From the NCBI RefSeq assembly GCF_947258575.1, contig NZ_CAMYIV010000009.1, positions 124,001 to 188,000 on the forward strand: a stretch of DNA of 64,000 bases, read 5' to 3'. The position numbers were made by a program, and so were the translations under genes. Source of the DNA: an uncultured Alcanivorax sp. GTDB lineage: Bacteria > Pseudomonadota > Gammaproteobacteria > Pseudomonadales > Alcanivoracaceae. This document shows, one piece after another, positions 1 to 64,000 of the stretch. The notes beneath the pieces were generated by a model. The model had not been told where the DNA came from. It ran no database searches and saw only the letters and a program-made list of their open reading frames with translations. Within the stretch, counting starts at the first letter, position 1. Each line of letters starts with the position of its first letter.

Positions 1-1
1 C

Positions 2-343
2 GACCACAACCCACTCACGGAAATGCAGCAACCCGAGCTGGAAATGGCCAACGACAAAGGCAGCTGGACCATTGTCAGCGAACAGGGCGTGGTGCAAGAA
101 AATGGCGACCTGATTGTCTTCTCCGGCGACGTGACAGCCCGCAACCAGCAACAGAAAATCACCCTGGACACCCAGGAACTGCGCTTTCTCAGCGAGACCA
201 ACATCGCCAGCTCTCCCGGGGATGTTGACATAGAATTTGAATCCGGCAGGACCCGCGCGGGTGCGCTGGAGGCCGATCTCGACAAGGGCATACTGACCCT
301 TGAAAAAGGAGTAAAGAGTGAGTTTGACGCGCCGGCTTCTTAG
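2..343 (+). CDS. lptC: LptC, LPS export protein, 3' part only
   Basis: This is the C-terminal part of LptC, the bitopic inner-membrane protein that passes LPS from the LptBFG transporter to LptA. The window opens inside the gene, so the N-terminal membrane anchor is not visible. About 113 residues remain, beginning D-H-N-P-L-T-E. They have the OstA-like beta-strand character of the family, such as the stretch reading GDVTARNQQQKITLDTQEL. The stop codon lies 26 bp inside lptA, and the order lptC-lptA-lptB-rpoN is the classic one. Identity rests on this position together with the fold-type sequence. Confidence 0.88.
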   Translation, partial: DHNPLTEMQQPELEMANDKGSWTIVSEQGVVQENGDLIVFSGDVTARNQQQKITLDTQELRFLSETNIASSPGDVDIEFESGRTRAGALEADLDKGILTLEKGVKSEFDAPAS

Positions 344-884
344 AACCTGCACCATCGCCCTGGCTGTGACCCTGCCGGTGAGCGCAGTGGCCGCCCCAGC
401 ACAAATGCCGGTGTCCGTCACCGCCGACTCCGGACGTTTCGAACAGGACGCCGGCAGCGGGCTGTATCGCGGCAATGTGGAACTGATACAGGGCAAGCGG
501 AAACTGTTTGCCGATGAGATGCGCCTGTTTACCCGTGATGGCGAACTGATCCGCGTGGAAGCGTCCGGCACCCCGGTGCGCATGGAAGAAGGTGAGGACC
601 TGCAGGCCCACGCCAATAACCTGGTCTACGACATTCGCCAACGCACCCTGGTACTCACCGGCGATGCTTACATTGAACACCTGGGCAACACCTTTGAAGG
701 CGCCAAGGTGGAATACAGCCTGGATTCCAAGCGGGTAGACGCCAGCAGCGAAGGCGACAAACGGGTACGACTGGTGATCCCTGCCGAGAACCAGACGCCC
801 AAGGAAGACACCCCTGCGGACAACAATGCAAACGACGAGGCGCCCGTAGCGCCCTCCTCAGAGGCGGAGCCAAACACCCCATGA
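318..884 (+). CDS. lptA: LptA, periplasmic LPS-binding bridge protein
   Basis: LptA polymerises across the periplasm and carries LPS from LptC to the outer-membrane LptD/LptE complex. The 188-residue product has an N-terminal signal peptide: RR, then a hydrophobic stretch, then cleavage near AVAA-AP at about residue 26. An OstA/LptA domain follows (about 30-150), and the tail is acidic and Pro/Glu/Asn-rich (about 155-188), probably disordered. The start is GTG, with AAGGAG seven bases upstream at 305-310, and it overlaps the end of lptC. The stop overlaps the lptB start as ATGA, so translation of the three genes is probably coupled. Confidence 0.93.
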
Positions 885-1606
885 GCCATTTACGTGCCCA
901 CCACCTGGCAAAAAGCTACAAGGGTCGCCGGGTCATCGAAGATGTCTCCCTGGACGTGGAAGCCGGCCAGATCGTCGGCCTGCTCGGTCCCAATGGCGCC
1001 GGCAAGACCACCTGCTTCTACATGATTGTCGGACTGGTGGAAGCGGACGCCGGTCGGATCGACATCAACGAGGCGGATATCACCCATCTGCCCATGCATG
1101 GCCGCGCCCAGCGTGGCATCGGCTACTTGCCCCAGGAAGCCAGCATCTTCCGCCGCCTGACCGTGGAAGAGAACATCATGGCGATCCTGGAAACCCGCAA
1201 GGAGCTGAGCAAGGCGGAGCGTCACGAACGCATGGAAAGCCTGCTCAAGGAATTCCATATCACCCACATCCGTGATTCCCTGGGTATGAGCCTGTCCGGC
1301 GGTGAGCGGCGCCGGGCAGAAATCGCCCGCGGCCTGGCCACCGACCCGGATTTCATCCTGCTGGATGAACCCTTCGCCGGCGTGGACCCGATTTCCGTGA
1401 ACGACATCAAGGGCATCATCCGCCATCTGAAAGAGCGCGGCATCGGCGTACTGATCACCGACCACAACGTGCGCGAAACCCTGGATATCTGCGACACCGC
1501 CTACATCGTCAGCGCCGGCCATATCATCGCCTCCGGCGATGCGGACACCATTCTTGGCAACCAGCAGGTGCGGGATGTGTATCTGGGGGCCGATTTCAGG
1601 CTGTAA
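881..1606 (+). CDS. lptB: LptB, LPS export ABC-transporter ATPase
   Basis: This is the cytoplasmic ATPase of the LptBFG complex, which powers LPS extraction from the inner membrane. The 241-residue protein has Walker A GPNGAGKT at 36-43, the signature LSGGERRR near 139, Walker [13 protein letters not shown] near 160, and the switch histidine in [10 protein letters not shown]. Length is normal for the family. Its membrane partners lptF and lptG lie about 57 kb downstream in this same window (57371-59547), the usual split arrangement. It overlaps lptA by four bases. Confidence 0.97.
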
Positions 1607-1611
1607 AAGGC

Positions 1612-1768
1612 AGTAAATAGTTAATAGTGAACAGTTAACAGCTCGCGGCCGGGGCATGCACTATTTTTGAGCAAGCCGCCGCGCCCATAGCTTGTTCGCG
1701 ACGGAAAGGCTTGAAACACAGAAAACCTGCCCCGCGCGCTGTTAACTATTAACTGTTCACTGTTAACT
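1612..1768. repeat. Heptamer inverted-repeat element 1 (lptB-rpoN gap)
   Basis: The left arm at 1612-1639 consists of four 7-bp units of AGTTAAC type. The right arm at 1741-1768 consists of four units of the complementary GTTAACT type. A 101-bp GC-rich core without a credible gene separates them. The arms could pair to form a long stem. It is one of seven loci in the window that carry the same right arm. Confidence 0.9.
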
Positions 1769-1794
1769 ACCTTCCTCCTAGCACACAACCACCA

Positions 1795-1811
1795 TTGGCA
1801 CAAATATTGCT
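1795..1811 (+). promoter_or_regulatory. Sigma-54 (-24/-12) promoter for rpoN
   Basis: TGGCAC at 1796-1801, five bases, then TTGC at 1807-1810 is an exact match to the sigma-54 consensus with the correct GG-to-GC spacing. Transcription would start near 1822, about 47 bases before the rpoN ATG at 1869. It lies 27 bp after heptamer element 1. Sigma-54 promoters need an enhancer-binding activator, and no activator site was identified here. Confidence 0.65.
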
Positions 1812-1868
1812 TGCCTTATGCATAGGCTGTTATTCTCAGGTTTTGGGGATGACACCAGTCTGAGCAGT

Positions 1869-3335
1869 ATGAAGCCAAGCCTACAACTACAAATCGGCCA
1901 GCAGCTGACCATGACTCCGCAGCTGCAGCAGGCTATACGCCTCCTGCAGCTCTCCACGCTGGACCTGCGTCAAGAGATTCAGCAGGCCGTGGAAAGTAAT
2001 CCGTTGCTGGAGCTGGCCGATGATTTCGGTGACGAATCCCTGCCTGACGCTGACGAGGAACGTCAGGACGACCAGGAGCTGGATACCGAGCGTGACGATG
2101 CCCTGGAAGAGTTCGTGGATGACGAACCCGGCATCGAAACGGAATGGGACGATGTTTATTCCGGCCAGACCAGCAGCGCCTCCAGCGCCCTCCCCGACGA
2201 TGCCGACGACTGGCAGCAGCGCCATAGTGTGGCCGGCAATCTACAGGACCACCTGCTCTGGCAACTGAATCTGACCCCCATGAGCGATGTGGACCGCATT
2301 ATCGCCATGACCATCATCGAATCCCTGGACGATCGCGGCTACCTGACCGTCACCGTGGACGACATCGTGGCGATGATGAACGCCCAGGATGACCTGCTCA
2401 CCGAAGGTGACGAGCTGGAAGCCGATGAAGTCCTGGCTGTGCAGCACCGCCTGCAACAATTCGACCCGGTGGGAGTTGCCAGTCTGGATCTGGCCGACTG
2501 CCTGCGGGTGCAGCTGCGCCAACTGCCCACGGACACGCCCTTTCTGGACTATGCCCTGGCCCTGCTCGGGCATCTCGAGCTACTGGAAAAGCACGACTAC
2601 GCCGCCCTGCGCCGGGTACTGCAGATCAGCGAAGAAAACCTGCTGGACGCCCTCTCGCTGCTACGCACCCTGGACCCGGCTCCCGGCGAACAGATTGGGG
2701 AAAGCCAGGTGGATTACGCGGTGCCGGACGTGATCGTACGCCAGCACCAGGGGCGCTGGCAGGTCAGCCTGAACGAGGAGGTGCTGCCCAAGGTCAATTT
2801 GCAGCAGCAGTACGCCTCCATGGCCCGCAAGGCCGGTGGCGAGGATGGCCAGTACCTGCGCAACTGCGTGCAAGAAGCCAAGTGGTTCATCAAGAGCCTG
2901 CAAAGCCGCCACGACACCCTGCTGAAGGTGGCAACCCGCATCGTTGACGTTCAGCAGGACTTCTTCGACTATGGGGAAGAGGCCATGAAACCCCTGGTTC
3001 TGGCCGACATTGCCGACGCCGTCGAGATGCACGAATCGACCATCAGTCGGGTCACCAACCAGAAATACATGATGACACCCCGCGGCGTCTTTGAGTTGAA
3101 GTATTTCTTCTCCAGCCACGTGGGAACAGACGGCGGCGGTGAGTGTTCCTCCACCGCTATTCGTGCCATTATTAAGAAGCTGGTCGCTGCCGAGAATCCC
3201 CGCAAACCGCTCAGCGACAACAAGCTTGCAAGCTTGCTGAATGAGCAGGGAATCAATGTAGCGCGCCGGACAGTCGCCAAGTACCGTGAGGCGATGAGAA
3301 TACCGTCATCCAGCGCCCGCAAGCGTTTGGTGTAG
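1869..3335 (+). CDS. rpoN: RNA polymerase sigma-54 factor
   Basis: RpoN directs core RNA polymerase to -24/-12 promoters of nitrogen, motility and carbon-use genes. The 488-residue protein has the Gln/Leu-rich activator-binding region I at the N-terminus (MKPSLQLQIGQQL...). An acidic region II follows at about 55-115, then the core-binding domain, and the RpoN box ARRTVAKYRE lies close to the C-terminus. The in-frame ATG at 1818 was rejected because family proteins begin at MKPSLQL and because the sigma-54-type promoter would start transcription near 1822. Downstream hpf, ptsN, rapZ and ptsO form the conserved rpoN cluster. Confidence 0.97.
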   Translation: MKPSLQLQIGQQLTMTPQLQQAIRLLQLSTLDLRQEIQQAVESNPLLELADDFGDESLPDADEERQDDQELDTERDDALEEFVDDEPGIETEWDDVYSGQTSSASSALPDDADDWQQRHSVAGNLQDHLLWQLNLTPMSDVDRIIAMTIIESLDDRGYLTVTVDDIVAMMNAQDDLLTEGDELEADEVLAVQHRLQQFDPVGVASLDLADCLRVQLRQLPTDTPFLDYALALLGHLELLEKHDYAALRRVLQISEENLLDALSLLRTLDPAPGEQIGESQVDYAVPDVIVRQHQGRWQVSLNEEVLPKVNLQQQYASMARKAGGEDGQYLRNCVQEAKWFIKSLQSRHDTLLKVATRIVDVQQDFFDYGEEAMKPLVLADIADAVEMHESTISRVTNQKYMMTPRGVFELKYFFSSHVGTDGGGECSSTAIRAIIKKLVAAENPRKPLSDNKLASLLNEQGINVARRTVAKYREAMRIPSSSARKRLV

Positions 3336-3374
3336 GCGCCGGGACGGCCCAACGAGCAGGTAAAGGAGCCAGCC

Positions 3375-3677
3375 ATGCAAATTAATATCAGCGGTCATCA
3401 CCTGGAAATTACCGATGCTTTGCGAGCCTACGTAGGAGACAAATTCTCCCGTCTTGAACGGCATTTCGACCAGATTACCAGTGTCCAGGTGATCCTTTCC
3501 CCGGAACCCAAGACCCACAAGGCGGAATCCACTATCCATATTTCCGGGGCCGACGTCTTCGCCACCGCTGAAGCAGTCGACATGTACGCTGCCATCGACA
3601 AGCTGACGGACAAGCTCGACCGCCAGATCCTCAAACACAAGGAAAAGGCCGTCAGCCACAAGCACGGCGGCCACTGA
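3375..3677 (+). CDS. hpf: Ribosome hibernation promoting factor, short form
   Basis: HPF binds the 30S subunit near the decoding centre in stationary phase and, with RMF, promotes inactive 100S ribosomes. The 100-residue protein is a single HPF/RaiA beta-alpha-beta-beta-beta-alpha domain (MQINISGHHLEIT..., YAAIDKLTDKLDRQILKHKEK). It lacks the C-terminal dimerisation domain of long HPF, as expected for gammaproteobacteria. A strong ribosome-binding site AAAGGAG lies at 3362-3368. The gene follows rpoN by 39 bp and precedes ptsN by 16 bp, so it is probably co-transcribed. Confidence 0.95.
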   Translation: MQINISGHHLEITDALRAYVGDKFSRLERHFDQITSVQVILSPEPKTHKAESTIHISGADVFATAEAVDMYAAIDKLTDKLDRQILKHKEKAVSHKHGGH

Positions 3678-3693
3678 ACCCAAAGCGACAATT

Positions 3694-4167
3694 ATGCGAG
3701 TTCGCGAACTACTCACCGAAGCACGCACCCATAGCGAGGTGCAGGCCAGCAGCAAGAAACAGCTGCTGGACCAGGTTGCGCAGCTGGCCGCGGCCGGCTG
3801 CGACAGCCTCAACGAACAGGAGGTCTTCGACGCCCTGGTAGCCCGGGAAAAGCTGGGCTCCACGGGCATCGGTGAAGGCATCGCCATTCCTCACTGTCGT
3901 CTTGGTCACTGCCAGCAACCCATCGGGCTGCTGCTGAAACTCTCTACCCCCATCGATTTTGACGCCGTTGACGGTCGCCCGGTAGATCTGGTTTTTGTAC
4001 TGCTGGTTCCCCAGGAAAACCCGGAACAGCACCTGAAAACCCTCAGCCACCTGGCGTCCCTGTTCAACGACGACGATTACCGTGCCGAGCTGCGATTGAG
4101 CAAGAACGACCACCACCTTTATCACACCGCCGTGGAATCCGAAGCGGAGCTGCGACTGGCATCATGA
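3694..4167 (+). CDS. ptsN: PTS IIA-like nitrogen-regulatory protein EIIA(Ntr)
   Basis: EIIA(Ntr) is the terminal phospho-acceptor of the nitrogen PTS and regulates potassium transport and other targets through its phosphorylation state rather than by sugar transport. The 157-residue protein is one PTS_EIIA type-2 domain. The phospho-accepting histidine is H67 in the motif GIAIPHCR. Its donor NPr is encoded two genes downstream (ptsO). The first enzyme, PtsP, is not in the window. A 97-bp gap with degenerate GCGTGC-like heptamers (4168-4264) separates it from rapZ. Confidence 0.95.
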   Translation: MRVRELLTEARTHSEVQASSKKQLLDQVAQLAAAGCDSLNEQEVFDALVAREKLGSTGIGEGIAIPHCRLGHCQQPIGLLLKLSTPIDFDAVDGRPVDLVFVLLVPQENPEQHLKTLSHLASLFNDDDYRAELRLSKNDHHLYHTAVESEAELRLAS

Positions 4168-4264
4168 AGGAACGCAACACGCTTTCAGGCATCACCCGGG
4201 ACATCCCCTCGTCTATCCATTTTGCGTGCCAACGTGCTGCAAATAGCGTGCAAGCGGTGCAACC

Positions 4265-5116
4265 ATGAAACTCACCATCATCAGCGGCCGATCCGGCTCG
4301 GGGAAAACCACCGCCCTGCAAGCCATGGAAGACCAGAACTACTACTGCGTCGACAACCTGCCGGTGGGCATGCTCCCGACACTTGCGGAACAGCTTGACC
4401 AGGGCGAGCTCCCCATAGAGCGAGCGGCAGTAGGCATTGATGCGCGCAACCTGCCCACCCAGTTACTGGCTTTTGACGCCATCCTGGATGCACTGCACCA
4501 GCAGCAGGTAAAGACCGAAATTATTTATCTGGATGCGGACGACAACACTCTGCTCAAGCGCTTCAGCGCCACCCGCCGGCGACACCCGCTGGGCGCCCAG
4601 CAAGGCTCCGTGGAAGCAGCCATCCAGCATGAGCGGGAATTGCTGTCCAATATCCGCCTGCGCGCCGACCTGGTGATCGACACCAGCAACTATGACGTTC
4701 ACAGCCTGCGTAACCTGATGCGCGAACGGGTAGCCAATCGCAGCGCCGCCCTGTCCCTGCAGCTGGAATCCTTCGGTTTCAAGAACGGCCTGCCCAACGA
4801 TGCCGACCTGGTGTTTGACGTGCGGGTGCTGCCCAACCCGCACTGGCGGGCCGACCTGCGGCCCTTTACCGGCCGCGATGACGCCATTATCGATTTCCTC
4901 CAGCAGCACCAGGCCAGCCACGACATGCTTGAAGATATTCATCATTTCGTAAAACGCTGGCTGCCGGCGTTTGCTGACAGCGATCGCAGCTATGTGACTG
5001 TCGCCATTGGCTGCACTGGCGGCCGCCATCGTTCGGTATTCATTACCGAACAACTGGCAAAACGGCTACGCGATGAGGGCACCACCCTTCAGGTCCGCCA
5101 CCGCGAACTGGATTAA
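4265..5116 (+). CDS. rapZ: RNase adapter protein RapZ
   Basis: RapZ is an RNA-binding adapter. In E. coli it recruits RNase E to the small RNA GlmZ and so controls glucosamine-6-phosphate synthase. The 283-residue protein has a P-loop near the N-terminus (GRSGSGKT, 8-15), the family motif CDNLPVGML, and the C-terminal CTGGRHRSV motif that forms the nucleotide/phosphate-binding part of the RNA-binding domain. Length matches the family. It is followed after 8 bp by ptsO, the usual order. Whether the GlmZ/GlmY circuit exists in this organism cannot be told from the window. Confidence 0.94.
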   Translation: MKLTIISGRSGSGKTTALQAMEDQNYYCVDNLPVGMLPTLAEQLDQGELPIERAAVGIDARNLPTQLLAFDAILDALHQQQVKTEIIYLDADDNTLLKRFSATRRRHPLGAQQGSVEAAIQHERELLSNIRLRADLVIDTSNYDVHSLRNLMRERVANRSAALSLQLESFGFKNGLPNDADLVFDVRVLPNPHWRADLRPFTGRDDAIIDFLQQHQASHDMLEDIHHFVKRWLPAFADSDRSYVTVAIGCTGGRHRSVFITEQLAKRLRDEGTTLQVRHRELD

Positions 5117-5124
5117 GCCACTCA

Positions 5125-5394
5125 ATGATCGAAAAACAACTGGATATCATCAACAAGCTTGGCCTGCATGCCCGTGCTGCCGCCAAGGTGGTCAGCGTGG
5201 CCTCCCGCTATGAAAGCCGCATTCATGTGATTCACAACGGCAGCCCCATCGACGCCAAAAGCATCATGGGGCTGCTCATGCTTGGCGCCGCCAAGGGCAC
5301 CAGCGTCACCTTTCAGGTTGACGGCAACGATGAAACCGCCGCCATGGAAGAACTCACCGATCTGTTCGCCCGCCGCTTTGATGAAGAAGAATGA
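5125..5394 (+). CDS. ptsO: Phosphocarrier protein NPr (HPr-like)
   Basis: NPr relays phosphate from EI(Ntr) to EIIA(Ntr) in the nitrogen PTS. The 89-residue HPr-fold protein has the phosphorylated histidine at H15 in LGLHARAAAK and a conserved serine at S46 in KSIMGLLMLGA. It lies 8 bp after rapZ, which places carrier and acceptor in one operon with rpoN. Heptamer element 2 begins four bases after the stop codon, so the operon probably ends there. The alternative symbol is npr. Confidence 0.94.
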   Translation: MIEKQLDIINKLGLHARAAAKVVSVASRYESRIHVIHNGSPIDAKSIMGLLMLGAAKGTSVTFQVDGNDETAAMEELTDLFARRFDEEE

Positions 5395-5398
5395 AAAC

Positions 5399-5540
5399 AG
5401 TTAAAAGTTAACAGCGAATAGTGAACAGCTAAAAAATCAAGTACCACATGCCCCGAAGGGCTGTTACTGTTGGTTTATCCAAGTCCGAGCAGCAGCACAC
5501 ATTGTTCCCGCTGTTAACTATTCACTGTTAACTGTTAACT
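5399..5540. repeat. Heptamer inverted-repeat element 2 (ptsO-mgtE gap)
   Basis: The left arm at 5399-5433 has five units (AGTTAAA, AGTTAAC, AGCGAAT, AGTGAAC, AGCTAAA). The right arm at 5513-5540 has four GTTAACT-type units. The 79-bp core contains a small hairpin with a CGAA loop. The right arm ends nine bases before the mgtE start codon, so it occupies the place where a ribosome-binding site and leader would normally be. Confidence 0.9.
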
Positions 5541-5549
5541 GATTCTTCG

Positions 5550-6914
5550 ATGCCCGCTGATACCAGCCGTAGCCAACAGCACCACAAAATCATCAACCGC
5601 GCCTTGTCCAGCGGCACCTACACCCAGGTCCGTCAGCTGTTCAATAATCTGCCCGGTGCTGAAGCGGCGCATTTGCTGGAATCCTTCCCTCCCCGGGAAC
5701 GGGAAATTCTCTGGCAACTGCTGAGCAAGGACCAGGAAAGCGAAGTCCTCCAGTATCTGGGCGAGGAAGTGCGGGTTGAACTGCTGCGCAACCTGAGCAC
5801 CGACGAGCTGGTCTCGCTGGTGGAAGAGCTGGACACCGATGACCTGGCCGACCTGTTACAGGAATTGCCGGACCACGTCACCAGCCAGGTCATGGCCAGC
5901 CTGGACGCGCAGAACCGGGATCGGCTGGAACAGGTAATGAGTTACCCGGAGGATACCGCCGGGGGCCTGATGAACACGGATGTCATTACCATCCGCCCGG
6001 AAATCACCTTCGAGGTCGTGCAGCGCTATCTGCGCCGACGAGGCGAAATCCCTCGCACCACCGATAACCTGGCGGTGGTCAATCGCCGCAACCAGTTTAT
6101 CGGGCTGCTGCCGCTGACCAAGGTCCTGATCAGCGACCCCGGCACCACCGTGCGCGAGGCCATGATCACCGATACCGAATCCATCCCCGCCACCTTGCCC
6201 GCTCACGAAGTGGCCAAGATCTTCGAACGCCAGGATCTGGTAACCGCCCCGGTGGTGGACGAAGACGGCATGCTGGTGGGCCGGATTACCATTGATGACG
6301 TGGTAGACGTGATTATCGAGGAAGCCGACCACTCACTGATGAGCATGGCCGGTCTGGATGAAGACGAGGACACCTTCGGTTCCGTCTGGCAGACCGCTCG
6401 CCGCCGGGCCGTCTGGCTGGGCATCAACTTGCTGACTGCGCTGGCGGCTTCCGCCGTCATCGGACTGTTCGAAGCCACCCTGGAAAAAGTGGTGGCGCTG
6501 GCCATTCTCATGCCTATCGTTGCCAGCATGGGCGGTATCGCCGGCAGCCAGACCCTGACCCTGGTGATCCGCGCCATGGCATTGGGGCAGATCCAGTCGA
6601 GCAATACTCGCTATCTGCTGGTCAAGGAGCTGTCCGTGGGGGCATTGAACGGCGTGCTGTGGGCCACGGTGATCGGCATTACCGCCGCCCTGTGGTTCGA
6701 CGACCCCAGTATCGGCCTGGTCATCGCCGCCGCCATGATCATCAATCTGATCATGGCCGCCTGTGCCGGCGCCCTGCTGCCCATGATCATGAAAAAGATG
6801 GGCATCGACCCGGCCCTGGCGGGCTCCGTGGTGCTCACCACCATCACCGATATCGTGGGCTTCTTTGCCTTCCTGGGCCTGGCCACCGTGCTCTACGCCC
6901 ATCTGCTGGTCTGA
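5550..6914 (+). CDS. mgtE: Magnesium transporter/channel MgtE
   Basis: MgtE is a homodimeric Mg2+ channel gated by cytoplasmic Mg2+. The 454-residue protein has the acidic helical N domain (about 15-135), paired CBS domains (about 140-260, including VVDEDGMLVGRITIDDVVDVI), a connecting helix, and a C-terminal membrane domain with five hydrophobic segments (about 290-450). The start matches family alignments. No Shine-Dalgarno is visible because heptamer element 2 ends just upstream. A strong intrinsic terminator follows at 6920-6944. No magnesium riboswitch was recognised upstream. Confidence 0.95.
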   Translation: MPADTSRSQQHHKIINRALSSGTYTQVRQLFNNLPGAEAAHLLESFPPREREILWQLLSKDQESEVLQYLGEEVRVELLRNLSTDELVSLVEELDTDDLADLLQELPDHVTSQVMASLDAQNRDRLEQVMSYPEDTAGGLMNTDVITIRPEITFEVVQRYLRRRGEIPRTTDNLAVVNRRNQFIGLLPLTKVLISDPGTTVREAMITDTESIPATLPAHEVAKIFERQDLVTAPVVDEDGMLVGRITIDDVVDVIIEEADHSLMSMAGLDEDEDTFGSVWQTARRRAVWLGINLLTALAASAVIGLFEATLEKVVALAILMPIVASMGGIAGSQTLTLVIRAMALGQIQSSNTRYLLVKELSVGALNGVLWATVIGITAALWFDDPSIGLVIAAAMIINLIMAACAGALLPMIMKKMGIDPALAGSVVLTTITDIVGFFAFLGLATVLYAHLLV

Positions 6915-6919
6915 AAAAA

Positions 6920-6944
6920 AAGGCGCCATCGAGTGGCGCCTTTC
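6920..6944. terminator. Bidirectional intrinsic terminator after mgtE
   Basis: A 10-bp perfect stem, AAAGGCGCCA pairing with TGGCGCCTTT, has a 5-base loop, with an A-run on the left and T-rich sequence on the right. It can terminate mgtE rightward and the converging membrane-protein gene leftward. Confidence 0.85.
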
Positions 6945-6966
6945 TTGTCATGCTTTGCCGCAGAAT

Positions 6967-7722
6967 TTATTCCACAAAAATCTGCCGGAAAGACACGTAG
7001 TAGGCGCCGGCCAGAATCGGCATGACGAACAGCCAACCCAGCAGCAATGGCAAGGCAGCCACCAGCACGATCACCATGGTTACCAGCAGGTAAACGATCA
7101 AGGGAATCACGTTGCGGGTGAAGCCGCGCAGGCTCAGCTTCATGGCTTCGCCCACACCCTTGTTGCCCAGGAAGATCAACGGCACGGTGAAATAGAACAG
7201 ATAGACGAAGCCAAACATGGCCACCAGCCCCAACAGGCCAAGCACCACCATGGCCCCGGTGTTAGCGCCACCGCCGGCACCCAGTGCATAACCCAGCCCG
7301 CCAAAGACAATCCCGAGCAGCAGCATCACGCCGAGCTGAGCCAGTGCCATCAGAATCAGTGGGCCGGTTCGATCAGAAAACGCGGCGAACAGGTCGGCGA
7401 AGTCCGAGGTGCCCTCGGTTTCCATGCGATGGAAGATTTTCACGATCCCCGCGTATAGCAGAGGCGTCGCCAGAATCTGAGCGATCATGCCAAGCAACGG
7501 AATGATCTGGAACGCAGAGGTAATCAGCACGGTGACCACCAGGGCCCCCAGCACCACACCCCAGTGCCCCGGCAGCATCTTGTGACCACTGCTGATCCAG
7601 CCCAGTGCGTCCCCCGCACTGATCTTGCGCGGCTCGGCCAGAATGGTCAGCGGCTGCGCCGGCGGATTATTGTCGTCAACCAGCTCGGCCTGCGGCTGTT
7701 GATACGGATTGATTTCACTCAC
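6967..7722 (-). CDS. BPSS1780-like integral membrane protein
   Basis: The 251-residue protein has no established function. The first 40 residues are polar and begin SEINPYQQPQAEL, the NPYQ-type opening typical of the BPSS1780/DUF2189-like membrane family. About five hydrophobic segments follow (approximately 55-80, 120-145, 155-185, 205-230, 230-245), so it should be an inner-membrane protein with its N-terminus probably in the cytoplasm. The start is GTG with AAAGGAG upstream. It converges on mgtE and lies 61 bp downstream of pmbA, with which it may be co-transcribed. The family call is from sequence character only. Confidence 0.7.
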   Translation of the reverse strand: MSEINPYQQPQAELVDDNNPPAQPLTILAEPRKISAGDALGWISSGHKMLPGHWGVVLGALVVTVLITSAFQIIPLLGMIAQILATPLLYAGIVKIFHRMETEGTSDFADLFAAFSDRTGPLILMALAQLGVMLLLGIVFGGLGYALGAGGGANTGAMVVLGLLGLVAMFGFVYLFYFTVPLIFLGNKGVGEAMKLSLRGFTRNVIPLIVYLLVTMVIVLVAALPLLLGWLFVMPILAGAYYVSFRQIFVE

Positions 7723-7783
7723 GGTTTGCTCCTTTCCCGAAAAAAATTTTCATCCATTGAAAATGCCCGGATACAACGTATCG

Positions 7784-9139
7784 CTATCGCCCTGCGATTT
7801 TGATGGGCGACAACAACAGCGAGCCGCTGGCGATGTTACCCCGATAATCCACATCGGTACCGCTACCCTGAATACCCTTGAGCATCTCCCCCAAATGCCC
7901 CGCAATGGTAAACTCTTGCAACGCTCCTTGTATGACACCGTTCTCAAACCAGAAACCGCTAGCGCCACGGGAATAGTCTCCGGTCACCAGGTTCACCCCC
8001 TGCCCCATGACTTCCGTGATCAGAATGCCTTTCGGCACCCGGGCCATTAACGCTGCCAGTGACTCGCCGGTATCGGTAATAGACAGGTTACGCACCCCGC
8101 CACCATTGCCGGTGGGCTCCATCTGCAAACGGCGACCAGCATAAAGCCCCAGTACATACTGGCGCAGTACGCCATCCTCCACGAAAGACTGGGCACGAGT
8201 GGGCAGGCCATCACCATCGAAAGGGGCAGAGGCATTGCCGGCAGACAGATGGGGATTCTCTGTCAGCGCAAACCCCTTGGGCAGCACTGCGGTACCGATA
8301 CTGTCCTGCAGGAAGGAGCTGCGACGGTAAAGGGCGCCACCGCTGATGGCCGAGACCAGGTGACCCAGCAGACCGGAGGCCACCTCCGGCGCAAAAATCA
8401 CTGGCAACTCACCGGTCTCGGGAATACTCGCCCCCAGCCGCGCCAGGGTCCGCTCACGGGCTTTTTCACCAATCTCTTCGGCGCTGGCTAACCGCTCGCC
8501 GATGCGACCTCCGTCGTACCAGTAATCGCGCTGCATGCCATCATCGTCTTCCGCCACCACGCTGCAGACCCGGCTATGATGGGTGCCACGATAGCCGTGC
8601 AGAAAACCTTCCGAGGTGGCAAAGACACGCAGGCTGGCACCGCTGTTGATGGACGCGCCCTCCGAATTGACGATACGGTCATCATTGCGGGCAATGGTTT
8701 CACAGCGCAATGCCTCGTCGATAGCCGCCTGGGTATCCATTGCCCAGGGATGATACAGGTCCAGGTCCGGCACCTCTCGAGCCAGCATTGAGGCCGGCGC
8801 CAGACCTGCATAACGATCTTCCTCGGTGTAGCGGGCAATGGAGGCCGCCGCCTGGATGGTGTCGCGCAGGCTGTCACGATTGTCGTCGGAACTGCTGGCG
8901 TGCCCCTTGCGCTGGCCACGGAACAGGGTCACCGACACACCGCGATCACGGTGGAATTCCACGGTTTCCACCTCCCCCTGGCGCACATTGACCGAATACC
9001 CCTGGGACAGGCTCACATTCACTTCCGCGCCATCGGCACCCTGCCGTTTCGCCTCTTCCAGCACCCAGGCGGCCGTATCTTCCGCCTGGCGTAATTGGGC
9101 AATATCCAGTACTGCTGTCGTTGCGGGTGAATCAGACAT
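7784..9139 (-). CDS. pmbA: PmbA/TldE, inactive-type subunit of TldD/TldE protease
   Basis: PmbA (TldE) pairs with TldD to form a zinc metalloprotease that trims unfolded or modified peptides. In E. coli it matures microcin B17 and degrades the CcdA antitoxin. The 451-residue protein covers the whole family length: N-terminal PmbA_TldD domain (about 15-85), central domain, and C-terminal beta-rich domain (RNLSITDTGESLAALMARVPKGILITEVMGQGVN). It lacks the HExxxH metal site seen in TldD, as expected for TldE. It is divergent from darP, with tldD about 2.7 kb away on the same strand. Confidence 0.95.
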   Translation of the reverse strand: MSDSPATTAVLDIAQLRQAEDTAAWVLEEAKRQGADGAEVNVSLSQGYSVNVRQGEVETVEFHRDRGVSVTLFRGQRKGHASSSDDNRDSLRDTIQAAASIARYTEEDRYAGLAPASMLAREVPDLDLYHPWAMDTQAAIDEALRCETIARNDDRIVNSEGASINSGASLRVFATSEGFLHGYRGTHHSRVCSVVAEDDDGMQRDYWYDGGRIGERLASAEEIGEKARERTLARLGASIPETGELPVIFAPEVASGLLGHLVSAISGGALYRRSSFLQDSIGTAVLPKGFALTENPHLSAGNASAPFDGDGLPTRAQSFVEDGVLRQYVLGLYAGRRLQMEPTGNGGGVRNLSITDTGESLAALMARVPKGILITEVMGQGVNLVTGDYSRGASGFWFENGVIQGALQEFTIAGHLGEMLKGIQGSGTDVDYRGNIASGSLLLSPIKIAGR

Positions 9140-9175
9140 AAAATAGCGGTTCCGTAACCAGAATCAGAAAATGTA

Positions 9176-9715
9176 ATGACCGAGTATAACGACGACCTGC
9201 TGACCAGCAAGACACAACAAAAACGCGATGACAGTGCTTTGCAGGAGCTGGGACTCTCGTTAATGGACATGAAGCCGGCAGAGCGCGAGCGACTGCCCCT
9301 GGGCGATGAGCTGAAAAAGGCCCTGGACGAAGCCGGCCGCATCAACCACCACGAGGCTCGCCGTCGCCATGCCCAGTACATCGGCCGCCTGATGCGCGAA
9401 TCCAACAGCGAGCAGATCATCCAGGCGCTGGAAGCGTTTCATGATCCGTTCCGCCAGCAACGGCTGACCAACTGGGTAGAACAGATCATGGCCTGCGACC
9501 AGCCCAGGGACGCAGAAAGCACCCTGCAGCAAGTCCTGGACTTCTTCCCCCACGGTGACCGCCAGCAACTGCGCAACCTGAGCCGTAATGCACTCAAGGC
9601 CCGCGTTGACGACCCGACCACGGCGTCTGCCGCAGAAAAAGACAAGTTCAAACGCGAGCGGCGCAAGCTGATGAGCTACCTGAACCAGCTGGACAAAACC
9701 GCACCTCTCTATTGA
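9176..9715 (+). CDS. darP: DarP/YjgA, 50S ribosome assembly-associated protein
   Basis: DarP (YjgA) is a small helical protein that associates with late 50S precursors and helps peptidyl-transferase-centre maturation. The 179-residue product covers the full family length. It has the family opening around SKTQQKRDDSALQELG, the charged helix RHAQYIGRLMR, and a basic C-terminal region (KFKRERRKLMSYL). It is transcribed divergently from pmbA with only 36 bp between start codons, so the two promoters must overlap the coding starts. The pmbA/darP/tldD neighbourhood is conserved in Pseudomonas. Confidence 0.93.
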   Translation: MTEYNDDLLTSKTQQKRDDSALQELGLSLMDMKPAERERLPLGDELKKALDEAGRINHHEARRRHAQYIGRLMRESNSEQIIQALEAFHDPFRQQRLTNWVEQIMACDQPRDAESTLQQVLDFFPHGDRQQLRNLSRNALKARVDDPTTASAAEKDKFKRERRKLMSYLNQLDKTAPLY

Positions 9716-9740
9716 GATGAGAAACGCTTCATGCGGCTGG

Positions 9741-9845
9741 CGTAGGGTGGATTAGCCTAAGCGTAATCCACCTTCGGTTTCACACATGGTGAGGGCAATG
9801 CGAGGAAAGCATGGTGGATTACGCCTGCGGCTAGTTCACCCTACG
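9741..9845. repeat. GTAGGGTG-type inverted-repeat element
   Basis: Two related hairpins face each other. At 9741-9772 GGTGGATTA pairs with TAATCCACC (9-bp stem), and a degenerate copy in opposite orientation occupies 9813-9845. The outer 17 bases are inverted with two mismatches (CGTAGGGTG ends). This resembles a REP-pair element. Similar GTAGGGTGGATTA sequences are widespread in proteobacterial intergenic DNA. Confidence 0.75.
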
Positions 9846-9870
9846 TTCCTATCACTCGCGGGTTTTCGCT

Positions 9871-9898
9871 ATTAACTGTTAACTATTCACTGTTAACT
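9871..9898. repeat. Heptamer arm 3, overlapping the 3' end of the C13-peptidase gene
   Basis: Four RTTMACT units run from 9871 to 9898, preceded by the usual CGCT. No left arm is visible. On the minus strand the arm encodes the last residues (V-N-S-E) and the TAG stop of the MORN/C13 protein. Confidence 0.88.
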
Positions 9899-11379
9899 GC
9901 CTTGCCCTGCCACCAGCGCAAAAATGCCGCCCCTACCGCCTTTTGCGGCATGGAGTGCGCATCGCCCTCAATGCCCTGCTCTTCTTCCATCCGCGAAACC
10001 TTCTCGTTGGCAGCGGCAAACCAGGCTTCCGGATCGTCAATGCCGGCAGCCATATCTTCGCCATACAACGCCTTGCTGAACCAGGTACGGTCGGAATCGT
10101 CACCGCAACCGAAAGAGGTACGGTCTGACGCTGCAGAGGAAAACACTACCCGCTGGGGGGAAGCCAGGGCGTCTACCCATTTTCCGGAATAGCAGGCCGA
10201 CACCACCAGCCACTGATGCTTTGCCTGCAGCCCATTCAGCCATTGCTTGCCATCCGCCACACTCAGATCATTGAGCTTGAGGTTTCGGTCATCCAGTAAC
10301 AGGTCGCCCTCTTTCGAGCCGTGGCTGACCAGATGCACCATGAGCAGATCTTCTTGCGGATCCAGCAAGGCATCCAGCGCTTCCAGCGCTTCACGTACAC
10401 TGGTTCGAGTCGCCAGGGGCAGATCATCGCTGCCGCCGTTGATCAGACGCACCTGCCGACGCTTGAGGTCGAATACCGAGCCCAGCCGCTCCGCCACCCA
10501 ATCCACTTCCCGGGCAAACACAGCCTCTGTTCCATCACCACCCACCACCAGCAGGTAAACGTCGCGCACTCCGGGCCGCTGTGGTGCCAGGGATGACAGC
10601 ACCGACTGCAAACGGCTGGATTCGGTGTACAGCCTCGCCTCCATTTTTGCTGCCCGGGCATGGCGATTTTGCCGGTAGGCCTGCTCACTGGCGTAATAGC
10701 GGCCACGCACGAAATACCCTTTTTCTTCCTGCGGCTCACCGTCGCCCTCAGCCGGTTGAATGCGTGTGCCGCTGCCGTGGGCATAGCCGTTTTCAAACTG
10801 GCCACGAATCACCACCCCATCCGGGCGGGTCAGTGCCCCCTGACCGTGGTAGGAAAAATAGCGAAACGCCCCTTCATACCGGTAACCTTCTTCGTCCCGG
10901 TAGCTGCCCTCGAGCAGCTCGCCATCCTCGAACCGGCCTTCGTAGTGCGCACCATCTTCGGTGACCCAGAGTCCCTGGCCATGGGGAGCAAAATCACGGA
11001 ATTCCCCCTGGTAAGAGCCGCCGCTCTCATAGCTGACGGTGCCCTCAATCAGCTCACCCTGTTCGAACCGACCCTGCCAGGTGGCATCGTCACAGGTGAA
11101 CTGCCCTTCCCCGTGCAGAACGCCGTCGACAAACTGACCTTCCTGAGCGCAGCCGCGACGGTCCACCAGTTTGCCGTGGCCATTAAGCCGCCCTTCGCGG
11201 AATTCCCCTTCGTAGTAGCGACCATCCGGCCAGGTCAGCGTACCTTCGCCATGAAAGAGATCATCACGGGTGTCACCGTCATACACCGCCCCGTCCGGCA
11301 AACGCAGATCCGCCGGCCACTGCACCGGATCACAGCCAACCAGCGCAACCAGAACCATTCCAAGGCAGAATACTTTCAT
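9883..11379 (-). CDS. MORN-repeat lipoprotein with C-terminal C13 (legumain-like) peptidase domain
   Basis: The 498-residue protein starts with a lipoprotein signal, MKVFCLGMVLVALVGC, with lipobox cysteine C16. About eight MORN-type repeats follow (roughly 30-200; motifs such as DGRYYEGEF, HGEGTL, HGQG), then a short Ala/Arg/Glu-rich linker. A caspase-fold domain follows at about 270-450. Its putative catalytic histidine is H353 in HLVSHGS and its cysteine is C396 in VVSACYSG, as in peptidase family C13. The upstream in-frame extension to 11472 was rejected because it precedes the lipobox. The stop lies in heptamer arm 3. I infer an envelope-anchored cysteine peptidase; substrate is unknown. 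Confidence 0.82.
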   Translation of the reverse strand: MKVFCLGMVLVALVGCDPVQWPADLRLPDGAVYDGDTRDDLFHGEGTLTWPDGRYYEGEFREGRLNGHGKLVDRRGCAQEGQFVDGVLHGEGQFTCDDATWQGRFEQGELIEGTVSYESGGSYQGEFRDFAPHGQGLWVTEDGAHYEGRFEDGELLEGSYRDEEGYRYEGAFRYFSYHGQGALTRPDGVVIRGQFENGYAHGSGTRIQPAEGDGEPQEEKGYFVRGRYYASEQAYRQNRHARAAKMEARLYTESSRLQSVLSSLAPQRPGVRDVYLLVVGGDGTEAVFAREVDWVAERLGSVFDLKRRQVRLINGGSDDLPLATRTSVREALEALDALLDPQEDLLMVHLVSHGSKEGDLLLDDRNLKLNDLSVADGKQWLNGLQAKHQWLVVSACYSGKWVDALASPQRVVFSSAASDRTSFGCGDDSDRTWFSKALYGEDMAAGIDDPEAWFAAANEKVSRMEEEQGIEGDAHSMPQKAVGAAFLRWWQGKAVNSE

Positions 11380-11411
11380 CGGTAAACCCGTAACGTATTT
11401 ATTAGCGTTTG

Positions 11412-11873
11412 TTATCCTACCGGCAGTTTGAACTGGGCCAGCTGTGACGAGGTGCGGCGCAGGTGCACGCATAGCAGTCGGGCAATGTTTTCCATGATCA
11501 GACTGACCGCATGGGGGCTGCGCTTGCGCAATTGCTCGATACCCTTGCGGGTGAGCACGATCAGGGTGGCATCCTCGGCGGCACGGACCGTGGCCGAACG
11601 AGGCTCGTGATCCACCAGCGCCATCTCGCCCATGGAGTCACCCGGTCGCAGATGGGCAATCACCACCTCGCCGCCGGCTTCGCTGTTCTTGACGATATCC
11701 AGGCAACCGCGCACCACAAAACAGACAAAATCACTGCGGTCCCCTTCCCGGCATACCGGCTCCCCGGCAGGGACCCGGTTAACAAACACCAGTTTTTCCA
11801 GTACCGCCAGTTCTTCATCACTAAGCCCGGCGAACAGACGCATGCGTGACAGAACATCCAGTACCTGGGACAT
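11412..11873 (-). CDS. Stand-alone cyclic-nucleotide-binding domain protein
   Basis: The 153-residue protein is essentially one cNMP-binding (CAP-ED) domain: LFAGLSDEELAVLEKLV, then GDSMGEMALVDHEPRSATVRA, which contains the phosphate-binding cassette and its conserved arginine. No helix-turn-helix follows, so DNA binding is unlikely. It may sense cAMP or c-di-GMP or act as a partner subunit. The ATG at 11873 shares one base with the tldD TGA, so translation is probably coupled to tldD. The MORN/C13 gene follows 32 bp downstream. A longer start at 11960 was rejected because it runs inside tldD and adds low-complexity residues. Confidence 0.82.
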   Translation of the reverse strand: MSQVLDVLSRMRLFAGLSDEELAVLEKLVFVNRVPAGEPVCREGDRSDFVCFVVRGCLDIVKNSEAGGEVVIAHLRPGDSMGEMALVDHEPRSATVRAAEDATLIVLTRKGIEQLRKRSPHAVSLIMENIARLLCVHLRRTSSQLAQFKLPVG

Positions 11874-13315
11874 CAGGCAGTGCCCCCCACGGTGAGGGCG
11901 TCCACCCGCAGGGTGGGCTGCCCCACCCCTACCGGCACGGACTGACCGTCCTTGCCGCAAACGCCGATGCCACTGTCCAGGGCCAGATCATTACCCACCA
12001 TGGAGATGCGGCTCATCACTTCCGCGCCGCTACCGATCAGGGTGGCGCCTTTCACCGGGCAGACGATTTTGCCCTTCTCCACCAGGTAGGCTTCGCTGGT
12101 GGAAAATACAAAACGCCCGGAGGTGATATCCACCTGGCCACCACCGAAATTTACCGCGTAAATGCCGCGGTCGAGACTGGCAACAATATCCTGCGGATCA
12201 CTCTCACCGGGCAGCATGTAGGTGTTGGTCATGCGTGGCATGGGCAGGTGGGCATAGGATTCCCGGCGGCCGTTACCGGTGGGAGCCACACCCATCAGCC
12301 GGGCGTTGGTCTTGTCCTGCATGAAGCCCACCAGTTTGCCGTTTTCGATCAGGGTATTGCAGGCGGTAGGGGTGCCTTCGTCGTCGATGGTCAGAGAGCC
12401 TCGGCGATCCGGCAGGGTGCCATCATCCACTACGGTACACAGGGGCGATGCCACCTGCTGACCAAATTTTTTGGCGAACATGGAAGTGCCCTTGCGATTG
12501 AAATCGCCTTCCAGACCATGACCCACCGCTTCGTGCAACAGCACACCGGGCCAGCCCGGCCCCAGTACCACCGGCATGGTGCCTGCCGGTGCCGCTTCGG
12601 CGTCCAGGTTCAGCAAGGCGCCACGTACGGCTTCCCGGGCCCAGGTTTCGATTCGCTCTTCCTGCAACAGCCAGTCGTAGGCCACCCGACCACCACCGCC
12701 GGCACTGCCGCGCTCGCGGCGGCCATTGCGTTCGGCGATCACGCTCACATTGCAGCGGATCAAAGGCCGCACATCCGCCGCCAGGGTGCCGTCACTGGCG
12801 ACAACCATGATCACATCCTGTTCAGCACTGAGGCTGGCCGTGACTTCCACGATGGCCGGGTCCAGTGAGCGGGCCAGGGCATCGATACGTTGCAGCAGGG
12901 CCACCTTGTCTTCGGCGGGCCAGCCCAGTAGCGGATCAATGGCGGCATAACGGGCCGGCACCGCCCGGCTGGCAAGCTGGATCTGCCGGTCCTGACCATG
13001 TCGGGTAATGGCACGGGCCGCACCGCTGGCCTGCTGCAACGCGTCCAGGGTGATGTCATCACTATAGGCAAACCCGGTCTTGTCGCCCTGGACAATGCGC
13101 ACGCCGGCGCCGCGCTCGGTATTGAAGCTGGCATCGCGGACGATACCGTCTTCGAGTACCCAGGCCTCATGGCGGCTGTGCTGGAAATACATGTCGGCAT
13201 AATCTGCCTGGCCGGTCAGTTTGCCGTTCAGCAGCGACGCCAATTGCGGGGTGTGCAGGTTTGCCGGCGCCAGCAGTACGGACTCGGCAATGGAGAGGGC
13301 GTCATTATGTGTCAT
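11873..13315 (-). CDS. tldD: TldD, catalytic subunit of TldD/TldE metalloprotease
   Basis: TldD carries the zinc site of the TldD/TldE peptidase, which cleaves small unfolded peptides. The 480-residue protein matches the E. coli length. The metal motif is visible as [11 protein letters not shown] near residue 250, and the C-terminal glycine-rich strands ([24 protein letters not shown]) are intact. The start at 13315 (MTHNDAL) has AAGGA upstream and was chosen over 13375, which would add a non-conserved extension into the amidase gene. The start overlaps the nitrilase-family gene by 11 bp. The stop overlaps the cNMP gene, suggesting one operon. Confidence 0.95.
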
Positions 13316-14153
13316 AGGGTCCTTCAATTCGGAATCGTTGATGCTGTTGAACCGGCATGCTTTGCCGAAGCTCATTCATGGTAGCAAGGTCCAGCTCGGC
13401 CACAAGAGCACCGGGAGAATCGCTCAGACTATCCACCACCCGGCCCCAGGGGTCCACCAGCATGGAATGCCCATAGGTGGCCCGACGCGGGCCGTGCTGG
13501 CCGCACTGGTTGGCGCCCAGCACATAACAGCCGGTCTGCACCGCCGTGGCACGCAGCAGCAATTGCCAGTGGGCCGCACCGGTGACCGCAGTAAACGCAG
13601 AGGGATAGACCAACAGCTGGGCCCCGGCGGCAACCAGCCGCTGGGCCAGGGCCGGAAAGCGCAGGTCATAACAGATCGCCATGCCCACCTGCAGCTCCCC
13701 CAGAGAGGCGGTCACCACTTCCTGGCCGGGTTCAAAGAAATCCGACTCACGATAACGGCCCTGGGCATCCTGCACATCCGCATCGAACAGATGCAGCTTG
13801 TCGTAACGGGCCAAGCGCTCCCCGGCAGCGTTTACCGCGATGGAGCAGGTGCGCACAAGCGGCGATGGTACCGGCTGCCCATCCGGGCGCTGCAGGGCGG
13901 GCAGACTGCCACCGATGATCGCCATACCCAGGCTGCGGGCCTGCTCACACAACCAGCCGACCAGCTCGTCATGACGCTCACCCAGCACCCGGTAATCACC
14001 GCCGTAGCCGGCGAAATTTTCCGGCAACACGGCCAGCTCGGCACCCTTTTGCCGGGCCTCGGCCAGTAGCGTTTCCGCCTGGCGCAGGTTGTCATCGGGC
14101 TGCTTGCCGCTGGTCATCTGGATGGCGGCAATCTGATAGCGTTGCACCGTCAT
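13305..14153 (-). CDS. Nitrilase-superfamily carbon-nitrogen hydrolase (Nit1/Nit2-like amidase)
   Basis: The 282-residue protein is a single CN-hydrolase domain with the complete Glu-Lys-Cys triad: E45 (LPENFAGYG), K119 (YDKLHLFD) and C161 (AICYDLRFP). The motifs are those of the Nit branch, whose characterised members hydrolyse deaminated glutathione, a transaminase side product. That activity is the likely but unproven role. In P. aeruginosa a homologue occupies the same place between yhdP and tldD. Its start overlaps the yhdP stop by four bases (ATGA) and its end overlaps tldD. Confidence 0.88.
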
Positions 14154-17100
14154 TCGAATATCCCCTCGGTCTCTTTCACCTGTGGGCTGCTCCAGTTACC
14201 GGTTACCCGGTATTCCATGGTGGTGGTCTTGTCGAGCCGATCGCCCCAGATCCGCTCCACCACAAAAATACCCGCACAGGCAGCTGGCCCAGCCAGACAG
14301 CCCGCATACAGGTTACTGGACAATGGCAGGGTGACCTCCATGTTGTGATCCAGGGTTTCCTTTTCCAGATCAATGGCGCCCTTGACGCGAATCGCGGCTG
14401 ACGGCGAATCAATGGCCAGATTGGATGTAGCCACCCGGGGGCCATCGATGGAGAAGTCGCCAGTAATGCTGTCGCAACTCATGCCTTTCTTGTACAGGTC
14501 CGAGAAATCCAGCCGCAAACGACGCTGGATCGTGCCGATATTGAGAATACCCAGCAGACGCAGGAAAGACGTCCTGGTATCGGTATCCGGAATCCGGCAT
14601 TCCCCGATATCCACCTGGGTCTGCCCCTCCAGGGCCAGATAATCCATATTCAATGGCCAGTCAGCCCAACCCAGCACCACCTGGGCGCGGGCATCATCGG
14701 ACTCTATCAATGCCGGCAAACCCCAGGCGTTAAGGGAGCGGCCAAGATTGTCCGAGGACAGGCTGCCGTTGAAGCGGCTGTACGGCTTGCCGGCTTCCTC
14801 GGTCCAGTCCAGCGTGCCTTGGAAACGACTGGATCGCCAGCGCCCGTCCAGATCGGAAATACGCACGCCCTGTTTCACCGGCCGCACCTTGCCTTGCCAC
14901 TGGCCGTAGTCCTCACCATTGATAACGATACTGTTGAAATCCGCATCCAGCGGCGGCAGCGTTAGCGGCGACACCGGTGCGGATTCCCCATCATCACCGA
15001 GTGCCCCCTCGGGCAGGTTCAGATTGAGACGGGACACCGACATGGCCAGCGGCACCTCTCCCCGGGCGGTGAACCCGTCCGGGATACGCACGGACCCGGC
15101 CACCGCACGGCTACTCAGCGCCATATCCCAGCCAGCGGCCGCCGGCAGCACCGAGAGCCGGGTATCGGCTACCTCCATGCCAAACAGGTCCAGGCGATCC
15201 ACCTGCAGGCTGACCTTGCTCAGCGAGGCATCGGCGGTAGCCACCCCGCCAGCCGTGCCGGCATTCAGCGAAGGCACCAGCCGGTTGCCGATAAAGTCGA
15301 TCCAGGGTTCCACACTGGCATTAGCCAACCGGCCGCGCACCTGGATCCCCTCGGCGGGCACCTGCAAGGTGCCGCTGCCCACCAGCAGATCACCCCGCAC
15401 GCGCTTGTCGATGCGCAATGCCCCTCGCAGCAACCCGCCGTATTCCATGTCCAGCGCCAAACGTCCACCCGGATTACTGAGGCGGATATCCAGCGGCCGG
15501 GTTGCCTGGGCAGACTTGCCCAGTGGCGCCGGCGCATCCACGGTAATCCCTTTCATCGACGAGGCCGCTCGCAGTGAAAACGGGGTGCCCTGCCAGGGAA
15601 TCTGCACGGTCAGCCCCAGTGGCAGCTGCCCGGAGAGAGGCTTCAGCCAGGGGAAACCCAGCCAGTTTGCCGCCTGCTTCATGGGCAGGCTGCCATCGAG
15701 CTGCAAGCGGCTACGGCCATCACGGGTCAGCCACTGGCCACCGAATTGACCTCCCAGGGCCCGGGCCTGCAGCCGGTCGATCTGCATGCCATCACGCAGA
15801 TGAAAATAGACTGGCGCCGAGGCCTCGGTTACCTGCAGTTTGCGTGGCGTATTGTGAAGGGTGGCATCGTTCACCTGGGCATCCACAATCACCACCGGTG
15901 TGCCGCTGTCTTTTTGCAGCGGAATATCCAGCAACAGATAGCCCGCCATACTGCCGTCCCGGAAACGCCAGTCCAGCAGCTCTTCGGGAAGCTGTTTCCG
16001 CAGGGGCGTATCCTGAAAGAGCGTATCCAGATCCTTGACCGGCCCTTGAGCCCGACCGGAAATAATCAGCTTCGGCGTCTCGCCGGTGGCAAAATCCGGC
16101 ACATCAACGTGTACATCCTGCAGCTTGCTGCCCAGTAATGTCCCGCTGCGAGCCAGCCCGCGTACCTGGCGACCATTGATCAGCACATCCGCCGACACGT
16201 CGCTGGCTACTGGCCAATCCGGCAGAAAAGACAGGCGCACATCGCGACCCTGATAGCGCATCTGCAAGGTGCGATCCTGCTGGCGGCTCTTGTCGATTTT
16301 TACCGGGCCCTGGTAAAGAATCTGCCCACGCTGCAGATACCCGCCCTGGATAGCTTGCCCAAGCCAGCCAGACAACCCCTCGGGTAACCGCTTGAGCGGC
16401 ATGTAATGGCTGGCGCGGGCACCGTTGCCTTCGTAGATTTCTGCCGCCAGGCGCAATTGCGGAATCTGCTCGGGGCGCAGACTGAGCTGCATGAGCGCCT
16501 CGCCATGGGCATCCGGATTGACCACGCGCAACCGCCCGGAGCGCACCAGCAGCTGTTCGCCATCACGCTGCCAGTCCAGCAGCCCGCTGATCTGGCCACC
16601 CAGGGCATGGTCATAAAGCCGCGGAAATTGCAGGCTCAGATTGTCGCTGTGCAGGTGCGTCAGCCCTTCAGAAGCGCTGCCCGACACCCAGCCGGAAAGC
16701 CCCTGCACACCCGGTATCCGGTCCTGCGCCTGGCTCGACAGACCGGTGAAGCGCAACTGGAATTTCTCCACTTGCCGGGCGCGTCCACGCAGATAAACAC
16801 CATCCAGCAGGCCCCGTGGCGCCTGCACCTTCAAACGTTCACGGACCTGTTGCAGGTTATCGGGCAAAGCAAAAGGCCACTGCTGAAACTGCTGGCTGAG
16901 CGCGTGGAGAGGCAATTCATTGCCCCGAAACTGCCATTGCCGCTGCTCCCCCCGGGTCTGCCAGCGCAGCGCCAGATCACCCAGGTTGAGAGTACCGGCT
17001 GGCGAGTCACCGGACAGGTTGGTCAGGGACAGGGTCGCGCGCTCGCCGTCCCGAACCAGGGCCAGCCGCGCCGACAACTCGGTCATCGGCCAGTCTTGAC

Positions 17101-17977
17101 CGTTTTGCTGCAGGGTCAGGGCAGGCAGATTCAGATTGATACGGGCATCATGAGGCTGTCCCTGTTTCAGGGTTGACCACACCTTCAGGCGACCATCCAG
17201 GGCTGCCACCTGCACCGGCCACCCCAGCTCCTCGGGCAGCCACTCGTGCAGCCGCTCGCCCTTGAGGCTGGCGTACAAATCCGCTTCCACCTCTTCCAGG
17301 GAAAACGCATCGCCGTGCAGATGAATGCGCGCCTGCAGAGACAGCGGGCGATCCCGGGCCTCCAGGTTCAACGCCAGGCGGTGCTCGTCTCCCCGATTGA
17401 TCAGGGTGGCTTCCAGCTCGGAGGCTGCCAGTGGCGGCATACCCGGCCACTCCATGGACAAACGGGCATCGCTGATCACCAGCAACTGCTGGCGGTAAAA
17501 CAGGGTGAGGATACGCTCCAGCGGCGGCCGCTGCTCCGGGTCATTGCTTCCCAGCGCCTCCAGGCCACGCAGTCGGATACTGCCATCCTCGCCGCGCACC
17601 AGATGCAGCTCCACCCCATGAATACGCAGCTCCTTAAGCACCAGATCCCGGTGCAACAAAGAACGGAACACGTCGATGCCCAGCACCACTTCGTCCAGCT
17701 CCAGAGCGGTATCGCCTTCCGGGGCCGGCAAGCGAATCTGGCGGGCCACAAACTGGGGCACCAAGCCGGACATCTTGCCGTCCAGCTCGGCGATGGTCAG
17801 CGGTGTCTGGATACGCTCTTCAAAGAGGACTTCCAGCCGTTCGCGATAATCCGGCACCAGCAGCATCATCTGACGGCCAACCACCACGTAGGCCGCCATC
17901 AGCAGCAGCAAGGCCACCGTCAGCCACCAGAGGGACGGATAAAGTCGATGCCAGCGATTGGGTCGGGTCGAGGCCAT
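14150..17977 (-). CDS. yhdP: YhdP, AsmA/TamB-like inter-membrane lipid transport protein
   Basis: YhdP is one of the large AsmA-like bridge proteins (with TamB and YdbH) that move phospholipids from inner to outer membrane in Gram-negative bacteria. The 1275-residue protein has one N-terminal membrane segment (about 16-36: WLTVALLLLMAAYVVVG). A very long periplasmic beta-strand region of DUF3971/AsmA type follows, with a conserved C-terminal part (NLAIDSPSAAIRVKGAIDLEKETLDH). Length agrees with family members of about 1270 residues. It starts only two bases after the maf stop, where Pseudomonas carries rng between the two genes. Confidence 0.93.
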   Translation of the reverse strand: MASTRPNRWHRLYPSLWWLTVALLLLMAAYVVVGRQMMLLVPDYRERLEVLFEERIQTPLTIAELDGKMSGLVPQFVARQIRLPAPEGDTALELDEVVLGIDVFRSLLHRDLVLKELRIHGVELHLVRGEDGSIRLRGLEALGSNDPEQRPPLERILTLFYRQQLLVISDARLSMEWPGMPPLAASELEATLINRGDEHRLALNLEARDRPLSLQARIHLHGDAFSLEEVEADLYASLKGERLHEWLPEELGWPVQVAALDGRLKVWSTLKQGQPHDARINLNLPALTLQQNGQDWPMTELSARLALVRDGERATLSLTNLSGDSPAGTLNLGDLALRWQTRGEQRQWQFRGNELPLHALSQQFQQWPFALPDNLQQVRERLKVQAPRGLLDGVYLRGRARQVEKFQLRFTGLSSQAQDRIPGVQGLSGWVSGSASEGLTHLHSDNLSLQFPRLYDHALGGQISGLLDWQRDGEQLLVRSGRLRVVNPDAHGEALMQLSLRPEQIPQLRLAAEIYEGNGARASHYMPLKRLPEGLSGWLGQAIQGGYLQRGQILYQGPVKIDKSRQQDRTLQMRYQGRDVRLSFLPDWPVASDVSADVLINGRQVRGLARSGTLLGSKLQDVHVDVPDFATGETPKLIISGRAQGPVKDLDTLFQDTPLRKQLPEELLDWRFRDGSMAGYLLLDIPLQKDSGTPVVIVDAQVNDATLHNTPRKLQVTEASAPVYFHLRDGMQIDRLQARALGGQFGGQWLTRDGRSRLQLDGSLPMKQAANWLGFPWLKPLSGQLPLGLTVQIPWQGTPFSLRAASSMKGITVDAPAPLGKSAQATRPLDIRLSNPGGRLALDMEYGGLLRGALRIDKRVRGDLLVGSGTLQVPAEGIQVRGRLANASVEPWIDFIGNRLVPSLNAGTAGGVATADASLSKVSLQVDRLDLFGMEVADTRLSVLPAAAGWDMALSSRAVAGSVRIPDGFTARGEVPLAMSVSRLNLNLPEGALGDDGESAPVSPLTLPPLDADFNSIVINGEDYGQWQGKVRPVKQGVRISDLDGRWRSSRFQGTLDWTEEAGKPYSRFNGSLSSDNLGRSLNAWGLPALIESDDARAQVVLGWADWPLNMDYLALEGQTQVDIGECRIPDTDTRTSFLRLLGILNIGTIQRRLRLDFSDLYKKGMSCDSITGDFSIDGPRVATSNLAIDSPSAAIRVKGAIDLEKETLDHNMEVTLPLSSNLYAGCLAGPAACAGIFVVERIWGDRLDKTTTMEYRVTGNWSSPQVKETEGIFE

Positions 17978-17979
17978 AG

Positions 17980-18567
17980 TCAGTTGGTTTGCCAGTAACG
18001 GATGCCGACCTGATCCAGCAATTCCACCATCTGTTCCAGCGGCAGGCCGACTACCCCACTGTAACTGCCCGTCAACGAGGCCACCAGCGCCGCGCCCAGT
18101 CCCTGAATCCCATAGCCACCGGCCTTGTCAGCGCCTTCACTGGTGTCCACATAAGCCTGCAGCTGCGACTCATCAAGATGACGGAATTGCACTCGGGTAA
18201 TGGCGTGCCGCACCTCCAGCTGCCCGCGGTGCAACAAGGCCAGCGCAGAGATGACCTGATGCTCCCCCCCGTTGAGGCTCTTCAGCATGGTCAGCGCCTG
18301 TTGCTTATCCACCGGCTTGCCCAGTATCTCGTCACCCAGCACCACCGCAGTATCAGCCCCAAGCACAGCACCAACCGGCTGGCCATGGGCTGCCACCGCA
18401 CCGGCCTGGGCCTTCTCCCGGGCCATGCGACAGACATACTCCAGGGGCGGCTCCTGCGGCAACGGGGTTTCATCGATATCCGGAGCGGGCAGCACGGAAA
18501 AGGGGACAGCAATCTGCCGTAGCAGCTCTGCCCGACGTGGCGAACCTGAGGCGAGGTAAAGAATCAT
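17980..18567 (-). CDS. maf: Maf-family nucleoside triphosphate pyrophosphatase
   Basis: Maf (YhdE type) hydrolyses dTTP, UTP and modified pyrimidine triphosphates to monophosphates, a house-cleaning function linked to septum control. The 195-residue protein begins with the substrate-binding motif ASGSPRR (6-12). It also contains the catalytic GADTAVVLGDEILGKP and the family QALTMLKSLNGGEHQVISAL region. It lies downstream of mreBCD, separated from mreD by heptamer element 4, and directly upstream of yhdP. Assignment to the dTTP/UTP branch rather than YceF is by neighbourhood (mreBCD-maf) and motif impression. Confidence 0.93.
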   Translation of the reverse strand: MILYLASGSPRRAELLRQIAVPFSVLPAPDIDETPLPQEPPLEYVCRMAREKAQAGAVAAHGQPVGAVLGADTAVVLGDEILGKPVDKQQALTMLKSLNGGEHQVISALALLHRGQLEVRHAITRVQFRHLDESQLQAYVDTSEGADKAGGYGIQGLGAALVASLTGSYSGVVGLPLEQMVELLDQVGIRYWQTN

Positions 18568-18573
18568 AGGATC

Positions 18574-18697
18574 AGTTAATCGTTAACAGTGAATAGTTAA
18601 CAGCTAACACCCAACAGGTCAGGCGCGGCCACAGGACTCTGACGTTGTTCCGTCATCGGCTCGCGAACTGTTCACTGTTAACTATTCACTATTAACT
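18574..18697. repeat. Heptamer inverted-repeat element 4 (mreD-maf gap)
   Basis: The left arm at 18574-18608 has five AGTTAAC-type units (AGTTAAT, CGTTAAC, AGTGAAT, AGTTAAC, AGCTAAC). The right arm at 18670-18697 has four GTTAACT-type units, and the core is 61 bp. It fills almost the whole gap between the maf start and the mreD stop, and could attenuate read-through from mreBCD into maf. Confidence 0.9.
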
Positions 18698-18703
18698 GTT
18701 TTT

Positions 18704-19195
18704 TCAGCGTACTAGAAAACGCAGCTGCACCCAGCGCAATAGCGCACAGACCGGACGCCAGAGCACTGCGCTGGTCAGGGAAGCATAAAGAATGGTGTAA
18801 GGCGGATACAGGGTACGACCCACAGATTCCTGCACCAGAAATGCCAGCAGGCTGACGGTTCCCACCAGCAGGAATACCACGGCACACTGCTGCAGCGAGG
18901 TGAATACCCGCATGCGTTTATAGGCCGCCAGCATCACAAAGGCGCCCAACGCATAGGCCAGACCCCATTGTCCCAGCGTGGTACCCACCAGCACATCGTG
19001 ATACAGACCAACGAAGAAGCCCCACAGCACACCGATGCGGCTGGGCAATTCCAGCACCCAGTAAACCAGCACCAGCAGCATCCACTCCGGGCGCACCCAG
19101 TTGACGCTGTCCGGTAACGGCACCACTTCCAGCAACGCGGCGATCAGCAAGGTGACGATAATGACACCGGTGCCGGCGGGACGATCATGCATCAT
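18704..19195 (-). CDS. mreD: Rod shape-determining protein MreD
   Basis: MreD is an integral membrane component of the elongasome that joins MreB filaments and MreC to the PBP2/RodA synthase. The 163-residue protein is strongly hydrophobic with five to six membrane segments (LLIAALLEVVPLP, LLVLVYWVLELP, ALGAFVMLAAY, VVFLLVGTVSLLAFLV). Length is normal. The start overlaps mreC by 11 bp. The stop lies six bases from heptamer element 4. Confidence 0.93.
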   Translation of the reverse strand: MMHDRPAGTGVIIVTLLIAALLEVVPLPDSVNWVRPEWMLLVLVYWVLELPSRIGVLWGFFVGLYHDVLVGTTLGQWGLAYALGAFVMLAAYKRMRVFTSLQQCAVVFLLVGTVSLLAFLVQESVGRTLYPPYTILYASLTSAVLWRPVCALLRWVQLRFLVR

Positions 19196-20039
19196 TGGCG
19201 GCCTCCGGGTCGGGTACCGGAATCAGGGGTTTCTCAGTGGGCTGCACCAGCAGCACATGACTGGCACGGTCTACCCGGGCAGTGGGCCGGGCGGTTATTT
19301 CCGCGAAAGGCGCACCGGACTGGTGACGCACGCTGGTAACCGTCGCCACGGGATAGCCGCGCGGATAACGCTGGCCCAAGCCCGTGCTCACTAACAGATC
19401 GCCCTCGCGGATGTCCGCCGTATCCGGCACGTAGAGCAGCTTGAGCCCATCGGACTGACCGGTGCCGGCGAGAACCGCACGCACGCCGTTGCGATTCACC
19501 TGTACGCTCATGGCGTGGCTGGCATCGGTGACCAGCAGCACCCGGGCGCTGAGCGGCCCCGCATCCACCACCTGACCGATCAGGCCCTGGGCATCCAGCA
19601 CCGCCTGCCCCCGGGAAACCTGATCGCCCCTGCCCTTGTTGATGACCAGCTCCTGGCGGTTAGGATCCGGATCCACGCCGATGATCTCGGCCACCAGCAC
19701 ATTGGCATCCAGGTCCGCCGAGGAGTTGAGCAACTCACGCAGACGCACGTTTTCCGCTTCCAGCACCGCCAGGCGCTGAACCTTCTGTTCCAGAATCAGG
19801 GCCTGGCGCTGCAGGCGCCGGTTTTCATCCATCAGGGAACCGCGGCTCTGTGTCTGCTCGGACAGCCACTCACTGGAGTCCACCGGCAGGTGGGCCAGAT
19901 AATGGATGGGAGCAGTAAGATAGCCGAGCACATGCCGCACGGGCGTAGCCCAAGGGGTGCGCTGGTCCAGCACCATCATGATAATGGCCAGAACCAGCGC
20001 AATCAGCAGTCGGTAGGTAGGATTGGCCGGGGCAGCCAT
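19185..20039 (-). CDS. mreC: Rod shape-determining protein MreC
   Basis: MreC is the bitopic periplasmic scaffold of the elongasome. The 284-residue protein has a short cytoplasmic start, one membrane helix (about 9-26: LLIALVLAIIMMVLDQ), a coiled-coil dimerisation segment (about 65-105: DENRRLQRQALILEQKVQRLAVLEAENVRLRELL), and two beta-barrel domains (about 110-270). It is an uninterrupted full-length member. It follows mreB by six bases and overlaps mreD, so the three form a tight operon. Confidence 0.95.
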   Translation of the reverse strand: MAAPANPTYRLLIALVLAIIMMVLDQRTPWATPVRHVLGYLTAPIHYLAHLPVDSSEWLSEQTQSRGSLMDENRRLQRQALILEQKVQRLAVLEAENVRLRELLNSSADLDANVLVAEIIGVDPDPNRQELVINKGRGDQVSRGQAVLDAQGLIGQVVDAGPLSARVLLVTDASHAMSVQVNRNGVRAVLAGTGQSDGLKLLYVPDTADIREGDLLVSTGLGQRYPRGYPVATVTSVRHQSGAPFAEITARPTARVDRASHVLLVQPTEKPLIPVPDPEAANDA

Positions 20040-20045
20040 GGGCGA

Positions 20046-21152
<1,107 letters not shown>

Positions 21153-21167
21153 TCACAAGATGGCGCA

Positions 21168-21196
21168 ACTCTAGCAACGGCAGGGGCATTGGGCAA
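21168..21196 (-). promoter_or_regulatory. Candidate sigma-70 promoter of mreBCD
   Basis: On the minus strand TTGCCC (21196-21191) is followed, after 17 bases, by TAGAGT (21173-21168). Each matches the -35/-10 consensus at four of six positions, and start would fall about 75 bases before mreB. The same 235-bp gap must also hold the gatC promoter, which I could not place. Confidence 0.35.
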
Positions 21197-21324
21197 GCTG
21201 ACACTACGGCTTTTACGCTGGTGGGCAGTGGCCCCGGACAGGCGGTCTATGGTACTTTTTCCGCCTTTCCAGACCCGCATTAGCTTATCTCTGCCCGCCG
21301 CAGAGAATCCCAACGGAGAGAATC

Positions 21325-21612
21325 ATGGCCATTGATTCCAAGGTGGTAGCCCAGGTGGCCCATCTGGCGCGCCTGAAAGTGGATGAGGCAGACAGCGCCG
21401 CCCTGTCCGACCGTCTCAATGACATTCTTGCCATGGTGGACCAACTACAGCAGGCCGATGTGGCCGATGTGGCGCCCATGGCCCACCCGCTGGACGTGAC
21501 CCAGCCCCTGCGTGAAGACGAAGTCAGCGAGCCCAACGTGCGCGACAAGGCACTGGACATCGCCCCCGCTGCCGAAGACGGCTGTTTCCTGGTTCCCCGG
21601 GTGATTGAGTAA
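21325..21612 (+). CDS. gatC: Asp/Glu-tRNA amidotransferase subunit C
   Basis: GatC is the small linker subunit of GatCAB, which converts misacylated Asp-tRNA(Asn) and/or Glu-tRNA(Gln) to the correct amidated forms. The 95-residue protein is full length, with the conserved opening [31 protein letters not shown] and a C-terminal extended segment ([16 protein letters not shown]) that wraps GatA. The start has a GGAGAG ribosome-binding site. It leads the gatCAB operon and is divergent from mreB, the same arrangement as in Pseudomonas. Confidence 0.95.
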
Positions 21613-21631
21613 ACAGGTGATGAGCAACGCC

Positions 21632-23092
21632 ATGCACAACAAGACACTGACAGAACTCAAAGCCGGTCTGGCTGCCGGGGACTTCTCCTCCCGGGAGCTC
21701 ACCGAGCATTTCCTGGCCCGCATTCAGCAGCACGACGGCGAGCTGAACAGCTTTATTACCGTGACCGCCGAACAGGCCCTGGCCCAGGCGGATGCAGCCG
21801 ATACTGCCCTCGCGGCTGGCAATGGCGGCCTGCTCACCGGCCTGCCGATCGCCCACAAGGACATCTTCTGCACCGAGGGCGTGCGCACCAGCTGCGGCTC
21901 GAAGATGCTGGATTCCTTTATTGCCCCCTACACCGCCACCGTGGTGGAAAAGATGGCCGCCGAAGGCGCGGTAATGCTGGGCAAGACCAACATGGACGAG
22001 TTCGCCATGGGCTCCTCCAACGAAACCAGCTACTACGGCCCGGTGAAGAACCCCTGGAATCTGGAACGGGTGCCCGGCGGCTCCTCCGGCGGTGCGGCGG
22101 CCTGTCTGGGCGCCCGTCTGGCCCCTGGCGCTACTGGCACTGACACCGGCGGCTCCATCCGCCAGCCAGCGGCCCTGAACAACATCACCGGCCTCAAGCC
22201 CACCTACGGCCGCGTGTCCCGCTGGGGCATGATCGCCTTCGCCTCCAGCCTGGACCAGGCCGGGCCCATGGCCCAGAGCGCCGAAGACTGTGCCCTGATG
22301 CTGCAGGCCATGGCCGGTCACGACCATCGTGACTCCACCAGTCTCAATGAAAAGGTGGATGACTATCTGGGCGCCCTGAACAACGACATCAGTGGCCTGA
22401 CCATCGGCATCCCGGAAGAGTTTTTCCCGGACACCCTGGATGGCGCCATCGCCGACAACAGCCGCGCCGCGATTCGCGAACTGGAAAAACTGGGCGCCAA
22501 GGTCATCTCTGTATCACTGCCCAGCATCAAGCTGTCAGTACCGGCCTACTACGTGATCGCCCCGGCAGAAGCCAGCTCCAATTTGAGCCGATTCGACGGC
22601 GTGCGTTTCGGCCACCGCTGTGACGACCCGAAAGATCTGGAAGACCTGTACAAACGCTCCCGCTCCGAAGGGTTCGGTGATGAAGTGAAGCGCCGCATTC
22701 TGGTCGGTGCTTACGCCCTGTCCGCCGGTTACTACGACGCTTACTACCGTCGCGCCCAGCAGGTCCGTCGCTTGATCCGTGATGACTTCGCACGCGCCTT
22801 CGAAAAAGTGGACGTTTTGATGGGACCCACCGCCCCGGAAACCGCCTTCAAACTGGGCGCCAAGAAAGACGACCCGGTAAGCATGTACATGGCCGACGTG
22901 TTCACCATCGGCGTTAACCTGGCGGGCCTGCCGGCCCTGTCCATGCCCACCGGCTTTATCAACGGCCTGCCCACCGGCACCCAGGTGATCGGTAACTATT
23001 TTCGGGAAGGGCAAATCCTCAACGTGGCGCACAAATATCAGCAGGCCACCGACTGGCATAAACAGGCACCCGCGTTTGGAGGTGACCAATGA
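21632..23092 (+). CDS. gatA: Asp/Glu-tRNA amidotransferase subunit A
   Basis: GatA is the amidase subunit that releases ammonia from glutamine or asparagine for GatB. The 486-residue protein belongs to the amidase-signature family with the complete Ser-cisSer-Lys triad: K76 (IAHKDIFC), S151 (PGGSSGG) and S175 ([11 protein letters not shown]). I chose ATG 21632 (MHNKTLTEL) because it aligns with family starts. ATG 21620 and a TTG at 21605 that overlaps gatC are alternatives. The stop overlaps the gatB start as ATGA. Confidence 0.95.
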
Positions 23093-24528
23093 GTTGGGAA
23101 GTCGTGATTGGTCTGGAAATTCATGTCCAGCTTAATACCGTCAGCAAACTGTTTTCCGGCAGCAAACTGTCCACCGGCGCCGAGCCGAATACCCAGGCAT
23201 CATTGGTAGACCTGGGCATGCCCGGCACCCTGCCGGTGGTGAACAAGGAAGCGGTGCGCAAAGCCGCGCTGTTCGGCCTGGCCATCAATGCAGATATCTG
23301 CCGTCACAGTGTGTTTGAACGAAAAAATTATTTTTATCCGGATCTTCCGAAAGGGTATCAAACCACTCAGCTAGCCGAGCCCATTGTCGGTGCTGGCATC
23401 GTGGAAATTCAGCTGGAAAGCGGTGAAAAGAAAAATGTGCGCATCCACCACGCACATCTGGAAGAAGACGCAGGAAAATCCCTGCACGAAGACTTCCATG
23501 GCATGACCGGCATCGATCTGAACCGGGCCGGCACGCCGCTGATCGAAGTGGTCACCGAACCGGATATGTCCAACGCGGAAGAAGCCGTGGCCTTTGCCCG
23601 CAAACTGCACGCCATCGTCACCTCTATCGGCATCTGTGATGGCGACATGTCCCAGGGCAACATGCGTTTTGATGTGAACGTGTCCATCCGCAAGCCCGGC
23701 GATGAACTGGGCACTCGCACCGAAACCAAAAACCTCAACTCTTTCCGCTTCATGGAAAAAGCCATTGCCCTGGAAGTGGAACGACAGATCGATGTGCTCG
23801 AAGACGGCGGCAAAATCGTGCAGGAGACGCGTCTCTATAATGGCGACACGCACACCGCCCGCTCCATGCGCAGCAAGGAAGACGCCAACGACTACCGCTA
23901 CTTCCCCTGCCCGGATCTGCTGCCGGTAGCCATTACCGACGCCGATCTCGAGGAACTGAAAGCCGCCATGCCGGAACTGCCCAATGCACGCAAGGCACGT
24001 TTCATCGACGACTATCAGTTGTCCGAGTACGACGCAGATTTGTTGTCCGGCTCCGTCGCTACCGCCACCTTCTTTGAAGCGGTTAGCAAAGCGGGCGGCG
24101 ACGCCAAGCTGGCCGCCAACTGGGTGATGGGTGAAATGGCCGCCAGGTTGAACGCGGAAGAAAAAGCGATCAGCGACAGCCCGGTCTCCGCTGAACAACT
24201 GGGCCAGCTGATCGCCCGTCTCAAGGACGGCACCATCAGTTCCAAAATTGCCAAGCAGGTATTCGAAGCCTGCTGGGCCGGCGAAGGTGACCCGGATGCC
24301 ATCATTGAAGCCAAGGGCCTCAAGCAGATGAGCGACAGCGGCGAGCTGGAAAAAATCGTCGATGACATCATCGCCAACAACGCCCCCCAGGTTGACGATT
24401 ACCGCAACTCTGACGACGCCAAGAAAAAGAAAAAAATCGGTTTCTTTGTTGGCCAGGCAATGAAGGCAACACAGGGCAAAGCAAACCCTCAGCAATTGAA
24501 CCAGTTATTGCAGAAAAAACTGCAATAA
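23089..24528 (+). CDS. gatB: Asp/Glu-tRNA amidotransferase subunit B
   Basis: GatB binds the misacylated tRNA, phosphorylates its acyl group with ATP and adds the ammonia delivered from GatA. The 479-residue protein opens with the family motif [19 protein letters not shown]. It also contains the cradle-domain motif [11 protein letters not shown] and a C-terminal YqeY-like helical tail (about 330-479). The ribosome-binding site GGAGGTGA is the best in the neighbourhood. A hairpin at 24545-24582 follows the stop and probably ends the operon. Confidence 0.96.
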
Positions 24529-24541
24529 CGCATCACTCCCA

Positions 24542-24582
24542 CACGCTCCACGCATCACGCTTTTTGCGTGCTGGCGTGGAGC
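24542..24582. repeat. CACGCNN heptamer hairpin after gatB
   Basis: Three tandem units, CACGCTC, CACGCAT and CACGCTT (24542-24562), are followed by partly complementary GCGTG sequence. GCTCCACGC (24545-24553) pairs with GCGTGGAGC (24574-24582), and CACGC with GCGTG around a five-T loop. It may act as a terminator for gatCAB. It sits exactly at the junction between the first and second syntenic blocks. Confidence 0.65.
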
Positions 24583-24611
24583 ATGCGGCGTACCAGCCAG
24601 CCGGAGGCTAT

Positions 24612-25427
24612 ATGACCACCACCTTCCAGAACCGCGTCACCCTGGAAAAGAAAAATGACATTGCCTATGTCACTTTGAGCCGCGCCGACAAGTACAACGG
24701 CCTGGATTTCGCCATGATGGAAGGGCTGGTGGAAGCCGCCAAAGCCGTACGCAAGGACAGAAGTCTGCGCGTGGTGATCATGCAGGGCGAAGGCAAGGCA
24801 TTTTGTGCCGGACTGGATTTCGGCACGGTGATGAAACAACCGCTGAAATTACTGAAAGGTTTTACCAAATACGGCGTCAAGAAAACCAACCTGTTTCAGG
24901 AAGTCTGCTGGTGCTGGCGCGAACTCCCCATTCCGGTGATCACGGTACTGCATGGTTACTGCTACGGCGGCGGCATGCAGATCGCCCTGGCGGCGGATTT
25001 CCGTATCAGCACCCCGGACTGCGAAATGTCGATCATGGAAATCAAGTGGGGGCTGATCCCGGACATGACCGGCAGTGTCACCCTGCGCGAACTGGTGCCC
25101 ATGGATGTGGCCAAGGAACTGACCATGACCGGCCGACTGTTCAAGGGCGACGAAGCCAAGGCCCTTAACCTGGTGACCCGGCTTGCCGACGACCCACTGG
25201 CGGAAGCCGAGCAACTGGCCGAGGCCATCAAGACCCGCTCCCCGGATGGCATCAGCGCCGCCAAGAGTCTGTTCCAGCAGACCTGGAATGTACCGGAAGC
25301 CCAGGCCTTCGATACCGAAAGCAAACTGCAGTTCAAGCTGCTGCGCGGCAAGAACTATCGTCGCGCCCTGCAGGCGGGACAGAAAAAGGAAGCACCGCAA
25401 TTCGGTCCCCGCGAACGGGACTACTGA
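24612..25427 (+). CDS. Crotonase-family protein (enoyl-CoA hydratase/isomerase-like)
   Basis: The 271-residue protein has the crotonase fold: the CoA-binding/oxyanion segments KAFCAGLDFG (about 66-75) and the GYCYGGGMQIALAADFRI loop (about 115-132), then MSIMEIKWGLIPDMTG, where the second acidic residue of hydratases lies. The conserved glutamate of the first hydratase position is not obvious, so it may be an isomerase, hydrolase or dehalogenase-type member rather than a true enoyl-CoA hydratase. The start at 24612 has GGAGG upstream; an in-frame start at 24564 lacks one. It stands alone with no beta-oxidation partners nearby. Confidence 0.8.
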   Translation: MTTTFQNRVTLEKKNDIAYVTLSRADKYNGLDFAMMEGLVEAAKAVRKDRSLRVVIMQGEGKAFCAGLDFGTVMKQPLKLLKGFTKYGVKKTNLFQEVCWCWRELPIPVITVLHGYCYGGGMQIALAADFRISTPDCEMSIMEIKWGLIPDMTGSVTLRELVPMDVAKELTMTGRLFKGDEAKALNLVTRLADDPLAEAEQLAEAIKTRSPDGISAAKSLFQQTWNVPEAQAFDTESKLQFKLLRGKNYRRALQAGQKKEAPQFGPRERDY

Positions 25428-25644
25428 GAGAGCCTCTGATCAGCGTAACGACGCCTTTCCCACGCAACGCGCCTTACCTGTTTTTACCGGTCTGGCGCCC
25501 TGCATCAGGCGTCCTTGCTGTTTTCTTTGCCATCCGGTGTCCGACATCTGGCACCCGGCACGATCGCCCTGCCAACTCACCCCTGTTTCGTAGCCGCTTC
25601 TTACGGCATACTCAGGCAAAAATCTGAGTTTGTTGAGGCACAGC

Positions 25645-26427
25645 ATGATTTCCGTGGCCGAAGCCAGCGGCGGCTTTTCCGCCCTAACCCGCATGTACAA
25701 ACGTCTGGTCGATGAATTTATCGGGCAGCTCCCGCTGCAACCCCAGTCATTCCCTTTGGCCCCCACCGAGGATGCCTTCAAGCAAGGCATGTGTGCCGAC
25801 ACCACCTATGTGGTGAAAGGCGGCATGCTGGGCATGCGCTGCCAGACACGCAAGCTGTTTACCTGGGACGAGGGGGACATGATTCTCCCGGACGCGGGCA
25901 GCGACGAGGTCACCTACTACGCAGAAAGCGCGGTGTTACTGGCCGCCTACCCCACCGTAAAACTGGTGGAAGCGGCCCTGGCCGATGAACAACTGGCGCG
26001 GCTGTGGACACGCATCCTCACCATCCAGCAAGCCATGCTGGTACGCCTGCTGGCGGCCTACGTGCCGGAAGAAAGCCATACCACCCCGGGCTTTGCCTAT
26101 TTCGAACCCGGCGACGTGATCATCCGTCAGGGGGAGCCGGCGGATTATGTCTTCAGCCTGTTCGAAGGTCAGGCGGATGTGTTGGTGGACGATGTGGTCG
26201 TGGGCCATGTCAGTGAAGGCGAAGTCCTCGGCGCCATCGCCCTGCTTACCCACTCCCCGCGCAGCGCCACGGTGAGGGCAAAACGCCGCTGCTCCGTGGT
26301 CAAGGTGCCCAAGCACCAGTTCAAGGACCTGATCCGCACCAACCCGGGCATGATCCACAGCCTGCTTACCGACATGGCACGGCAGGTCACCGATCTGAAT
26401 AATCAGGTGGTCCAGCTGTCCGCCTGA
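25645..26427 (+). CDS. cNMP-binding domain protein with unrecognised N-terminal domain
   Basis: The 260-residue protein has a cyclic-nucleotide-binding domain at about 150-245, including GFAYFEPGDVIIRQGEPADYVFSLFEGQADV and the cassette EVLGAIALLTHSPRSATVRA. The preceding 145 residues are not a family I recognise. They read like a degenerate second cupin-like domain (GGMLGMRCQTRKLFTWDEGDMILPDAG). No helix-turn-helix is seen. The start is ATG 25645 with GAGG six bases upstream; an upstream TTG at 25630 is possible. It shares the PRSATVRA motif with the cNMP protein at 11412-11873. Confidence 0.75.
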   Translation: MISVAEASGGFSALTRMYKRLVDEFIGQLPLQPQSFPLAPTEDAFKQGMCADTTYVVKGGMLGMRCQTRKLFTWDEGDMILPDAGSDEVTYYAESAVLLAAYPTVKLVEAALADEQLARLWTRILTIQQAMLVRLLAAYVPEESHTTPGFAYFEPGDVIIRQGEPADYVFSLFEGQADVLVDDVVVGHVSEGEVLGAIALLTHSPRSATVRAKRRCSVVKVPKHQFKDLIRTNPGMIHSLLTDMARQVTDLNNQVVQLSA

Positions 26428-26477
26428 GCCAGTGAGGCCCTATATTGTCCCTCCCGGAAAAGGGGCCTATATTGGAA

Positions 26478-26526
26478 GGACAGAGGTTGGCCCGCACAAC
26501 TTCTCGCAAGGCCGACCTTCTCGTCC
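26478..26526 (+). promoter_or_regulatory. Stem-loop in the leader of the 64-residue membrane protein
   Basis: GGTTGGCC (26485-26492) pairs with GGCCGACC (26510-26517) with one G-T wobble, and an outer GGAC/GTCC pairing extends it. The hairpin lies 21 bp before the start codon. Just upstream, a direct repeat GGSCCTATATTG occurs at 26436-26447 and 26463-26474 (27-bp spacing). A regulatory leader, a paired operator or the terminator of the preceding gene are all possible. Confidence 0.4.
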
Positions 26527-26547
26527 TCAGCTAGGGAGGTCCCGATC

Positions 26548-26742
26548 ATGCGCCATATTCTCTCCATCGCCATCATTATCTGCTTGCTGATTCTGGTGGC
26601 AGTCTATTTCCTGTCTGACTCGCAGCCAGAGATCACCCAGCCCGGCTTTACGCTGGAGCCAGAGCAGCAAACCGTTACCACACCGCAATCCCCTTCCAGC
26701 CGCCAGGATGATCCAGGTGAAACGTCACCACCCGCCGAGTAA
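26548..26742 (+). CDS. Small single-pass membrane protein, 64 residues
   Basis: The 64-residue product has one strongly hydrophobic helix (about 4-22: ILSIAIIICLLILVAVYFL). A polar, Pro/Gln/Ser/Glu-rich tail of about 40 residues follows and should lie in the periplasm. The ribosome-binding site GGGAGG at 26533-26538 is strong, which supports real translation. No family was recognised. It stands between a cNMP protein and the converging moeB gene, and has a structured leader with direct repeats upstream. From 26743 to 26888 I see only a 12-bp palindrome at 26825-26836. Confidence 0.6.
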   Translation: MRHILSIAIIICLLILVAVYFLSDSQPEITQPGFTLEPEQQTVTTPQSPSSRQDDPGETSPPAE

Positions 26743-26888
26743 TGATCCCGGCTCTCTGGCAGACACAGACTGCCTAGGGAGGATCCGCAAACGGAACGAG
26801 GGACGAGAAGTGAAGAGCAGAAAACGGCTATAGCCGAGAGCCTTGCCCTTCAAGACTTGCATCTACCAACACAAGCCAGGCCCTGCGG

Positions 26889-27632
26889 TTATGGCCGGGA
26901 ACAGACCGGACAGGTCGGATCTTTATGAAAGCGCATTTCCCGCCAGGACAGGGTTCGGCCGTCAAACAACCGCAGGCTGGCGGGCAGAGGCTTGCCCTGC
27001 AGCACCTGTATGGCAGCCAGTGCCTGCAGGGTGCCGATTGCACCCACCACCGGGCCGACGATACCCGCCTGACTGCAGGCCAGATCGCCGTCAGTGCCAT
27101 CGCCATAGACGCAGGCGTAGCAGGCGCTGTCCGGCTGGCGCAGATCGAACACCGCCAGTTGTCCGTCCATGCGGATGGCGGCGCCGCTGACCAGCGGCGC
27201 CCGGTGAATCACACAGGCCTGATTGATACGCTGACGCGTGGCGAAATTATCCGTGCAGTCCAGCACCACACTGGCCGCTGCCACCTCCCGGTCCAGCCAG
27301 TCTGCGTCGACCCGCAGGGTATGTGCCTGTACCGACACCTCCGGGTTCAGCGCCAGCAATTGCGCCTTCAGGGCCTCGGCCTTGTGCTGGCCTACATCGG
27401 CGCGCCGAAAGGCCACCTGCCGATGCAGGTTGCTCAACTCCACCGCGTCATCGTCTGCCAGCACCAGCTCGCCGACTCCCGCACCGGCCAGGTACAAGGT
27501 CGCCGGGTTGGCCAGCCCGCCACAGCCCACCACCAACACCCTCGCCCCCGCCAGGGCTTCCTGCCCGGCCAGATCAAAGTCCTCCACCATCAACTGGCGG
27601 CTGTAGCGAAGTAGCTGGTCGTCGTTAAGCAT
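26889..27632 (-). CDS. moeB: MoeB/ThiF-family adenylyltransferase
   Basis: MoeB-type enzymes adenylate the C-terminal Gly-Gly of a small sulfur carrier (MoaD for molybdopterin, ThiS for thiamine) so that it can accept sulfur. The 247-residue protein has the E1-like nucleotide motif VVGCGGLANPATLYLAGAGVG, the DDDAVELSNLHRQ metal/ATP motif and the CTDNFATRQRIN segment. C-terminal CxxC pairs (CYAC, CPVC) hold structural zinc. The start at 27632 aligns with homologues; 27638 is the alternative. The order hemA-prfA-prmC-moeB matches Pseudomonas, but no sulfur-carrier gene is nearby. Confidence 0.9.
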   Translation of the reverse strand: MLNDDQLLRYSRQLMVEDFDLAGQEALAGARVLVVGCGGLANPATLYLAGAGVGELVLADDDAVELSNLHRQVAFRRADVGQHKAEALKAQLLALNPEVSVQAHTLRVDADWLDREVAAASVVLDCTDNFATRQRINQACVIHRAPLVSGAAIRMDGQLAVFDLRQPDSACYACVYGDGTDGDLACSQAGIVGPVVGAIGTLQALAAIQVLQGKPLPASLRLFDGRTLSWREMRFHKDPTCPVCSRP

Positions 27633-27670
27633 CGTCATCTCGCTGGCACGCAAAGGCTCTGGCATTCCAT

Positions 27671-27701
27671 GGTGCAGTTCGCTGCGCTCAGTGCACCCTA
27701 C
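27671..27701. repeat. GTAGGGTGC-type hairpin element
   Basis: GGTGCA (27671-27676) pairs with TGCACC (27692-27697), ending in CTAC. On the minus strand it begins GTAGGGTGCACTGAG, the same head as the element at 9741-9845. It lies between moeB and heptamer arm 5. Confidence 0.55.
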
Positions 27702-27728
27702 TGAATTCGGTGTTCGGGGTTTTTCGCT

Positions 27729-27756
27729 GTTAACTATTCACTATTAACTGTTAACT
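27729..27756. repeat. Heptamer arm 5, overlapping the 3' end of prmC
   Basis: Four units, GTTAACT, ATTCACT, ATTAACT, GTTAACT, run from 27729 to 27756, preceded by CGCT and followed by GC. The arm is identical base for base to arm 6 at 39293. On the minus strand it encodes the last residues and stop codon of prmC. Confidence 0.9.
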
Positions 27757-28570
27757 GCCCCACCGTCACCCGCTCATTCCCCCCCAAATCCCGCTCTGTA
27801 CGCACCGCGTCAAAACCACCCGCCACCATCAAGGTACGCACCTCAGCCCCCTGCTGGTAACCATGTTCCAGCAGCAACCAGCCGCCGACAACCAGCCGGG
27901 AGGACGACTGAGTGATGATGGTGGCCAGGTCCGCCAGGCCCCGCTGATCTGCCACTAACGCAGAACGTGGCTCGAAGCGCACATCGCCTTGTTCAAGGTG
28001 ATGATCCGTCGGGTCGATATAGGGCGGGTTGCTGACGATCAGGTCGAACAGACCCTCGCAGCCCTGCAGCCAGTTGCCCTGTTGCAAGGTCACTGGTGCA
28101 GACAAGTCACGGGCATTGCGCTGGGCCACCGACAGGGCCTCGGCACTCAGATCGATCAGGGTCACCTGCCACTGGGGGCGCTCCAGCGCCAGGGACAGTC
28201 CGATGGCACCGGTACCGGTGCCCAGGTCCACGACCCGGGCGGGGCCGGCGGGGCCTAGCTGCAATGCCAGCTCCACCAGGGTTTCCGTGTCCGGGCGGGG
28301 GATCAGGGTGTCGGCGGTCACGCTGAAACAACGGCCAAAGAATTCACGCTCGCCGGTCAGGTGCGCCACGGGCTCACCCTGTTCGCGGCGCGCCAGCAGG
28401 GCCAGAAATTGCTGTTGCTGCTGCGCATCCAACTCCCTTTCCGGCCAGGTGAACAGATAGCTGCGCGGCCGCGCCAGCACATGGCACAACAGCACCTGGG
28501 CATCCAGGCTCGCACTGGGTGACGCGGCAAGCCGTTCTCGGGCCTGGTGCAGGGCCGCATCAATGCGCAT
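27734..28570 (-). CDS. prmC: Release-factor glutamine methyltransferase PrmC
   Basis: PrmC (HemK) N5-methylates the glutamine of the GGQ motif in release factors RF1 and RF2. The 278-residue protein has the N-terminal helical domain (1-85), the SAM-binding motif VVDLGTGTGAIGLSLA (about 113-128) and the catalytic NPPY at 181-184 (SNPPYIDP). It is adjacent to its substrate gene prfA, with one base between stop and start. The last residues (T-V-N-S-E) and the stop are encoded by heptamer arm 5, so the natural C-terminus has probably been replaced by repeat sequence without harm. Confidence 0.95.
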   Translation of the reverse strand: MRIDAALHQARERLAASPSASLDAQVLLCHVLARPRSYLFTWPERELDAQQQQQFLALLARREQGEPVAHLTGEREFFGRCFSVTADTLIPRPDTETLVELALQLGPAGPARVVDLGTGTGAIGLSLALERPQWQVTLIDLSAEALSVAQRNARDLSAPVTLQQGNWLQGCEGLFDLIVSNPPYIDPTDHHLEQGDVRFEPRSALVADQRGLADLATIITQSSSRLVVGGWLLLEHGYQQGAEVRTLMVAGGFDAVRTERDLGGNERVTVGQLTVNSE

Positions 28571-28571
28571 C

Positions 28572-29657
28572 TCAGCTGTCGCCCAGGGTCGCCAACAGAT
28601 CCGCCTGGTGTTCGGACATCAGCGCACCCAGCAGTTCATCCAGGTCCCCTTCCATGATTTCACCAAGCCGGTAAAGCGTCAGGTTGATGCGATGATCGCT
28701 CACCCGGCCCTGGGGATAATTGTAGGTGCGAATACGCTCGGAGCGGTCACCGGAGCCGACCAGGGATTTACGCTCGGCCGCCTGCTCCGCATGGGCGGCA
28801 TTCTGCTGGGCATCATACAGTTTGGCGCTGAGCAGGCTCATGGCCTTGGCCTTGTTCTTGTGCTGGCTACGCTCATCCTGGCATTCCACCACCACACCGG
28901 TGGGCAGGTGAGTAATTCGCACCGCGGAGTCGGTGGTGTTCACGTGCTGCCCCCCGGCACCGGAGGAACGGTAGGTATCAATACGCAGGTCTTCGGTACG
29001 AATCTGGATATCACCGAGATCTTCGGCTTCCGCCATGATCGCAACCGTACAGGCGGAGGTATGAATACGCCCCTGGGATTCCGTCGCCGGCACCCGCTGC
29101 ACCCGATGGGCACCGGATTCAAATTTGAAGCGCGAATAGACACCATCACCGATGACCCGTGCGATCACTTCCTTGTAGCCGCCGTGCTCCCCGTCACTGG
29201 CACTGACCAGCTCGACTTTCCAGCCATTCTGCTCGGCATATTTGCTGTACATGCGGAACAGATCACCGGCAAAAATCGCCGCCTCATCACCGCCGGTGCC
29301 GGCGCGCACTTCCAGAAACACATTGGCGCTATCACGGGGGTCCTTGGGCAACATCAGTTTCTGCAGCTCGTCGGCCAGTGCATCCATCTTCGTCGTCGCG
29401 TCACGGGCTTCTTCCTGCCCCATTTCACGCATCTCCGGATCACTGTCATCCTGCATTGCCCTGGCAGCGTCCAGGTTGGCAGCGACTTTCAGGTAATCCT
29501 GATAACACTTCACCACCGGATCGATTTCCGAATATTCCCGGGACAGGTCCCGAAACTGTTTCTGATTGCCAATAATTTCCGGGTCCGACAACAGGCCGGA
29601 CAATTCTTCAAAACGGTCGGCGAGCTTTTCCAGCTTGCCTTGCAAAGACGCTTTCAT
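28572..29657 (-). CDS. prfA: Peptide chain release factor 1
   Basis: RF1 recognises UAA and UAG stop codons and triggers peptide release. The 361-residue protein has the tripeptide anticodon motif P-A-T at 190-192 and the catalytic GGQ at 235-237 ([13 protein letters not shown]). Both are intact, and the length is standard. It lies 17 bp downstream of hemA and one base upstream of prmC, its modifying enzyme, the conserved hemA-prfA-prmC operon of gammaproteobacteria. Confidence 0.97.
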
Positions 29658-29674
29658 AAGACCCTCAGAGGGAT

Positions 29675-30946
29675 TTATTTCGGTTCGGACGGGGAGTCCG
29701 GGTCGTCAAGCAGCAACTCGCGGGCCAGCAGCAATGATTCTGCCCGGCCCTCCGCCGCCAGCTTGCGCAGGGTCACGCTGGGCGTATGCAGCCACTTGTT
29801 GACCAGGGAATGCTGAAACTTGCGCAGTACCTGTTCCGGGTCTGCGCCGTTGTTCAACTGCTGGAGCGCTTTCTCCAGCTCGCTCTCGGCCAGGCTGGTG
29901 CGCTGCTGGCGATACTCCCGCAGCACGCTCACCGCATCCTGCTCTCGACGCTGGCGACGGTGGCGGACGATGGCATCACGAATCAGCTCGGCAGCCTCCT
30001 GGGCGGCCTGCTGTCGGGCGCGAACATTTTCCTGAATCGCTTCCTGCAGATGATCCACCGTGTACAGATAGACATCATCCAGGTCACCCACCTCGGGCTC
30101 GATATCGCGAGGCACGGCGATATCGACCATGAACATGGGTTTGTGACGACGTTTTTTCAGGGCGCGCTCGACCATCCCCTTGCCCAAAATAGGCAGGGGC
30201 GCCGCGGTACAGGAAATCAGGATATCCGCCCGCTCCAGGGCCACCGGCAACTCTTCCAGGCTGATGCCGCGACCGCCGACACTGGCGGCCAGCTCCGCAG
30301 CCCGCTGCTGGGTACGATTGGCGATGGTGATTTCGCTGACCTGTTGCTCATTGAGGTGGCGCGCCACCAGCTCGATCATCTCCCCGGCGCCAATCAACAA
30401 GGCGCGGCTCTTTTTCAGATCGGCAAAGATATGGCGAGCAAAAGACACCGCGGCATAGGCCACGGATACCGGGTTGGCGCCGATACCGGTTTCGGTACGG
30501 ATGCGTTTGGCCACCGCGAACACTTCCTGGAACAGCCGCGACAACTCGCCATTCAACAACCCCGCCTCATGGGCACGGGCATAGGCTTCACGCATCTGGC
30601 CCAGAATCTGCGGCTCGCCCAGGACCAGCGAATCCAGGCCGCCGGCCACTCGCATCATGTGCTCCAGGGCCTGCTCGCCCTGATGCTGGTAGAGTACGGA
30701 CACCAGTTTGTCCACCGGCAGGTGGCGGCTTTGCGCCAGCCAGGCAGCAAAATCCGGCACTGTCTCGTCAACCAGACAATACAGTTCGGTGCGGTTACAG
30801 GTGGATAGCAGAGCCGCTTCGCGCACCCCGGGCATGTCTCGCAAGCTGGCCAGCGCCGCTTCCGCCTGCTGCGTGGAGAACGCCAGACGTTCACGCAACT
30901 CCACATCCGCGGTGGTGTGATTTACGCCAACAGCGACTAGATTCAT
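29675..30946 (-). CDS. hemA: Glutamyl-tRNA reductase
   Basis: HemA reduces glutamyl-tRNA(Glu) to glutamate-1-semialdehyde with NADPH, the first committed step of tetrapyrrole synthesis by the C5 route. The 423-residue protein has the catalytic cysteine C50 in LLSTCNRTE, the NADPH-binding motif [15 protein letters not shown], and a C-terminal dimerisation helix region. It is the first gene of hemA-prfA-prmC-moeB. It is divergent from the TPR lipoprotein/lolB operon across 276 bp containing a perfect hairpin at 31079-31095. Confidence 0.96.
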
Positions 30947-31078
30947 AGACTCTCGTGCCCGCAGCAGACCCGGGCCACTTTCCTCACCGGTTTACACACG
31001 TGTTGGCGGCGCATGGAACTCTCTGTCCGCCAATCTCGTCAGAAGGCAATAGCCCGGTGAAAACAGGCCACGCAAGGG

Positions 31079-31095
31079 TCACGCATTTTGCGTGA
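31079..31095. other. Perfect TCACGCA hairpin between divergent hemA and TPR-lipoprotein genes
   Basis: TCACGCA at 31079-31085 pairs with TGCGTGA at 31089-31095 around three T residues. The CACGC core resembles the CACGCNN heptamer element after gatB. It could be an operator or a remnant of that element. Nothing else stands out in the 276-bp gap (30947-31222). Confidence 0.45.
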
Positions 31096-31222
31096 AAGCG
31101 CCCTCCAAAACAATGACGAGCCCGCTGATCAGCGACACAGTGAGCACCGACAGCAACAGGGTTTGGGCAATCCCAGATCGCTGTGCCATGATAGCCGGAC
31201 CATCAAACAGGCATACTGGTTA

Positions 31223-32926
31223 ATGACGCGATTCGCTTTTTTGCCGCTGTGCGGCGCCCTGCTGCTCAACGGCTGCGCCAGCAAGACACCGGCCCCGACA
31301 CCCGCCGACCCCGAGCCACCTGCGGCAACCCAGAGCGCGCCGAGCTATGACAGTGAGACCCTGTCGGACCTGCTGGTAGCGGAAGTGGCCGCCCAGCGTC
31401 AATCTCTGGGGGTGACGCTCGCCTATTACAGCCAGGCGGCCCGGACTACCGGCGATCCACAAGTGATCAGCCAGGCAGCACAACTGGCCCATTATCTGGA
31501 AGATCACCAGCAGACCCTGGCACTGAGCCAGCTGTGGCTGGAGGCGGTCCCCGCCAACGAAGAGGCCCTGCAACTGGCCATTCTTTCGGAAATTCGCCTG
31601 GGCAACATCGACGCCGCCAGCCGCTATCTGGATACCCTGCTCGGCGAACACGGCGGCGACGCCCTGGGCCGGCTGGTCAGTCAGGCCCGTGGCCTGGATG
31701 CCCAGGGCAACCGGCAACTGGTGCAGGCACTGGCGCAACTTTCCGACCGCTACCCGAAACAGGCACCACTGTGGTACGCCCGCGCGCTCTGGCTGGAGCA
31801 TGAAAACGATTACGCCGGCGCCCTGGAGGCAGATGAACGGGCGCTGGATCTGATGCCCCGCCACGAAGACGCCTTGCTACTCAAGGCCCAGTTACTGCAC
31901 AAACTCGGCGAAGAAAAGCAGGCCCTGCGCCACCTGAAAAAACTGGTTCGCAAATATCCTCAGGCACGGCGCCCCCGGATTACCTACATCCGCATGCTGC
32001 TGGCCGCCGGTGAAACCGGTGCAGCAGAGAAGCAACTGTCCATCATGGCCGAGCAGCATCCGGAGGATCTGGATCTGCGCTTCTCGCTGGCCCTGCTGGC
32101 CCTGGAAGCCGGCGCCACCGAACCGGCCCGCCAGCAACTGCAGGCCCTGCTGGCGGAGAATTATCGCCCCGATGACATGCATCTCTACCTGGGCCAGGCC
32201 GCCGAACAAGCCGAAGAGCCGGCCCAGGCAGTGGACCATTACCTGAAAGTCCAGGGGCCCCAGGCCGTTCGCGCCAACGTCCAGGCGGCCCGCTTGCTCT
32301 ACCAGCAAGGCAACAATGATCAGGCCAGCGCGCTGATGGCCAGCCTGGCCCAGCAGCATCCGGAGTTGGCCACCAGCCTCACCGTCACCGAAGCGGAAAT
32401 GCGTAACACTATCGGCGACCCACAAGGCGCCCTTGTCCTGCTTGACCGGGCAGTGGAGACAGAACCGGACAATACCGAATTGCTTTACAGCAGGGCCATG
32501 ATCGCGGAAAAGACCGGCGATATGGCAAAACTGGAAAGCGATCTGCGGCGGGTGCTGGCCATCGACCCAGACGATGCCAGCGCCCTCAACGCCCTGGGCT
32601 ATACCCTGGCCAACCGCACCCAGCGCCTGGACGAAGCCTACGACTATATTTCCCGGGCTCTGGAATTACGCCCGGACGATCCGGCCATCCTGGATTCCAT
32701 GGGCTGGGTACTCTACAAGCGTGGCGAGCTGGAAGCCGCCCGGGACTACCTGCGCCGGGCCTACGACAAATTCCCCGACCCGGAAGTGGCGGCCCATTAC
32801 GGCGAAGTCCTCTGGGTACTGGGTGCCCAGCACCAGGCCCGCCAGGTGTGGCGCGACACCCTGAACAGTAACCCGGACGCCCCCCATATCCGTGAAGTCA
32901 TGGAAAAATTCGGAGCCCGCCTGTGA
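31223..32926 (+). CDS. Tetratricopeptide-repeat lipoprotein upstream of lolB
   Basis: The 567-residue protein starts with a lipoprotein signal ending in LLLNGC (acylated cysteine C18). A Pro/Ala-rich linker follows, and then TPR-type helical pairs across most of the rest, clearest near the C-terminus (LNALGYTLANRTQRLDEAYDYISRAL, LDSMGWVLYKRGELEAARDYLRRAY). The fold suggests a scaffold or chaperone-like role at the outer membrane, perhaps with the lipoprotein receptor LolB encoded directly downstream; function is inferred. The start at 31223 was chosen for the lipobox; a longer reading to 31088 has no signal. The stop overlaps the lolB GTG. Confidence 0.88.
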   Translation: MTRFAFLPLCGALLLNGCASKTPAPTPADPEPPAATQSAPSYDSETLSDLLVAEVAAQRQSLGVTLAYYSQAARTTGDPQVISQAAQLAHYLEDHQQTLALSQLWLEAVPANEEALQLAILSEIRLGNIDAASRYLDTLLGEHGGDALGRLVSQARGLDAQGNRQLVQALAQLSDRYPKQAPLWYARALWLEHENDYAGALEADERALDLMPRHEDALLLKAQLLHKLGEEKQALRHLKKLVRKYPQARRPRITYIRMLLAAGETGAAEKQLSIMAEQHPEDLDLRFSLALLALEAGATEPARQQLQALLAENYRPDDMHLYLGQAAEQAEEPAQAVDHYLKVQGPQAVRANVQAARLLYQQGNNDQASALMASLAQQHPELATSLTVTEAEMRNTIGDPQGALVLLDRAVETEPDNTELLYSRAMIAEKTGDMAKLESDLRRVLAIDPDDASALNALGYTLANRTQRLDEAYDYISRALELRPDDPAILDSMGWVLYKRGELEAARDYLRRAYDKFPDPEVAAHYGEVLWVLGAQHQARQVWRDTLNSNPDAPHIREVMEKFGARL

Positions 32927-33507
32927 CCCTGAGCCCCACCCGCATTATCACCCTGGCGCTGATGGCCCTGGCCCTGAGTGCCTGTCAGTCGCGACACACC
33001 GCCACTGACACCTTCGAGCACCCCAACCAGATCGACCGCTGGGCAATGAGCGGCAAACTCGGCTACCGCACCGCCAATGACGGCGGCAGTGCCTCCTTCG
33101 ACTGGACCCAGAAACCCAATCGGGGGCAGATCCGCTTTTCCGGGCCGCTGGGGTTCGGTAGCGCCGACCTGCGCTGGGACAGTGGCCGCGCCGAACTGAT
33201 TACCGCCAAGGAGCAATATCAGGCACGCAGCCCCGGCGAGCTGGCCTGGCACCTGACCGGCTTCTGGCTGCCGGTCTCCGCCCTGCAATACTGGGCCCGC
33301 GGCCTGCCCTGGCCCGGCGCCCATGGCGAGGCCGACTATGACGAAGGCGGTCACCTGCAAACTCTGCAGCAACTGGGCTGGAGCCTGGAGTTCGACCGAT
33401 ACCAGCCGGTAGCCGGCGTTACCCTGCCTTATCGCATCAAGGCGCGGCAGAACGGTAATCGCTTCACCCTGCTGATCAAGGACTGGCAGCCCGGCGCCGA
33501 AAAATGA
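32923..33507 (+). CDS. lolB: Outer-membrane lipoprotein receptor LolB
   Basis: LolB accepts lipoproteins from the periplasmic carrier LolA and inserts them into the outer membrane. The 194-residue protein is itself a lipoprotein: signal MTLSPTRIITLALMALALSAC with acylated C21. A LolB half-barrel follows (WAMSGKLGYRTANDGGSASFDW, GPLGFGSADLRWD). The start is GTG overlapping the TPR gene stop, and the stop overlaps ispE by four bases. The tight hemA/TPR/lolB/ispE order matches Pseudomonas. Confidence 0.94.
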   Translation: MTLSPTRIITLALMALALSACQSRHTATDTFEHPNQIDRWAMSGKLGYRTANDGGSASFDWTQKPNRGQIRFSGPLGFGSADLRWDSGRAELITAKEQYQARSPGELAWHLTGFWLPVSALQYWARGLPWPGAHGEADYDEGGHLQTLQQLGWSLEFDRYQPVAGVTLPYRIKARQNGNRFTLLIKDWQPGAEK

Positions 33508-34412
33508 CCATGCTGACCCTTCCGGCCCCCGGCAAGCTGAACCTGTTCCTGCATATCACCGGCCGTCGTCCGGACGGCTACCATGAGCTGCAGACCCTGT
33601 TTGCCCTGCTCGATCAGGGCGACACCCTGCACTTTGCTACGGCGGACACCCTGACCCTGGAATGCGATCAGGCCGGGGTGCCCACCGACCACAACAATCT
33701 GATCCTGCGGGCCGCCCATCTACTGCAGAGCCACACCGGCTGTCAGAAAGGTGCCCGCATCGTCCTGGAAAAACACCTGCCCATGGGCGGTGGCGTGGGC
33801 GGCGGCTCCTCCGATGCGGCCACCGCCCTGTTGGGGCTCAATGCGCTGTGGGGTCTGGACCTGTCTGAGGACACGCTGGCAGAACTGGGGCTGTCGCTGG
33901 GGGCGGACGTACCGGTCTTTGTGCGCGGCAACAGTGCCTGGGCGGAAGGGGTCGGCGAGCAAATCACCCCGGTTTCTCTACCAAACGACGTTTTTTTAGT
34001 CATTCATCCCGCAATTCATGTGTCAACTGCTCGAATTTTCGGCGACCGGCAATTGACAAGGGATACCCCCGTCAGTAAATTACCGGCCTCGCTTGAGGTG
34101 GTGCTGACCCGCGACTTTCGCAATGACTGTGAAGCGGCAGCAATACGGCAATTTCCAGAAATCGGGGAGTTGCTTCACTGGCTCAAGCAACATACGGGAA
34201 ATGCCCGTATGACCGGCACTGGCGCTTGTTGTTTTGCACGCCTTGCCGGAGTGCAACAGGGGCAGCATCTGCTGCAACAGTTGCCACAACACTGGACAGG
34301 TTTCGTCGCTCGAAGCTGTAATACTTCTCCTCTCCACCAGATACTGGGAGAGACACTGGCGAAGTTTCGAGAGACACAGAATTCAGGAAAACCTGCACAA
34401 ATTGGTAAATAG
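33504..34412 (+). CDS. ispE: 4-diphosphocytidyl-2-C-methyl-D-erythritol kinase
   Basis: IspE phosphorylates CDP-ME in the non-mevalonate (MEP) isoprenoid pathway. The 302-residue GHMP kinase has the substrate motif PAPGKLNLFLHITGRRPDGYHEL near the N-terminus, the ATP-binding loop PMGGGVGGGSSDAATAL (about 92-108), and the C-terminal GHMP motif RMTGTGACCFA. The last third is visibly less GC-rich than the first part and less conserved, but the frame is intact. The stop is 21 bases upstream of tRNA-Gln. Confidence 0.95.
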   Translation: MTMLTLPAPGKLNLFLHITGRRPDGYHELQTLFALLDQGDTLHFATADTLTLECDQAGVPTDHNNLILRAAHLLQSHTGCQKGARIVLEKHLPMGGGVGGGSSDAATALLGLNALWGLDLSEDTLAELGLSLGADVPVFVRGNSAWAEGVGEQITPVSLPNDVFLVIHPAIHVSTARIFGDRQLTRDTPVSKLPASLEVVLTRDFRNDCEAAAIRQFPEIGELLHWLKQHTGNARMTGTGACCFARLAGVQQGQHLLQQLPQHWTGFVARSCNTSPLHQILGETLAKFRETQNSGKPAQIGK

Positions 34413-34433
34413 TGCAGACCTGAGACCGAGTGT

Positions 34434-34509
34434 TGGGGTATAGCCAAGTTGGTAAGGCAACGGGTTTTGATCCCGTGATTCCCAGGTTCGAGTCCTGGTA
34501 CCCCAGCCA
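34434..34509 (+). tRNA. tRNA-Gln (anticodon UUG)
   Basis: The 76-nt cloverleaf has an acceptor stem TGGGGTA pairing with TACCCCA, discriminator G and encoded CCA (34507-34509). The anticodon stem ACGGG/CCCGT encloses loop TTTTGAT, with anticodon TTG at 34467-34469. The T-arm is CCAGG-TTCGAGT-CCTGG. The same tRNA lies between ispE and prs in Pseudomonas. Confidence 0.96.
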
Positions 34510-34578
34510 TTTTCTTGCCCGGAGCCCTCCCCCCTTTCCTCGGAGGCTCCCGAAATTCACGACTCAAGAGGGACGCCA

Positions 34579-35538
34579 GTGTCCAAACTCGTCGTTTTCA
34601 CCGGTAACGCTAATCCCGAACTGGCCCAGGCCATGGTCAAACACCTGAACCTGCCCATTGGCAACGCCGATGTGGGCACCTTCAGTGATGGTGAAGTGGC
34701 CGTGGAAATCCAGGAAAACGTGCGCGGCAAAGACGTCTTTATCGTGCAATCCACCTGCAACCCCACCAACAACAACATCATGGAGTTGCTGGTCATGGCC
34801 GACGCCCTGCGTCGTTCCTCTGCAGGCCGGATCACCGCCGTGATGCCCTATTTCGGTTACGCCCGCCAGGATCGCCGGGTGCGTTCCGCACGGGTACCGA
34901 TTACCGCCAAGGTGGTCGCCGACATGATTACCGCCGTGGGCATCGACCGGGTTGTCACCGTCGACCTGCACGCCGACCAGATTCAGGGTTTCTTCGATAT
35001 TCCGGTGGACAACGTCTACGCCACCCCGCTGATCGTGGCGGACATCGAACGCCAGAACCACGATGACCTGATGGTGGTATCCCCGGACGTGGGCGGTGTG
35101 GTTCGTGCCCGCGCCCTGGCCAAGCAGCTCAACGATGCCGACCTGGCCATCATCGACAAGCGCCGCCCCAAGGCCAATATTTCCCAGGTGATGCACATCA
35201 TCGGTGAAGTGGAAGGCCGCACCTGTATCCTGGTGGACGACATGGTCGATACCGCCGGCACCCTGTGCAAGGCCGCCCAGGCCCTGAAAGACCACGGCGC
35301 TGCCAAGGTCTACGCCTACATTACCCACCCGGTACTGTCCGGCCCGGCCATCGACAACATCGCCAACAGCGCTCTGGACCAGCTGGTCGTCACCGACACC
35401 ATCCCGCTGTCTGAAGCCGGCCGCGCCTGCGCCAACATCCGCGTGCTCAGCCTGGCGCCCATGCTGGCCGAAACAGTACGCCGGGTGAACAACGAAGAAT
35501 CCCTGAGCGCCATGTTCGACCGGCTGGAGCTGGTGTAA
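34579..35538 (+). CDS. prs: Ribose-phosphate pyrophosphokinase (PRPP synthase)
   Basis: Prs makes phosphoribosyl pyrophosphate from ribose-5-phosphate and ATP for purine, pyrimidine, histidine, tryptophan and NAD synthesis. The 319-residue class I enzyme contains the metal/ATP motif [18 protein letters not shown] (about 130-147) and the PRPP-binding loop [17 protein letters not shown] (about 217-233). The start is GTG with AAGAGGGA upstream. A 14-bp perfect terminator (35604-35637) follows, flanked by AGCTTGT-type heptamers. Confidence 0.97.
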
Positions 35539-35546
35539 ATCAGCGG

Positions 35547-35694
35547 CAAGCATCAAGCTACAAGCTTCAACACGACATGAATTGTTGCCAGATTGAAGCC
35601 CCTGAGGCCGCGCACAGCTCCTGTGCGCGGCCTCTTTCATTCTAGGCCACCCCAATCCCAAACCGTGTTGCAGCTTGTAGCTTGTGGCTTGAAG
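35547..35694. repeat. AGCTTGT-type heptamer inverted-repeat element around the prs terminator
   Basis: The left arm at 35547-35567 has three units (CAAGCAT, CAAGCTA, CAAGCTT). The right arm at 35672-35692 has three complementary units (AGCTTGT twice, then GGCTTGA). The core of about 104 bp contains the prs terminator. The architecture is the same as the GTTAACT elements, but the heptamer is different. Confidence 0.8.
35604..35637 (+). terminator. Intrinsic terminator of prs
   Basis: GAGGCCGCGCACAG at 35604-35617 pairs perfectly with CTGTGCGCGGCCTC at 35621-35634. The loop is three bases and TTT follows. It separates prs from rplY-pth. Confidence 0.85.
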
Positions 35695-35819
35695 CCCTTT
35701 CCGCTGGCACGCAGCGCCTTTTTCCTGCATAATCGCGCCCCCGCGGAATCCTCCGTGGCTTATCAACCTCTCTGGCCGACCTGGTCGCGGGACGCCCGAG
35801 AGCTTAATGGAGACATATC

Positions 35820-36467
35820 ATGTCCAATGAATTCCAGCTATTCGCTGAAAGCCGCAGCGACATGGGGAAAGGTGCGAGCCGCCGCCTGCGTCGTCTGCAA
35901 GAACGTGTTCCCGGCATCATTTACGGTGGCAAAGACGAGCCGCAGATGATCAGCGTGGAACTGCGCGAACTGAAAAAGGCTCTGGAAACCGAAGCCTTCT
36001 ACAGCCACGTACTGACCCTGAAACTGGATGGCACCGAGGTGCAGGCAGTCCTGCGCGATATGCAGCGTCACCCGGCCAAAGGTCACCCGATGCACGTGGA
36101 TTTCCTGCGCGTCGACAAGACCCACAAGATCACCATGAACGTGCCCCTGCACTTCATCAATGAAGAAAGCTCCATTGGTGTGAAGAAACAGGGCGGCGAG
36201 ATTCAGCACAACATCGCCGAGGTGGAGATCAGCTGTCTGCCCCAGAACCTGCCAGAGTTCATCGAAGTGGACATGGCAGCGGCCGAGCTGGACACCATTA
36301 TCCACCTGTCCGATCTGAAACTGCCGAAAGGCGTGGAACTGACTCAGCTCGCGCTGGGCGACGACCACGACCAGCCGGTAGCCGCCGTTCACGCGCCGAA
36401 AGTCCGTGCTTCTGCTGACGACGAAGACGGCGAAGGCGAAGGCGAAGAAGCCGCTGGCGAGGAATAA
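35820..36467 (+). CDS. rplY: 50S ribosomal protein L25, long CTC form
   Basis: L25 binds 5S rRNA in the large subunit. This 215-residue version has the N-terminal L25 domain (about 5-95; [34 protein letters not shown]) plus the C-terminal TL5/CTC beta domain (about 100-185). An acidic Asp/Glu/Gly tail follows. The long form is usual outside enterobacteria. The ribosome-binding site GGAGA precedes ATG 35820. It lies eight bases upstream of pth, the conserved pair prs/rplY/pth. Confidence 0.95.
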
Positions 36468-36475
36468 GACGCACT

Positions 36476-37069
36476 GTGGCTGTAGCGGAACCGGTTCGAC
36501 TGATCGTAGGCTTGGGTAATCCGGGCCGCGAATACGAGGACACCCGCCACAATGCCGGCGTCTGGTATGTGGACGCCCTGGCTCGTCGCCAGGGCGTTTT
36601 CCTTTCTGAAGACAAGAAATATTTCGGCCTTACCGGCACCTTTACCTTCGAAGGCGAAACGATTCGTCTGCTGGTTCCCACTACCTTCATGAACCGCAGT
36701 GGTCAGGCCACCGCCGCTCTGGCGAATTTCTTCAAGATTCCTGTCACGCAGATGCTCGTCGCCCATGACGAACTCGACCTGCCCCCCGGTTGTGCCCGCT
36801 TCAAACAAGGCGGCGGCCATGGCGGCCATAACGGTCTGCGCGACATCATCAGCAAGCATGGCAACAGCCGCGACTTCTACCGGCTACGCATCGGCATCGG
36901 CCACCCCGGCTCCGCCGACCGCGTCACCCCCCATGTCCTCAACAAACCCTCCCAGGCCGACCGTGACCTGATCGACCGCGCCATTGATGAAGCGGCTTAC
37001 CACACCGCCGATATGCTGCGCGGGGATTTGAACGGGGCGATGAATCGGCTGAACGGGTTTAAAGCCTGA
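36476..37069 (+). CDS. pth: Peptidyl-tRNA hydrolase
   Basis: Pth recycles tRNA by hydrolysing peptidyl-tRNA dropped from ribosomes. The 197-residue protein has the N-terminal family motif [19 protein letters not shown] with catalytic H25, the [12 protein letters not shown] region, and [10 protein letters not shown] with the essential aspartate. The start is GTG, eight bases after rplY. In Pseudomonas ychF follows directly. Here heptamer repeats and a GST gene on the other strand are placed between. Confidence 0.96.
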
Positions 37070-37073
37070 CGGT

Positions 37074-37108
37074 AGCTTCTAGCTTCTAGCTTCTAGCTTC
37101 TAGCTTGC
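37074..37108. repeat. AGCTTCT tandem heptamer array (5 units)
   Basis: Four perfect AGCTTCT units (37074-37101) and one AGCTTGC (37102-37108) begin four bases after the pth stop codon. There is no gene in it. Confidence 0.92.
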
Positions 37109-37162
37109 AGGATTGTGCCCCAGCTAAAACGAAGCCCAGCCGCAATATCAGCTTTTCTTTTT

Positions 37163-37211
37163 CTCGTAGCTCGTAGCTCGTAGCTCGTAGCTCGTAGCTC
37201 GTAGCTCGTAG
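37163..37211. repeat. CTCGTAG tandem heptamer array (7 perfect units)
   Basis: Seven identical CTCGTAG units span 37163-37211 and end eight bases before the stop codon of the GST gene on the opposite strand. Perfect copies imply recent expansion, so copy number may vary between strains. It shares the AGCT core of the array 55 bp to its left. Confidence 0.93.
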
Positions 37212-37218
37212 CTGATTA

Positions 37219-37959
37219 TTATCTATCCTGCGCGTACCTCGCCAACAGCCACTCCCCCGCCGGCCGGGCTCGCCATTTTTCGATCTGCTTGCGCAATGCC
37301 GGTGACAACGTGGTTTCATCGAACAGATCCCAGGGCGAGCCCTCCGGGCTGAGCAGTGGCGCCAGCATACTGGCGGCTGTGATGTCTGCGAGGCTGAAGC
37401 GGTCACCCACCAGATACTGCCCCTTGCCTTTCTTCAGCTCGCTCTCCAGGAGCGCCAAGGCCTCTTCCACCCGCTGCTCCGAGCGCATCACCCGTTGCGG
37501 GTTGATAGCGTAACCTCGACGTATTGCTTCGCGAACCAGCGGTTTCGCCAGCCGTTCCAGGGGAGAAGGCAGGCCGCAATCGCCCACCAGGGCCGTCATT
37601 ACCTCCGGTCGATCAAGAATCTGACCGTACACCCAGCGCCGTACATGCACGCCGTAACGATCAAACTGCTGCTCCAGTTCAATGACCCGGGCTCGCGCAT
37701 CACCGGCCTTGGGCAACAGCGACGGATCGGGGTAGTACTTTTCCAGGTAATAGGCGATTTTGGTGGAATCGCTCACCCGACGCCTGCCGTCGCGCAGCAA
37801 CGGCACGGTATTGCCACGGGCCAGCCACTGGGTACGCACCCGATGCGCCACCGGCAGCAAATTGACCGTACGGTATGCCAGACCCTTGTGGTCCAGCTGC
37901 CAGCGGGATTTCTCGCAATAATGGGAGATGGGGAACTGGTAAAGAATACGCTCGGCCAT
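37219..37959 (-). CDS. Glutathione S-transferase family protein
   Basis: The 246-residue protein has a thioredoxin-like N-terminal GST domain (about 3-80: LYQFPISHYCEKSRWQLDHKGLAYRTVNLLP, VPLLRDGRRRVSDSTKIAYYLEKYYP). An all-helical C-terminal domain follows (about 90-240), with the N-capping motif GDRFSLADITAASML. The CEKSRW segment places a cysteine where many bacterial GSTs carry the catalytic residue. It sits on the minus strand between pth and ychF, which are normally neighbours, and its 3' end abuts the CTCGTAG array. Substrate is unknown. Confidence 0.88.
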   Translation of the reverse strand: MAERILYQFPISHYCEKSRWQLDHKGLAYRTVNLLPVAHRVRTQWLARGNTVPLLRDGRRRVSDSTKIAYYLEKYYPDPSLLPKAGDARARVIELEQQFDRYGVHVRRWVYGQILDRPEVMTALVGDCGLPSPLERLAKPLVREAIRRGYAINPQRVMRSEQRVEEALALLESELKKGKGQYLVGDRFSLADITAASMLAPLLSPEGSPWDLFDETTLSPALRKQIEKWRARPAGEWLLARYAQDR

Positions 37960-38143
37960 GGTGACTCTTGTTCAGTTTTGCGGACTTGCAGTCTAGCCGC
38001 CCCCTGTCCCGTCGTTAGCGGCAACAGCGCCTGACACGTCCGTCCCGCCAGCAACCCGGCTTAACCTTGATCCTGCACCTGCCACGGTCGCTTTTTTGCC
38101 CCGGCTTGCGTAGCATTGCGGCCTCGAAAAACGGAGGTCTGTC

Positions 38144-39235
38144 ATGGGTTTCAAATGCGGTATCGTCGGTCTGCCCAACGTGGGGAAATCCACCCTGTTC
38201 AACGCGCTGACCAAAGCGGGAATTGATGCCGAGAACTTCCCGTTCTGCACCATTGAGCCCAACACCGGGGTTGTACCGATTCCTGACCCGCGGATGGACA
38301 AGCTGTCCGCCATTGTCAGCCCGGAGCGGGTCATGCCCGCCACCATGGAGTTCGTGGATATCGCCGGCCTGGTAGCCGGGGCCTCCAAGGGCGAAGGCCT
38401 GGGTAACAAGTTTCTCGCCAACATTCGCGAAACCGATGCCATCGCCCACGTCGTGCGCTGCTTCGATGACGAAAACGTGATCCATGTGTCCGGCAAGGTC
38501 TCGCCGCTGGATGATATCGACATCATCAACACCGAGCTGGCGCTGGCCGATCTGGACACCGTGGAGAAGGCTCACCTGCGTGCCACCAAAGCTGCCAAGG
38601 GGCAGGACAAGGACGCCAAGGGCCTGCTGCCCGTGCTGGACAAGGTGCTGCCCGTCCTCAACGAAGGCCAACCGGCACGTTCCGTGGAGCTGACCGATGA
38701 TGAGCGCAAGGCCATCAAGAGTCTCAACCTGCTGACTCTGAAGCCGACCATGTACATCGCCAACGTGGACGAAGGCGGCTTTGAAGACAACGCCCTGCTG
38801 GACGCCGTGCGCGAACTGGCCGAGAAGGAAAATTCCTCCGTGGTGCCGATCTGCGCCAAGATCGAATCGGAAATTGCCGAGCTGGACGACGAAGAGAAAG
38901 CCGACTTCCTGGCCGACCTGGGCATGGAAGAGCCGGGCCTGAACCGAGTCATCCGCGCCGGCTTCAGCCTGCTGGGCCTGCAGACCTACTTCACCGCAGG
39001 CAAGAAGGAGGTTCGCGCCTGGACCGTTCGCGTTGGCGCCACCGCCCCCCAGGCCGCCGGCGTCATCCACACCGACTTCGAGAAGGGGTTCATCCGCGCC
39101 GAAGTCACGGCCTACGATGACTATGTCGAAAATAACGGCGAGGCCGGCGCCAAGGATGCCGGCAAATGGCGCCTGGAAGGGAAGGAATACATCGTCAAGG
39201 ACGGAGACGTAGTGCACTTCCGGTTTAACGTTTAA
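38144..39235 (+). CDS. ychF: Ribosome-associated P-loop ATPase YchF (Obg family)
   Basis: YchF (OLA1 type) is an Obg-like protein that prefers ATP to GTP and associates with ribosomes and stress responses. The 363-residue protein has the P-loop [15 protein letters not shown] (8-22), switch region [20 protein letters not shown], a coiled-coil insertion (about 125-200) and the C-terminal TGS domain (about 280-363; ARAWTV-type start, [16 protein letters not shown] end). The ribosome-binding site CGGAGG is good. An intrinsic terminator at 39249-39283 follows. Confidence 0.96.
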
Positions 39236-39248
39236 GCGCCCCCGGAAT

Positions 39249-39283
39249 AAAAAAAGCCGCACCCTCCCAGGCGCGGCTTTTTT
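39249..39283. terminator. Intrinsic terminator between ychF and cysE
   Basis: AAAAAGCCGC (39251-39260) pairs with GCGGCTTTTT (39273-39282), with a 12-base loop. A- and T-runs on both sides let it serve the converging genes ychF and cysE. Confidence 0.85.
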
Positions 39284-39292
39284 GTTTCCGCT

Positions 39293-39320
39293 GTTAACTA
39301 TTCACTATTAACTGTTAACT
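39293..39320. repeat. Heptamer arm 6 beside cysE
   Basis: Four units (GTTAACT, ATTCACT, ATTAACT, GTTAACT) preceded by CGCT and followed by GC; identical to arm 5. It lies between the ychF terminator and the cysE stop, at the junction of the second and third syntenic blocks. Confidence 0.9.
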
Positions 39321-39325
39321 GCTTT

Positions 39326-40093
39326 TCAGTCCGTGCCGCCGGCATTCACCGGCTCGAAGTCTTCATCCTTCAACTCCGGCAGCTTCTCGTCGCAACCCTG
39401 AATCCCCTGCTTCTTGAGATTATTGCAGACCCGGTCCAGCTTGTTGTCCACTGCGTGCATGTGATCCAGCAGAAGGTGGATGGCTTCAGCCACCGGATCG
39501 GGCATGTCGTTGCTGACACCATAGGCTTGAAAACCGATCTTCTCTGCCATTTCCTGACGGTTCTTTTCCGTCTCGGTAATCGGCTTACTGACCACCCGGC
39601 CGGGAATACCTATCACCGTTGCCCCTTCCGGCACTTCCTTGGTGACCACGGAGTTGGAACCGATCTTGGCGTTCTTGTGTACGGTGAATGGGCCCAGCAC
39701 CTTGGCACCGGCACCGACCACCACGCCATCTTCCAGGGTCGGGTGACGCTTGCCTTTGCTCCAGCTGGTACCACCCAGCGTGACGCCATGATAGAGCGTC
39801 ACGTCATCGCCAATTTCTGCGGTTTCACCAATCACCACTCCCATGCCATGGTCGATAAAGAAACGTCGACCGATTTTGGCGCCGGGATGAATTTCGATGC
39901 CGGTCATCCAGCGGGCGAAGGTGGAAACAAAGCGCGCCAGTTGCTTGAAATTGCGCCTCCACAGGCCATGGGCAAGACGATGAAACAGCACCGCATGCAG
40001 GCCCGGGTAATTCAGCAACACCTCAAGCGTGTTGCGCGCCGCGGGGTCCCGGTGGAATACCGACGCGATGTCCTCGCGTACTCGATCAAACAT
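39326..40093 (-). CDS. cysE: Serine O-acetyltransferase
   Basis: CysE acetylates L-serine with acetyl-CoA to give O-acetylserine, the precursor of cysteine. The 255-residue protein has the N-terminal helical region (about 1-60, [19 protein letters not shown]) and a left-handed beta-helix of hexapeptide repeats ([46 protein letters not shown]...). It is the shorter type found beside isc genes in Pseudomonas, although iscR does not follow here. It is 49 bp downstream of trmJ, so the pair is probably co-transcribed. Confidence 0.95.
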
Positions 40094-40142
40094 AGATACC
40101 TCGTCTCAGGTATAGCCGGTTGGATAACACGGGGAGCGTTTG

Positions 40143-40916
40143 CTACTTCCCGTCATTGCGCGGCATTTTTCTTTCCAGCGCCACCAGCACACCACGCAGA
40201 ATACTCATTTCCATTTTGTCCGGTCGCGCGCGCATAAACAAACGGCGCATGCGCGTCATGACCTGGCCAGGCTGCTGAGGATTGAGGAAACCGCTCTGCG
40301 CCATGACCTTTTCCAGGTGATCCAGGAAACCGGCCACCGCTTCGTTGCTGGCCAACGGCTCATCCCAGAACATCTCCGGCAGCGGCATGGCCTCGCGACG
40401 GGAACGGGATTCCTTCAGATCGAAATCATCGCCCAGCAGAGCCATGCGCAGCTCGTAACTGATTAATTGGACCGCCGACGCCACATTCAAGACCCCGTAC
40501 TCGGGATTGGTGGGCACGCTCACATGCAGATTACAGCGGCGCAACTCGTCATTGGTGAGCCCCCGGTCCTCACGACCGAACAGCACCGCAATACGGGTGT
40601 CATCGGGCTCGTGGGACAATTGCGCCGCCAGCTGCCGGGGCGTCAGACAGGGCCAGGGAATGCGCCGCTGGCGGGCGCTGGTGCCGATCACCAGGGTGGC
40701 GCCCTCCAGAGCCTCATCCAGCGTCTCGCAGACCTGGGCGGCTTCCAGCACGTCTCCTGCCCCGGAAGCCCGGGCAGTCGCTTCCACGGACGGATAATCA
40801 CGGGGCTGGATGAGCCTCAGGTCCGACATGCCCATGGTTTTCATGGCCCGGGCTGCGGCACCAATATTGCCGGGATGGGTGGTTTCCACCATCACGATAC
40901 GCACATTTTCTAGCAT
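40143..40916 (-). CDS. trmJ: tRNA (cytidine/uridine-2'-O-)-methyltransferase TrmJ
   Basis: TrmJ 2'-O-methylates position 32 in the anticodon loop of several tRNAs. The 257-residue protein is a SPOUT-class methyltransferase. It shows the N-terminal motif VRIVMVETTHPGNIGAAARAMKTMG, the knot-forming segment VLFGREDRGLTNDELRRCN and LNVASAVQLISYELRMA, and a C-terminal helical extension. It is divergent from suhB across 182 bp, the conserved cysE-trmJ/suhB arrangement. Confidence 0.95.
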   Translation of the reverse strand: MLENVRIVMVETTHPGNIGAAARAMKTMGMSDLRLIQPRDYPSVEATARASGAGDVLEAAQVCETLDEALEGATLVIGTSARQRRIPWPCLTPRQLAAQLSHEPDDTRIAVLFGREDRGLTNDELRRCNLHVSVPTNPEYGVLNVASAVQLISYELRMALLGDDFDLKESRSRREAMPLPEMFWDEPLASNEAVAGFLDHLEKVMAQSGFLNPQQPGQVMTRMRRLFMRARPDKMEMSILRGVLVALERKMPRNDGK

Positions 40917-41027
40917 GAGAGGTACCTGTACACGGGTCTGGCCGGAAAAGGCGGCAATGTTATCATGGGAATCACTGAATAATCCCTTAAGTGGCGCCTA
41001 ACGCTGCCCTGATCGCGCAGGCTCTGC

Positions 41028-41033
41028 TACAAT
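41028..41033 (+). promoter_or_regulatory. Candidate -10 box for suhB
   Basis: TACAAT at 41028-41033 matches the sigma-70 -10 consensus at five of six bases. The corresponding -35 region is weak (CTGCCC-like). Transcription would start about 60 bases before the suhB ATG. Confidence 0.35.
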
Positions 41034-41098
41034 CCGCGCCCCGGTTTATTTGGCCGGGCGTTCTTTGACAGCCCTAATACTTTTTTGAGGACAGATGC

Positions 41099-41917
41099 AT
41101 GCATGCGCCGCAAGTGAATATTGCCCTGCGAGCCGCCCGTCAGGCGGGTAACCTGATTCGTCGTGCTGCCGAAAGCAATGACCCGTTATCTGTCAGCAAG
41201 AAAGGGATGAACGACTTCGTCACCGAAGTGGATCGGGCCGCCGAACAACGCATCATCGAGGTGATCCTCAAGGCCTACCCGGATCACAGCATCCTGGCCG
41301 AAGAATCCGGCGAAACCCGCGGCAAGGGTGACGGGGCCGAATATCAGTGGGTGATCGACCCGCTGGATGGCACCACCAACTTTATCCACGGCTTCCCGCA
41401 GTACTGCGTCTCCATCGCCCTGAAATACCGGGGCAAGCTGGAGCACGCGGTGATTTATGACCCCAATCGGGATGAAGAATTTACCGCCAGCCGCGGCCGT
41501 GGCGCCGCCCTCAACGGTCGCCGTATCCGCTGCACCAACCGCCCCGGCCTGGAAGGCTGCCTGATCGGCACCGGCTTCCCGTTCCGCAAGGACCAGGCGC
41601 CGCACATGGACGCCTACCTGGGCATGTTTGCCGACATCGCTGCTGCCACCGCTGGCCTGCGCCGCCCGGGCTCTGCTGCGCTGGATCTGGCCTGGCTGGC
41701 CGCCGGCCGCCTGGACGGGTTCTTCGAATTCGGCCTGTCCGAGTGGGACCTGGCCGCCGGCGCCCTGCTGATCACCGAAGCCGGTGGCCTGGTAGGCGAC
41801 CTGAGCGGTGGCCACAAATTCCTGGAAAGCGGCGGCATCGTCGCCGGCAGCCCGAAAGTCTTCAAGGGCCTGCTGCAGAAGATCAAACCGCACCTGAACG
41901 AGAGTTTGCGTCGGTAG
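41099..41917 (+). CDS. suhB: Inositol-1-monophosphatase family protein SuhB
   Basis: SuhB dephosphorylates inositol monophosphate in vitro and in E. coli also joins the rRNA antitermination complex with NusA. The 272-residue protein has the family metal site motifs: EVDRAAEQRI, ILAEESGE, WVIDPLDGTTNFIHGFP (about 80-96) and the C-terminal GLSEWDLAAGALLITEAGG. The start ATG 41099 lies in an ATGCATGCATGC stretch with GAGGA upstream; the ATG four bases earlier is out of frame. A REPIN-like element follows the stop. Confidence 0.95.
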   Translation: MHAPQVNIALRAARQAGNLIRRAAESNDPLSVSKKGMNDFVTEVDRAAEQRIIEVILKAYPDHSILAEESGETRGKGDGAEYQWVIDPLDGTTNFIHGFPQYCVSIALKYRGKLEHAVIYDPNRDEEFTASRGRGAALNGRRIRCTNRPGLEGCLIGTGFPFRKDQAPHMDAYLGMFADIAAATAGLRRPGSAALDLAWLAAGRLDGFFEFGLSEWDLAAGALLITEAGGLVGDLSGGHKFLESGGIVAGSPKVFKGLLQKIKPHLNESLRR

Positions 41918-41938
41918 ATCCTCTACTCTCACGCCTCT

Positions 41939-42084
41939 GTAGGAGCGCCGCTTGAGGCGCGAATAGGCAAAAATCCGAGGCGAGTACCGAGAAGCGAGTC
42001 GCGAAAGGCGATACGTACTTCGGTTTTGATTTTCGTTACTCGCTTCTCGCTTCGTATCATTCGCGTCTCAAGCGGCGCCCCTAC
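41939..42084. repeat. REPIN-like inverted repeat A (suhB-aldehyde dehydrogenase gap)
   Basis: Two 26-bp REP-like ends, 41939-41964 and 42059-42084, are inverted with two mismatches. They begin GTAGGAG or GTAGGGG and end CGAAT. Inside, a 12-bp perfect inverted repeat (CGAGAAGCGAGT at 41988-41999 and its complement at 42038-42049) gives a second stem. Each end folds on itself around a CTTG loop. The remaining 142 bases of the 309-bp gap hold only the presumed leader of the next gene. Confidence 0.85.
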
Positions 42085-42226
42085 GGCGAGATTGTTACCC
42101 TTCCACGCCAACCCCTCCCATCTTTTCCTTAGACCCCGAACCGATTTTTCTCTTCCGGCATGGACATCTGCCCTTGCTTTGCTAGCGTAATACGCAACAC
42201 GGTGCAAAAAGCTCGGGAGATGTACG

Positions 42227-43681
42227 ATGACGGTTACCCTCACTGACAACGCCCTGTTTCGCCAGCAGTGCTATATCAATGGCCACTGGTGCGATGCGGA
42301 TGACGGCGCCACCTTCACCGTGAGCAACCCGGCCACTGATGAAAGCCTGGGCACCTCGCCGCGAATGGGCGAAGCAGAAACCCGCCAGGCCATCGATGCC
42401 GCCCACGGGGCTTTTCCTGCCTGGCGGGATATGGCCGCCGCGCAACGGGCCGTTTTGCTGGAGGCCTGGCACGACCTGATGATGGAACACCAGGACGACC
42501 TGGGGCGACTGATGACCCTGGAGCAGGGCAAGCCCCTGGCCGAGGCAAAAGGCGAAATCGCCTATGCCGCCTCTTTCCTGAAGTGGTTTGCCGAGGAGGC
42601 ACGGCGCGCCTACGGCGATACCATTCCTGCCCCCAAGCCAGGCCAGCGGATTGTGGTGATCAAGCAGCCCATCGGCGTCACCGCCGCCATCACTCCATGG
42701 AACTTTCCCTCCTCCATGATCACCCGCAAGGCCGGGGCAGCTCTGGCAGCCGGCTGCACCATGGTGGTGAAACCCGCCAGTGCCACCCCCTACTCCGCCC
42801 TGGCCCTGGCCGAGCTGGCCGAGCGCGCGGGCATTCCCGCTGGCGTGTTCAATGTAATTACCGGCAGCGCGGGGGCCATTTCCGCGGCGCTCACCGACTC
42901 GCCGATTCTTCGCAAGCTGAGCTTTACCGGGTCCACGGAAGTGGGCTCCAAGCTGATGGCCCAGTGCGCCAAGCACATCCAGAAAGTGTCCCTGGAGCTG
43001 GGCGGCAACGCGCCCTTTATCGTGTTTGACGATGCCAACCTGGACAAGGCCGTGGAAGGCGCCATGGCCAGCAAGTTCCGCAATACCGGTCAGACCTGCG
43101 TGTGCGTTAATCGCTTCCTGGTTCAGGACAGCATTCACGACGCTTTCGTGGAAAAGCTGAAAACCGCCATTGAGGCCATGAAAGTCGGTGATGGTCTGGA
43201 AGACGGCGTCAGCCAGGCGGCCCTGATCAACCGCGATGCCGCCGACAAGGTCATGGAGCATCTGGAAGATGCCCTGGGCAAGGGCGCCAAAGTGGTTACC
43301 GGCGGTCAACGTCATCAGCGGGGTGGCAACTTCGTGCAGCCCACCCTGATCACCGGCGTGACCACCGATGCGCAGCTCTGCCAGGAAGAAACCTTTGGCC
43401 CGCTGGCCGCTGTGATTCCATTCCGCACGGAAGAGGAGGCCATTCGCATTGCCAACGACACCCCCTACGGCCTGGCTGCCTATTTCTACAGCGACAACAT
43501 CCACCGCTGCTGGCGCGTGGCAGAAGCCCTGGAAAGCGGCATGGTGGGCGTTAACGAAGGGCTGATCTCCAACGCTGCCGCGCCCTTCGGCGGGGTCAAG
43601 GAATCCGGCCTGGGTCGTGAGGGCTCCCACCAGGGCATGGACGAGTACCTGGAAGACAAGTACCTGTGTATGGGTAGCTAA
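42227..43681 (+). CDS. NAD(P)-dependent aldehyde dehydrogenase, succinate-semialdehyde dehydrogenase type
   Basis: The 484-residue protein is a full-length aldehyde dehydrogenase of the GabD/SSADH group. It has cofactor motif TPWNFPSSMITRK, FTGSTEVG, catalytic E257 (LELGGNAPF) and nucleophile C291 (GQTCVCVNR). The CVC pair at 291-293 is typical of bacterial succinate-semialdehyde dehydrogenases. With the class III aminotransferase three steps downstream it could oxidise an omega-semialdehyde to a dicarboxylate; the exact substrate is inferred. It is the first gene of a six-gene plus-strand cluster inserted between suhB and secF. Confidence 0.88.
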   Translation: MTVTLTDNALFRQQCYINGHWCDADDGATFTVSNPATDESLGTSPRMGEAETRQAIDAAHGAFPAWRDMAAAQRAVLLEAWHDLMMEHQDDLGRLMTLEQGKPLAEAKGEIAYAASFLKWFAEEARRAYGDTIPAPKPGQRIVVIKQPIGVTAAITPWNFPSSMITRKAGAALAAGCTMVVKPASATPYSALALAELAERAGIPAGVFNVITGSAGAISAALTDSPILRKLSFTGSTEVGSKLMAQCAKHIQKVSLELGGNAPFIVFDDANLDKAVEGAMASKFRNTGQTCVCVNRFLVQDSIHDAFVEKLKTAIEAMKVGDGLEDGVSQAALINRDAADKVMEHLEDALGKGAKVVTGGQRHQRGGNFVQPTLITGVTTDAQLCQEETFGPLAAVIPFRTEEEAIRIANDTPYGLAAYFYSDNIHRCWRVAEALESGMVGVNEGLISNAAAPFGGVKESGLGREGSHQGMDEYLEDKYLCMGS

Positions 43682-43854
43682 CGACAGCTTCACGAGACAG
43701 GCTGCACGCTGAATGCTGACGCATTGCTTGCAGTAACCGGAGCGCTTCTTTTGCGCACACAGGCTTGCATCGCGGGCACACATTGCCGCCACTGCCAAGA
43801 CACAGCCTGCGTTGCAGCGTGGAGAAAGTGACCTGCAGCTGATTAGGAGGCGGA

Positions 43855-44994
43855 ATGGGACAAGCGTTGAACATCGCCCTGCTCCCCGGTGACGGCATCG
43901 GCCCGGAAGTCATGGACGTGGCGGAGGCAGTGCTGGACCTGCTGATCCAGCGCTACCGGCTGCCGTTGGAGCATACCCGCTTTGACTGGCCGTCCCACGC
44001 CTGGCATCAGAGTCATGGAGAGATGATGCCCAGCGACGGGGTCGCACAGCTACGCGAATTTGATGCCATGCTGCTGGGCGCTCTGGGCGACCCGGGGCCG
44101 CTGGAAGACCCTTCCCGTTTTGTCCTTTCCGACAGTGTCTCGCTGGCACCATTGCTGGCCCTGCGCAAACAGCTGGACCTGTGGGCTTGCGAACGCCCGG
44201 CCCGCTGGCTACCCGGCTCGCCCCAGTATCTTGCCGACCCGCGCGCCCGGGAAGTGGACATGCTGGTGATCCGCGAAAACAGTGAAGGGGAATACAGCGG
44301 CCAGGGGGGGCGGCTCGCCCCGGGCACGGCACAGGAGGTGGCCACCCAGGTAGAAGTGTTCACCGCCCGCGCCACCGAACGGCTGATTCGCCACGCTTTC
44401 CAGCGGGCCCGTCAACGGGCCACCCAGCGGGAAATGCCGCGCCAGTTCAAAGACGACAAGCACGCCCAGGTGTGCCTGATCACCAAGCGCAACGCCCAGC
44501 CCTTCTGGGGCGACCTTTATACGGACACCTTTCACCGCATCGCCGCCGAGTTTCCCGATGTGGACATCCATCACGAGCTGGTGGATGCCGCCTGCATGAA
44601 GTTCGTGCAGTGCCCCTGGCGCTTCGACGTCGTCGTCGCCAGCAATCTGCACGGCGATATTCTTACTGACCTGGCGGCGGTGCTGTGTGGCGGGCCGGGA
44701 CTGGCGCCATCCGCCAACCTGAACCCGAATGAACCGGCCCTGCCGGCTCTGTTCGAACCCGTTCACGGCAGCGCTCCGGATATTGCCGGCCAGAACCTGG
44801 CCGACCCCCGCGCTACCCTGATGAGCTTGGCCATGCTGCTGGACAATCTGGCCCACCATCACCCGGCCATCGGCAGCGCGGCACAACATCTGCATGACCT
44901 TATCCAGGCAGACTTGGCTCGAGAGGCGGACGGTGAAGCCTTTTCGGGTACCCGGGAAACCGGACAACGGCTATGCCAGTGGCTGGCAGCCTGA
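43855..44994 (+). CDS. Isocitrate/isopropylmalate-family dehydrogenase (tartrate or D-malate type)
   Basis: The 379-residue protein belongs to the beta-decarboxylating dehydrogenase family, with GDGIGPEV at the N-terminus, RENSEGEYSGQGG, the lysine motif TKRNAQPFWG and the metal-site segment ASNLHGDILTDLAA. The RENSEGEYSG form and length fit tartrate/D-malate dehydrogenases better than leucine-pathway LeuB. It would oxidise and decarboxylate a 2-hydroxyacid with NAD. The ribosome-binding site AGGAGG is strong. The 173-bp gap before it contains loose GCTGNNN heptamers (43701-43721) and no gene. Confidence 0.82.
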   Translation: MGQALNIALLPGDGIGPEVMDVAEAVLDLLIQRYRLPLEHTRFDWPSHAWHQSHGEMMPSDGVAQLREFDAMLLGALGDPGPLEDPSRFVLSDSVSLAPLLALRKQLDLWACERPARWLPGSPQYLADPRAREVDMLVIRENSEGEYSGQGGRLAPGTAQEVATQVEVFTARATERLIRHAFQRARQRATQREMPRQFKDDKHAQVCLITKRNAQPFWGDLYTDTFHRIAAEFPDVDIHHELVDAACMKFVQCPWRFDVVVASNLHGDILTDLAAVLCGGPGLAPSANLNPNEPALPALFEPVHGSAPDIAGQNLADPRATLMSLAMLLDNLAHHHPAIGSAAQHLHDLIQADLAREADGEAFSGTRETGQRLCQWLAA

Positions 44995-45031
44995 AGCGGC
45001 GCTGGCAAGCCAACAACAGAAAGGAGGCACT

Positions 45032-46318
45032 ATGAGTCACCTGTCCCCCCTGCTGGTGCAATCCAGCGGTATTTGTGCAGAGCGCGGCGAAGGAAACTGG
45101 CTCTACGACCAGGAAGGTAACCGCTGGCTGGATTTCACCTCCGGTATCGGCGTGACCTCCACCGGACATTGCCACCCCAAAGTGGTGGCCGCCGCTCAGG
45201 AGCAGGTCGCCAAACTGGTGCACGCGCAATATGCCACCGTCAAACATCCCAACCTGCTTGAACTGACTGACCGGCTCTACAAGCATCTACCCGCACATAT
45301 GGATGCTATCGCGTTTTCCAATTCCGGCAGTGAATCCGTGGAAGCGGCATTTCGCCTGGCACGCCAGGCTACCGGTCGCCCCAACATTGTGGTGTTTCGG
45401 GGCGGCTTCCATGGCAGAACCATGGGGGCGGCCTCGCTGACTACCTCCAACAACAAGGTGCGCACCGGCTGGGCACCACTGATGGCGGGCGTGTCGGTGG
45501 CTCCCTTCCCGCATTCCTACCGCTATGGCTGGGACGAAGACACCACAGTGGACTTCTGCCTGGAAGAACTCGACCACGTGATGATTACCGAGTGCAATCC
45601 CAAGGACACTGCGGCCATCATCATCGAGCCGGTTCAGGGTGAATATGGCTACTACCCGGCGCCGAAACGCTTCATGGAAGGCCTGCAGGCACGCTGCAAG
45701 GAACACGGCATCCTGCTGATTGTGGACGAAATCCAGGCCGGCTACGGGCGTACCGGCAAGTTCTGGAGCCACGAACACAGCGGGGTATCCGGCGACATCC
45801 TGATTACCGCCAAGGGGCTGGCCAGTGGTTATCCGCTGTCTGCCATCGCTGCCAGCAAGTCACTCATGGACAAGGGCTACCCCGGCTCCCAGGGCGGCAC
45901 TTACGGCGCCAATGCGGTTGCCTGTGCCGCAGCCATCGCCACCCTGGACGTGATCGAAGAAGAAGGGCTGGTAGAGCACGCCCGTGTAATGGGTGACTAC
46001 CTACTGGAAAAACTCGTTGCCGTTCAACAGGATTTCCCCTGCATCGAAGAGATACGCGGCCAGGGCCTCATGCTCGGCGCCGAGATCACCAGCTCACCGG
46101 GCGTTGCGGATGGCGACCACGCGGCTGCCATACTCAAGGCCTGCGAGGACGATGGTGTCCTGCTGCTTCGCTGTGGTCACAAGGGCCAGGTGGTGCGCTG
46201 GCTTCCTGCACTGAATGTGACCCGCGAGGAAATCGATATTGCCGTGGGCGCCTTCGCCAAGGCGCTGGCCAGCACGTGCAATAATCAGGATAAACGCTGC
46301 CCAGGCTGCAAAAGCTGA
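45032..46318 (+). CDS. Class III PLP-dependent aminotransferase (GabT-like)
   Basis: The 428-residue protein is a class III aminotransferase: GSESVEAAFRLARQATGR, the FHGRTMGAASLT motif, IIIEPVQGEYGYYPAP, VDEIQAGYGRTGKFW with the PLP-nitrogen aspartate D232, and the Schiff-base lysine K261 (ITAKGLASGYPLSA). Family members transfer omega-amino groups (4-aminobutyrate, beta-alanine, 5-aminovalerate). The start at 45032 has AAGGAGG and follows the dehydrogenase by 37 bp. A longer reading from 44894 runs inside that gene and was rejected. The product semialdehyde could feed the dehydrogenase at 42227-43681. Confidence 0.88.
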   Translation: MSHLSPLLVQSSGICAERGEGNWLYDQEGNRWLDFTSGIGVTSTGHCHPKVVAAAQEQVAKLVHAQYATVKHPNLLELTDRLYKHLPAHMDAIAFSNSGSESVEAAFRLARQATGRPNIVVFRGGFHGRTMGAASLTTSNNKVRTGWAPLMAGVSVAPFPHSYRYGWDEDTTVDFCLEELDHVMITECNPKDTAAIIIEPVQGEYGYYPAPKRFMEGLQARCKEHGILLIVDEIQAGYGRTGKFWSHEHSGVSGDILITAKGLASGYPLSAIAASKSLMDKGYPGSQGGTYGANAVACAAAIATLDVIEEEGLVEHARVMGDYLLEKLVAVQQDFPCIEEIRGQGLMLGAEITSSPGVADGDHAAAILKACEDDGVLLLRCGHKGQVVRWLPALNVTREEIDIAVGAFAKALASTCNNQDKRCPGCKS

Positions 46319-46353
46319 AATCGAAAACCACCGGAAAGTGAAAGAGTCACATT

Positions 46354-47325
46354 ATGAGCAAACCGGTAATTACGGTACTGATGGCCGAGGATGAGCCCAC
46401 CATGCCCGGGCTTGAAGCCCTTGAGGGGCAAGCGGTGGTTCGCGAGGCCCGGCATCGGGGGGAGCTGGAAGCGGCACTTCCGGAAACGGAAATCCTGTTG
46501 GTGACGGATTTTCGCACCGACATGCTGCAGGAAGTCTGGCCCGATCCCTGCAAAATACGCTGGATACATGCCACCAGTGCGGGGGTGGATGCTCTGATGA
46601 TTCCACCGGTGCGTGACAGCGATATTCCTGTCACCAATGCCAGGGGTATCTTTGACCGCGGTATTGCCGAATATGTACTCGGCGCCCTGCTACTGTTTGC
46701 CAAAGACACGCTCACCAACCTGTCTTTGATGAAGGAGCATCGCTGGCAACATCGGGAAACCCACCTGCTGCGAGGCAGCCGGGCTTTGGTTGTGGGAGCC
46801 GGCTCCATTGGCCGGGAGGTGGCAACCGTACTGGGTGCCATGGGCGTCAGTGTGGTGGGCACCGCCCGCAACGCCCGTGAGGATGCGGCTTTCGAGCGGG
46901 TTCATGCCCAACAGGAGCTGCCTGATCTTCTCCCGGAAGCAGACTACGTCATCATCACGGCACCCCTGACACCGCAGACCGAAGGGCTGTTCGACGCCGA
47001 CCAGTTCCTGCGCATGAAGCCTGGCGCGGTATTGGTCAATGTGGGGCGCGGCCCGATCGTGGAAACATCGGCGCTGCTTGCCGCCTTGCAAAGCGGACGC
47101 CTGGGCGGGGTCGCTCTGGACGTATTCGAAGAAGAACCCCTGCACGCCAACCACCCTCTCTGGGATGAACCCAACGCCATGTTATCCGCCCATATGGCCG
47201 GTGACTTTATTGGCTGGCGCGCTGCGCTGGGGCAGCAATTTGTTGATAACTTTCAACGCTGGCAAAAGGGAGAGCCCCTGAAAAACCCGGTCAGCAAGGA
47301 ACACGGCTATGTCAGTAATGCCTGA
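46354..47325 (+). CDS. D-2-hydroxyacid dehydrogenase family protein
   Basis: The 323-residue protein has the D-isomer-specific 2-hydroxyacid dehydrogenase layout: N-terminal catalytic domain, Rossmann motif VVGAGSIG (146-153) and the catalytic residues R232 (NVGRGPIVE), E261 (DVFEEEP) and H280 (SAHMAG). After the second beta strand the sequence GTARNARE has arginines rather than the usual acidic residue, which suggests NADP(H). It would interconvert a 2-oxoacid and a D-2-hydroxyacid, possibly the substrate of the dehydrogenase at 43855-44994. It lies 35 bp after the class III aminotransferase. Confidence 0.85.
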   Translation: MSKPVITVLMAEDEPTMPGLEALEGQAVVREARHRGELEAALPETEILLVTDFRTDMLQEVWPDPCKIRWIHATSAGVDALMIPPVRDSDIPVTNARGIFDRGIAEYVLGALLLFAKDTLTNLSLMKEHRWQHRETHLLRGSRALVVGAGSIGREVATVLGAMGVSVVGTARNAREDAAFERVHAQQELPDLLPEADYVIITAPLTPQTEGLFDADQFLRMKPGAVLVNVGRGPIVETSALLAALQSGRLGGVALDVFEEEPLHANHPLWDEPNAMLSAHMAGDFIGWRAALGQQFVDNFQRWQKGEPLKNPVSKEHGYVSNA

Positions 47326-47405
47326 GGCACGAGCCTGACGACGGCCACCAGCAGCATACTGCGCAGAGCAAGAGAGGATATTCGCGTCAACCAGGAGTGA
47401 TGTCG

Positions 47406-48812
47406 ATGAGCAAGGAACTACTGACCATGAGCGCCCAGGCGCTGAAAACCGCCTACCACACCGGCGCCTTATCCCCAGTGGAGGTTTGCTCCAACCTGTT
47501 GGACCATATCGAAAAGCATGATCAGGCGCTGAATGCATGGTGCCTGATTGACCGCGACACCACCCTGCAATGGGCGCGGGAATCAGAACAACGCTATCAG
47601 CAAGGTACATCAGAAGGGTTGCTGGATGGCGTGCCTGTGGCAGTCAAGGATGTCTTCCTCACCCCCATGTGGCCGACACTGAAAGGCTCAAAAACCATTG
47701 ATCCGGCCTCTACGCTGAACAAGCGCTCCCCGGCGGTAGCCGCGCTGGAACGCCATGGTTATGTCCCTCTGGGCAAGACCACGACGCCTGAATTCGGCTG
47801 GAAAGGGATTACCGATAGCCCCCTGTGCGGGCCCACCAACAACCCCTGGGATCCATCTAAAACCGCCGGGGGGAGTAGTGGCGGCAGTTCCGCCGCGGTT
47901 TCCGCAGGCATGGCCCCACTGGCTCTCGGCACCGATGCCGGCGGCTCCATCCGCATACCCGCCAGCTTCTGTGGCATCGTCGGCCACAAACCGACCTTCA
48001 GTGAAGTCCCTCACTGGCCCGCAAGCCCTTTCGGCACGCTCGCCCACGCTGGCCCCATGACGCGCTCGGTAGCGGATGCGGCATTGATGATGAACGTGAT
48101 GTGCGAAGCCGATGCCCGAGATAGCCTGGCCGCGCCCCGCCGTCATATCGATTATCTGGCGGCACTGGACCAACCCATGAAGGGGCTGAAAATCGCCATG
48201 AGCACCAACCTGGGTTATGTGGATGTGGATCCGGATATCGAGAAAGCGTTCCAGGATGCCGCCAAGGTATTCGAAGATCTGGGCGCAATCATCACCGAGG
48301 CCGATCCCGGATTCAGCAACCCGCTGGCCGCGTTCAGCCACCTATTCTATAGCGGTGCGGCCAATGCCATGCGTGATCTCGGTGAGCGCCAACGTAGCCT
48401 CATGGACCCGGCGCTGATTGAAGTCGCTACCAAGGCCGAGAAACTCTCCATGCTGGATTATCTGGGCGCCATGAACGAGCGAATGGCGGTCAGTGAACGC
48501 ATGGCGGTCTTCCACACCAAATACGATCTGCTGATCACCCCGACGCTGCCCCTGGGGGCGTTCGACACCAACCGCGAAGTGCCGGTGGACTGGCCCAGCA
48601 CCCGCTGGCCCACCTGGACCCCGTTTACCTATCCGTTCAACCTTACCGGCCAGCCTGCACTGTCAGTACCCATGGGGCTGGACAGCAACGGTTTGCCCAT
48701 GGGGCTGCAGATTGTGGGTGCGCGTTTCGATGATGCCCGGGTCCTGGCCGCCGGCCACGCCTTCGAGCAAGCCAAGCCGTTTACCGTGTTGCCACCGTTG
48801 CTGCAAAACTAA
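47406..48812 (+). CDS. Amidase-signature family hydrolase
   Basis: The 468-residue amidase has the complete Lys-cisSer-Ser triad: K81 (VAVKDVFLT), S157 (TAGGSSGG) and S181 (TDAGGSIRIPA). It is paralogous to GatA in this window but lacks GatB/GatC partners and is clearly a metabolic amidase of unknown substrate. I chose ATG 47406 because AGGAG lies eight bases upstream; GTG 47397 and ATG 47400 are in frame. It is embedded in the aminotransferase/dehydrogenase cluster, so release of ammonia or an amino acid from an amide substrate is the natural inference. Confidence 0.85.
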   Translation: MSKELLTMSAQALKTAYHTGALSPVEVCSNLLDHIEKHDQALNAWCLIDRDTTLQWARESEQRYQQGTSEGLLDGVPVAVKDVFLTPMWPTLKGSKTIDPASTLNKRSPAVAALERHGYVPLGKTTTPEFGWKGITDSPLCGPTNNPWDPSKTAGGSSGGSSAAVSAGMAPLALGTDAGGSIRIPASFCGIVGHKPTFSEVPHWPASPFGTLAHAGPMTRSVADAALMMNVMCEADARDSLAAPRRHIDYLAALDQPMKGLKIAMSTNLGYVDVDPDIEKAFQDAAKVFEDLGAIITEADPGFSNPLAAFSHLFYSGAANAMRDLGERQRSLMDPALIEVATKAEKLSMLDYLGAMNERMAVSERMAVFHTKYDLLITPTLPLGAFDTNREVPVDWPSTRWPTWTPFTYPFNLTGQPALSVPMGLDSNGLPMGLQIVGARFDDARVLAAGHAFEQAKPFTVLPPLLQN

Positions 48813-48877
48813 AAAAGGTCTTTGCGAGGGGCATAGTCGACGCCTCTACAGAGCAGCGAATCAAAGAGAAGGAGCAC

Positions 48878-50086
48878 ATGATGGGCAATATCAATCTGGA
48901 TACGGATTTCTACGAAAGCGAAGACCCGATCTGGAATCCGGCGCTGCTCACCATTCCCGTGCCTGGCATTCGCCGCATGGTGAATCTGGCGTCGGACCTG
49001 GATAACGTGATTCACCTTTCCATTGGCCAGCCGGACTTCAAGCCACCTGACCATGTCATCCAGGCCGCCGTGGACGCCCTGAACGCGGGGCAGACCGGCT
49101 ACACCATGGACGCGGGTCTACCGGAACTGCTCGAAGCCCTGGCCGAATACTACAGCCACCGATACCAACGCCCCTTGGTGCCGGAAAACCTGATGATCAC
49201 CACTGGCGCCACGGAGGCAATCTACCTGGCGCTCACGGCCACTTCCGCACCCGGGCGGGAGTTCATCGTCCCCGACCCGTCGTTCATGCTTTACGGCCCC
49301 CTGATCCGCATGAATGGCGGCACTGTAAAGAGTATTGCCACCCGCGCAGAGAACAATCACCAACTGGACCCCCAGGAAGTGATTGATGCCATGGGGCCAA
49401 ATACCTTTGCTGTGGTACTCAACTCCCCCAGCAACCCCACCGGGACCATCTATCCACGGGAGACCATCGAAGCCATCGTGGAAGAAGCGGCCTACCGGGG
49501 CATTCATGTGATCAGTGACGAGGTCTATGACCACCTGATCTATGATGGTCGGGATTACCCCAGCGTACTGTCATGCTGCTCGGACCTGGACCATGTCATG
49601 GTCATCAGCAGTTTCTCGAAAACGTTTTCCATGGCCGGCATGCGCATTGGCTGGCTGATCGGCAGCCAGGGCGCCATCAAGAAGCTGCGGCGCTACCACA
49701 TGTTCACCACCACCGTGGCCAACACTCCCTGTCAGTGGGCCGGGGTCGCCGCCCTGCGCGGCAGCAATGATTTCATTGACAGCATGGTGTCGGAATACCA
49801 GCACCGCCGGGACCGGCTGGTGGAACTGGTGGGCCAGACCCCACACCTGACCGGCTACCGACCGGACGGTGCGTTCTACCTGTTCCCCTCCCTGCCGGAC
49901 GGCGTGGATGGCGCCAACGTGGCCCTGAAGCTGCTACGTGAAACCGGCGTCTGTACCATCCCCGGCGACACCTTCGGCGAAGCCGGCAAAAACGCCCTGC
50001 GCATCAGCTATTCCACCTCCCTGGACCAGATCGAAGAAGCTTTCGAACGCATCATCCCATGGATGAAAAAACAAAATTTCGGGTAA
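48878..50086 (+). CDS. Class I/II PLP-dependent aminotransferase (aspartate/aromatic type)
   Basis: The 402-residue protein has the fold-type I aminotransferase motifs: LSIGQPDFKPP, TTGATEAIYLAL, NSPSNPTGT, ISDEVYDHLIYDG, Schiff-base lysine K248 (SSFSKTFSMAGMRIGW) and the substrate-binding arginine near the C-terminus (NALRISYS). These enzymes move an alpha-amino group to 2-oxoglutarate or pyruvate. The start has AAGGAG upstream. It is the last gene of the inserted cluster and is followed by a 13-bp perfect terminator and heptamer arm 7. Confidence 0.86.
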   Translation: MMGNINLDTDFYESEDPIWNPALLTIPVPGIRRMVNLASDLDNVIHLSIGQPDFKPPDHVIQAAVDALNAGQTGYTMDAGLPELLEALAEYYSHRYQRPLVPENLMITTGATEAIYLALTATSAPGREFIVPDPSFMLYGPLIRMNGGTVKSIATRAENNHQLDPQEVIDAMGPNTFAVVLNSPSNPTGTIYPRETIEAIVEEAAYRGIHVISDEVYDHLIYDGRDYPSVLSCCSDLDHVMVISSFSKTFSMAGMRIGWLIGSQGAIKKLRRYHMFTTTVANTPCQWAGVAALRGSNDFIDSMVSEYQHRRDRLVELVGQTPHLTGYRPDGAFYLFPSLPDGVDGANVALKLLRETGVCTIPGDTFGEAGKNALRISYSTSLDQIEEAFERIIPWMKKQNFG

Positions 50087-50109
50087 TAAAACACCAAAAC
50101 GCCAGACAC

Positions 50110-50138
50110 AAAAAAGCCGCGAAAATCGCGGCTTTTTT
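50110..50138. terminator. Bidirectional terminator at the end of the metabolic cluster
   Basis: AAAAAAGCCGCGA (50110-50122) pairs perfectly with TCGCGGCTTTTTT (50126-50138) around AAA. It can stop transcription of the cluster and of secF from the other side. Confidence 0.9.
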
Positions 50139-50147
50139 GGTTTAGCT

Positions 50148-50175
50148 ATTAACTATTAATTGTTAACTATTCACT
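50148..50175. repeat. Heptamer arm 7 beside secF
   Basis: Four units (ATTAACT, ATTAATT, GTTAACT, ATTCACT) lie between the terminator and the secF stop codon. No left arm is seen. The layout is the same as arm 6: terminator, then arm, then the 3' end of a minus-strand gene. Confidence 0.85.
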
Positions 50176-50180
50176 GTCTT

Positions 50181-51110
50181 TTATGGTGTTTCATCCAGCT
50201 CTTCCGGTTCCGGAATCAGGAAGTCTTCCTTGTCGACCTTCATCATGAACAGGATGTTGGTCACCACGTAGATGGAGGAATACGTCCCCACCAGCACACC
50301 CACGATCAGTGCTTCGGAAAACGACTTCATGACTTCGCCACCGAAGAAGAACAATGCCACCAGCACCAGCAACGTCGTCAACGAGGTGTTGATGGTCCGG
50401 GTCATGGTCTGATTCACCGCACCATTGATAATGGCCACCGGGTCCGTTTCACGGGTATTACGGAATTCGTCGCGAATCCGGTCCGCCACTACGATGGAGT
50501 CGTTCAGTGAGTAACCGATGAGTGCCAGCACCGCCGCCAGCACCGTCAGATCAAAAGACCACTGCAGCAATGAAAACAGACCCAGCACGACGATCACGTC
50601 GTGGAACAGGGCGACCACGGTGGCCACCCCGAACTTGTTGGAAAAGCGGAACCAGACGTAGAGCATCATAAGCCCCAGCGCCAGCAACATGGCTGTGCCG
50701 GATTCATCGCGTAGTTCGTCGCCCACTTGCGGGCCGACAAACTCCACCTTCAGTAATTCCAGGTCACTGTTGCCTGCCTTGAGCGCGTCAAACACGACAT
50801 AGCCGATCTTGTCCGCATCGACACTGTCCTTGGGCGCCACACGGATATTCACTTCCTTGGGCGAACCATAATGCTGAACCACCGCATCACCAAAACCGGC
50901 TTCGGTCAGGTCAGCCCGGGTCTGGGACAGCTCCACATCCACCGGGCTTTTCACCACGATGGTGGTGCCGCCAGTGAAATCCAGGCCCAGGTTCAGGCCT
51001 CGGGTCACCAACAGGATGACTGAGATGACCACCAGCGCAATGGACAGCATGCCCAGGGGTTTCCGGGCAGCCATGAAATTGATGTTCATTTCTTCCTTAC
51101 TCATCGCCAT
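50181..51110 (-). CDS. secF: Protein translocase subunit SecF
   Basis: SecF works with SecD and YajC to use the proton gradient to pull proteins through SecYEG on the periplasmic side. The 309-residue protein has a first membrane helix, the motif LGLDFTGGTTIVV, a periplasmic P1-like domain (about 55-125) and five further helices containing YSLNDSIVVADRIRDEFR. ATG 51110 is preferred because GAGG overlapping the secD stop lies five bases upstream; GTG 51113 and ATG 51104 are alternatives. Confidence 0.96.
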   Translation of the reverse strand: MAMSKEEMNINFMAARKPLGMLSIALVVISVILLVTRGLNLGLDFTGGTTIVVKSPVDVELSQTRADLTEAGFGDAVVQHYGSPKEVNIRVAPKDSVDADKIGYVVFDALKAGNSDLELLKVEFVGPQVGDELRDESGTAMLLALGLMMLYVWFRFSNKFGVATVVALFHDVIVVLGLFSLLQWSFDLTVLAAVLALIGYSLNDSIVVADRIRDEFRNTRETDPVAIINGAVNQTMTRTINTSLTTLLVLVALFFFGGEVMKSFSEALIVGVLVGTYSSIYVVTNILFMMKVDKEDFLIPEPEELDETP

Positions 51111-51117
51111 CACCGCC

Positions 51118-52998
51118 TCAGATACTCAGTTTGGCCGGTGCACGGGCACCGCGACCGTAGATCATTTCCACCATGGCACGGGTGCCAATGATAGACGTGA
51201 ACATGGAAGTGAGAATGCCGATGAACAGGGTTACCGCGAACCCTTGTACCGAGCCGGTACCGGCAGCAAACAGGATCACCGCCACGATCAGGGTGGTGAT
51301 ATTGGCATCCAGAATGGTGGTAAAGGCCTTACCGTAGCCTTCTTCGATAGCCTGCAACGGTTTAAGGCCCCGGCGCAGATCTTCTTTCACCCGCTCGAAA
51401 ATCAGCACGTTGGCATCCACCGCCATCCCCACTGTCAGCACGATACCGGCAATGCCGGGCAGGGTCAGGGTAGCGCCGGGAATCAGTGACATGATGCCGA
51501 CGATAATCACCAGGTTGCCCAGCAGGGCCACATTGGCCACCAGCCCGAACACCTTGTACCAGGCCGCCATGAATATCAGCACCAGGGTCAGCCCCAGCGC
51601 CATGGATTTGAGGCCGGCTTCAATGTTTTCCGCCCCCAGGCTTGGCCCTACAGTCCGCTCTTCGACAATGCTGACCGGCGCCGCCAGGGAGCCGGCGCGC
51701 AGCAGCAGGGCCAGTTCAGAGGCTTCCGCCGGATTATCCAGGCCGGTGATGCGGAAGCGACTACCCAGGGTATCCTGAATAGTGGCCACGTTGATCACGT
51801 ACTTTTCCGTGGTGCTGACCATCTTGTCCACGGTATTGCCATCGGCATCAGTGGCCTTCTGCACATCGGTTTTGGTTTCGATGAACAGCACACCCATGGG
51901 GTTACCCACATTCTTGCCGGTGATGCGCTGCATGCGTTTGGCGCCATCGCCATCCAGCGTCACGTTCACCTCCGGTGAACCGTTCTGCTGGTCGAAGCCC
52001 ATGCGCGCATCGATCACCTGATCGCCGGTGGCAATCTTGGATTTGCTCAGTGCCACAATACGGCCTTGCTGCCCCTTGAAGGGGAAGAATTCCAGCCCCG
52101 GCGGCGCCACCCCGGTGCGCAAACGGGCGGACGACACACTGTTGTCGACCAGGCGGAATTCCAGGGTAGCGGTACGGCCAAGAATCCGGCGAGCCTGAGA
52201 GGCATCCTGAATCCCCGGCAGCTGCACGACGATGCGATCAGACCCCTGACGCTGTACCACCGCTTCCGCTACACCCAGTTCGTTGACCCGCTTGTTCAGG
52301 GCGGTGCGGTTCTGGTCCACCGCGTAGTCCTGCATTTCCTTGAGCGCGGTATCGTTAAGTGTCAGCACCACTTCCGGGCTATCCCCGGCGGGCTTCATGG
52401 CAAAGTTCTCCAGCGCCCGACGCAACGGCGCCCGGGCCGCATCGGCTGCCACCTGATCCGCAAAGGTAGCGGTGATGGTCGTTCCATCAACGTCTACACC
52501 GCGATAGCGAACCCCGGCATCGCGCAGGGTCAGCTTGGCATTCCCCGCCCAGGCTTCCATGCGGCTGGTCACCACTTCTTCCATATCCACCTGCAGCAGG
52601 AAGTGCACCCCGCCACGCAGATCCAGCCCCAGATTCATCGGGCTAGCGCCCACCGCTCGCAGCCATTGCGGGGTGGTGGCTGCCAAGTTCAGGGCTACCA
52701 CATAGTTATCACCCAGCAGGTTGGAGGCGATTTCCCGGGCACGCAATTGCGCTTCCGTATCGCTCAAGCGGACCAGCAGAGAGGTACCGACACTCTCGCC
52801 GGGGCCAGGGCTGAGACCGGCATTCTCCAGGGCGCCAAGCACTCGCTGACGTGCCACATCGGTGACTTCGCCACCGGCTTCGGCATGGCTGATCTGGATG
52901 GCAGGCGCATCGGGATAAAGATTAGGGAGCGCATAAAGGCCGCAGACAATCAGCGCAGCCATTAGCAGGAAAAATTTCCAGCGGGGGTAGCGGGTCAT
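51118..52998 (-). CDS. secD: Protein translocase subunit SecD
   Basis: SecD is the larger RND-like partner of SecF in late-stage protein translocation. The 626-residue protein has one N-terminal membrane helix, the large periplasmic P1 region (about 30-440; NLGLDLRGGVHFLLQVDMEE and two repeats of the SecD domain), and five C-terminal helices with GIAGIVLTVGMAVDANVLIFERVKEDLRRG. Length is normal for Pseudomonas-type SecD. It follows yajC after a gap containing an intrinsic terminator-like hairpin and precedes secF by seven bases. Confidence 0.96.
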   Translation of the reverse strand: MTRYPRWKFFLLMAALIVCGLYALPNLYPDAPAIQISHAEAGGEVTDVARQRVLGALENAGLSPGPGESVGTSLLVRLSDTEAQLRAREIASNLLGDNYVVALNLAATTPQWLRAVGASPMNLGLDLRGGVHFLLQVDMEEVVTSRMEAWAGNAKLTLRDAGVRYRGVDVDGTTITATFADQVAADAARAPLRRALENFAMKPAGDSPEVVLTLNDTALKEMQDYAVDQNRTALNKRVNELGVAEAVVQRQGSDRIVVQLPGIQDASQARRILGRTATLEFRLVDNSVSSARLRTGVAPPGLEFFPFKGQQGRIVALSKSKIATGDQVIDARMGFDQQNGSPEVNVTLDGDGAKRMQRITGKNVGNPMGVLFIETKTDVQKATDADGNTVDKMVSTTEKYVINVATIQDTLGSRFRITGLDNPAEASELALLLRAGSLAAPVSIVEERTVGPSLGAENIEAGLKSMALGLTLVLIFMAAWYKVFGLVANVALLGNLVIIVGIMSLIPGATLTLPGIAGIVLTVGMAVDANVLIFERVKEDLRRGLKPLQAIEEGYGKAFTTILDANITTLIVAVILFAAGTGSVQGFAVTLFIGILTSMFTSIIGTRAMVEMIYGRGARAPAKLSI

Positions 52999-53088
52999 AG
53001 TTCTTTCCGGTGTTGCCGGTCCTTTGGGCTGGGTATTGAAAGCGCTTCGCCCTCAATCCCTTGGCAATACAGGCATCAATGGGCCTGC

Positions 53089-53113
53089 AAAAAGCCCCGT
53101 ACTTGACGGGGCT
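53089..53113 (-). terminator. Terminator-like hairpin between yajC and secD
   Basis: AGCCCCGT (53093-53100) pairs with ACGGGGCT (53106-53113) around a 5-base loop. On the minus strand it is followed by a run of five T. It lies between yajC and secD, genes normally read as one operon, so it may give partial termination that favours YajC. Confidence 0.65.
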
Positions 53114-53124
53114 GACCGTTGTTT

Positions 53125-53481
53125 TTAGATGGACTTCATGGTGCCTTTGGGCAGGGTCGCCTGGACGCTGCCTTTCTGCAGCTTGATTTCCAGGTTATTG
53201 CTGATTTCCACTACCACGAAGTCATCGGTGACCTTGGTGATCCGACCCAGAATGCCGCCGCTGGTGACCACTTCATCACCCTTGCTCAGGCTTTCCACCA
53301 GGTTCTTGTGTTCCTTGGCACGCTTTTGCTGAGGGCGGATCAGAAAGAAGTAGAACACCACCATCATCACCACCAGCATGATCAGCTCCACACCACCGGG
53401 GCCGGCAGGTGCAGCAGCGTGCGCCGGGGAGATCAGGGCCGTGGCCAACAGGGCCAGGATGGAACGCATTGCGATTTTCAT
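53125..53481 (-). CDS. yajC: Preprotein translocase accessory subunit YajC
   Basis: YajC is a small bitopic membrane protein that associates with SecDF and often with AcrB. The 118-residue protein has an N-terminal hydrophobic leader (MKIAMRSILALLATALISPAHA), which is somewhat longer than usual. The family membrane helix and motif follow (MLVVMMVVFYFFLIRPQQKRAKEH, about 35-58), then the YajC beta domain (GDEVVTSGGILGRITKV). It lies 22 bp downstream of tgt and upstream of secD. Confidence 0.94.
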   Translation of the reverse strand: MKIAMRSILALLATALISPAHAAAPAGPGGVELIMLVVMMVVFYFFLIRPQQKRAKEHKNLVESLSKGDEVVTSGGILGRITKVTDDFVVVEISNNLEIKLQKGSVQATLPKGTMKSI

Positions 53482-53503
53482 TGATTACTCCAGTTTCAAA
53501 TAG

Positions 53504-54625
<1,122 letters not shown>

Positions 54626-55669
54626 TCAAAGCCCCTCTGCGGGAGATATATCCACCCGCTCAATAAACATGGCATCGCCGTAACTGAAGAAACGGTATTG
54701 CGCGTCAATGGCCGCCTGGTAAGCCGCCATTACCCGGTCGCGACCGGCAAAGGCGCTGATCAACATCAGCAAGGTGGACTTGGGAAGATGGAAATTGGTC
54801 ACCAGACAATCCACCAGCCGGAACCGGTAGCCCGGATAGATAAAAATCTCGGTCTCCCCCTGCCCCGCCACCAAGCCACCGGACTGACTGGCCGCTTCCA
54901 GGGCGCGCAGCGCGGTGGTACCCACCGCCACAACCCGGCCTCCCCGGGCGTGGGCCTGCGCCACCTGCTCCACCAGTGAGTCGGGGATCTGGTAGCGCTC
55001 ACTGTGCATGTGATGGTCTTCCACCTTATCCACCCGCACCGGCTGAAACGTGCCGGCACCGACATGAAGGGTGACAAACCCGACATCTACCCCGTGCTGC
55101 TGCAGGGCCGCCAGCATCTCATCGTCAAAATGCAGGCCCGCTGTGGGGGCCGCTACCGCACCCGGCTCGCGGGCATAGACCGTCTGGTAGCGCTCCATGT
55201 CCCCGGCTTCATCGGGCCGGTCGATATACGGCGGCAAGGGCACATGACCAATACGCTCCAGCGCGCCCAACAAGGTGTCGCAACCATGAAACTGGAGCAT
55301 GAACAGGGCATCGCGGCGACCGGTTACCTGGGCGCGCACGCCATCGTCGAACTGCAGCCAGGAGCCCGGCTTTGGCGACTTGGAGGCGCGCACATGGGCC
55401 AGGGCCTCGTGGTCGTCCACCACCCGCTCAATCAGCACTTCCACCTTGCCGCCGCTTTCCTTCTGGCCAAACAGGCGGGCCGGAATCACCCGGGTGTCAT
55501 TGAAGACCAGCAGATCGCCAGGGCGCACATGGGAGAGCAGATCCGGGAATTGGTGATGCTGCAGGGCATCCCGGGTCAGCGCCAACAGGCGGGCGTCACG
55601 ACGCTCGGCGGGAGGATGACGAGCAATCAGCCCGTCAGGGAGATCAAAATCAAAATCGTCGACGTTCAC
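54626..55669 (-). CDS. queA: S-adenosylmethionine:tRNA ribosyltransferase-isomerase
   Basis: QueA transfers the ribosyl group of SAM to preQ1 in tRNA to make epoxyqueuosine. The product contains the family motifs [34 protein letters not shown]-type [12 protein letters not shown] and [22 protein letters not shown] placed the start at GTG 55669 ([11 protein letters not shown]) because QueA proteins begin with this segment, giving 347 residues. An in-frame GTG at 55723 would add 18 non-conserved residues. Neither has a good ribosome-binding site. REPIN-like element B lies just upstream. Confidence 0.94.
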
Positions 55670-55764
55670 GTACTGTACCGGCACGGAAGCTATTGGGGGT
55701 GGCAAGGATACCTGCTCTGCCACGAGGAAAAAACACCCTTCATCAAGACCTCTACGGCGTTGCT

Positions 55765-55900
55765 GTAGGAGTTCCTCTTGAGGGACGAATCACGCGTCAG
55801 CGTGAAATGGCTATCAGGTTTCTACTGAACGCCCCGGAGCCAGACATCACTGCTTTTTCCTCGCGAAGGCTCGGATTCGTCCCTCAAGAGGAACTCCTAC
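55765..55900. repeat. REPIN-like inverted repeat B (queA-RDD gap)
   Basis: Two 26-bp ends, 55765-55790 and 55875-55900, are perfect inverted copies. Each starts GTAGGAG, ends CGAAT and folds into a 7-bp hairpin around TT. Inside lies a small CACGC/GCGTG hairpin (55791-55804). The frame and ends are the same as element A at 41939, but the stem bases are changed in a paired way. The rest of the 263-bp gap holds no gene. Confidence 0.88.
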
Positions 55901-55932
55901 GGCGGCTTCGCGAATAAAGTGCGAGGGGAAAA

Positions 55933-56403
55933 TCAGCTCTTCTTCGGCTTTTTCGGCAATTCCACCGTGGCAGTGGCAGACAGACGGTCATGCAAGGTCT
56001 GATGGGGCGCGATCAGCACCACCAGATAACCGGCGCCGAATAGCGCCCAGGAAACACAGGCGCCCAGAAAACGGACCACGGTCTGCCACAGCTTGACTGG
56101 CCCACCCCGGTAATCCTGCACCTGCAACCGCCAGGCACGCATGCCCAGTGTCTGCCCACCGCGCATCCAGAACCAGGCATAAAACAGCCAGGTCTCCAGC
56201 AGCAACAAGGGCAACAGAATCCCTTTCAGGTAACCCGGTGCCGCTCGGGTCACGCCGTTGATGGACTCCTCCGGCAAACCGGTGTGAGGATACACCAGCA
56301 CAAAGATGCCAGCAGTCACGAACCACAGCGCCAGCACCAGAAAACCGTCATAAACCAGCGCCATAAGACGTTTCAGCAAACCGGCAGGTTGCAGCTGTTC
56401 CAT
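55933..56403 (-). CDS. RDD-family membrane protein
   Basis: The 156-residue protein belongs to the RDD family of small membrane proteins of uncertain, possibly transport-related function. It has the opening LLKRLMALVYDGFLVLALWF (Arg and Asp in the first helix), the central motif GGQTLGMRAWRLQV and a third hydrophobic segment ending with HDRLSATATVELPKK. The N-terminal start at 56403 has GGGAG upstream; a longer reading to 56550 would run through tRNA-Leu and was rejected. It is downstream of the tRNA and its terminator. Confidence 0.85.
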   Translation of the reverse strand: MEQLQPAGLLKRLMALVYDGFLVLALWFVTAGIFVLVYPHTGLPEESINGVTRAAPGYLKGILLPLLLLETWLFYAWFWMRGGQTLGMRAWRLQVQDYRGGPVKLWQTVVRFLGACVSWALFGAGYLVVLIAPHQTLHDRLSATATVELPKKPKKS

Positions 56404-56470
56404 CAGGTCACTCCCATTCAGCGTCGAGCGATGGTGCATTTGGCAACTAGCCTGTGCATGCAACGCCCAT

Positions 56471-56499
56471 AAAAAAGCCCGCACTAAGCGGGCTTTTTT
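56471..56499. terminator. Terminator downstream of tRNA-Leu
   Basis: AAAAAAGCCCGC (56471-56482) pairs perfectly with GCGGGCTTTTTT (56488-56499), a 12-bp stem with a 5-base loop. It lies directly after the tRNA 3' end on the minus strand. Confidence 0.9.
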
Positions 56500-56506
56500 A
56501 TTCGTT

Positions 56507-56593
56507 TGGTACCAGAGGCCGGACTTGAACCGGCACGCCCGTGAAGGCAACGGATTTTGAATCCGTCGTGTCTACCAATTCCACCACTCTGGC
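56507..56593 (-). tRNA. tRNA-Leu (anticodon CAA)
   Basis: The 87-nt minus-strand tRNA has an acceptor stem GCCAGAG pairing with CTCTGGT (one G-T pair), discriminator A and encoded CCA at 56509-56507. Anticodon stem ACGGA/TCCGT encloses loop TTCAAAA, giving CAA, which reads UUG codons. The long variable arm marks it as a class II tRNA. It is a single gene with its own terminator. Confidence 0.95.
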
Positions 56594-56651
56594 AGTGGGG
56601 CGCGAGTATACCAGCAGATGACGGCTTTGCCAGCCTCAGAAAGATATTTGT

Positions 56652-57368
56652 CTATTCGCGGTGCCCATCGGCGGACACTTTTATCGCTGTCACATTATCC
56701 CGGCTGCCGGCATCGAGTGCTGCCTTGAGGATGGCCGACTCGCTGGCCCCCTCCGCCAGCAAATGCCCCAGCTGGTCCACTGTCAGTACCGAATGCACGC
56801 CATCAGAGGTCAGCAGAAACTGCTGCTGGGCTGAAATATCGAAACGCGCCTGCTCCAGTTCCAGTTTGTCGCCATTGCCGATGGCCTGGTAAATCACATG
56901 GGCGCGGGGGTGTGTCATGGCCTGGCGTTCATCAATCTCACCCGCGTCTACCAGTGCCTGCACCGGGGTGTGGTCGCGAGTGAGCAAGACGGCGCCCTGA
57001 GCGGTATGGCGGTAAAGCCTGGCGTCGCCGGCCCACAGCACCGCGGCCTCATCCCGGTAAATCAACAGCACCACCACGGTGGCCCCCATGGGCTTGCTGC
57101 GCAGGTGCAAGGCGGCGTGATGGCGAATAGCATGGTTAGCGGTAAGCAGGGCGGATTCCACGGCCAACAGCCGATGGGCGATACTGCCCCCCAGCACCAC
57201 AGCGTCGAGGGACTCTCGAATAATGGTCGCCGCCAGATCACCGGCATCATGGCCGCCCATGCCATCGATCGCTGCCCACAGGCCGTCACCATCCCGGCAC
57301 ACCAGAGTGTCCTCATTGGCAGGCCGCCGCCCTTTATGGGTGCGTCCCTGCCCCCTCCAGATTGCCAT
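56652..57368 (-). CDS. PP2C-family serine/threonine protein phosphatase
   Basis: The 238-residue protein is a PPM/PP2C phosphatase catalytic domain, with metal-binding motifs RPANEDTL and AAIDGMGGHDAG near the N-terminus, VLWAGDARLYR in the middle, LLTSDGVHS and the C-terminal GSRDNVTAIKV. All metal-coordinating aspartates appear present. PP2C proteins reverse Hanks-type kinase phosphorylation. No kinase, FHA or type VI genes are nearby. The start at 57368 is two bases after the lptG stop, so it may be expressed with lptFG. An upstream GTG reading to 57413 overlaps lptG. Confidence 0.87.
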   Translation of the reverse strand: MAIWRGQGRTHKGRRPANEDTLVCRDGDGLWAAIDGMGGHDAGDLAATIIRESLDAVVLGGSIAHRLLAVESALLTANHAIRHHAALHLRSKPMGATVVVLLIYRDEAAVLWAGDARLYRHTAQGAVLLTRDHTPVQALVDAGEIDERQAMTHPRAHVIYQAIGNGDKLELEQARFDISAQQQFLLTSDGVHSVLTVDQLGHLLAEGASESAILKAALDAGSRDNVTAIKVSADGHRE

Positions 57369-57370
57369 TA

Positions 57371-58432
57371 TTATCGAACCCGCTGCAGCAACCAGATCCC
57401 CAGGATCAGACACAGCGCCGGCGGCACCACTGCGGCCATCAGTGGATCGGTGTGAAACACCAGCGACAGTTGACCAAAAAACTGCTGGCCATAATGGAAA
57501 ATCAGACCTGCCACGATCCCCGCCGTCAGGCGCAGGCCCATGGTCACTTCGCGCAAGGGACCAAAGACAAAGGAAATGGCGATCAACACCATGCCGATGG
57601 TTGCCAGCGGCATGAACAGCTTCTGCCAGAAGCTAAGCATGTAATCGGCGGTCTCCAAGCCTTGGCGCTTCAGGTAATCGGTGTACTCCAGCAACTTGGC
57701 CATGGCCAGATGATCCGGCTCCAGTACCACGATGCTGAGCAATTGCGGGGTCAGCTTGGTTTGCCACTGAGCGTTGTCGCGACTGAAGATTTCGGTGCCT
57801 TGATCGGAAAGCCGGGTTCCCTTGATGCCCTCCAGCGACCAGAAATCTCCCTGGTAGATGGCTCGTTCCACAAACTGGGTTTCCGTCAGCTTATGGTTAT
57901 CATCAAAACGATAGCGGGTCAGACCGTAGAGCACGCCGTTGGGCTGGACCGCATTGATATGGATAAATTCCGGCCCTTCCCGGTGCCAGTAACCGTATTT
58001 TGAGCGCAACGCCTCACCGCCACCTTCGGCCATGGAACGGTTACTCTGCGCCACTTGTTCCGAGTAAGGGGTCAGATACTCGCCGAGAGGGATGGACAGC
58101 AGAATCAGCAGGAAAACCGGACGCAACACCAGCCAGCTCACCTTCAGCGTGGACACACCGGAAGCCCGAATCACCGACAATTCACCACTGTTGGCGAGCA
58201 GGCCCAGGCCAATCAGGGTACCCAGCAAGATCGCCATCGGCAGGTATTCGTGCACCCGGCGCGGCGTTGTCGTGAGGATAAACTGCAGGGCCTGCATGGC
58301 CTGATAATCACCGCGCAGACCTTCCAGTTCATAGATAAAGCCGAACAGACAATCCAGGCCAACAATAATGCCCAGGATGGCCAGTGTAGGTATCAGCACC
58401 GCCCGCCAGAAGTAGCGTCTCAATAATCTCAC
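57371..58432 (-). CDS. lptG: LPS export ABC-transporter permease LptG
   Basis: LptG pairs with LptF as the membrane part of the LptB2FG LPS extractor. The 353-residue protein has three N-terminal membrane helices, a periplasmic beta-jellyroll domain (about 130-265) and three C-terminal helices, the standard LptF/G plan. The GTG start overlaps the lptF stop (GTGA). Its ATPase LptB is encoded at 881-1606 in this window. Confidence 0.95.
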   Translation of the reverse strand: MRLLRRYFWRAVLIPTLAILGIIVGLDCLFGFIYELEGLRGDYQAMQALQFILTTTPRRVHEYLPMAILLGTLIGLGLLANSGELSVIRASGVSTLKVSWLVLRPVFLLILLSIPLGEYLTPYSEQVAQSNRSMAEGGGEALRSKYGYWHREGPEFIHINAVQPNGVLYGLTRYRFDDNHKLTETQFVERAIYQGDFWSLEGIKGTRLSDQGTEIFSRDNAQWQTKLTPQLLSIVVLEPDHLAMAKLLEYTDYLKRQGLETADYMLSFWQKLFMPLATIGMVLIAISFVFGPLREVTMGLRLTAGIVAGLIFHYGQQFFGQLSLVFHTDPLMAAVVPPALCLILGIWLLQRVR

Positions 58433-59547
58433 GCCCGCCTCCTGCGGCGGAAAATCCGCCCACCGAAATACAACAGAAACACCACTAGCACCGCCACCAG
58501 ATGCACCCAGCCGGTATGTAGATACCAGGGCAAAACGCCATCGTGATCCTCGATGGCGCTACGGGTCACCAGCAGCATGCCGACATAGAGCATGTAGCCA
58601 AGCACCGCCGGGATCAGGCGGTAAAAGCGCCCCTGACGCGGGTTTACCCGGGCCAGCGGAATCGCCGCCAGTGCCATGATCGGTACGGTAAGAATCAGAG
58701 CAATACGCCACTGCAATTCGGCCATGGCATCGCGATTGCTGTCGCGCTCGTCGATCAGCTCCGGGGTGGGACGGCCGCGCACCTTGGGGGGGCGACTGTC
58801 GGTCCGTTCCTTGCCGATCCGTACCCGCGCTTCCTTGAAGCCGATTTCCTTGTAGTCACTGCGCCCCGGCTTGCCCTGGTACTGGAAACCCTCTGTCAGC
58901 AGCAAATAGCTGATGCCATCTTCCTGTACCAGCTTGCCGCTCTTGGCCCACACCGTCAGCAACCGATCTGCTTCACCCCGGGCCTGAAAACGGGCATCAG
59001 CCACGAACACATTTTCCAGCACCCCTTTTTCCCGGTTCATCTGTTCGGCATAGGTGGCGCGCTGGGTATTGCTGGAGCCTTTTACATGAAAGCGTCCGGG
59101 AGTGAGGAGCTCCAGCACCGAACGGTCTTTCTGCTCTTCAAAGATGCGGTTCACTTCCGCATCGCCACGCGGGGTCACATAGAGGGAAAACATGGCCACC
59201 AGGGTGGTGGCCATGAGAATCGGCATTATCAGCGAACGAACAATCCGTCCATGGCCCTGCCCGCCCGCCTGCAGCACCACCATTTCGTTATCCATGTGCA
59301 TGCGCCCAAGCACTAGCAACAGGCCGATATAGAGACTCAGGGGAACGATCATCTGCAGGAATTCCGGCATCCGGAACGCCATCACCAGAAACAGGGCATC
59401 GGCGGCGATTTCGCCGGCGGCGGCCTCGGCGAGATATTTGATAAAGCGGCCACTGACCAGCACCATCACCAGAATAAAGGTGACCATGACAGTGGTCAGG
59501 AAAACTTGCCGGTTAATATAACGATGAAGAATCAAGGGCTGGCCCAC
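58429..59547 (-). CDS. lptF: LPS export ABC-transporter permease LptF
   Basis: LptF is the second permease of LptB2FG. The 372-residue protein has the family opening ILHRYINRQVFLTTVMVTFILVMVLVSGRFIKYL, the loop MHMDNEMVVLQAGG that contacts LptB, a periplasmic jellyroll domain, and C-terminal helices ending with a basic FRRRRRA tail. GTG 59547 has GGA upstream; a TTG at 59535 would align slightly better with shorter family starts. It is divergent from pepA, as in Pseudomonas. Confidence 0.94.
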   Translation of the reverse strand: MGQPLILHRYINRQVFLTTVMVTFILVMVLVSGRFIKYLAEAAAGEIAADALFLVMAFRMPEFLQMIVPLSLYIGLLLVLGRMHMDNEMVVLQAGGQGHGRIVRSLIMPILMATTLVAMFSLYVTPRGDAEVNRIFEEQKDRSVLELLTPGRFHVKGSSNTQRATYAEQMNREKGVLENVFVADARFQARGEADRLLTVWAKSGKLVQEDGISYLLLTEGFQYQGKPGRSDYKEIGFKEARVRIGKERTDSRPPKVRGRPTPELIDERDSNRDAMAELQWRIALILTVPIMALAAIPLARVNPRQGRFYRLIPAVLGYMLYVGMLLVTRSAIEDHDGVLPWYLHTGWVHLVAVLVVFLLYFGGRIFRRRRRA

Positions 59548-59870
59548 TCATCCTTGTCTGCAAAAAGGCACCGACACCTGATAAAGGCAGCGCATGAAAG
59601 CCTGCGGTGACGATACATACCGCGCGGGCAACCGGACTTACAGGCGCCTGCGGCAGCAGTGAATGGGCCCTAGTGTAACCGACTGGCCGGCCAAGGTGAT
59701 AATGATACGCAGTGAAATACCCGTAACCGGGGCGACTTCACCAATCAAAGGGCCGGCCCGGCCGCGCCACACCGATTGCGTTTGATCGCCGAACAGCCCA
59801 ATATTTCCCTGTTTTCCGCACCGGCAAGCCCTTTTGCCGCGTGCTATACCTTGATTGACATGGAGACAGC
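59548..59870. other. Divergent lptF-pepA intergenic region, no gene seen
   Basis: These 323 bp hold the promoters of lptFG and pepA. No open reading frame with a ribosome-binding site, no heptamer element and no strong inverted repeat were found. A TATACC at about 59849 could be the pepA -10 box, but no good -35 accompanies it. Confidence 0.5.
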
Positions 59871-61340
59871 ATGGACTTCGCAGTGAGCAACAGGCCCCTG
59901 GACAAATTCAAAGCCGACGCACTGATTCTGGTGCTGGGCAAGAACGGCGATCTCCCCGAGACGCTGCCGGAGAGCACCCGCGACCAGCTTACCCGTTTCA
60001 TCAAGGCCGGCGATTTTGACGGCAGCAAGGGCCAGATGAGCTGGTTGCACCAGCCGGAAGGCCTGGCCGCCGCACGCCTGCTGCTGGTCGGCCGGGGCGA
60101 CAAGCAGCCTTCCGAGCAGCAGTGGCAAGGGCTGCTTCGCAGCACAGTGAAAATGGTCAGCAAGGCACCGGTCAAACACGCACTCTGGCTGCTCGACGGC
60201 GATTTGCCACAGAGCCTGGAATGGCAGGTCCGTGAAGGCACTCGCGTGGCGGAAGAAAGCACCTACCGTTTCGACCAGTATCGCAGCAAACCGGCTCCGG
60301 CCAGCAAACTGAACAAATGGACCTTCTGGCATGCACAAAAGGATGCCGCCCTGAGCAAGGCCAGTAAGATCGGCAAGGGTGTGGCCGACGGCGTCAACCT
60401 GGCACGCGACCTGGGTAACCTGCCCCCCAACGACTGCTACCCTGAATATCTGAGCGGCGTGGCCCGGGATCTGGGCAAGCAATATGAAAAACTCACCGTT
60501 AAGGTGATCAGCCAGGCCCAGGCAGAAAAGATGGGCATGGGCGCCTTTGTCGCCGTGGCCAAGGGCTCCGAACGTCAGGGCCAGATCATCGTCATGGAAT
60601 ACAAGGGCGCCAAACCCAGCAAGCAGGGCCCAGTCGCCCTGGTCGGCAAGGGCATCACCTTTGATACCGGCGGCATTTCCCTGAAACCCGGCGCCAACAT
60701 GGACGAGATGAAATACGACATGGGCGGTGCTTCCAGCGTGTTCGGCAGCGTCAAGACCGTGTGCGAGCTGGATCTGCCCATCCACCTGGTGGCCGTGGTA
60801 GCGGCAGCCGAAAACATGCCTGACGGCCGTGCTTCTCGTCCCGGGGATATCGTCAAGACCCTGTCCGGACAGACCGTGGAAATCCTCAACACCGATGCGG
60901 AAGGCCGGCTGGTGCTGTGCGACGCCCTCACCTATGTGCAACAGAAACACAAACCGCACACCGTCATCGACGTTGCCACCCTCACCGGTGCCTGTGTGGT
61001 CGCCCTGGGCGCCCACGCCCAGGCGGTATACAGCAACGACGATGATCTCAGCCAGGCACTGCTGGCTGCCGGCCAGGAAACCGGCGACCGTGGCTGGCCC
61101 ATGCCCCTGTGGGATGAGTATCAGGGCCAGCTGGACAGCCCCTTCGCCGATATGCAGAACATCGGCGGCCCCAAAGCCGGCTCCATCACCGCCGCCTGCT
61201 TCCTGTCCCGCTTTGCCAAGGACGTGAAATGGGCCCATCTGGATATCGCCGGCACCGCCTGGATCAGCGGCGGCATGAGCAAAGGCGCCACCGGCCGCCC
61301 GGTACCCATGCTCACCCGTTTCCTGATGGATCAGTGCTGA
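59871..61340 (+). CDS. pepA: Leucyl aminopeptidase PepA
   Basis: PepA is a hexameric dizinc M17 aminopeptidase that also acts in some bacteria as a DNA-binding protein in plasmid resolution and pyrimidine regulation. The 489-residue protein has the N-terminal macro-like domain (1-170) and the catalytic domain with VGKGITFDTGGISLKPGANMDEMKYDMGG, ENMPDGRASRPGD and the signature NTDAEGRLVL. All metal ligands appear present. The ribosome-binding site GGAGA is seven bases upstream. It is followed by a UUCG-loop hairpin and holC. Confidence 0.96.
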   Translation: MDFAVSNRPLDKFKADALILVLGKNGDLPETLPESTRDQLTRFIKAGDFDGSKGQMSWLHQPEGLAAARLLLVGRGDKQPSEQQWQGLLRSTVKMVSKAPVKHALWLLDGDLPQSLEWQVREGTRVAEESTYRFDQYRSKPAPASKLNKWTFWHAQKDAALSKASKIGKGVADGVNLARDLGNLPPNDCYPEYLSGVARDLGKQYEKLTVKVISQAQAEKMGMGAFVAVAKGSERQGQIIVMEYKGAKPSKQGPVALVGKGITFDTGGISLKPGANMDEMKYDMGGASSVFGSVKTVCELDLPIHLVAVVAAAENMPDGRASRPGDIVKTLSGQTVEILNTDAEGRLVLCDALTYVQQKHKPHTVIDVATLTGACVVALGAHAQAVYSNDDDLSQALLAAGQETGDRGWPMPLWDEYQGQLDSPFADMQNIGGPKAGSITAACFLSRFAKDVKWAHLDIAGTAWISGGMSKGATGRPVPMLTRFLMDQC

Positions 61341-61357
61341 TACGCCCACGCATGTCT

Positions 61358-61397
61358 GCACGCCTTCGGGCGTGCTGCATGCTGCGTGATGCCTGCG
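61358..61397. repeat. UUCG hairpin and GCNTGCT heptamers after pepA
   Basis: GCACGCC (61358-61364) pairs with GGCGTGC (61369-61375) around a C(TTCG)G tetraloop. The right side continues as heptamers GCGTGCT, GCATGCT, GCGTGAT, GCCTGCG (61370-61397). It ends nine bases before the holC start and is related in sequence to the CACGCNN hairpin after gatB. Confidence 0.65.
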
Positions 61398-61406
61398 AGC
61401 ATTTTA

Positions 61407-61826
61407 ATGACTGAAGTTACCTTCTATCTGAGCAACAAGTCCGGCGACGGTGTCCGTCAGGCTCTGGCCTGGCGCATTGCCGACAAGGCCCAGAAACAGG
61501 GCCGGCTGGTCTATATTCATTGCCGGGATGCGGACCATGCACGGCAACTGGACGACCAGTTCTGGCAAGCTCCTGCCACCGGTTTCCTTCCCCATGCCAT
61601 TCAGCTGGAGGGTCAGGCGCCGGTTATCCTGGGCCACGGTGGCGATCCCGGCGATCACCACGATGTGCTGATCAACCTGACCGATCAGGTGCCGGATTTC
61701 GCCTCCCGTTTCCAGCGGGTTGCGGAGATGATCAGTGGGGCCGAGAATGAAAGACAGGCTGGGCGCGAGCGATTTCGCTTCTACCGTGAGCGAGGCTTCC
61801 CGGTCACCACCCACGAACTGGGCTGA
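61407..61826 (+). CDS. holC: DNA polymerase III chi subunit
   Basis: Chi links the clamp loader (through psi) to single-stranded-DNA-binding protein at the replication fork. The 139-residue protein has the family opening EVTFYLSNKSGDGVRQALAWRIADKAQKQGRLVYIHC, and FLPHAIQLEGQAPVILGHGGDPGDHHDVLINL, with typical length. ATG 61407 was chosen because an earlier in-frame ATG at 61386 falls in the heptamer array. The pepA-holC-hypothetical-valS order is conserved in Pseudomonas. Confidence 0.94.
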   Translation: MTEVTFYLSNKSGDGVRQALAWRIADKAQKQGRLVYIHCRDADHARQLDDQFWQAPATGFLPHAIQLEGQAPVILGHGGDPGDHHDVLINLTDQVPDFASRFQRVAEMISGAENERQAGRERFRFYRERGFPVTTHELG

Positions 61827-61845
61827 AGAACCCACGGACACCACC

Positions 61846-62205
61846 ATGAGCGACCGGGAGTCACGCAAAAAAGAGCTTCTCAAGGAGCTTGGCGATGTGC
61901 AGTCCCTGCTGGACGACGCCGACACACCACCACAACCCTCCGCTTCCGACAGCCACAACCTGGACCGGATGCAGATCCGCAAGCTGGCCAGTGAAAGAAA
62001 CAACCCTTTTCTGGGTACACCGCCGCCCTCTCCCCGGGAAAGTCCGGCTCCTGCTGTCACAACATCAAGTCCCTCGGCTGCTCGCCCCTCGCTGAGCAAC
62101 GCCGACATTGATGCCATTATCGATGAACTGGTGGCCGAAGCCCTGCCGAAACTGGAAAAATCCCTGCGCCTGAGGCTGCGCGCCGCCCTGCGCAAGAAAT
62201 CATAA
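61846..62205 (+). CDS. Small hydrophilic hypothetical protein between holC and valS
   Basis: The 119-residue product has no function that I recognise. The N-terminus is charged and helical (MSDRESRKKELLKELGDVQSLLDD), the middle is Pro/Ser-rich and probably disordered (about 50-85), and the C-terminus is a predicted amphipathic helix (IDAIIDELVAEALPKLEKSLRLRLRAALRKK). A gene of similar size lies at this place in Pseudomonas. The start 61846 was chosen because an upstream reading overlaps holC. It lies 19 bp after holC and is probably co-transcribed. The 218-bp gap that follows belongs to the valS promoter region. Confidence 0.75.
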   Translation: MSDRESRKKELLKELGDVQSLLDDADTPPQPSASDSHNLDRMQIRKLASERNNPFLGTPPPSPRESPAPAVTTSSPSAARPSLSNADIDAIIDELVAEALPKLEKSLRLRLRAALRKKS

Positions 62206-62382
62206 CGCCCCCCTCTCGCGTCCCCAGCCAGGCGCTGCGAAAGGTGGCTCTCTTCGCTGGTCGGCATACCTGCCCGGCAACCCACCACAGCATCATCACG
62301 GTCAAACTCTGCGGGCCAGGCGGCCACCAGCCTCCGTCCTTGCGTTTTTCCCGCAACCCGCGACGCAGCGGCCCCGCTCCGC

Positions 62383-62388
62383 TATAAT
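62383..62388 (+). promoter_or_regulatory. Candidate -10 box for valS
   Basis: A perfect TATAAT lies at 62383-62388, 36 bases before the valS ATG. No matching -35 hexamer is present at the right distance, so it may depend on an activator or be fortuitous. Confidence 0.45.
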
Positions 62389-62423
62389 TCGGCCTCATTT
62401 TTTACTGGTTTAGAAGCGGACTC

Positions 62424-64000
62424 ATGGACAAGACTTATCAACCCGATCGCATCGAACAGGCCTGGTATGAAAACTGGGAAAAAGCCGGTTATTTCAAGCC
62501 GTCCGGCCAGGGTGATTCCTTTTGCATCATGATTCCGCCCCCCAATGTGACCGGCAGCCTGCACATGGGCCACGCCTTCCAGGACACCATCATGGACACC
62601 CTGGTGCGCTACCGCCGTATGCAGGGCCACAACACCCTGTGGCAAGTGGGCACCGACCATGCCGGCATCGCCACCCAGATGGTGGTGGAGCGCAAGCTGG
62701 CCGGGGAAGGCACCAACCGCCACGAACTGGGCCGTGACAAATTCCTGGAAAAAGTCTGGGAATGGAAAGGCGAATCCGGCGGCACCATTACCCGCCAGCT
62801 GCGCCGCATGGGCGCCAGCGTCGACTGGACCCGCGAACGCTTCACCATGGACGACGGCCTGTCCAATGCGGTACGCGAAGTCTTTGTGCGCCTGCACAAG
62901 GAAGGCCTGATCTACCGTGGCAAACGTCTGGTCAACTGGGACCCGACCCTGCACACCGCCATTTCTGACCTGGAAGTGGAAAACGTGGAAGAACAGGGCC
63001 ACATGTGGCACTTCCGCTACCCGCTCTCGGACGGTTCCGGGCACCTGGTGGTCGCCACCACCCGACCGGAAACCATGCTCGGGGATACCGCCGTGGCGGT
63101 GCACCCGGAAGACCCGCGCTACAAGGACATGATCGGCAAGACCATCCGCCTGCCGCTGGCAGATCGTGATATTCCCATCATTGCCGACGATTACGTGGAC
63201 CCGGACTTCGGTTCCGGCTGCGTGAAGATCACCCCGGCCCACGACTTCAACGATTACGAAGTGGGCAAGCGCCACGACCTGCCGATGATCAACATCCTGA
63301 CCATCGACGCGGCGCTGAACGATGAAGTCCCGGAACCCTACCGGGGCCTGGACCGTGTCGATGCCCGCAAGAAGGTGGTGGACGATCTGGACGCCCTCGG
63401 CTTCCTGGAGAAAGTCGCTGACCATACCCTGCAGGTGCCCCGTGGCGACCGCTCCGGCGTGGTGATCGAACCCTATCTCACCGACCAGTGGTTCGTGGCC
63501 GTGGAAGAGCTGGCCAAGCCGGCCATTGCCGCCGTGGAAAACGGTGACATCCAGTTCGTGCCGAAGAACTACGAGAACATGTACTTCTCCTGGATGCGTG
63601 ACCTGCAGGACTGGTGCATCTCGCGGCAGCTGTGGTGGGGCCACCGCATCCCGGCCTGGTATGACAACGACGGCAACGTCTATGTGGGCCGCAACGAAGA
63701 AGAAGTGCGTGCGGCACATGATCTTGGCGACATCCCCCTCAGCCAGGACGACGATGTTCTGGACACCTGGTTCAGTTCCGCCCTGTGGACCTTCTCCACC
63801 CTGGGCTGGCCGGAAGACACCGATGCCCTGCGCACCTTCCACCCCACCGATGTACTGGTTACCGGCTTTGACATCATCTTCTTCTGGGTGGCACGGATGA
63901 TCATGATGACCCTGAAGTTCACCGACCAGGTGCCCTTCAAGAAGGTCTATGTGCATGGCCTGGTGCGCGATAACGACGGCCAGAAAATGTCCAAGTCCAA
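62424..64000 (+). CDS. valS: Valyl-tRNA synthetase, 5' part only
   Basis: ValS charges tRNA(Val) and edits misactivated threonine. About 525 residues are present and the frame is open to the window edge. The class I signature appears as [15 protein letters not shown] (HIGH site, HMGH). The editing domain (CP1) includes [12 protein letters not shown]-like and [19 protein letters not shown]. The second class I motif KMSKS appears within the last 20 bases. ATG 62424 aligns with family starts. No T-box leader was seen upstream, as expected for this group. Confidence 0.97.

Follow-up and report, generated by a model that had tools for sequence, protein, structure and literature searches.

Heptamer arms along the window

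The window, a 64-kb stretch of Alcanivorax DNA, contains tandem arrays of seven-base words (arms), some single and some in inverted pairs around a core. They are listed below with the inverted repeats beside two of them.

1612..1639, + strand: left heptamer arm, AGTKAAY in sense, 5 bp past the stop codon of the + strand gene ending at 1606
1640..1740: 101-bp core carrying CGCG close to both arms, with a diverged central hairpin (covariance-model E 9e-5)
1741..1768, - strand: right heptamer arm, 4 exact RTTMACT units
5399..5426, + strand: left heptamer arm, 4 bp past a stop codon
5427..5512: 86-bp core of a different type, which genomes G005, G010 and G007 conserve at the same gap
5513..5540, - strand: right heptamer arm, 4 exact units, letter-identical in G000, G005, G010 and G007
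9871..9898, - strand: single arm, 4 exact units; the called ORF of a - strand gene ends 16 nt inside it
18574..18608, + strand: left arm of 5 units, 3 of them exact
18609..18669: 61-bp core of another type
18670..18697, - strand: right arm, 4 exact units, 6 bp past the stop of a - strand gene
27729..27756, - strand: single arm, 4 exact units; the called ORF of a - strand gene ends 23 nt inside it
35541..35699: inverted pair of AAGCTNC-type heptamer arms around a core with a GAGGCCGCG hairpin (core model match, E 1.7e-6)
37067..37221: one convergent gap with a TAGCTTC heptamer array at one end and a CTCGTAG array at the other
39243..39290: inverted repeat AAAAAAAGCCGC...GCGGCTTTTTT with a T-run, terminator-like by eye
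39293..39320, - strand: single arm, 4 exact units, 5 bp past the stop of a - strand gene, ahead of the inverted repeat 39243..39290
50109..50139: perfect inverted repeat with an A-run and a T-run, terminator-like by eye
50148..50175, - strand: single arm, 1 of 4 units deviating, 5 bp past the stop of a - strand gene

The first-pass annotation had counted seven loci with exactly four RTTMACT units; six right arms carry four exact units, but the one at 50148 has a deviating unit (ATTAATT). The inverted left arms it had placed at three loci are present (three of four units exact at 1612-1639, two of four at 5399-5426 and three of five at 18574-18608), and its arm spacing of 61–101 bp agrees with cores of 101, 86 and 61 bp. 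CGCT, said to precede the arms nearly always, stands before five of the seven window arms, but 18670 has AACT and 50148 has AGCT.

With up to three mismatches, the three-unit pattern has 30 overlapping matches in the window versus 0.00 on average over 100 dinucleotide-shuffled sequences, and the 3.5-Mb genome has 255 exact overlapping matches to the RTTMACT pattern versus 0 for the reversed control pattern. Moreover, a letter-blind period-7 scan found heptamers other than RTTMACT at 35542/35664 and 37067/37157. The Rfam search of the window returned two tRNAs and nothing else.

A palindromic cassette at gene ends

Many gene-end gaps of the marine bacterium Alcanivorax hold a palindromic cassette of about 160 bases, each end of which typically consists of four copies of a seven-base word. 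Genome-wide, the inverted arms lie about 105 bp apart and enclose a GC hairpin with compensatory changes. The cores had been described as unrelated; this holds for the three window cores among themselves, and those at 5427 and 18609 have no match to the core covariance model, but most pairs read outside the window have a common core, in which CGCG stands close to either arm and a GAGGCCGCGYCC hairpin occupies the centre. The core at 1640-1740 is a diverged member of this type.

Covariation in the hairpin amounts to 62 two-sided cells, versus 30.6 ± 4.4 after shuffling and 24–33 after sliding, and its score exceeds all 500 shuffles. A second measure does not stand out: two-sided changes affect 10 pairs versus 8.1 ± 1.1, and 57 of 500 shuffles are as high. 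Between loci, identity is 0.84–0.88 in the arms, 0.29–0.33 in the adjoining core segments and 0.68–0.81 in the hairpin halves, the arm value being inflated because elements were chosen by arm pattern. At core sites chosen by core score alone in genomes low in RTTMACT, a period-7 array was present on at least one side in 35 of the 40 sites read.

Arms that face a gene end lie within -28 to +10 bp of the stop codon in 55 of 56 cases; 27 of the 56 overlap the stop codon, and 28 of the other 29 are within 10 bp of it, versus 9% of 806 random gap positions. Start-facing arms account for 15 of 71, and pairs also occur in tandem gaps with one arm towards a start codon; since start-facing arms exist, the inverted pair is the unit. 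Arrays occur in 53 of 164 convergent gaps, 66 of 1032 tandem gaps and 1 of 160 divergent gaps. Of the convergent gaps, 26 have two arrays, and in 20 of them both arrays are no further than 20 bp from both stops. In all 75 ARTKRAY-type elements, the sense left and right arms close two or three reading frames. Stop codons in all frames were rejected as a general rule, example arms of AAGCTNC, CGAGT and CACGC type closing no frame.

A single arm lies between a stop codon and a terminator-like hairpin at 39293 and 50148 in the window, and at the viral loci L233 and L235, which represent one context. The terminator scan of 38800-50400 gave 9 candidates versus 11.1 in shuffled sequence, which is no excess, and its list does not include the hairpins beside 39293 and 50148. 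The T-run after the common core hairpin is weak (mean 5.6 T in 14 nt).

Unit number, heptamer flavour and turnover

Unit number was summarized at 12 core sites of G000 (15 sites were found by the core model without arms, and 3 with other heptamers were excluded), where four units are present in 21 of 24 arms, three in 1 and two in 2. Other genomes are less strict: their 80 arm positions beside core sites comprise 41 with four units, 36 with fewer and 3 with five; in G001 and G013 shorter arms are common and unit numbers are broader. A set of 71 arms from 9 genomes, preselected for at least three units and including orthologues, contains 61 arms of four units, 5 of three and 5 of five. Intergenic tandem arrays nearly all have period 7, other periods being hardly present, and 40 of 42 period-7 arrays are intergenic. 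Identical neighbouring units are depleted (8 versus 19.5 ± 2.6 expected in 36 perfect arms).

Slippage does occur: one orthologous array has 2, 4 or about 25 units, unit loss is seen in orthologues, and expanded pure arrays reach 11 GTTCACT units at G000:C5:303388 and about 25 AAGCTAC units in G005. An ordinary slippage microsatellite was rejected on the absence of a broad spread of unit number and of frequent identical neighbours, though G001 and G013 are broader. The word itself varies by site and species, but its length and, usually, the count of four are retained, and in this the cassette arms differ from ordinary slippage repeats. The earlier view of an organised family rather than random microsatellites is borne out by the usual four units, the inward polarity, the structured core and the near-absence of intergenic arrays with another period. 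Slippage repeats were to be recognised by elements in all orthologous gaps, with free unit number and no core structure; the gaps are often the same, but in G000 the count of four prevails and the core is structured.

The same core carries different heptamers at other loci and in other species, often at the same gap, and elements often occupy the same gaps across the genomes compared. Heptamer flavours are species-typical, and several unrelated ones occur within one genome. Generally, flavour switches together with the core; of 32 pairs with a conserved core, 16 were read, and 15 of these have the same flavour. The element is inverted between species at five loci (two and three more), all distinct by their flanks. 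Among 17 congeneric genomes, the three-unit RTTMACT pattern has 0 to 368 overlapping matches each. Array-free convergent gaps are conserved about as poorly as array-bearing ones (medians 0.60–0.64 versus 0.64–0.81, from few cases), indicating that turnover is not peculiar to arrays.

Base pairing between the arms was rejected as a conserved feature, the R and M letters of left and right arms being uncorrelated in 18 G000 elements (1577 of 2000 permutations at or above the observed value), in 4 G004 elements (505 of 2000) and in 32 elements from further loci (311 of 2000). The exception is G001, where these letters are correlated in 9 elements (12 of 2000).

Origin of the cassette and its relation to known repeats

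Comparing the sequences establishes how the element is built and placed, its usual four units, the covariation of the hairpin, the change of flavour and the inversion; terminator action, the binding protein and mobility are inferred. The reading that we favour, with a probability of about 0.4, is that the paired element is a short non-coding palindromic 3'-end cassette, probably non-autonomous, whose arms are read by a putative factor. Two inverted arms, typically of 4 × 7 bp, bracket a core of about 105 bp, whose strong GC hairpin would probably terminate transcription in both directions where genes converge. The arms would be the recognised ends of the unit, along whose 7-bp steps a putative protein binds, and the heptamer flavours would be subfamilies of differing specificity. 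One end of the cassette lies a few bp past a stop codon or overlaps it, and in the latter case the reading frame terminates in the array. In turnover, the unit would be replaced or inverted as a whole, with no target-site duplication, which fits a non-autonomous (foldback- or MITE-like) element and not slippage. Drosophila foldback transposons, with inverted arms of tandem short subrepeats and variable middles, are a comparison for how it might work, although they are far longer and eukaryotic. Between loci, cores that share a flavour show no relationship apart from the hairpin, which would not be expected of recent copies of one master, and several flavours per genome are hard to explain with one binding protein.

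As in MITEs, the paired elements have terminal inverted repeats. Target-site duplication, which the first-pass annotation had suggested looking for, was not found: around 75 elements, exact direct repeats at matched offsets 0–8 (lengths 2–6, 8 and 9) show no excess over shuffled flanks. Among the loci read, neither a transposase-bearing version with the same ends nor a linked transposase was noticed. A reverse-transcriptase (telomere-like) origin of the heptamers was rejected, RVT_1 being found in 6 of 17 genomes and in none of the high-copy G005, G008 and G011. Membership of the REPIN/RAYT family is very improbable. RAYT-type (Y1_Tnp) genes exist in 16 of 17 genomes, and G015, the only genome without them, has no period-7 array at either of two core sites read; however, G004 has RAYT genes and zero RTTMACT matches, the four RAYT loci read (about 3.3 kb each) lack heptamer arrays, the alignment of 51 cores has no conserved columns for a GTAG/CGTC tag, and GTAGGAGC repeats occur separately from the cassette.

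The arm might instead be a non-mobile, selected binding array at the gene end, a 28-nt 3'UTR or DNA site beside the stop codon for a cold-shock-type, Hfq-like or nucleoid protein whose specificity the flavour follows. We regard this as possible but doubtful. It is consistent with the stop-codon placement, the usual count of four, the avoidance of identical neighbours, the single arms before terminator-like hairpins at the two window and two viral loci, the absence of target-site duplication, and the binding of CspB to heptamer repeats, with one protein per heptamer (PMC4679880). It does not readily explain the tandem-gap pairs with a start-facing arm, the multiple unrelated heptamers per genome or the change of flavour with the core. 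A functionless mutational product is unlikely: 7-nt polymerase slippage, Mrazek's idea as cited in PMC4692102 and PMC4679880, would build and homogenise the arms together with hairpin template switching. The expanded pure arrays, the lost units and short arms (G001, G013), the inversions, expected of hairpin-mediated strand switching, and the single period of very different heptamers all suit it, but the G000 peak at four, the depletion of identical neighbours, the stop-codon placement and the arm positions kept constant across loci beside near-random core (with the caveat of selection by arm pattern) do not.

It is scarcely probable that the arms are a dialect of transformation tags like the Neisseria DNA uptake sequences (DUS), which also form inverted pairs at terminators (PMC3630211). 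The arm flavours are species-typical, but overlapping matches number at most hundreds per genome versus thousands of DUS, the arms are nearly absent inside genes, they are 28 bp long, and several flavours share a genome. For the GGGAATC repeats of Xanthomonas, G-quadruplexes have been considered, and the count of four was linked to such structures (PMC4692102). Count and placement agree with those of the cassette, but the RTTMACT/RTTMAYT arms have no G-tract on either strand; with no GG or CC in these words, this reading cannot hold for them and is practically excluded. The G-quadruplex account of the count of four is thus removed for Alcanivorax.

The 17 congeneric genomes, ranging from 0 to 368 matches, make a comparative system in which a putative arm-reading factor could be found by correlation and tested. 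Cyanobacterial STRR are intergenic heptamers like the Alcanivorax arms, and Rivularia and Calothrix contigs contain RTTMACT arrays, together with what look by eye like inverted heptamer pairs. In many bacteria, 7-mers outnumber all other long simple repeats (as cited in PMC4679880); the cassette turns this vague abundance into a defined object with rules, namely usually four units, inward polarity, gene-end placement, a covarying core and a swappable heptamer. The TAACTGA direct repeats of Beggiatoaceae, cyanobacteria and Bacteroidetes (MacGregor 2015, PMC4679880) are likewise intergenic heptamers, of two to six units with stops in all frames, but lie mostly just upstream of start codons with one inverted case in that genome, whereas the Alcanivorax arms are paired at gene ends. 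REPINs and GTAG-tagged REPs (PMC3733652) are also short palindromic intergenic units in inverted pairs, but are described there as a tagged hairpin without heptamer arms. DUS dialects (PMC3630211) share species-typical variants of one motif, but the motif is of 10-mer scale and occurs in thousands of copies, genes included.

The first-pass annotation knew of no named family with this design. Its outward form is, however, that of the heptameric GGGAATC arrays described from Xanthomonas by Rehm et al. (2015, PMC4692102), which mostly have four units and lie near stop codons; two genomes contain 70 and 75 inverted pairs. Like the GGGAATC and GGGGA(C/T)T repeats of Xanthomonas and Nostoc, the Alcanivorax arrays are intergenic, have 7-bp units with a mode of four, form convergent inverted pairs near stop codons on the sense strand, and stay mostly in the same gaps of related species while the sequence varies. 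What remains distinctive, unlike those G-rich repeats, is that the RTTMACT arms lack G-tracts and flank a covarying hairpin core, a central element that the available portions of PMC4692102 do not mention, and that the heptamer varies by locus and species around a constant core type and period. Tentatively, the heptamer arrays of Alcanivorax, Xanthomonas, cyanobacteria and Beggiatoaceae might be of one kind: arms of 3'-end cassettes with a fixed period of 7, a fixed count of about four, an interchangeable heptamer "dialect" and a putative trans-acting reader, invertible and replaceable as a unit.

Heptamer arms and their placement at gene ends

The RTTMACT arms (AGTKAAY read from the other strand) are real: the window holds 30 overlapping matches (at most 3 mismatches) vs 0 in 100 shuffles, and the 3.5-Mb genome holding it (G000) has 255 exact overlapping matches vs 0 with the reversed pattern as control. 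Among the seven four-unit right arms claimed for the window by the first-pass annotation, six have four exact units and one unit deviates in the seventh; all three inverted left arms were confirmed, and the cores they border measure 101, 86 and 61 bp.

In 71 arms of at least three units (orthologues counted in; genes from a simple purpose-made gene caller), a gene ends on the outer side of 56, and the arm-to-stop distance is −28 to +10 bp in 55 of these. In 27 the arm overlaps the stop, so that the called frame terminates within the array. All but one of the remaining 29 lie within 10 bp of the stop. As a random control, 9% of 806 positions in gaps of at least 60 bp, by design unable to overlap a gene, were within 10 bp. 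The other 15 arms face a start, six of them in the same range, all at 7 or 9 bp. In G000 alone, 22 of 29 arms have a gene end alongside, all at −23 to +12. Arrays are present in 53 of 164 convergent gaps, in 66 of 1032 tandem gaps and in 1 of 160 divergent gaps, and in two-array convergent gaps both arrays are within 20 bp of both stops in 20 of 26. Two of the single arms of the window lie as follows:

Window 39293: single arm between stop codon and T-run hairpin
Window 50148: single arm between stop codon and T-run hairpin

Single arms on two viral-collection contigs, which share a single context with each other downstream of a frame that we take to be glmS, also lie between stop codon and T-run hairpin. 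A terminator scan reported neither window hairpin, possibly because the T-run pairs with an A-run in each, and found no terminator excess in the scanned region. An inverted repeat at window 9741-9845 (CGTAGGGTGGATTAGCC...GGCTAGTTCACCCTACG), separated by roughly 25 bp from the 9871 arm, has ~72-91% matches in several genomes.

With arrays defined by a minimum of 16 self-matches in 21, 1.62 Mb sampled across nine genomes gave 173 period-7 arrays vs 3 after block shuffling, 0-2 for each of the periods 2, 4, 5, 8, 10, 11 and 13, and 83 for period 14, which is twice 7. Every one of the 41 period-7 arrays in 464 kb of G000 is intergenic; periods 3, 6, 9, 12 and 15 together give 44 arrays there, of which 41 are coding.

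Unit number is counted with least bias at cores located without using the arms. In G000, arms of the looser form ARTKRAY were found at 12 of 15 core sites, with four units in 21 of 24 arms, three in 1 and two in 2. At 40 core sites in four congeneric relatives (G001, G013, G004 and G015), 41 of 80 arm positions have four units and the other 39 have three (15), two (10), one (10), five (3) or none (1), indicating that arms in these genomes are often shortened and seldom lengthened. The four-unit rule is thus looser outside G000 than within. Four units are also the count in 61 of the 71 arms that were selected for having three or more. Identical adjacent units are depleted (10 of 137 vs 29% expected; 8 vs 19.5 ± 2.6 expected in 36 perfect arms), and this avoidance is the opposite of slippage, although slippage does occur, with unit loss down to two at some sites. 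Slippage also shows in long arms, of ~25 AAGCTAC units in one orthologue (gap B120 of G005) and of 11 pure GTTCACT units at contig position G000:C5:303388-303464 (locus L037).

A hairpin core with exchangeable heptamers

Elsewhere in the genome, a common plan is seen in most of the inverted pairs read. From outside inward, an arm of AGTKAAY units is followed by AG, CGCG within a few bases, about 20 bases of weak consensus and a central hairpin AACGCAAGAGGCCGCGYCCA/TGGRCGCGGCCTCTTGCGTT, and the second half mirrors the first. In an alignment of 51 of 70 cores (near-duplicates and hairpin-less cores excluded), the 21-bp stem, defined from a single sequence, is 87% paired. Two-sided cells number 62 vs 30.6 ± 4.4 in shuffled and 24-33 in slid alignments, and the covariation score exceeds all 500 shuffles, but the count of stem pairs that show two-sided change at all does not stand out (10 vs 8.1 ± 1.1; 57 of 500 shuffles). 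The RNA fold of one element with matching arms has −98.7 kcal/mol (z −14.5). Between loci of one genome, identity is 0.84-0.88 for arms (inflated, since elements were chosen by arm pattern), 0.68-0.81 for hairpin halves and 0.29-0.33 for the adjoining 20 bases.

A covariance model of the core found 15 sites in 464 kb of G000, some of which were in its training set; two are inside the window:

Window 1640-1743: core site with RTTMACT arms
Window 35567-35672: core site with AAGCTNC arms

All 17 genomes have matches, from 42 to at least 150 per genome (both strands counted), including G015 and G004 despite no three-unit RTTMACT match.

The same hairpin core is also found with AAAGTTN arms. Period-7 arrays exist in some genome at 31 of 228 G000 gaps compared with relatives. 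For example, the gap of window 1612-1768 has RTTMACT in G000 and G005, RTCMACT in G002 and G010, RTTMAYT in G009 and G007, a TTNAACT-like unit in G006 and a decayed array in G013. In four genomes poor in RTTMACT, period-7 arrays adjoin 35 of 40 high-scoring core sites on one or both sides (G001 19 of 20, G013 9 of 10, G004 7 of 8, G015 0 of 2). By eye, 16 of the 19 G001 sites and 8 of the 9 G013 sites have RTTMAYT-type arms, which at unrelated loci often take the form of the 28-mer AATTAAT-AGTTAAT-AATGAAT-AATTAAT; in G004, RTCMAYT-type arms are seen at 6 of 7. RTCMACT arms, with nearly fixed unit order, are most frequent in G010 and G012, with 66 and 38 overlapping matches. Of 16 conserved-core pairs read, 15 share the same heptamer, and the single exception has an ambiguous core; in gap B157 of G005 the arms on the two sides of a conserved core differ, being RTTMACT and RTTMAYT.

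Inversion, turnover and a possible unit element

Whole elements are inverted between species at five loci, distinct by flanks.

Inverted elements (gaps A and B, loci L; core identity vs that in opposite orientation)
A1: G002 vs G010
B29: G000 and G002 vs G005
L248 vs L247 and L249: 0.95 vs 0.74
L298 vs L319: less sharp, 0.85 vs 0.70
L181 vs L195: less sharp, 0.82 vs 0.71

A screen of 32 conserved-core pairs flagged six, from which the last three come; two of the six remained ambiguous. The last two are less sharp because the core itself is palindromic. Cores kept in place often match or exceed the similarity of their coding flanks, and cores of different loci are unrelated. In orthologous pairs such as L081/L112, L097/L108 and L149/L255, cores are 98-100% identical and flanks ~90%. 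Taken together, array-bearing gaps show lower conservation than tandem or divergent gaps free of arrays. Convergent gaps without arrays are equally low, so turnover is not special to arrays.

We favour the reading that paired arms and hairpin form one unit element, since pairs are found in tandem gaps too, one arm pointing at a start codon, since inversion and replacement affect whole units, and since hairpin and arms are the parts that recur. Such an element would be mobile as a unit, its core may act as a transcription terminator and its arms might be read by a protein. We put the probability of this reading below one half, because no target-site duplications were found round 75 elements and the cores are unrelated.

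Other repeats were noted as well. A different high-copy repeat of ~85-170 bp (L073:4897-5076 and 16224-16348; G000:C2 ~184.9 and ~196.2 kb) has many copies of ~80-100% identity in G002, G005, G009 and G010 and looks like a REPIN-like family of recent spread. Gaps A36, B33, B35 and B132 (G002/G005/G010) hold GTAGGAGC-type repeats where relatives have heptamer elements, sometimes enclosing nested heptamer pairs. In the 469-bp G007 gap orthologous to G000:C2:232845-233000 (loci L114-L123), the RTTMACT-type arms of a long element enclose a pair of GAGGCCGCG hairpins along with a small reading frame, which by eye looks like a short membrane protein.

Distribution and known systems

Of 390 genomes sampled from the order, 12 contain RTTMACT x4: five belong to the same genus, four to a single further genus of the family, and three come from elsewhere, the last with one array each among the matches listed. 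AAGCTNC x3 was found in 5 of 145 genomes of the order, G000 among them. The named RTTMACT matches, among the 80 of 97 stretches listed, are from Alcanivorax, Alloalcanivorax or Alcanivoracaceae; the exceptions are a Rivularia MAG (L160), a Calothrix MAG (L194) and an uncultured bacterium (L180). The contigs of these three each carry several different heptamer arrays, some forming inverted pairs by eye.

In the open-licence papers searched, the listed titles and abstract openings gave no account of such elements in Alcanivorax and none of a heptamer-swapping core. TAACTGA arrays are described in MacGregor 2015 (PMC4679880), and GGGAATC repeats of Xanthomonas in Rehm et al. 2015 (PMC4692102), where four units are given as the G-quadruplex minimum and the function is left open. 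The Xanthomonas repeats have the same outward design as the Alcanivorax arms.
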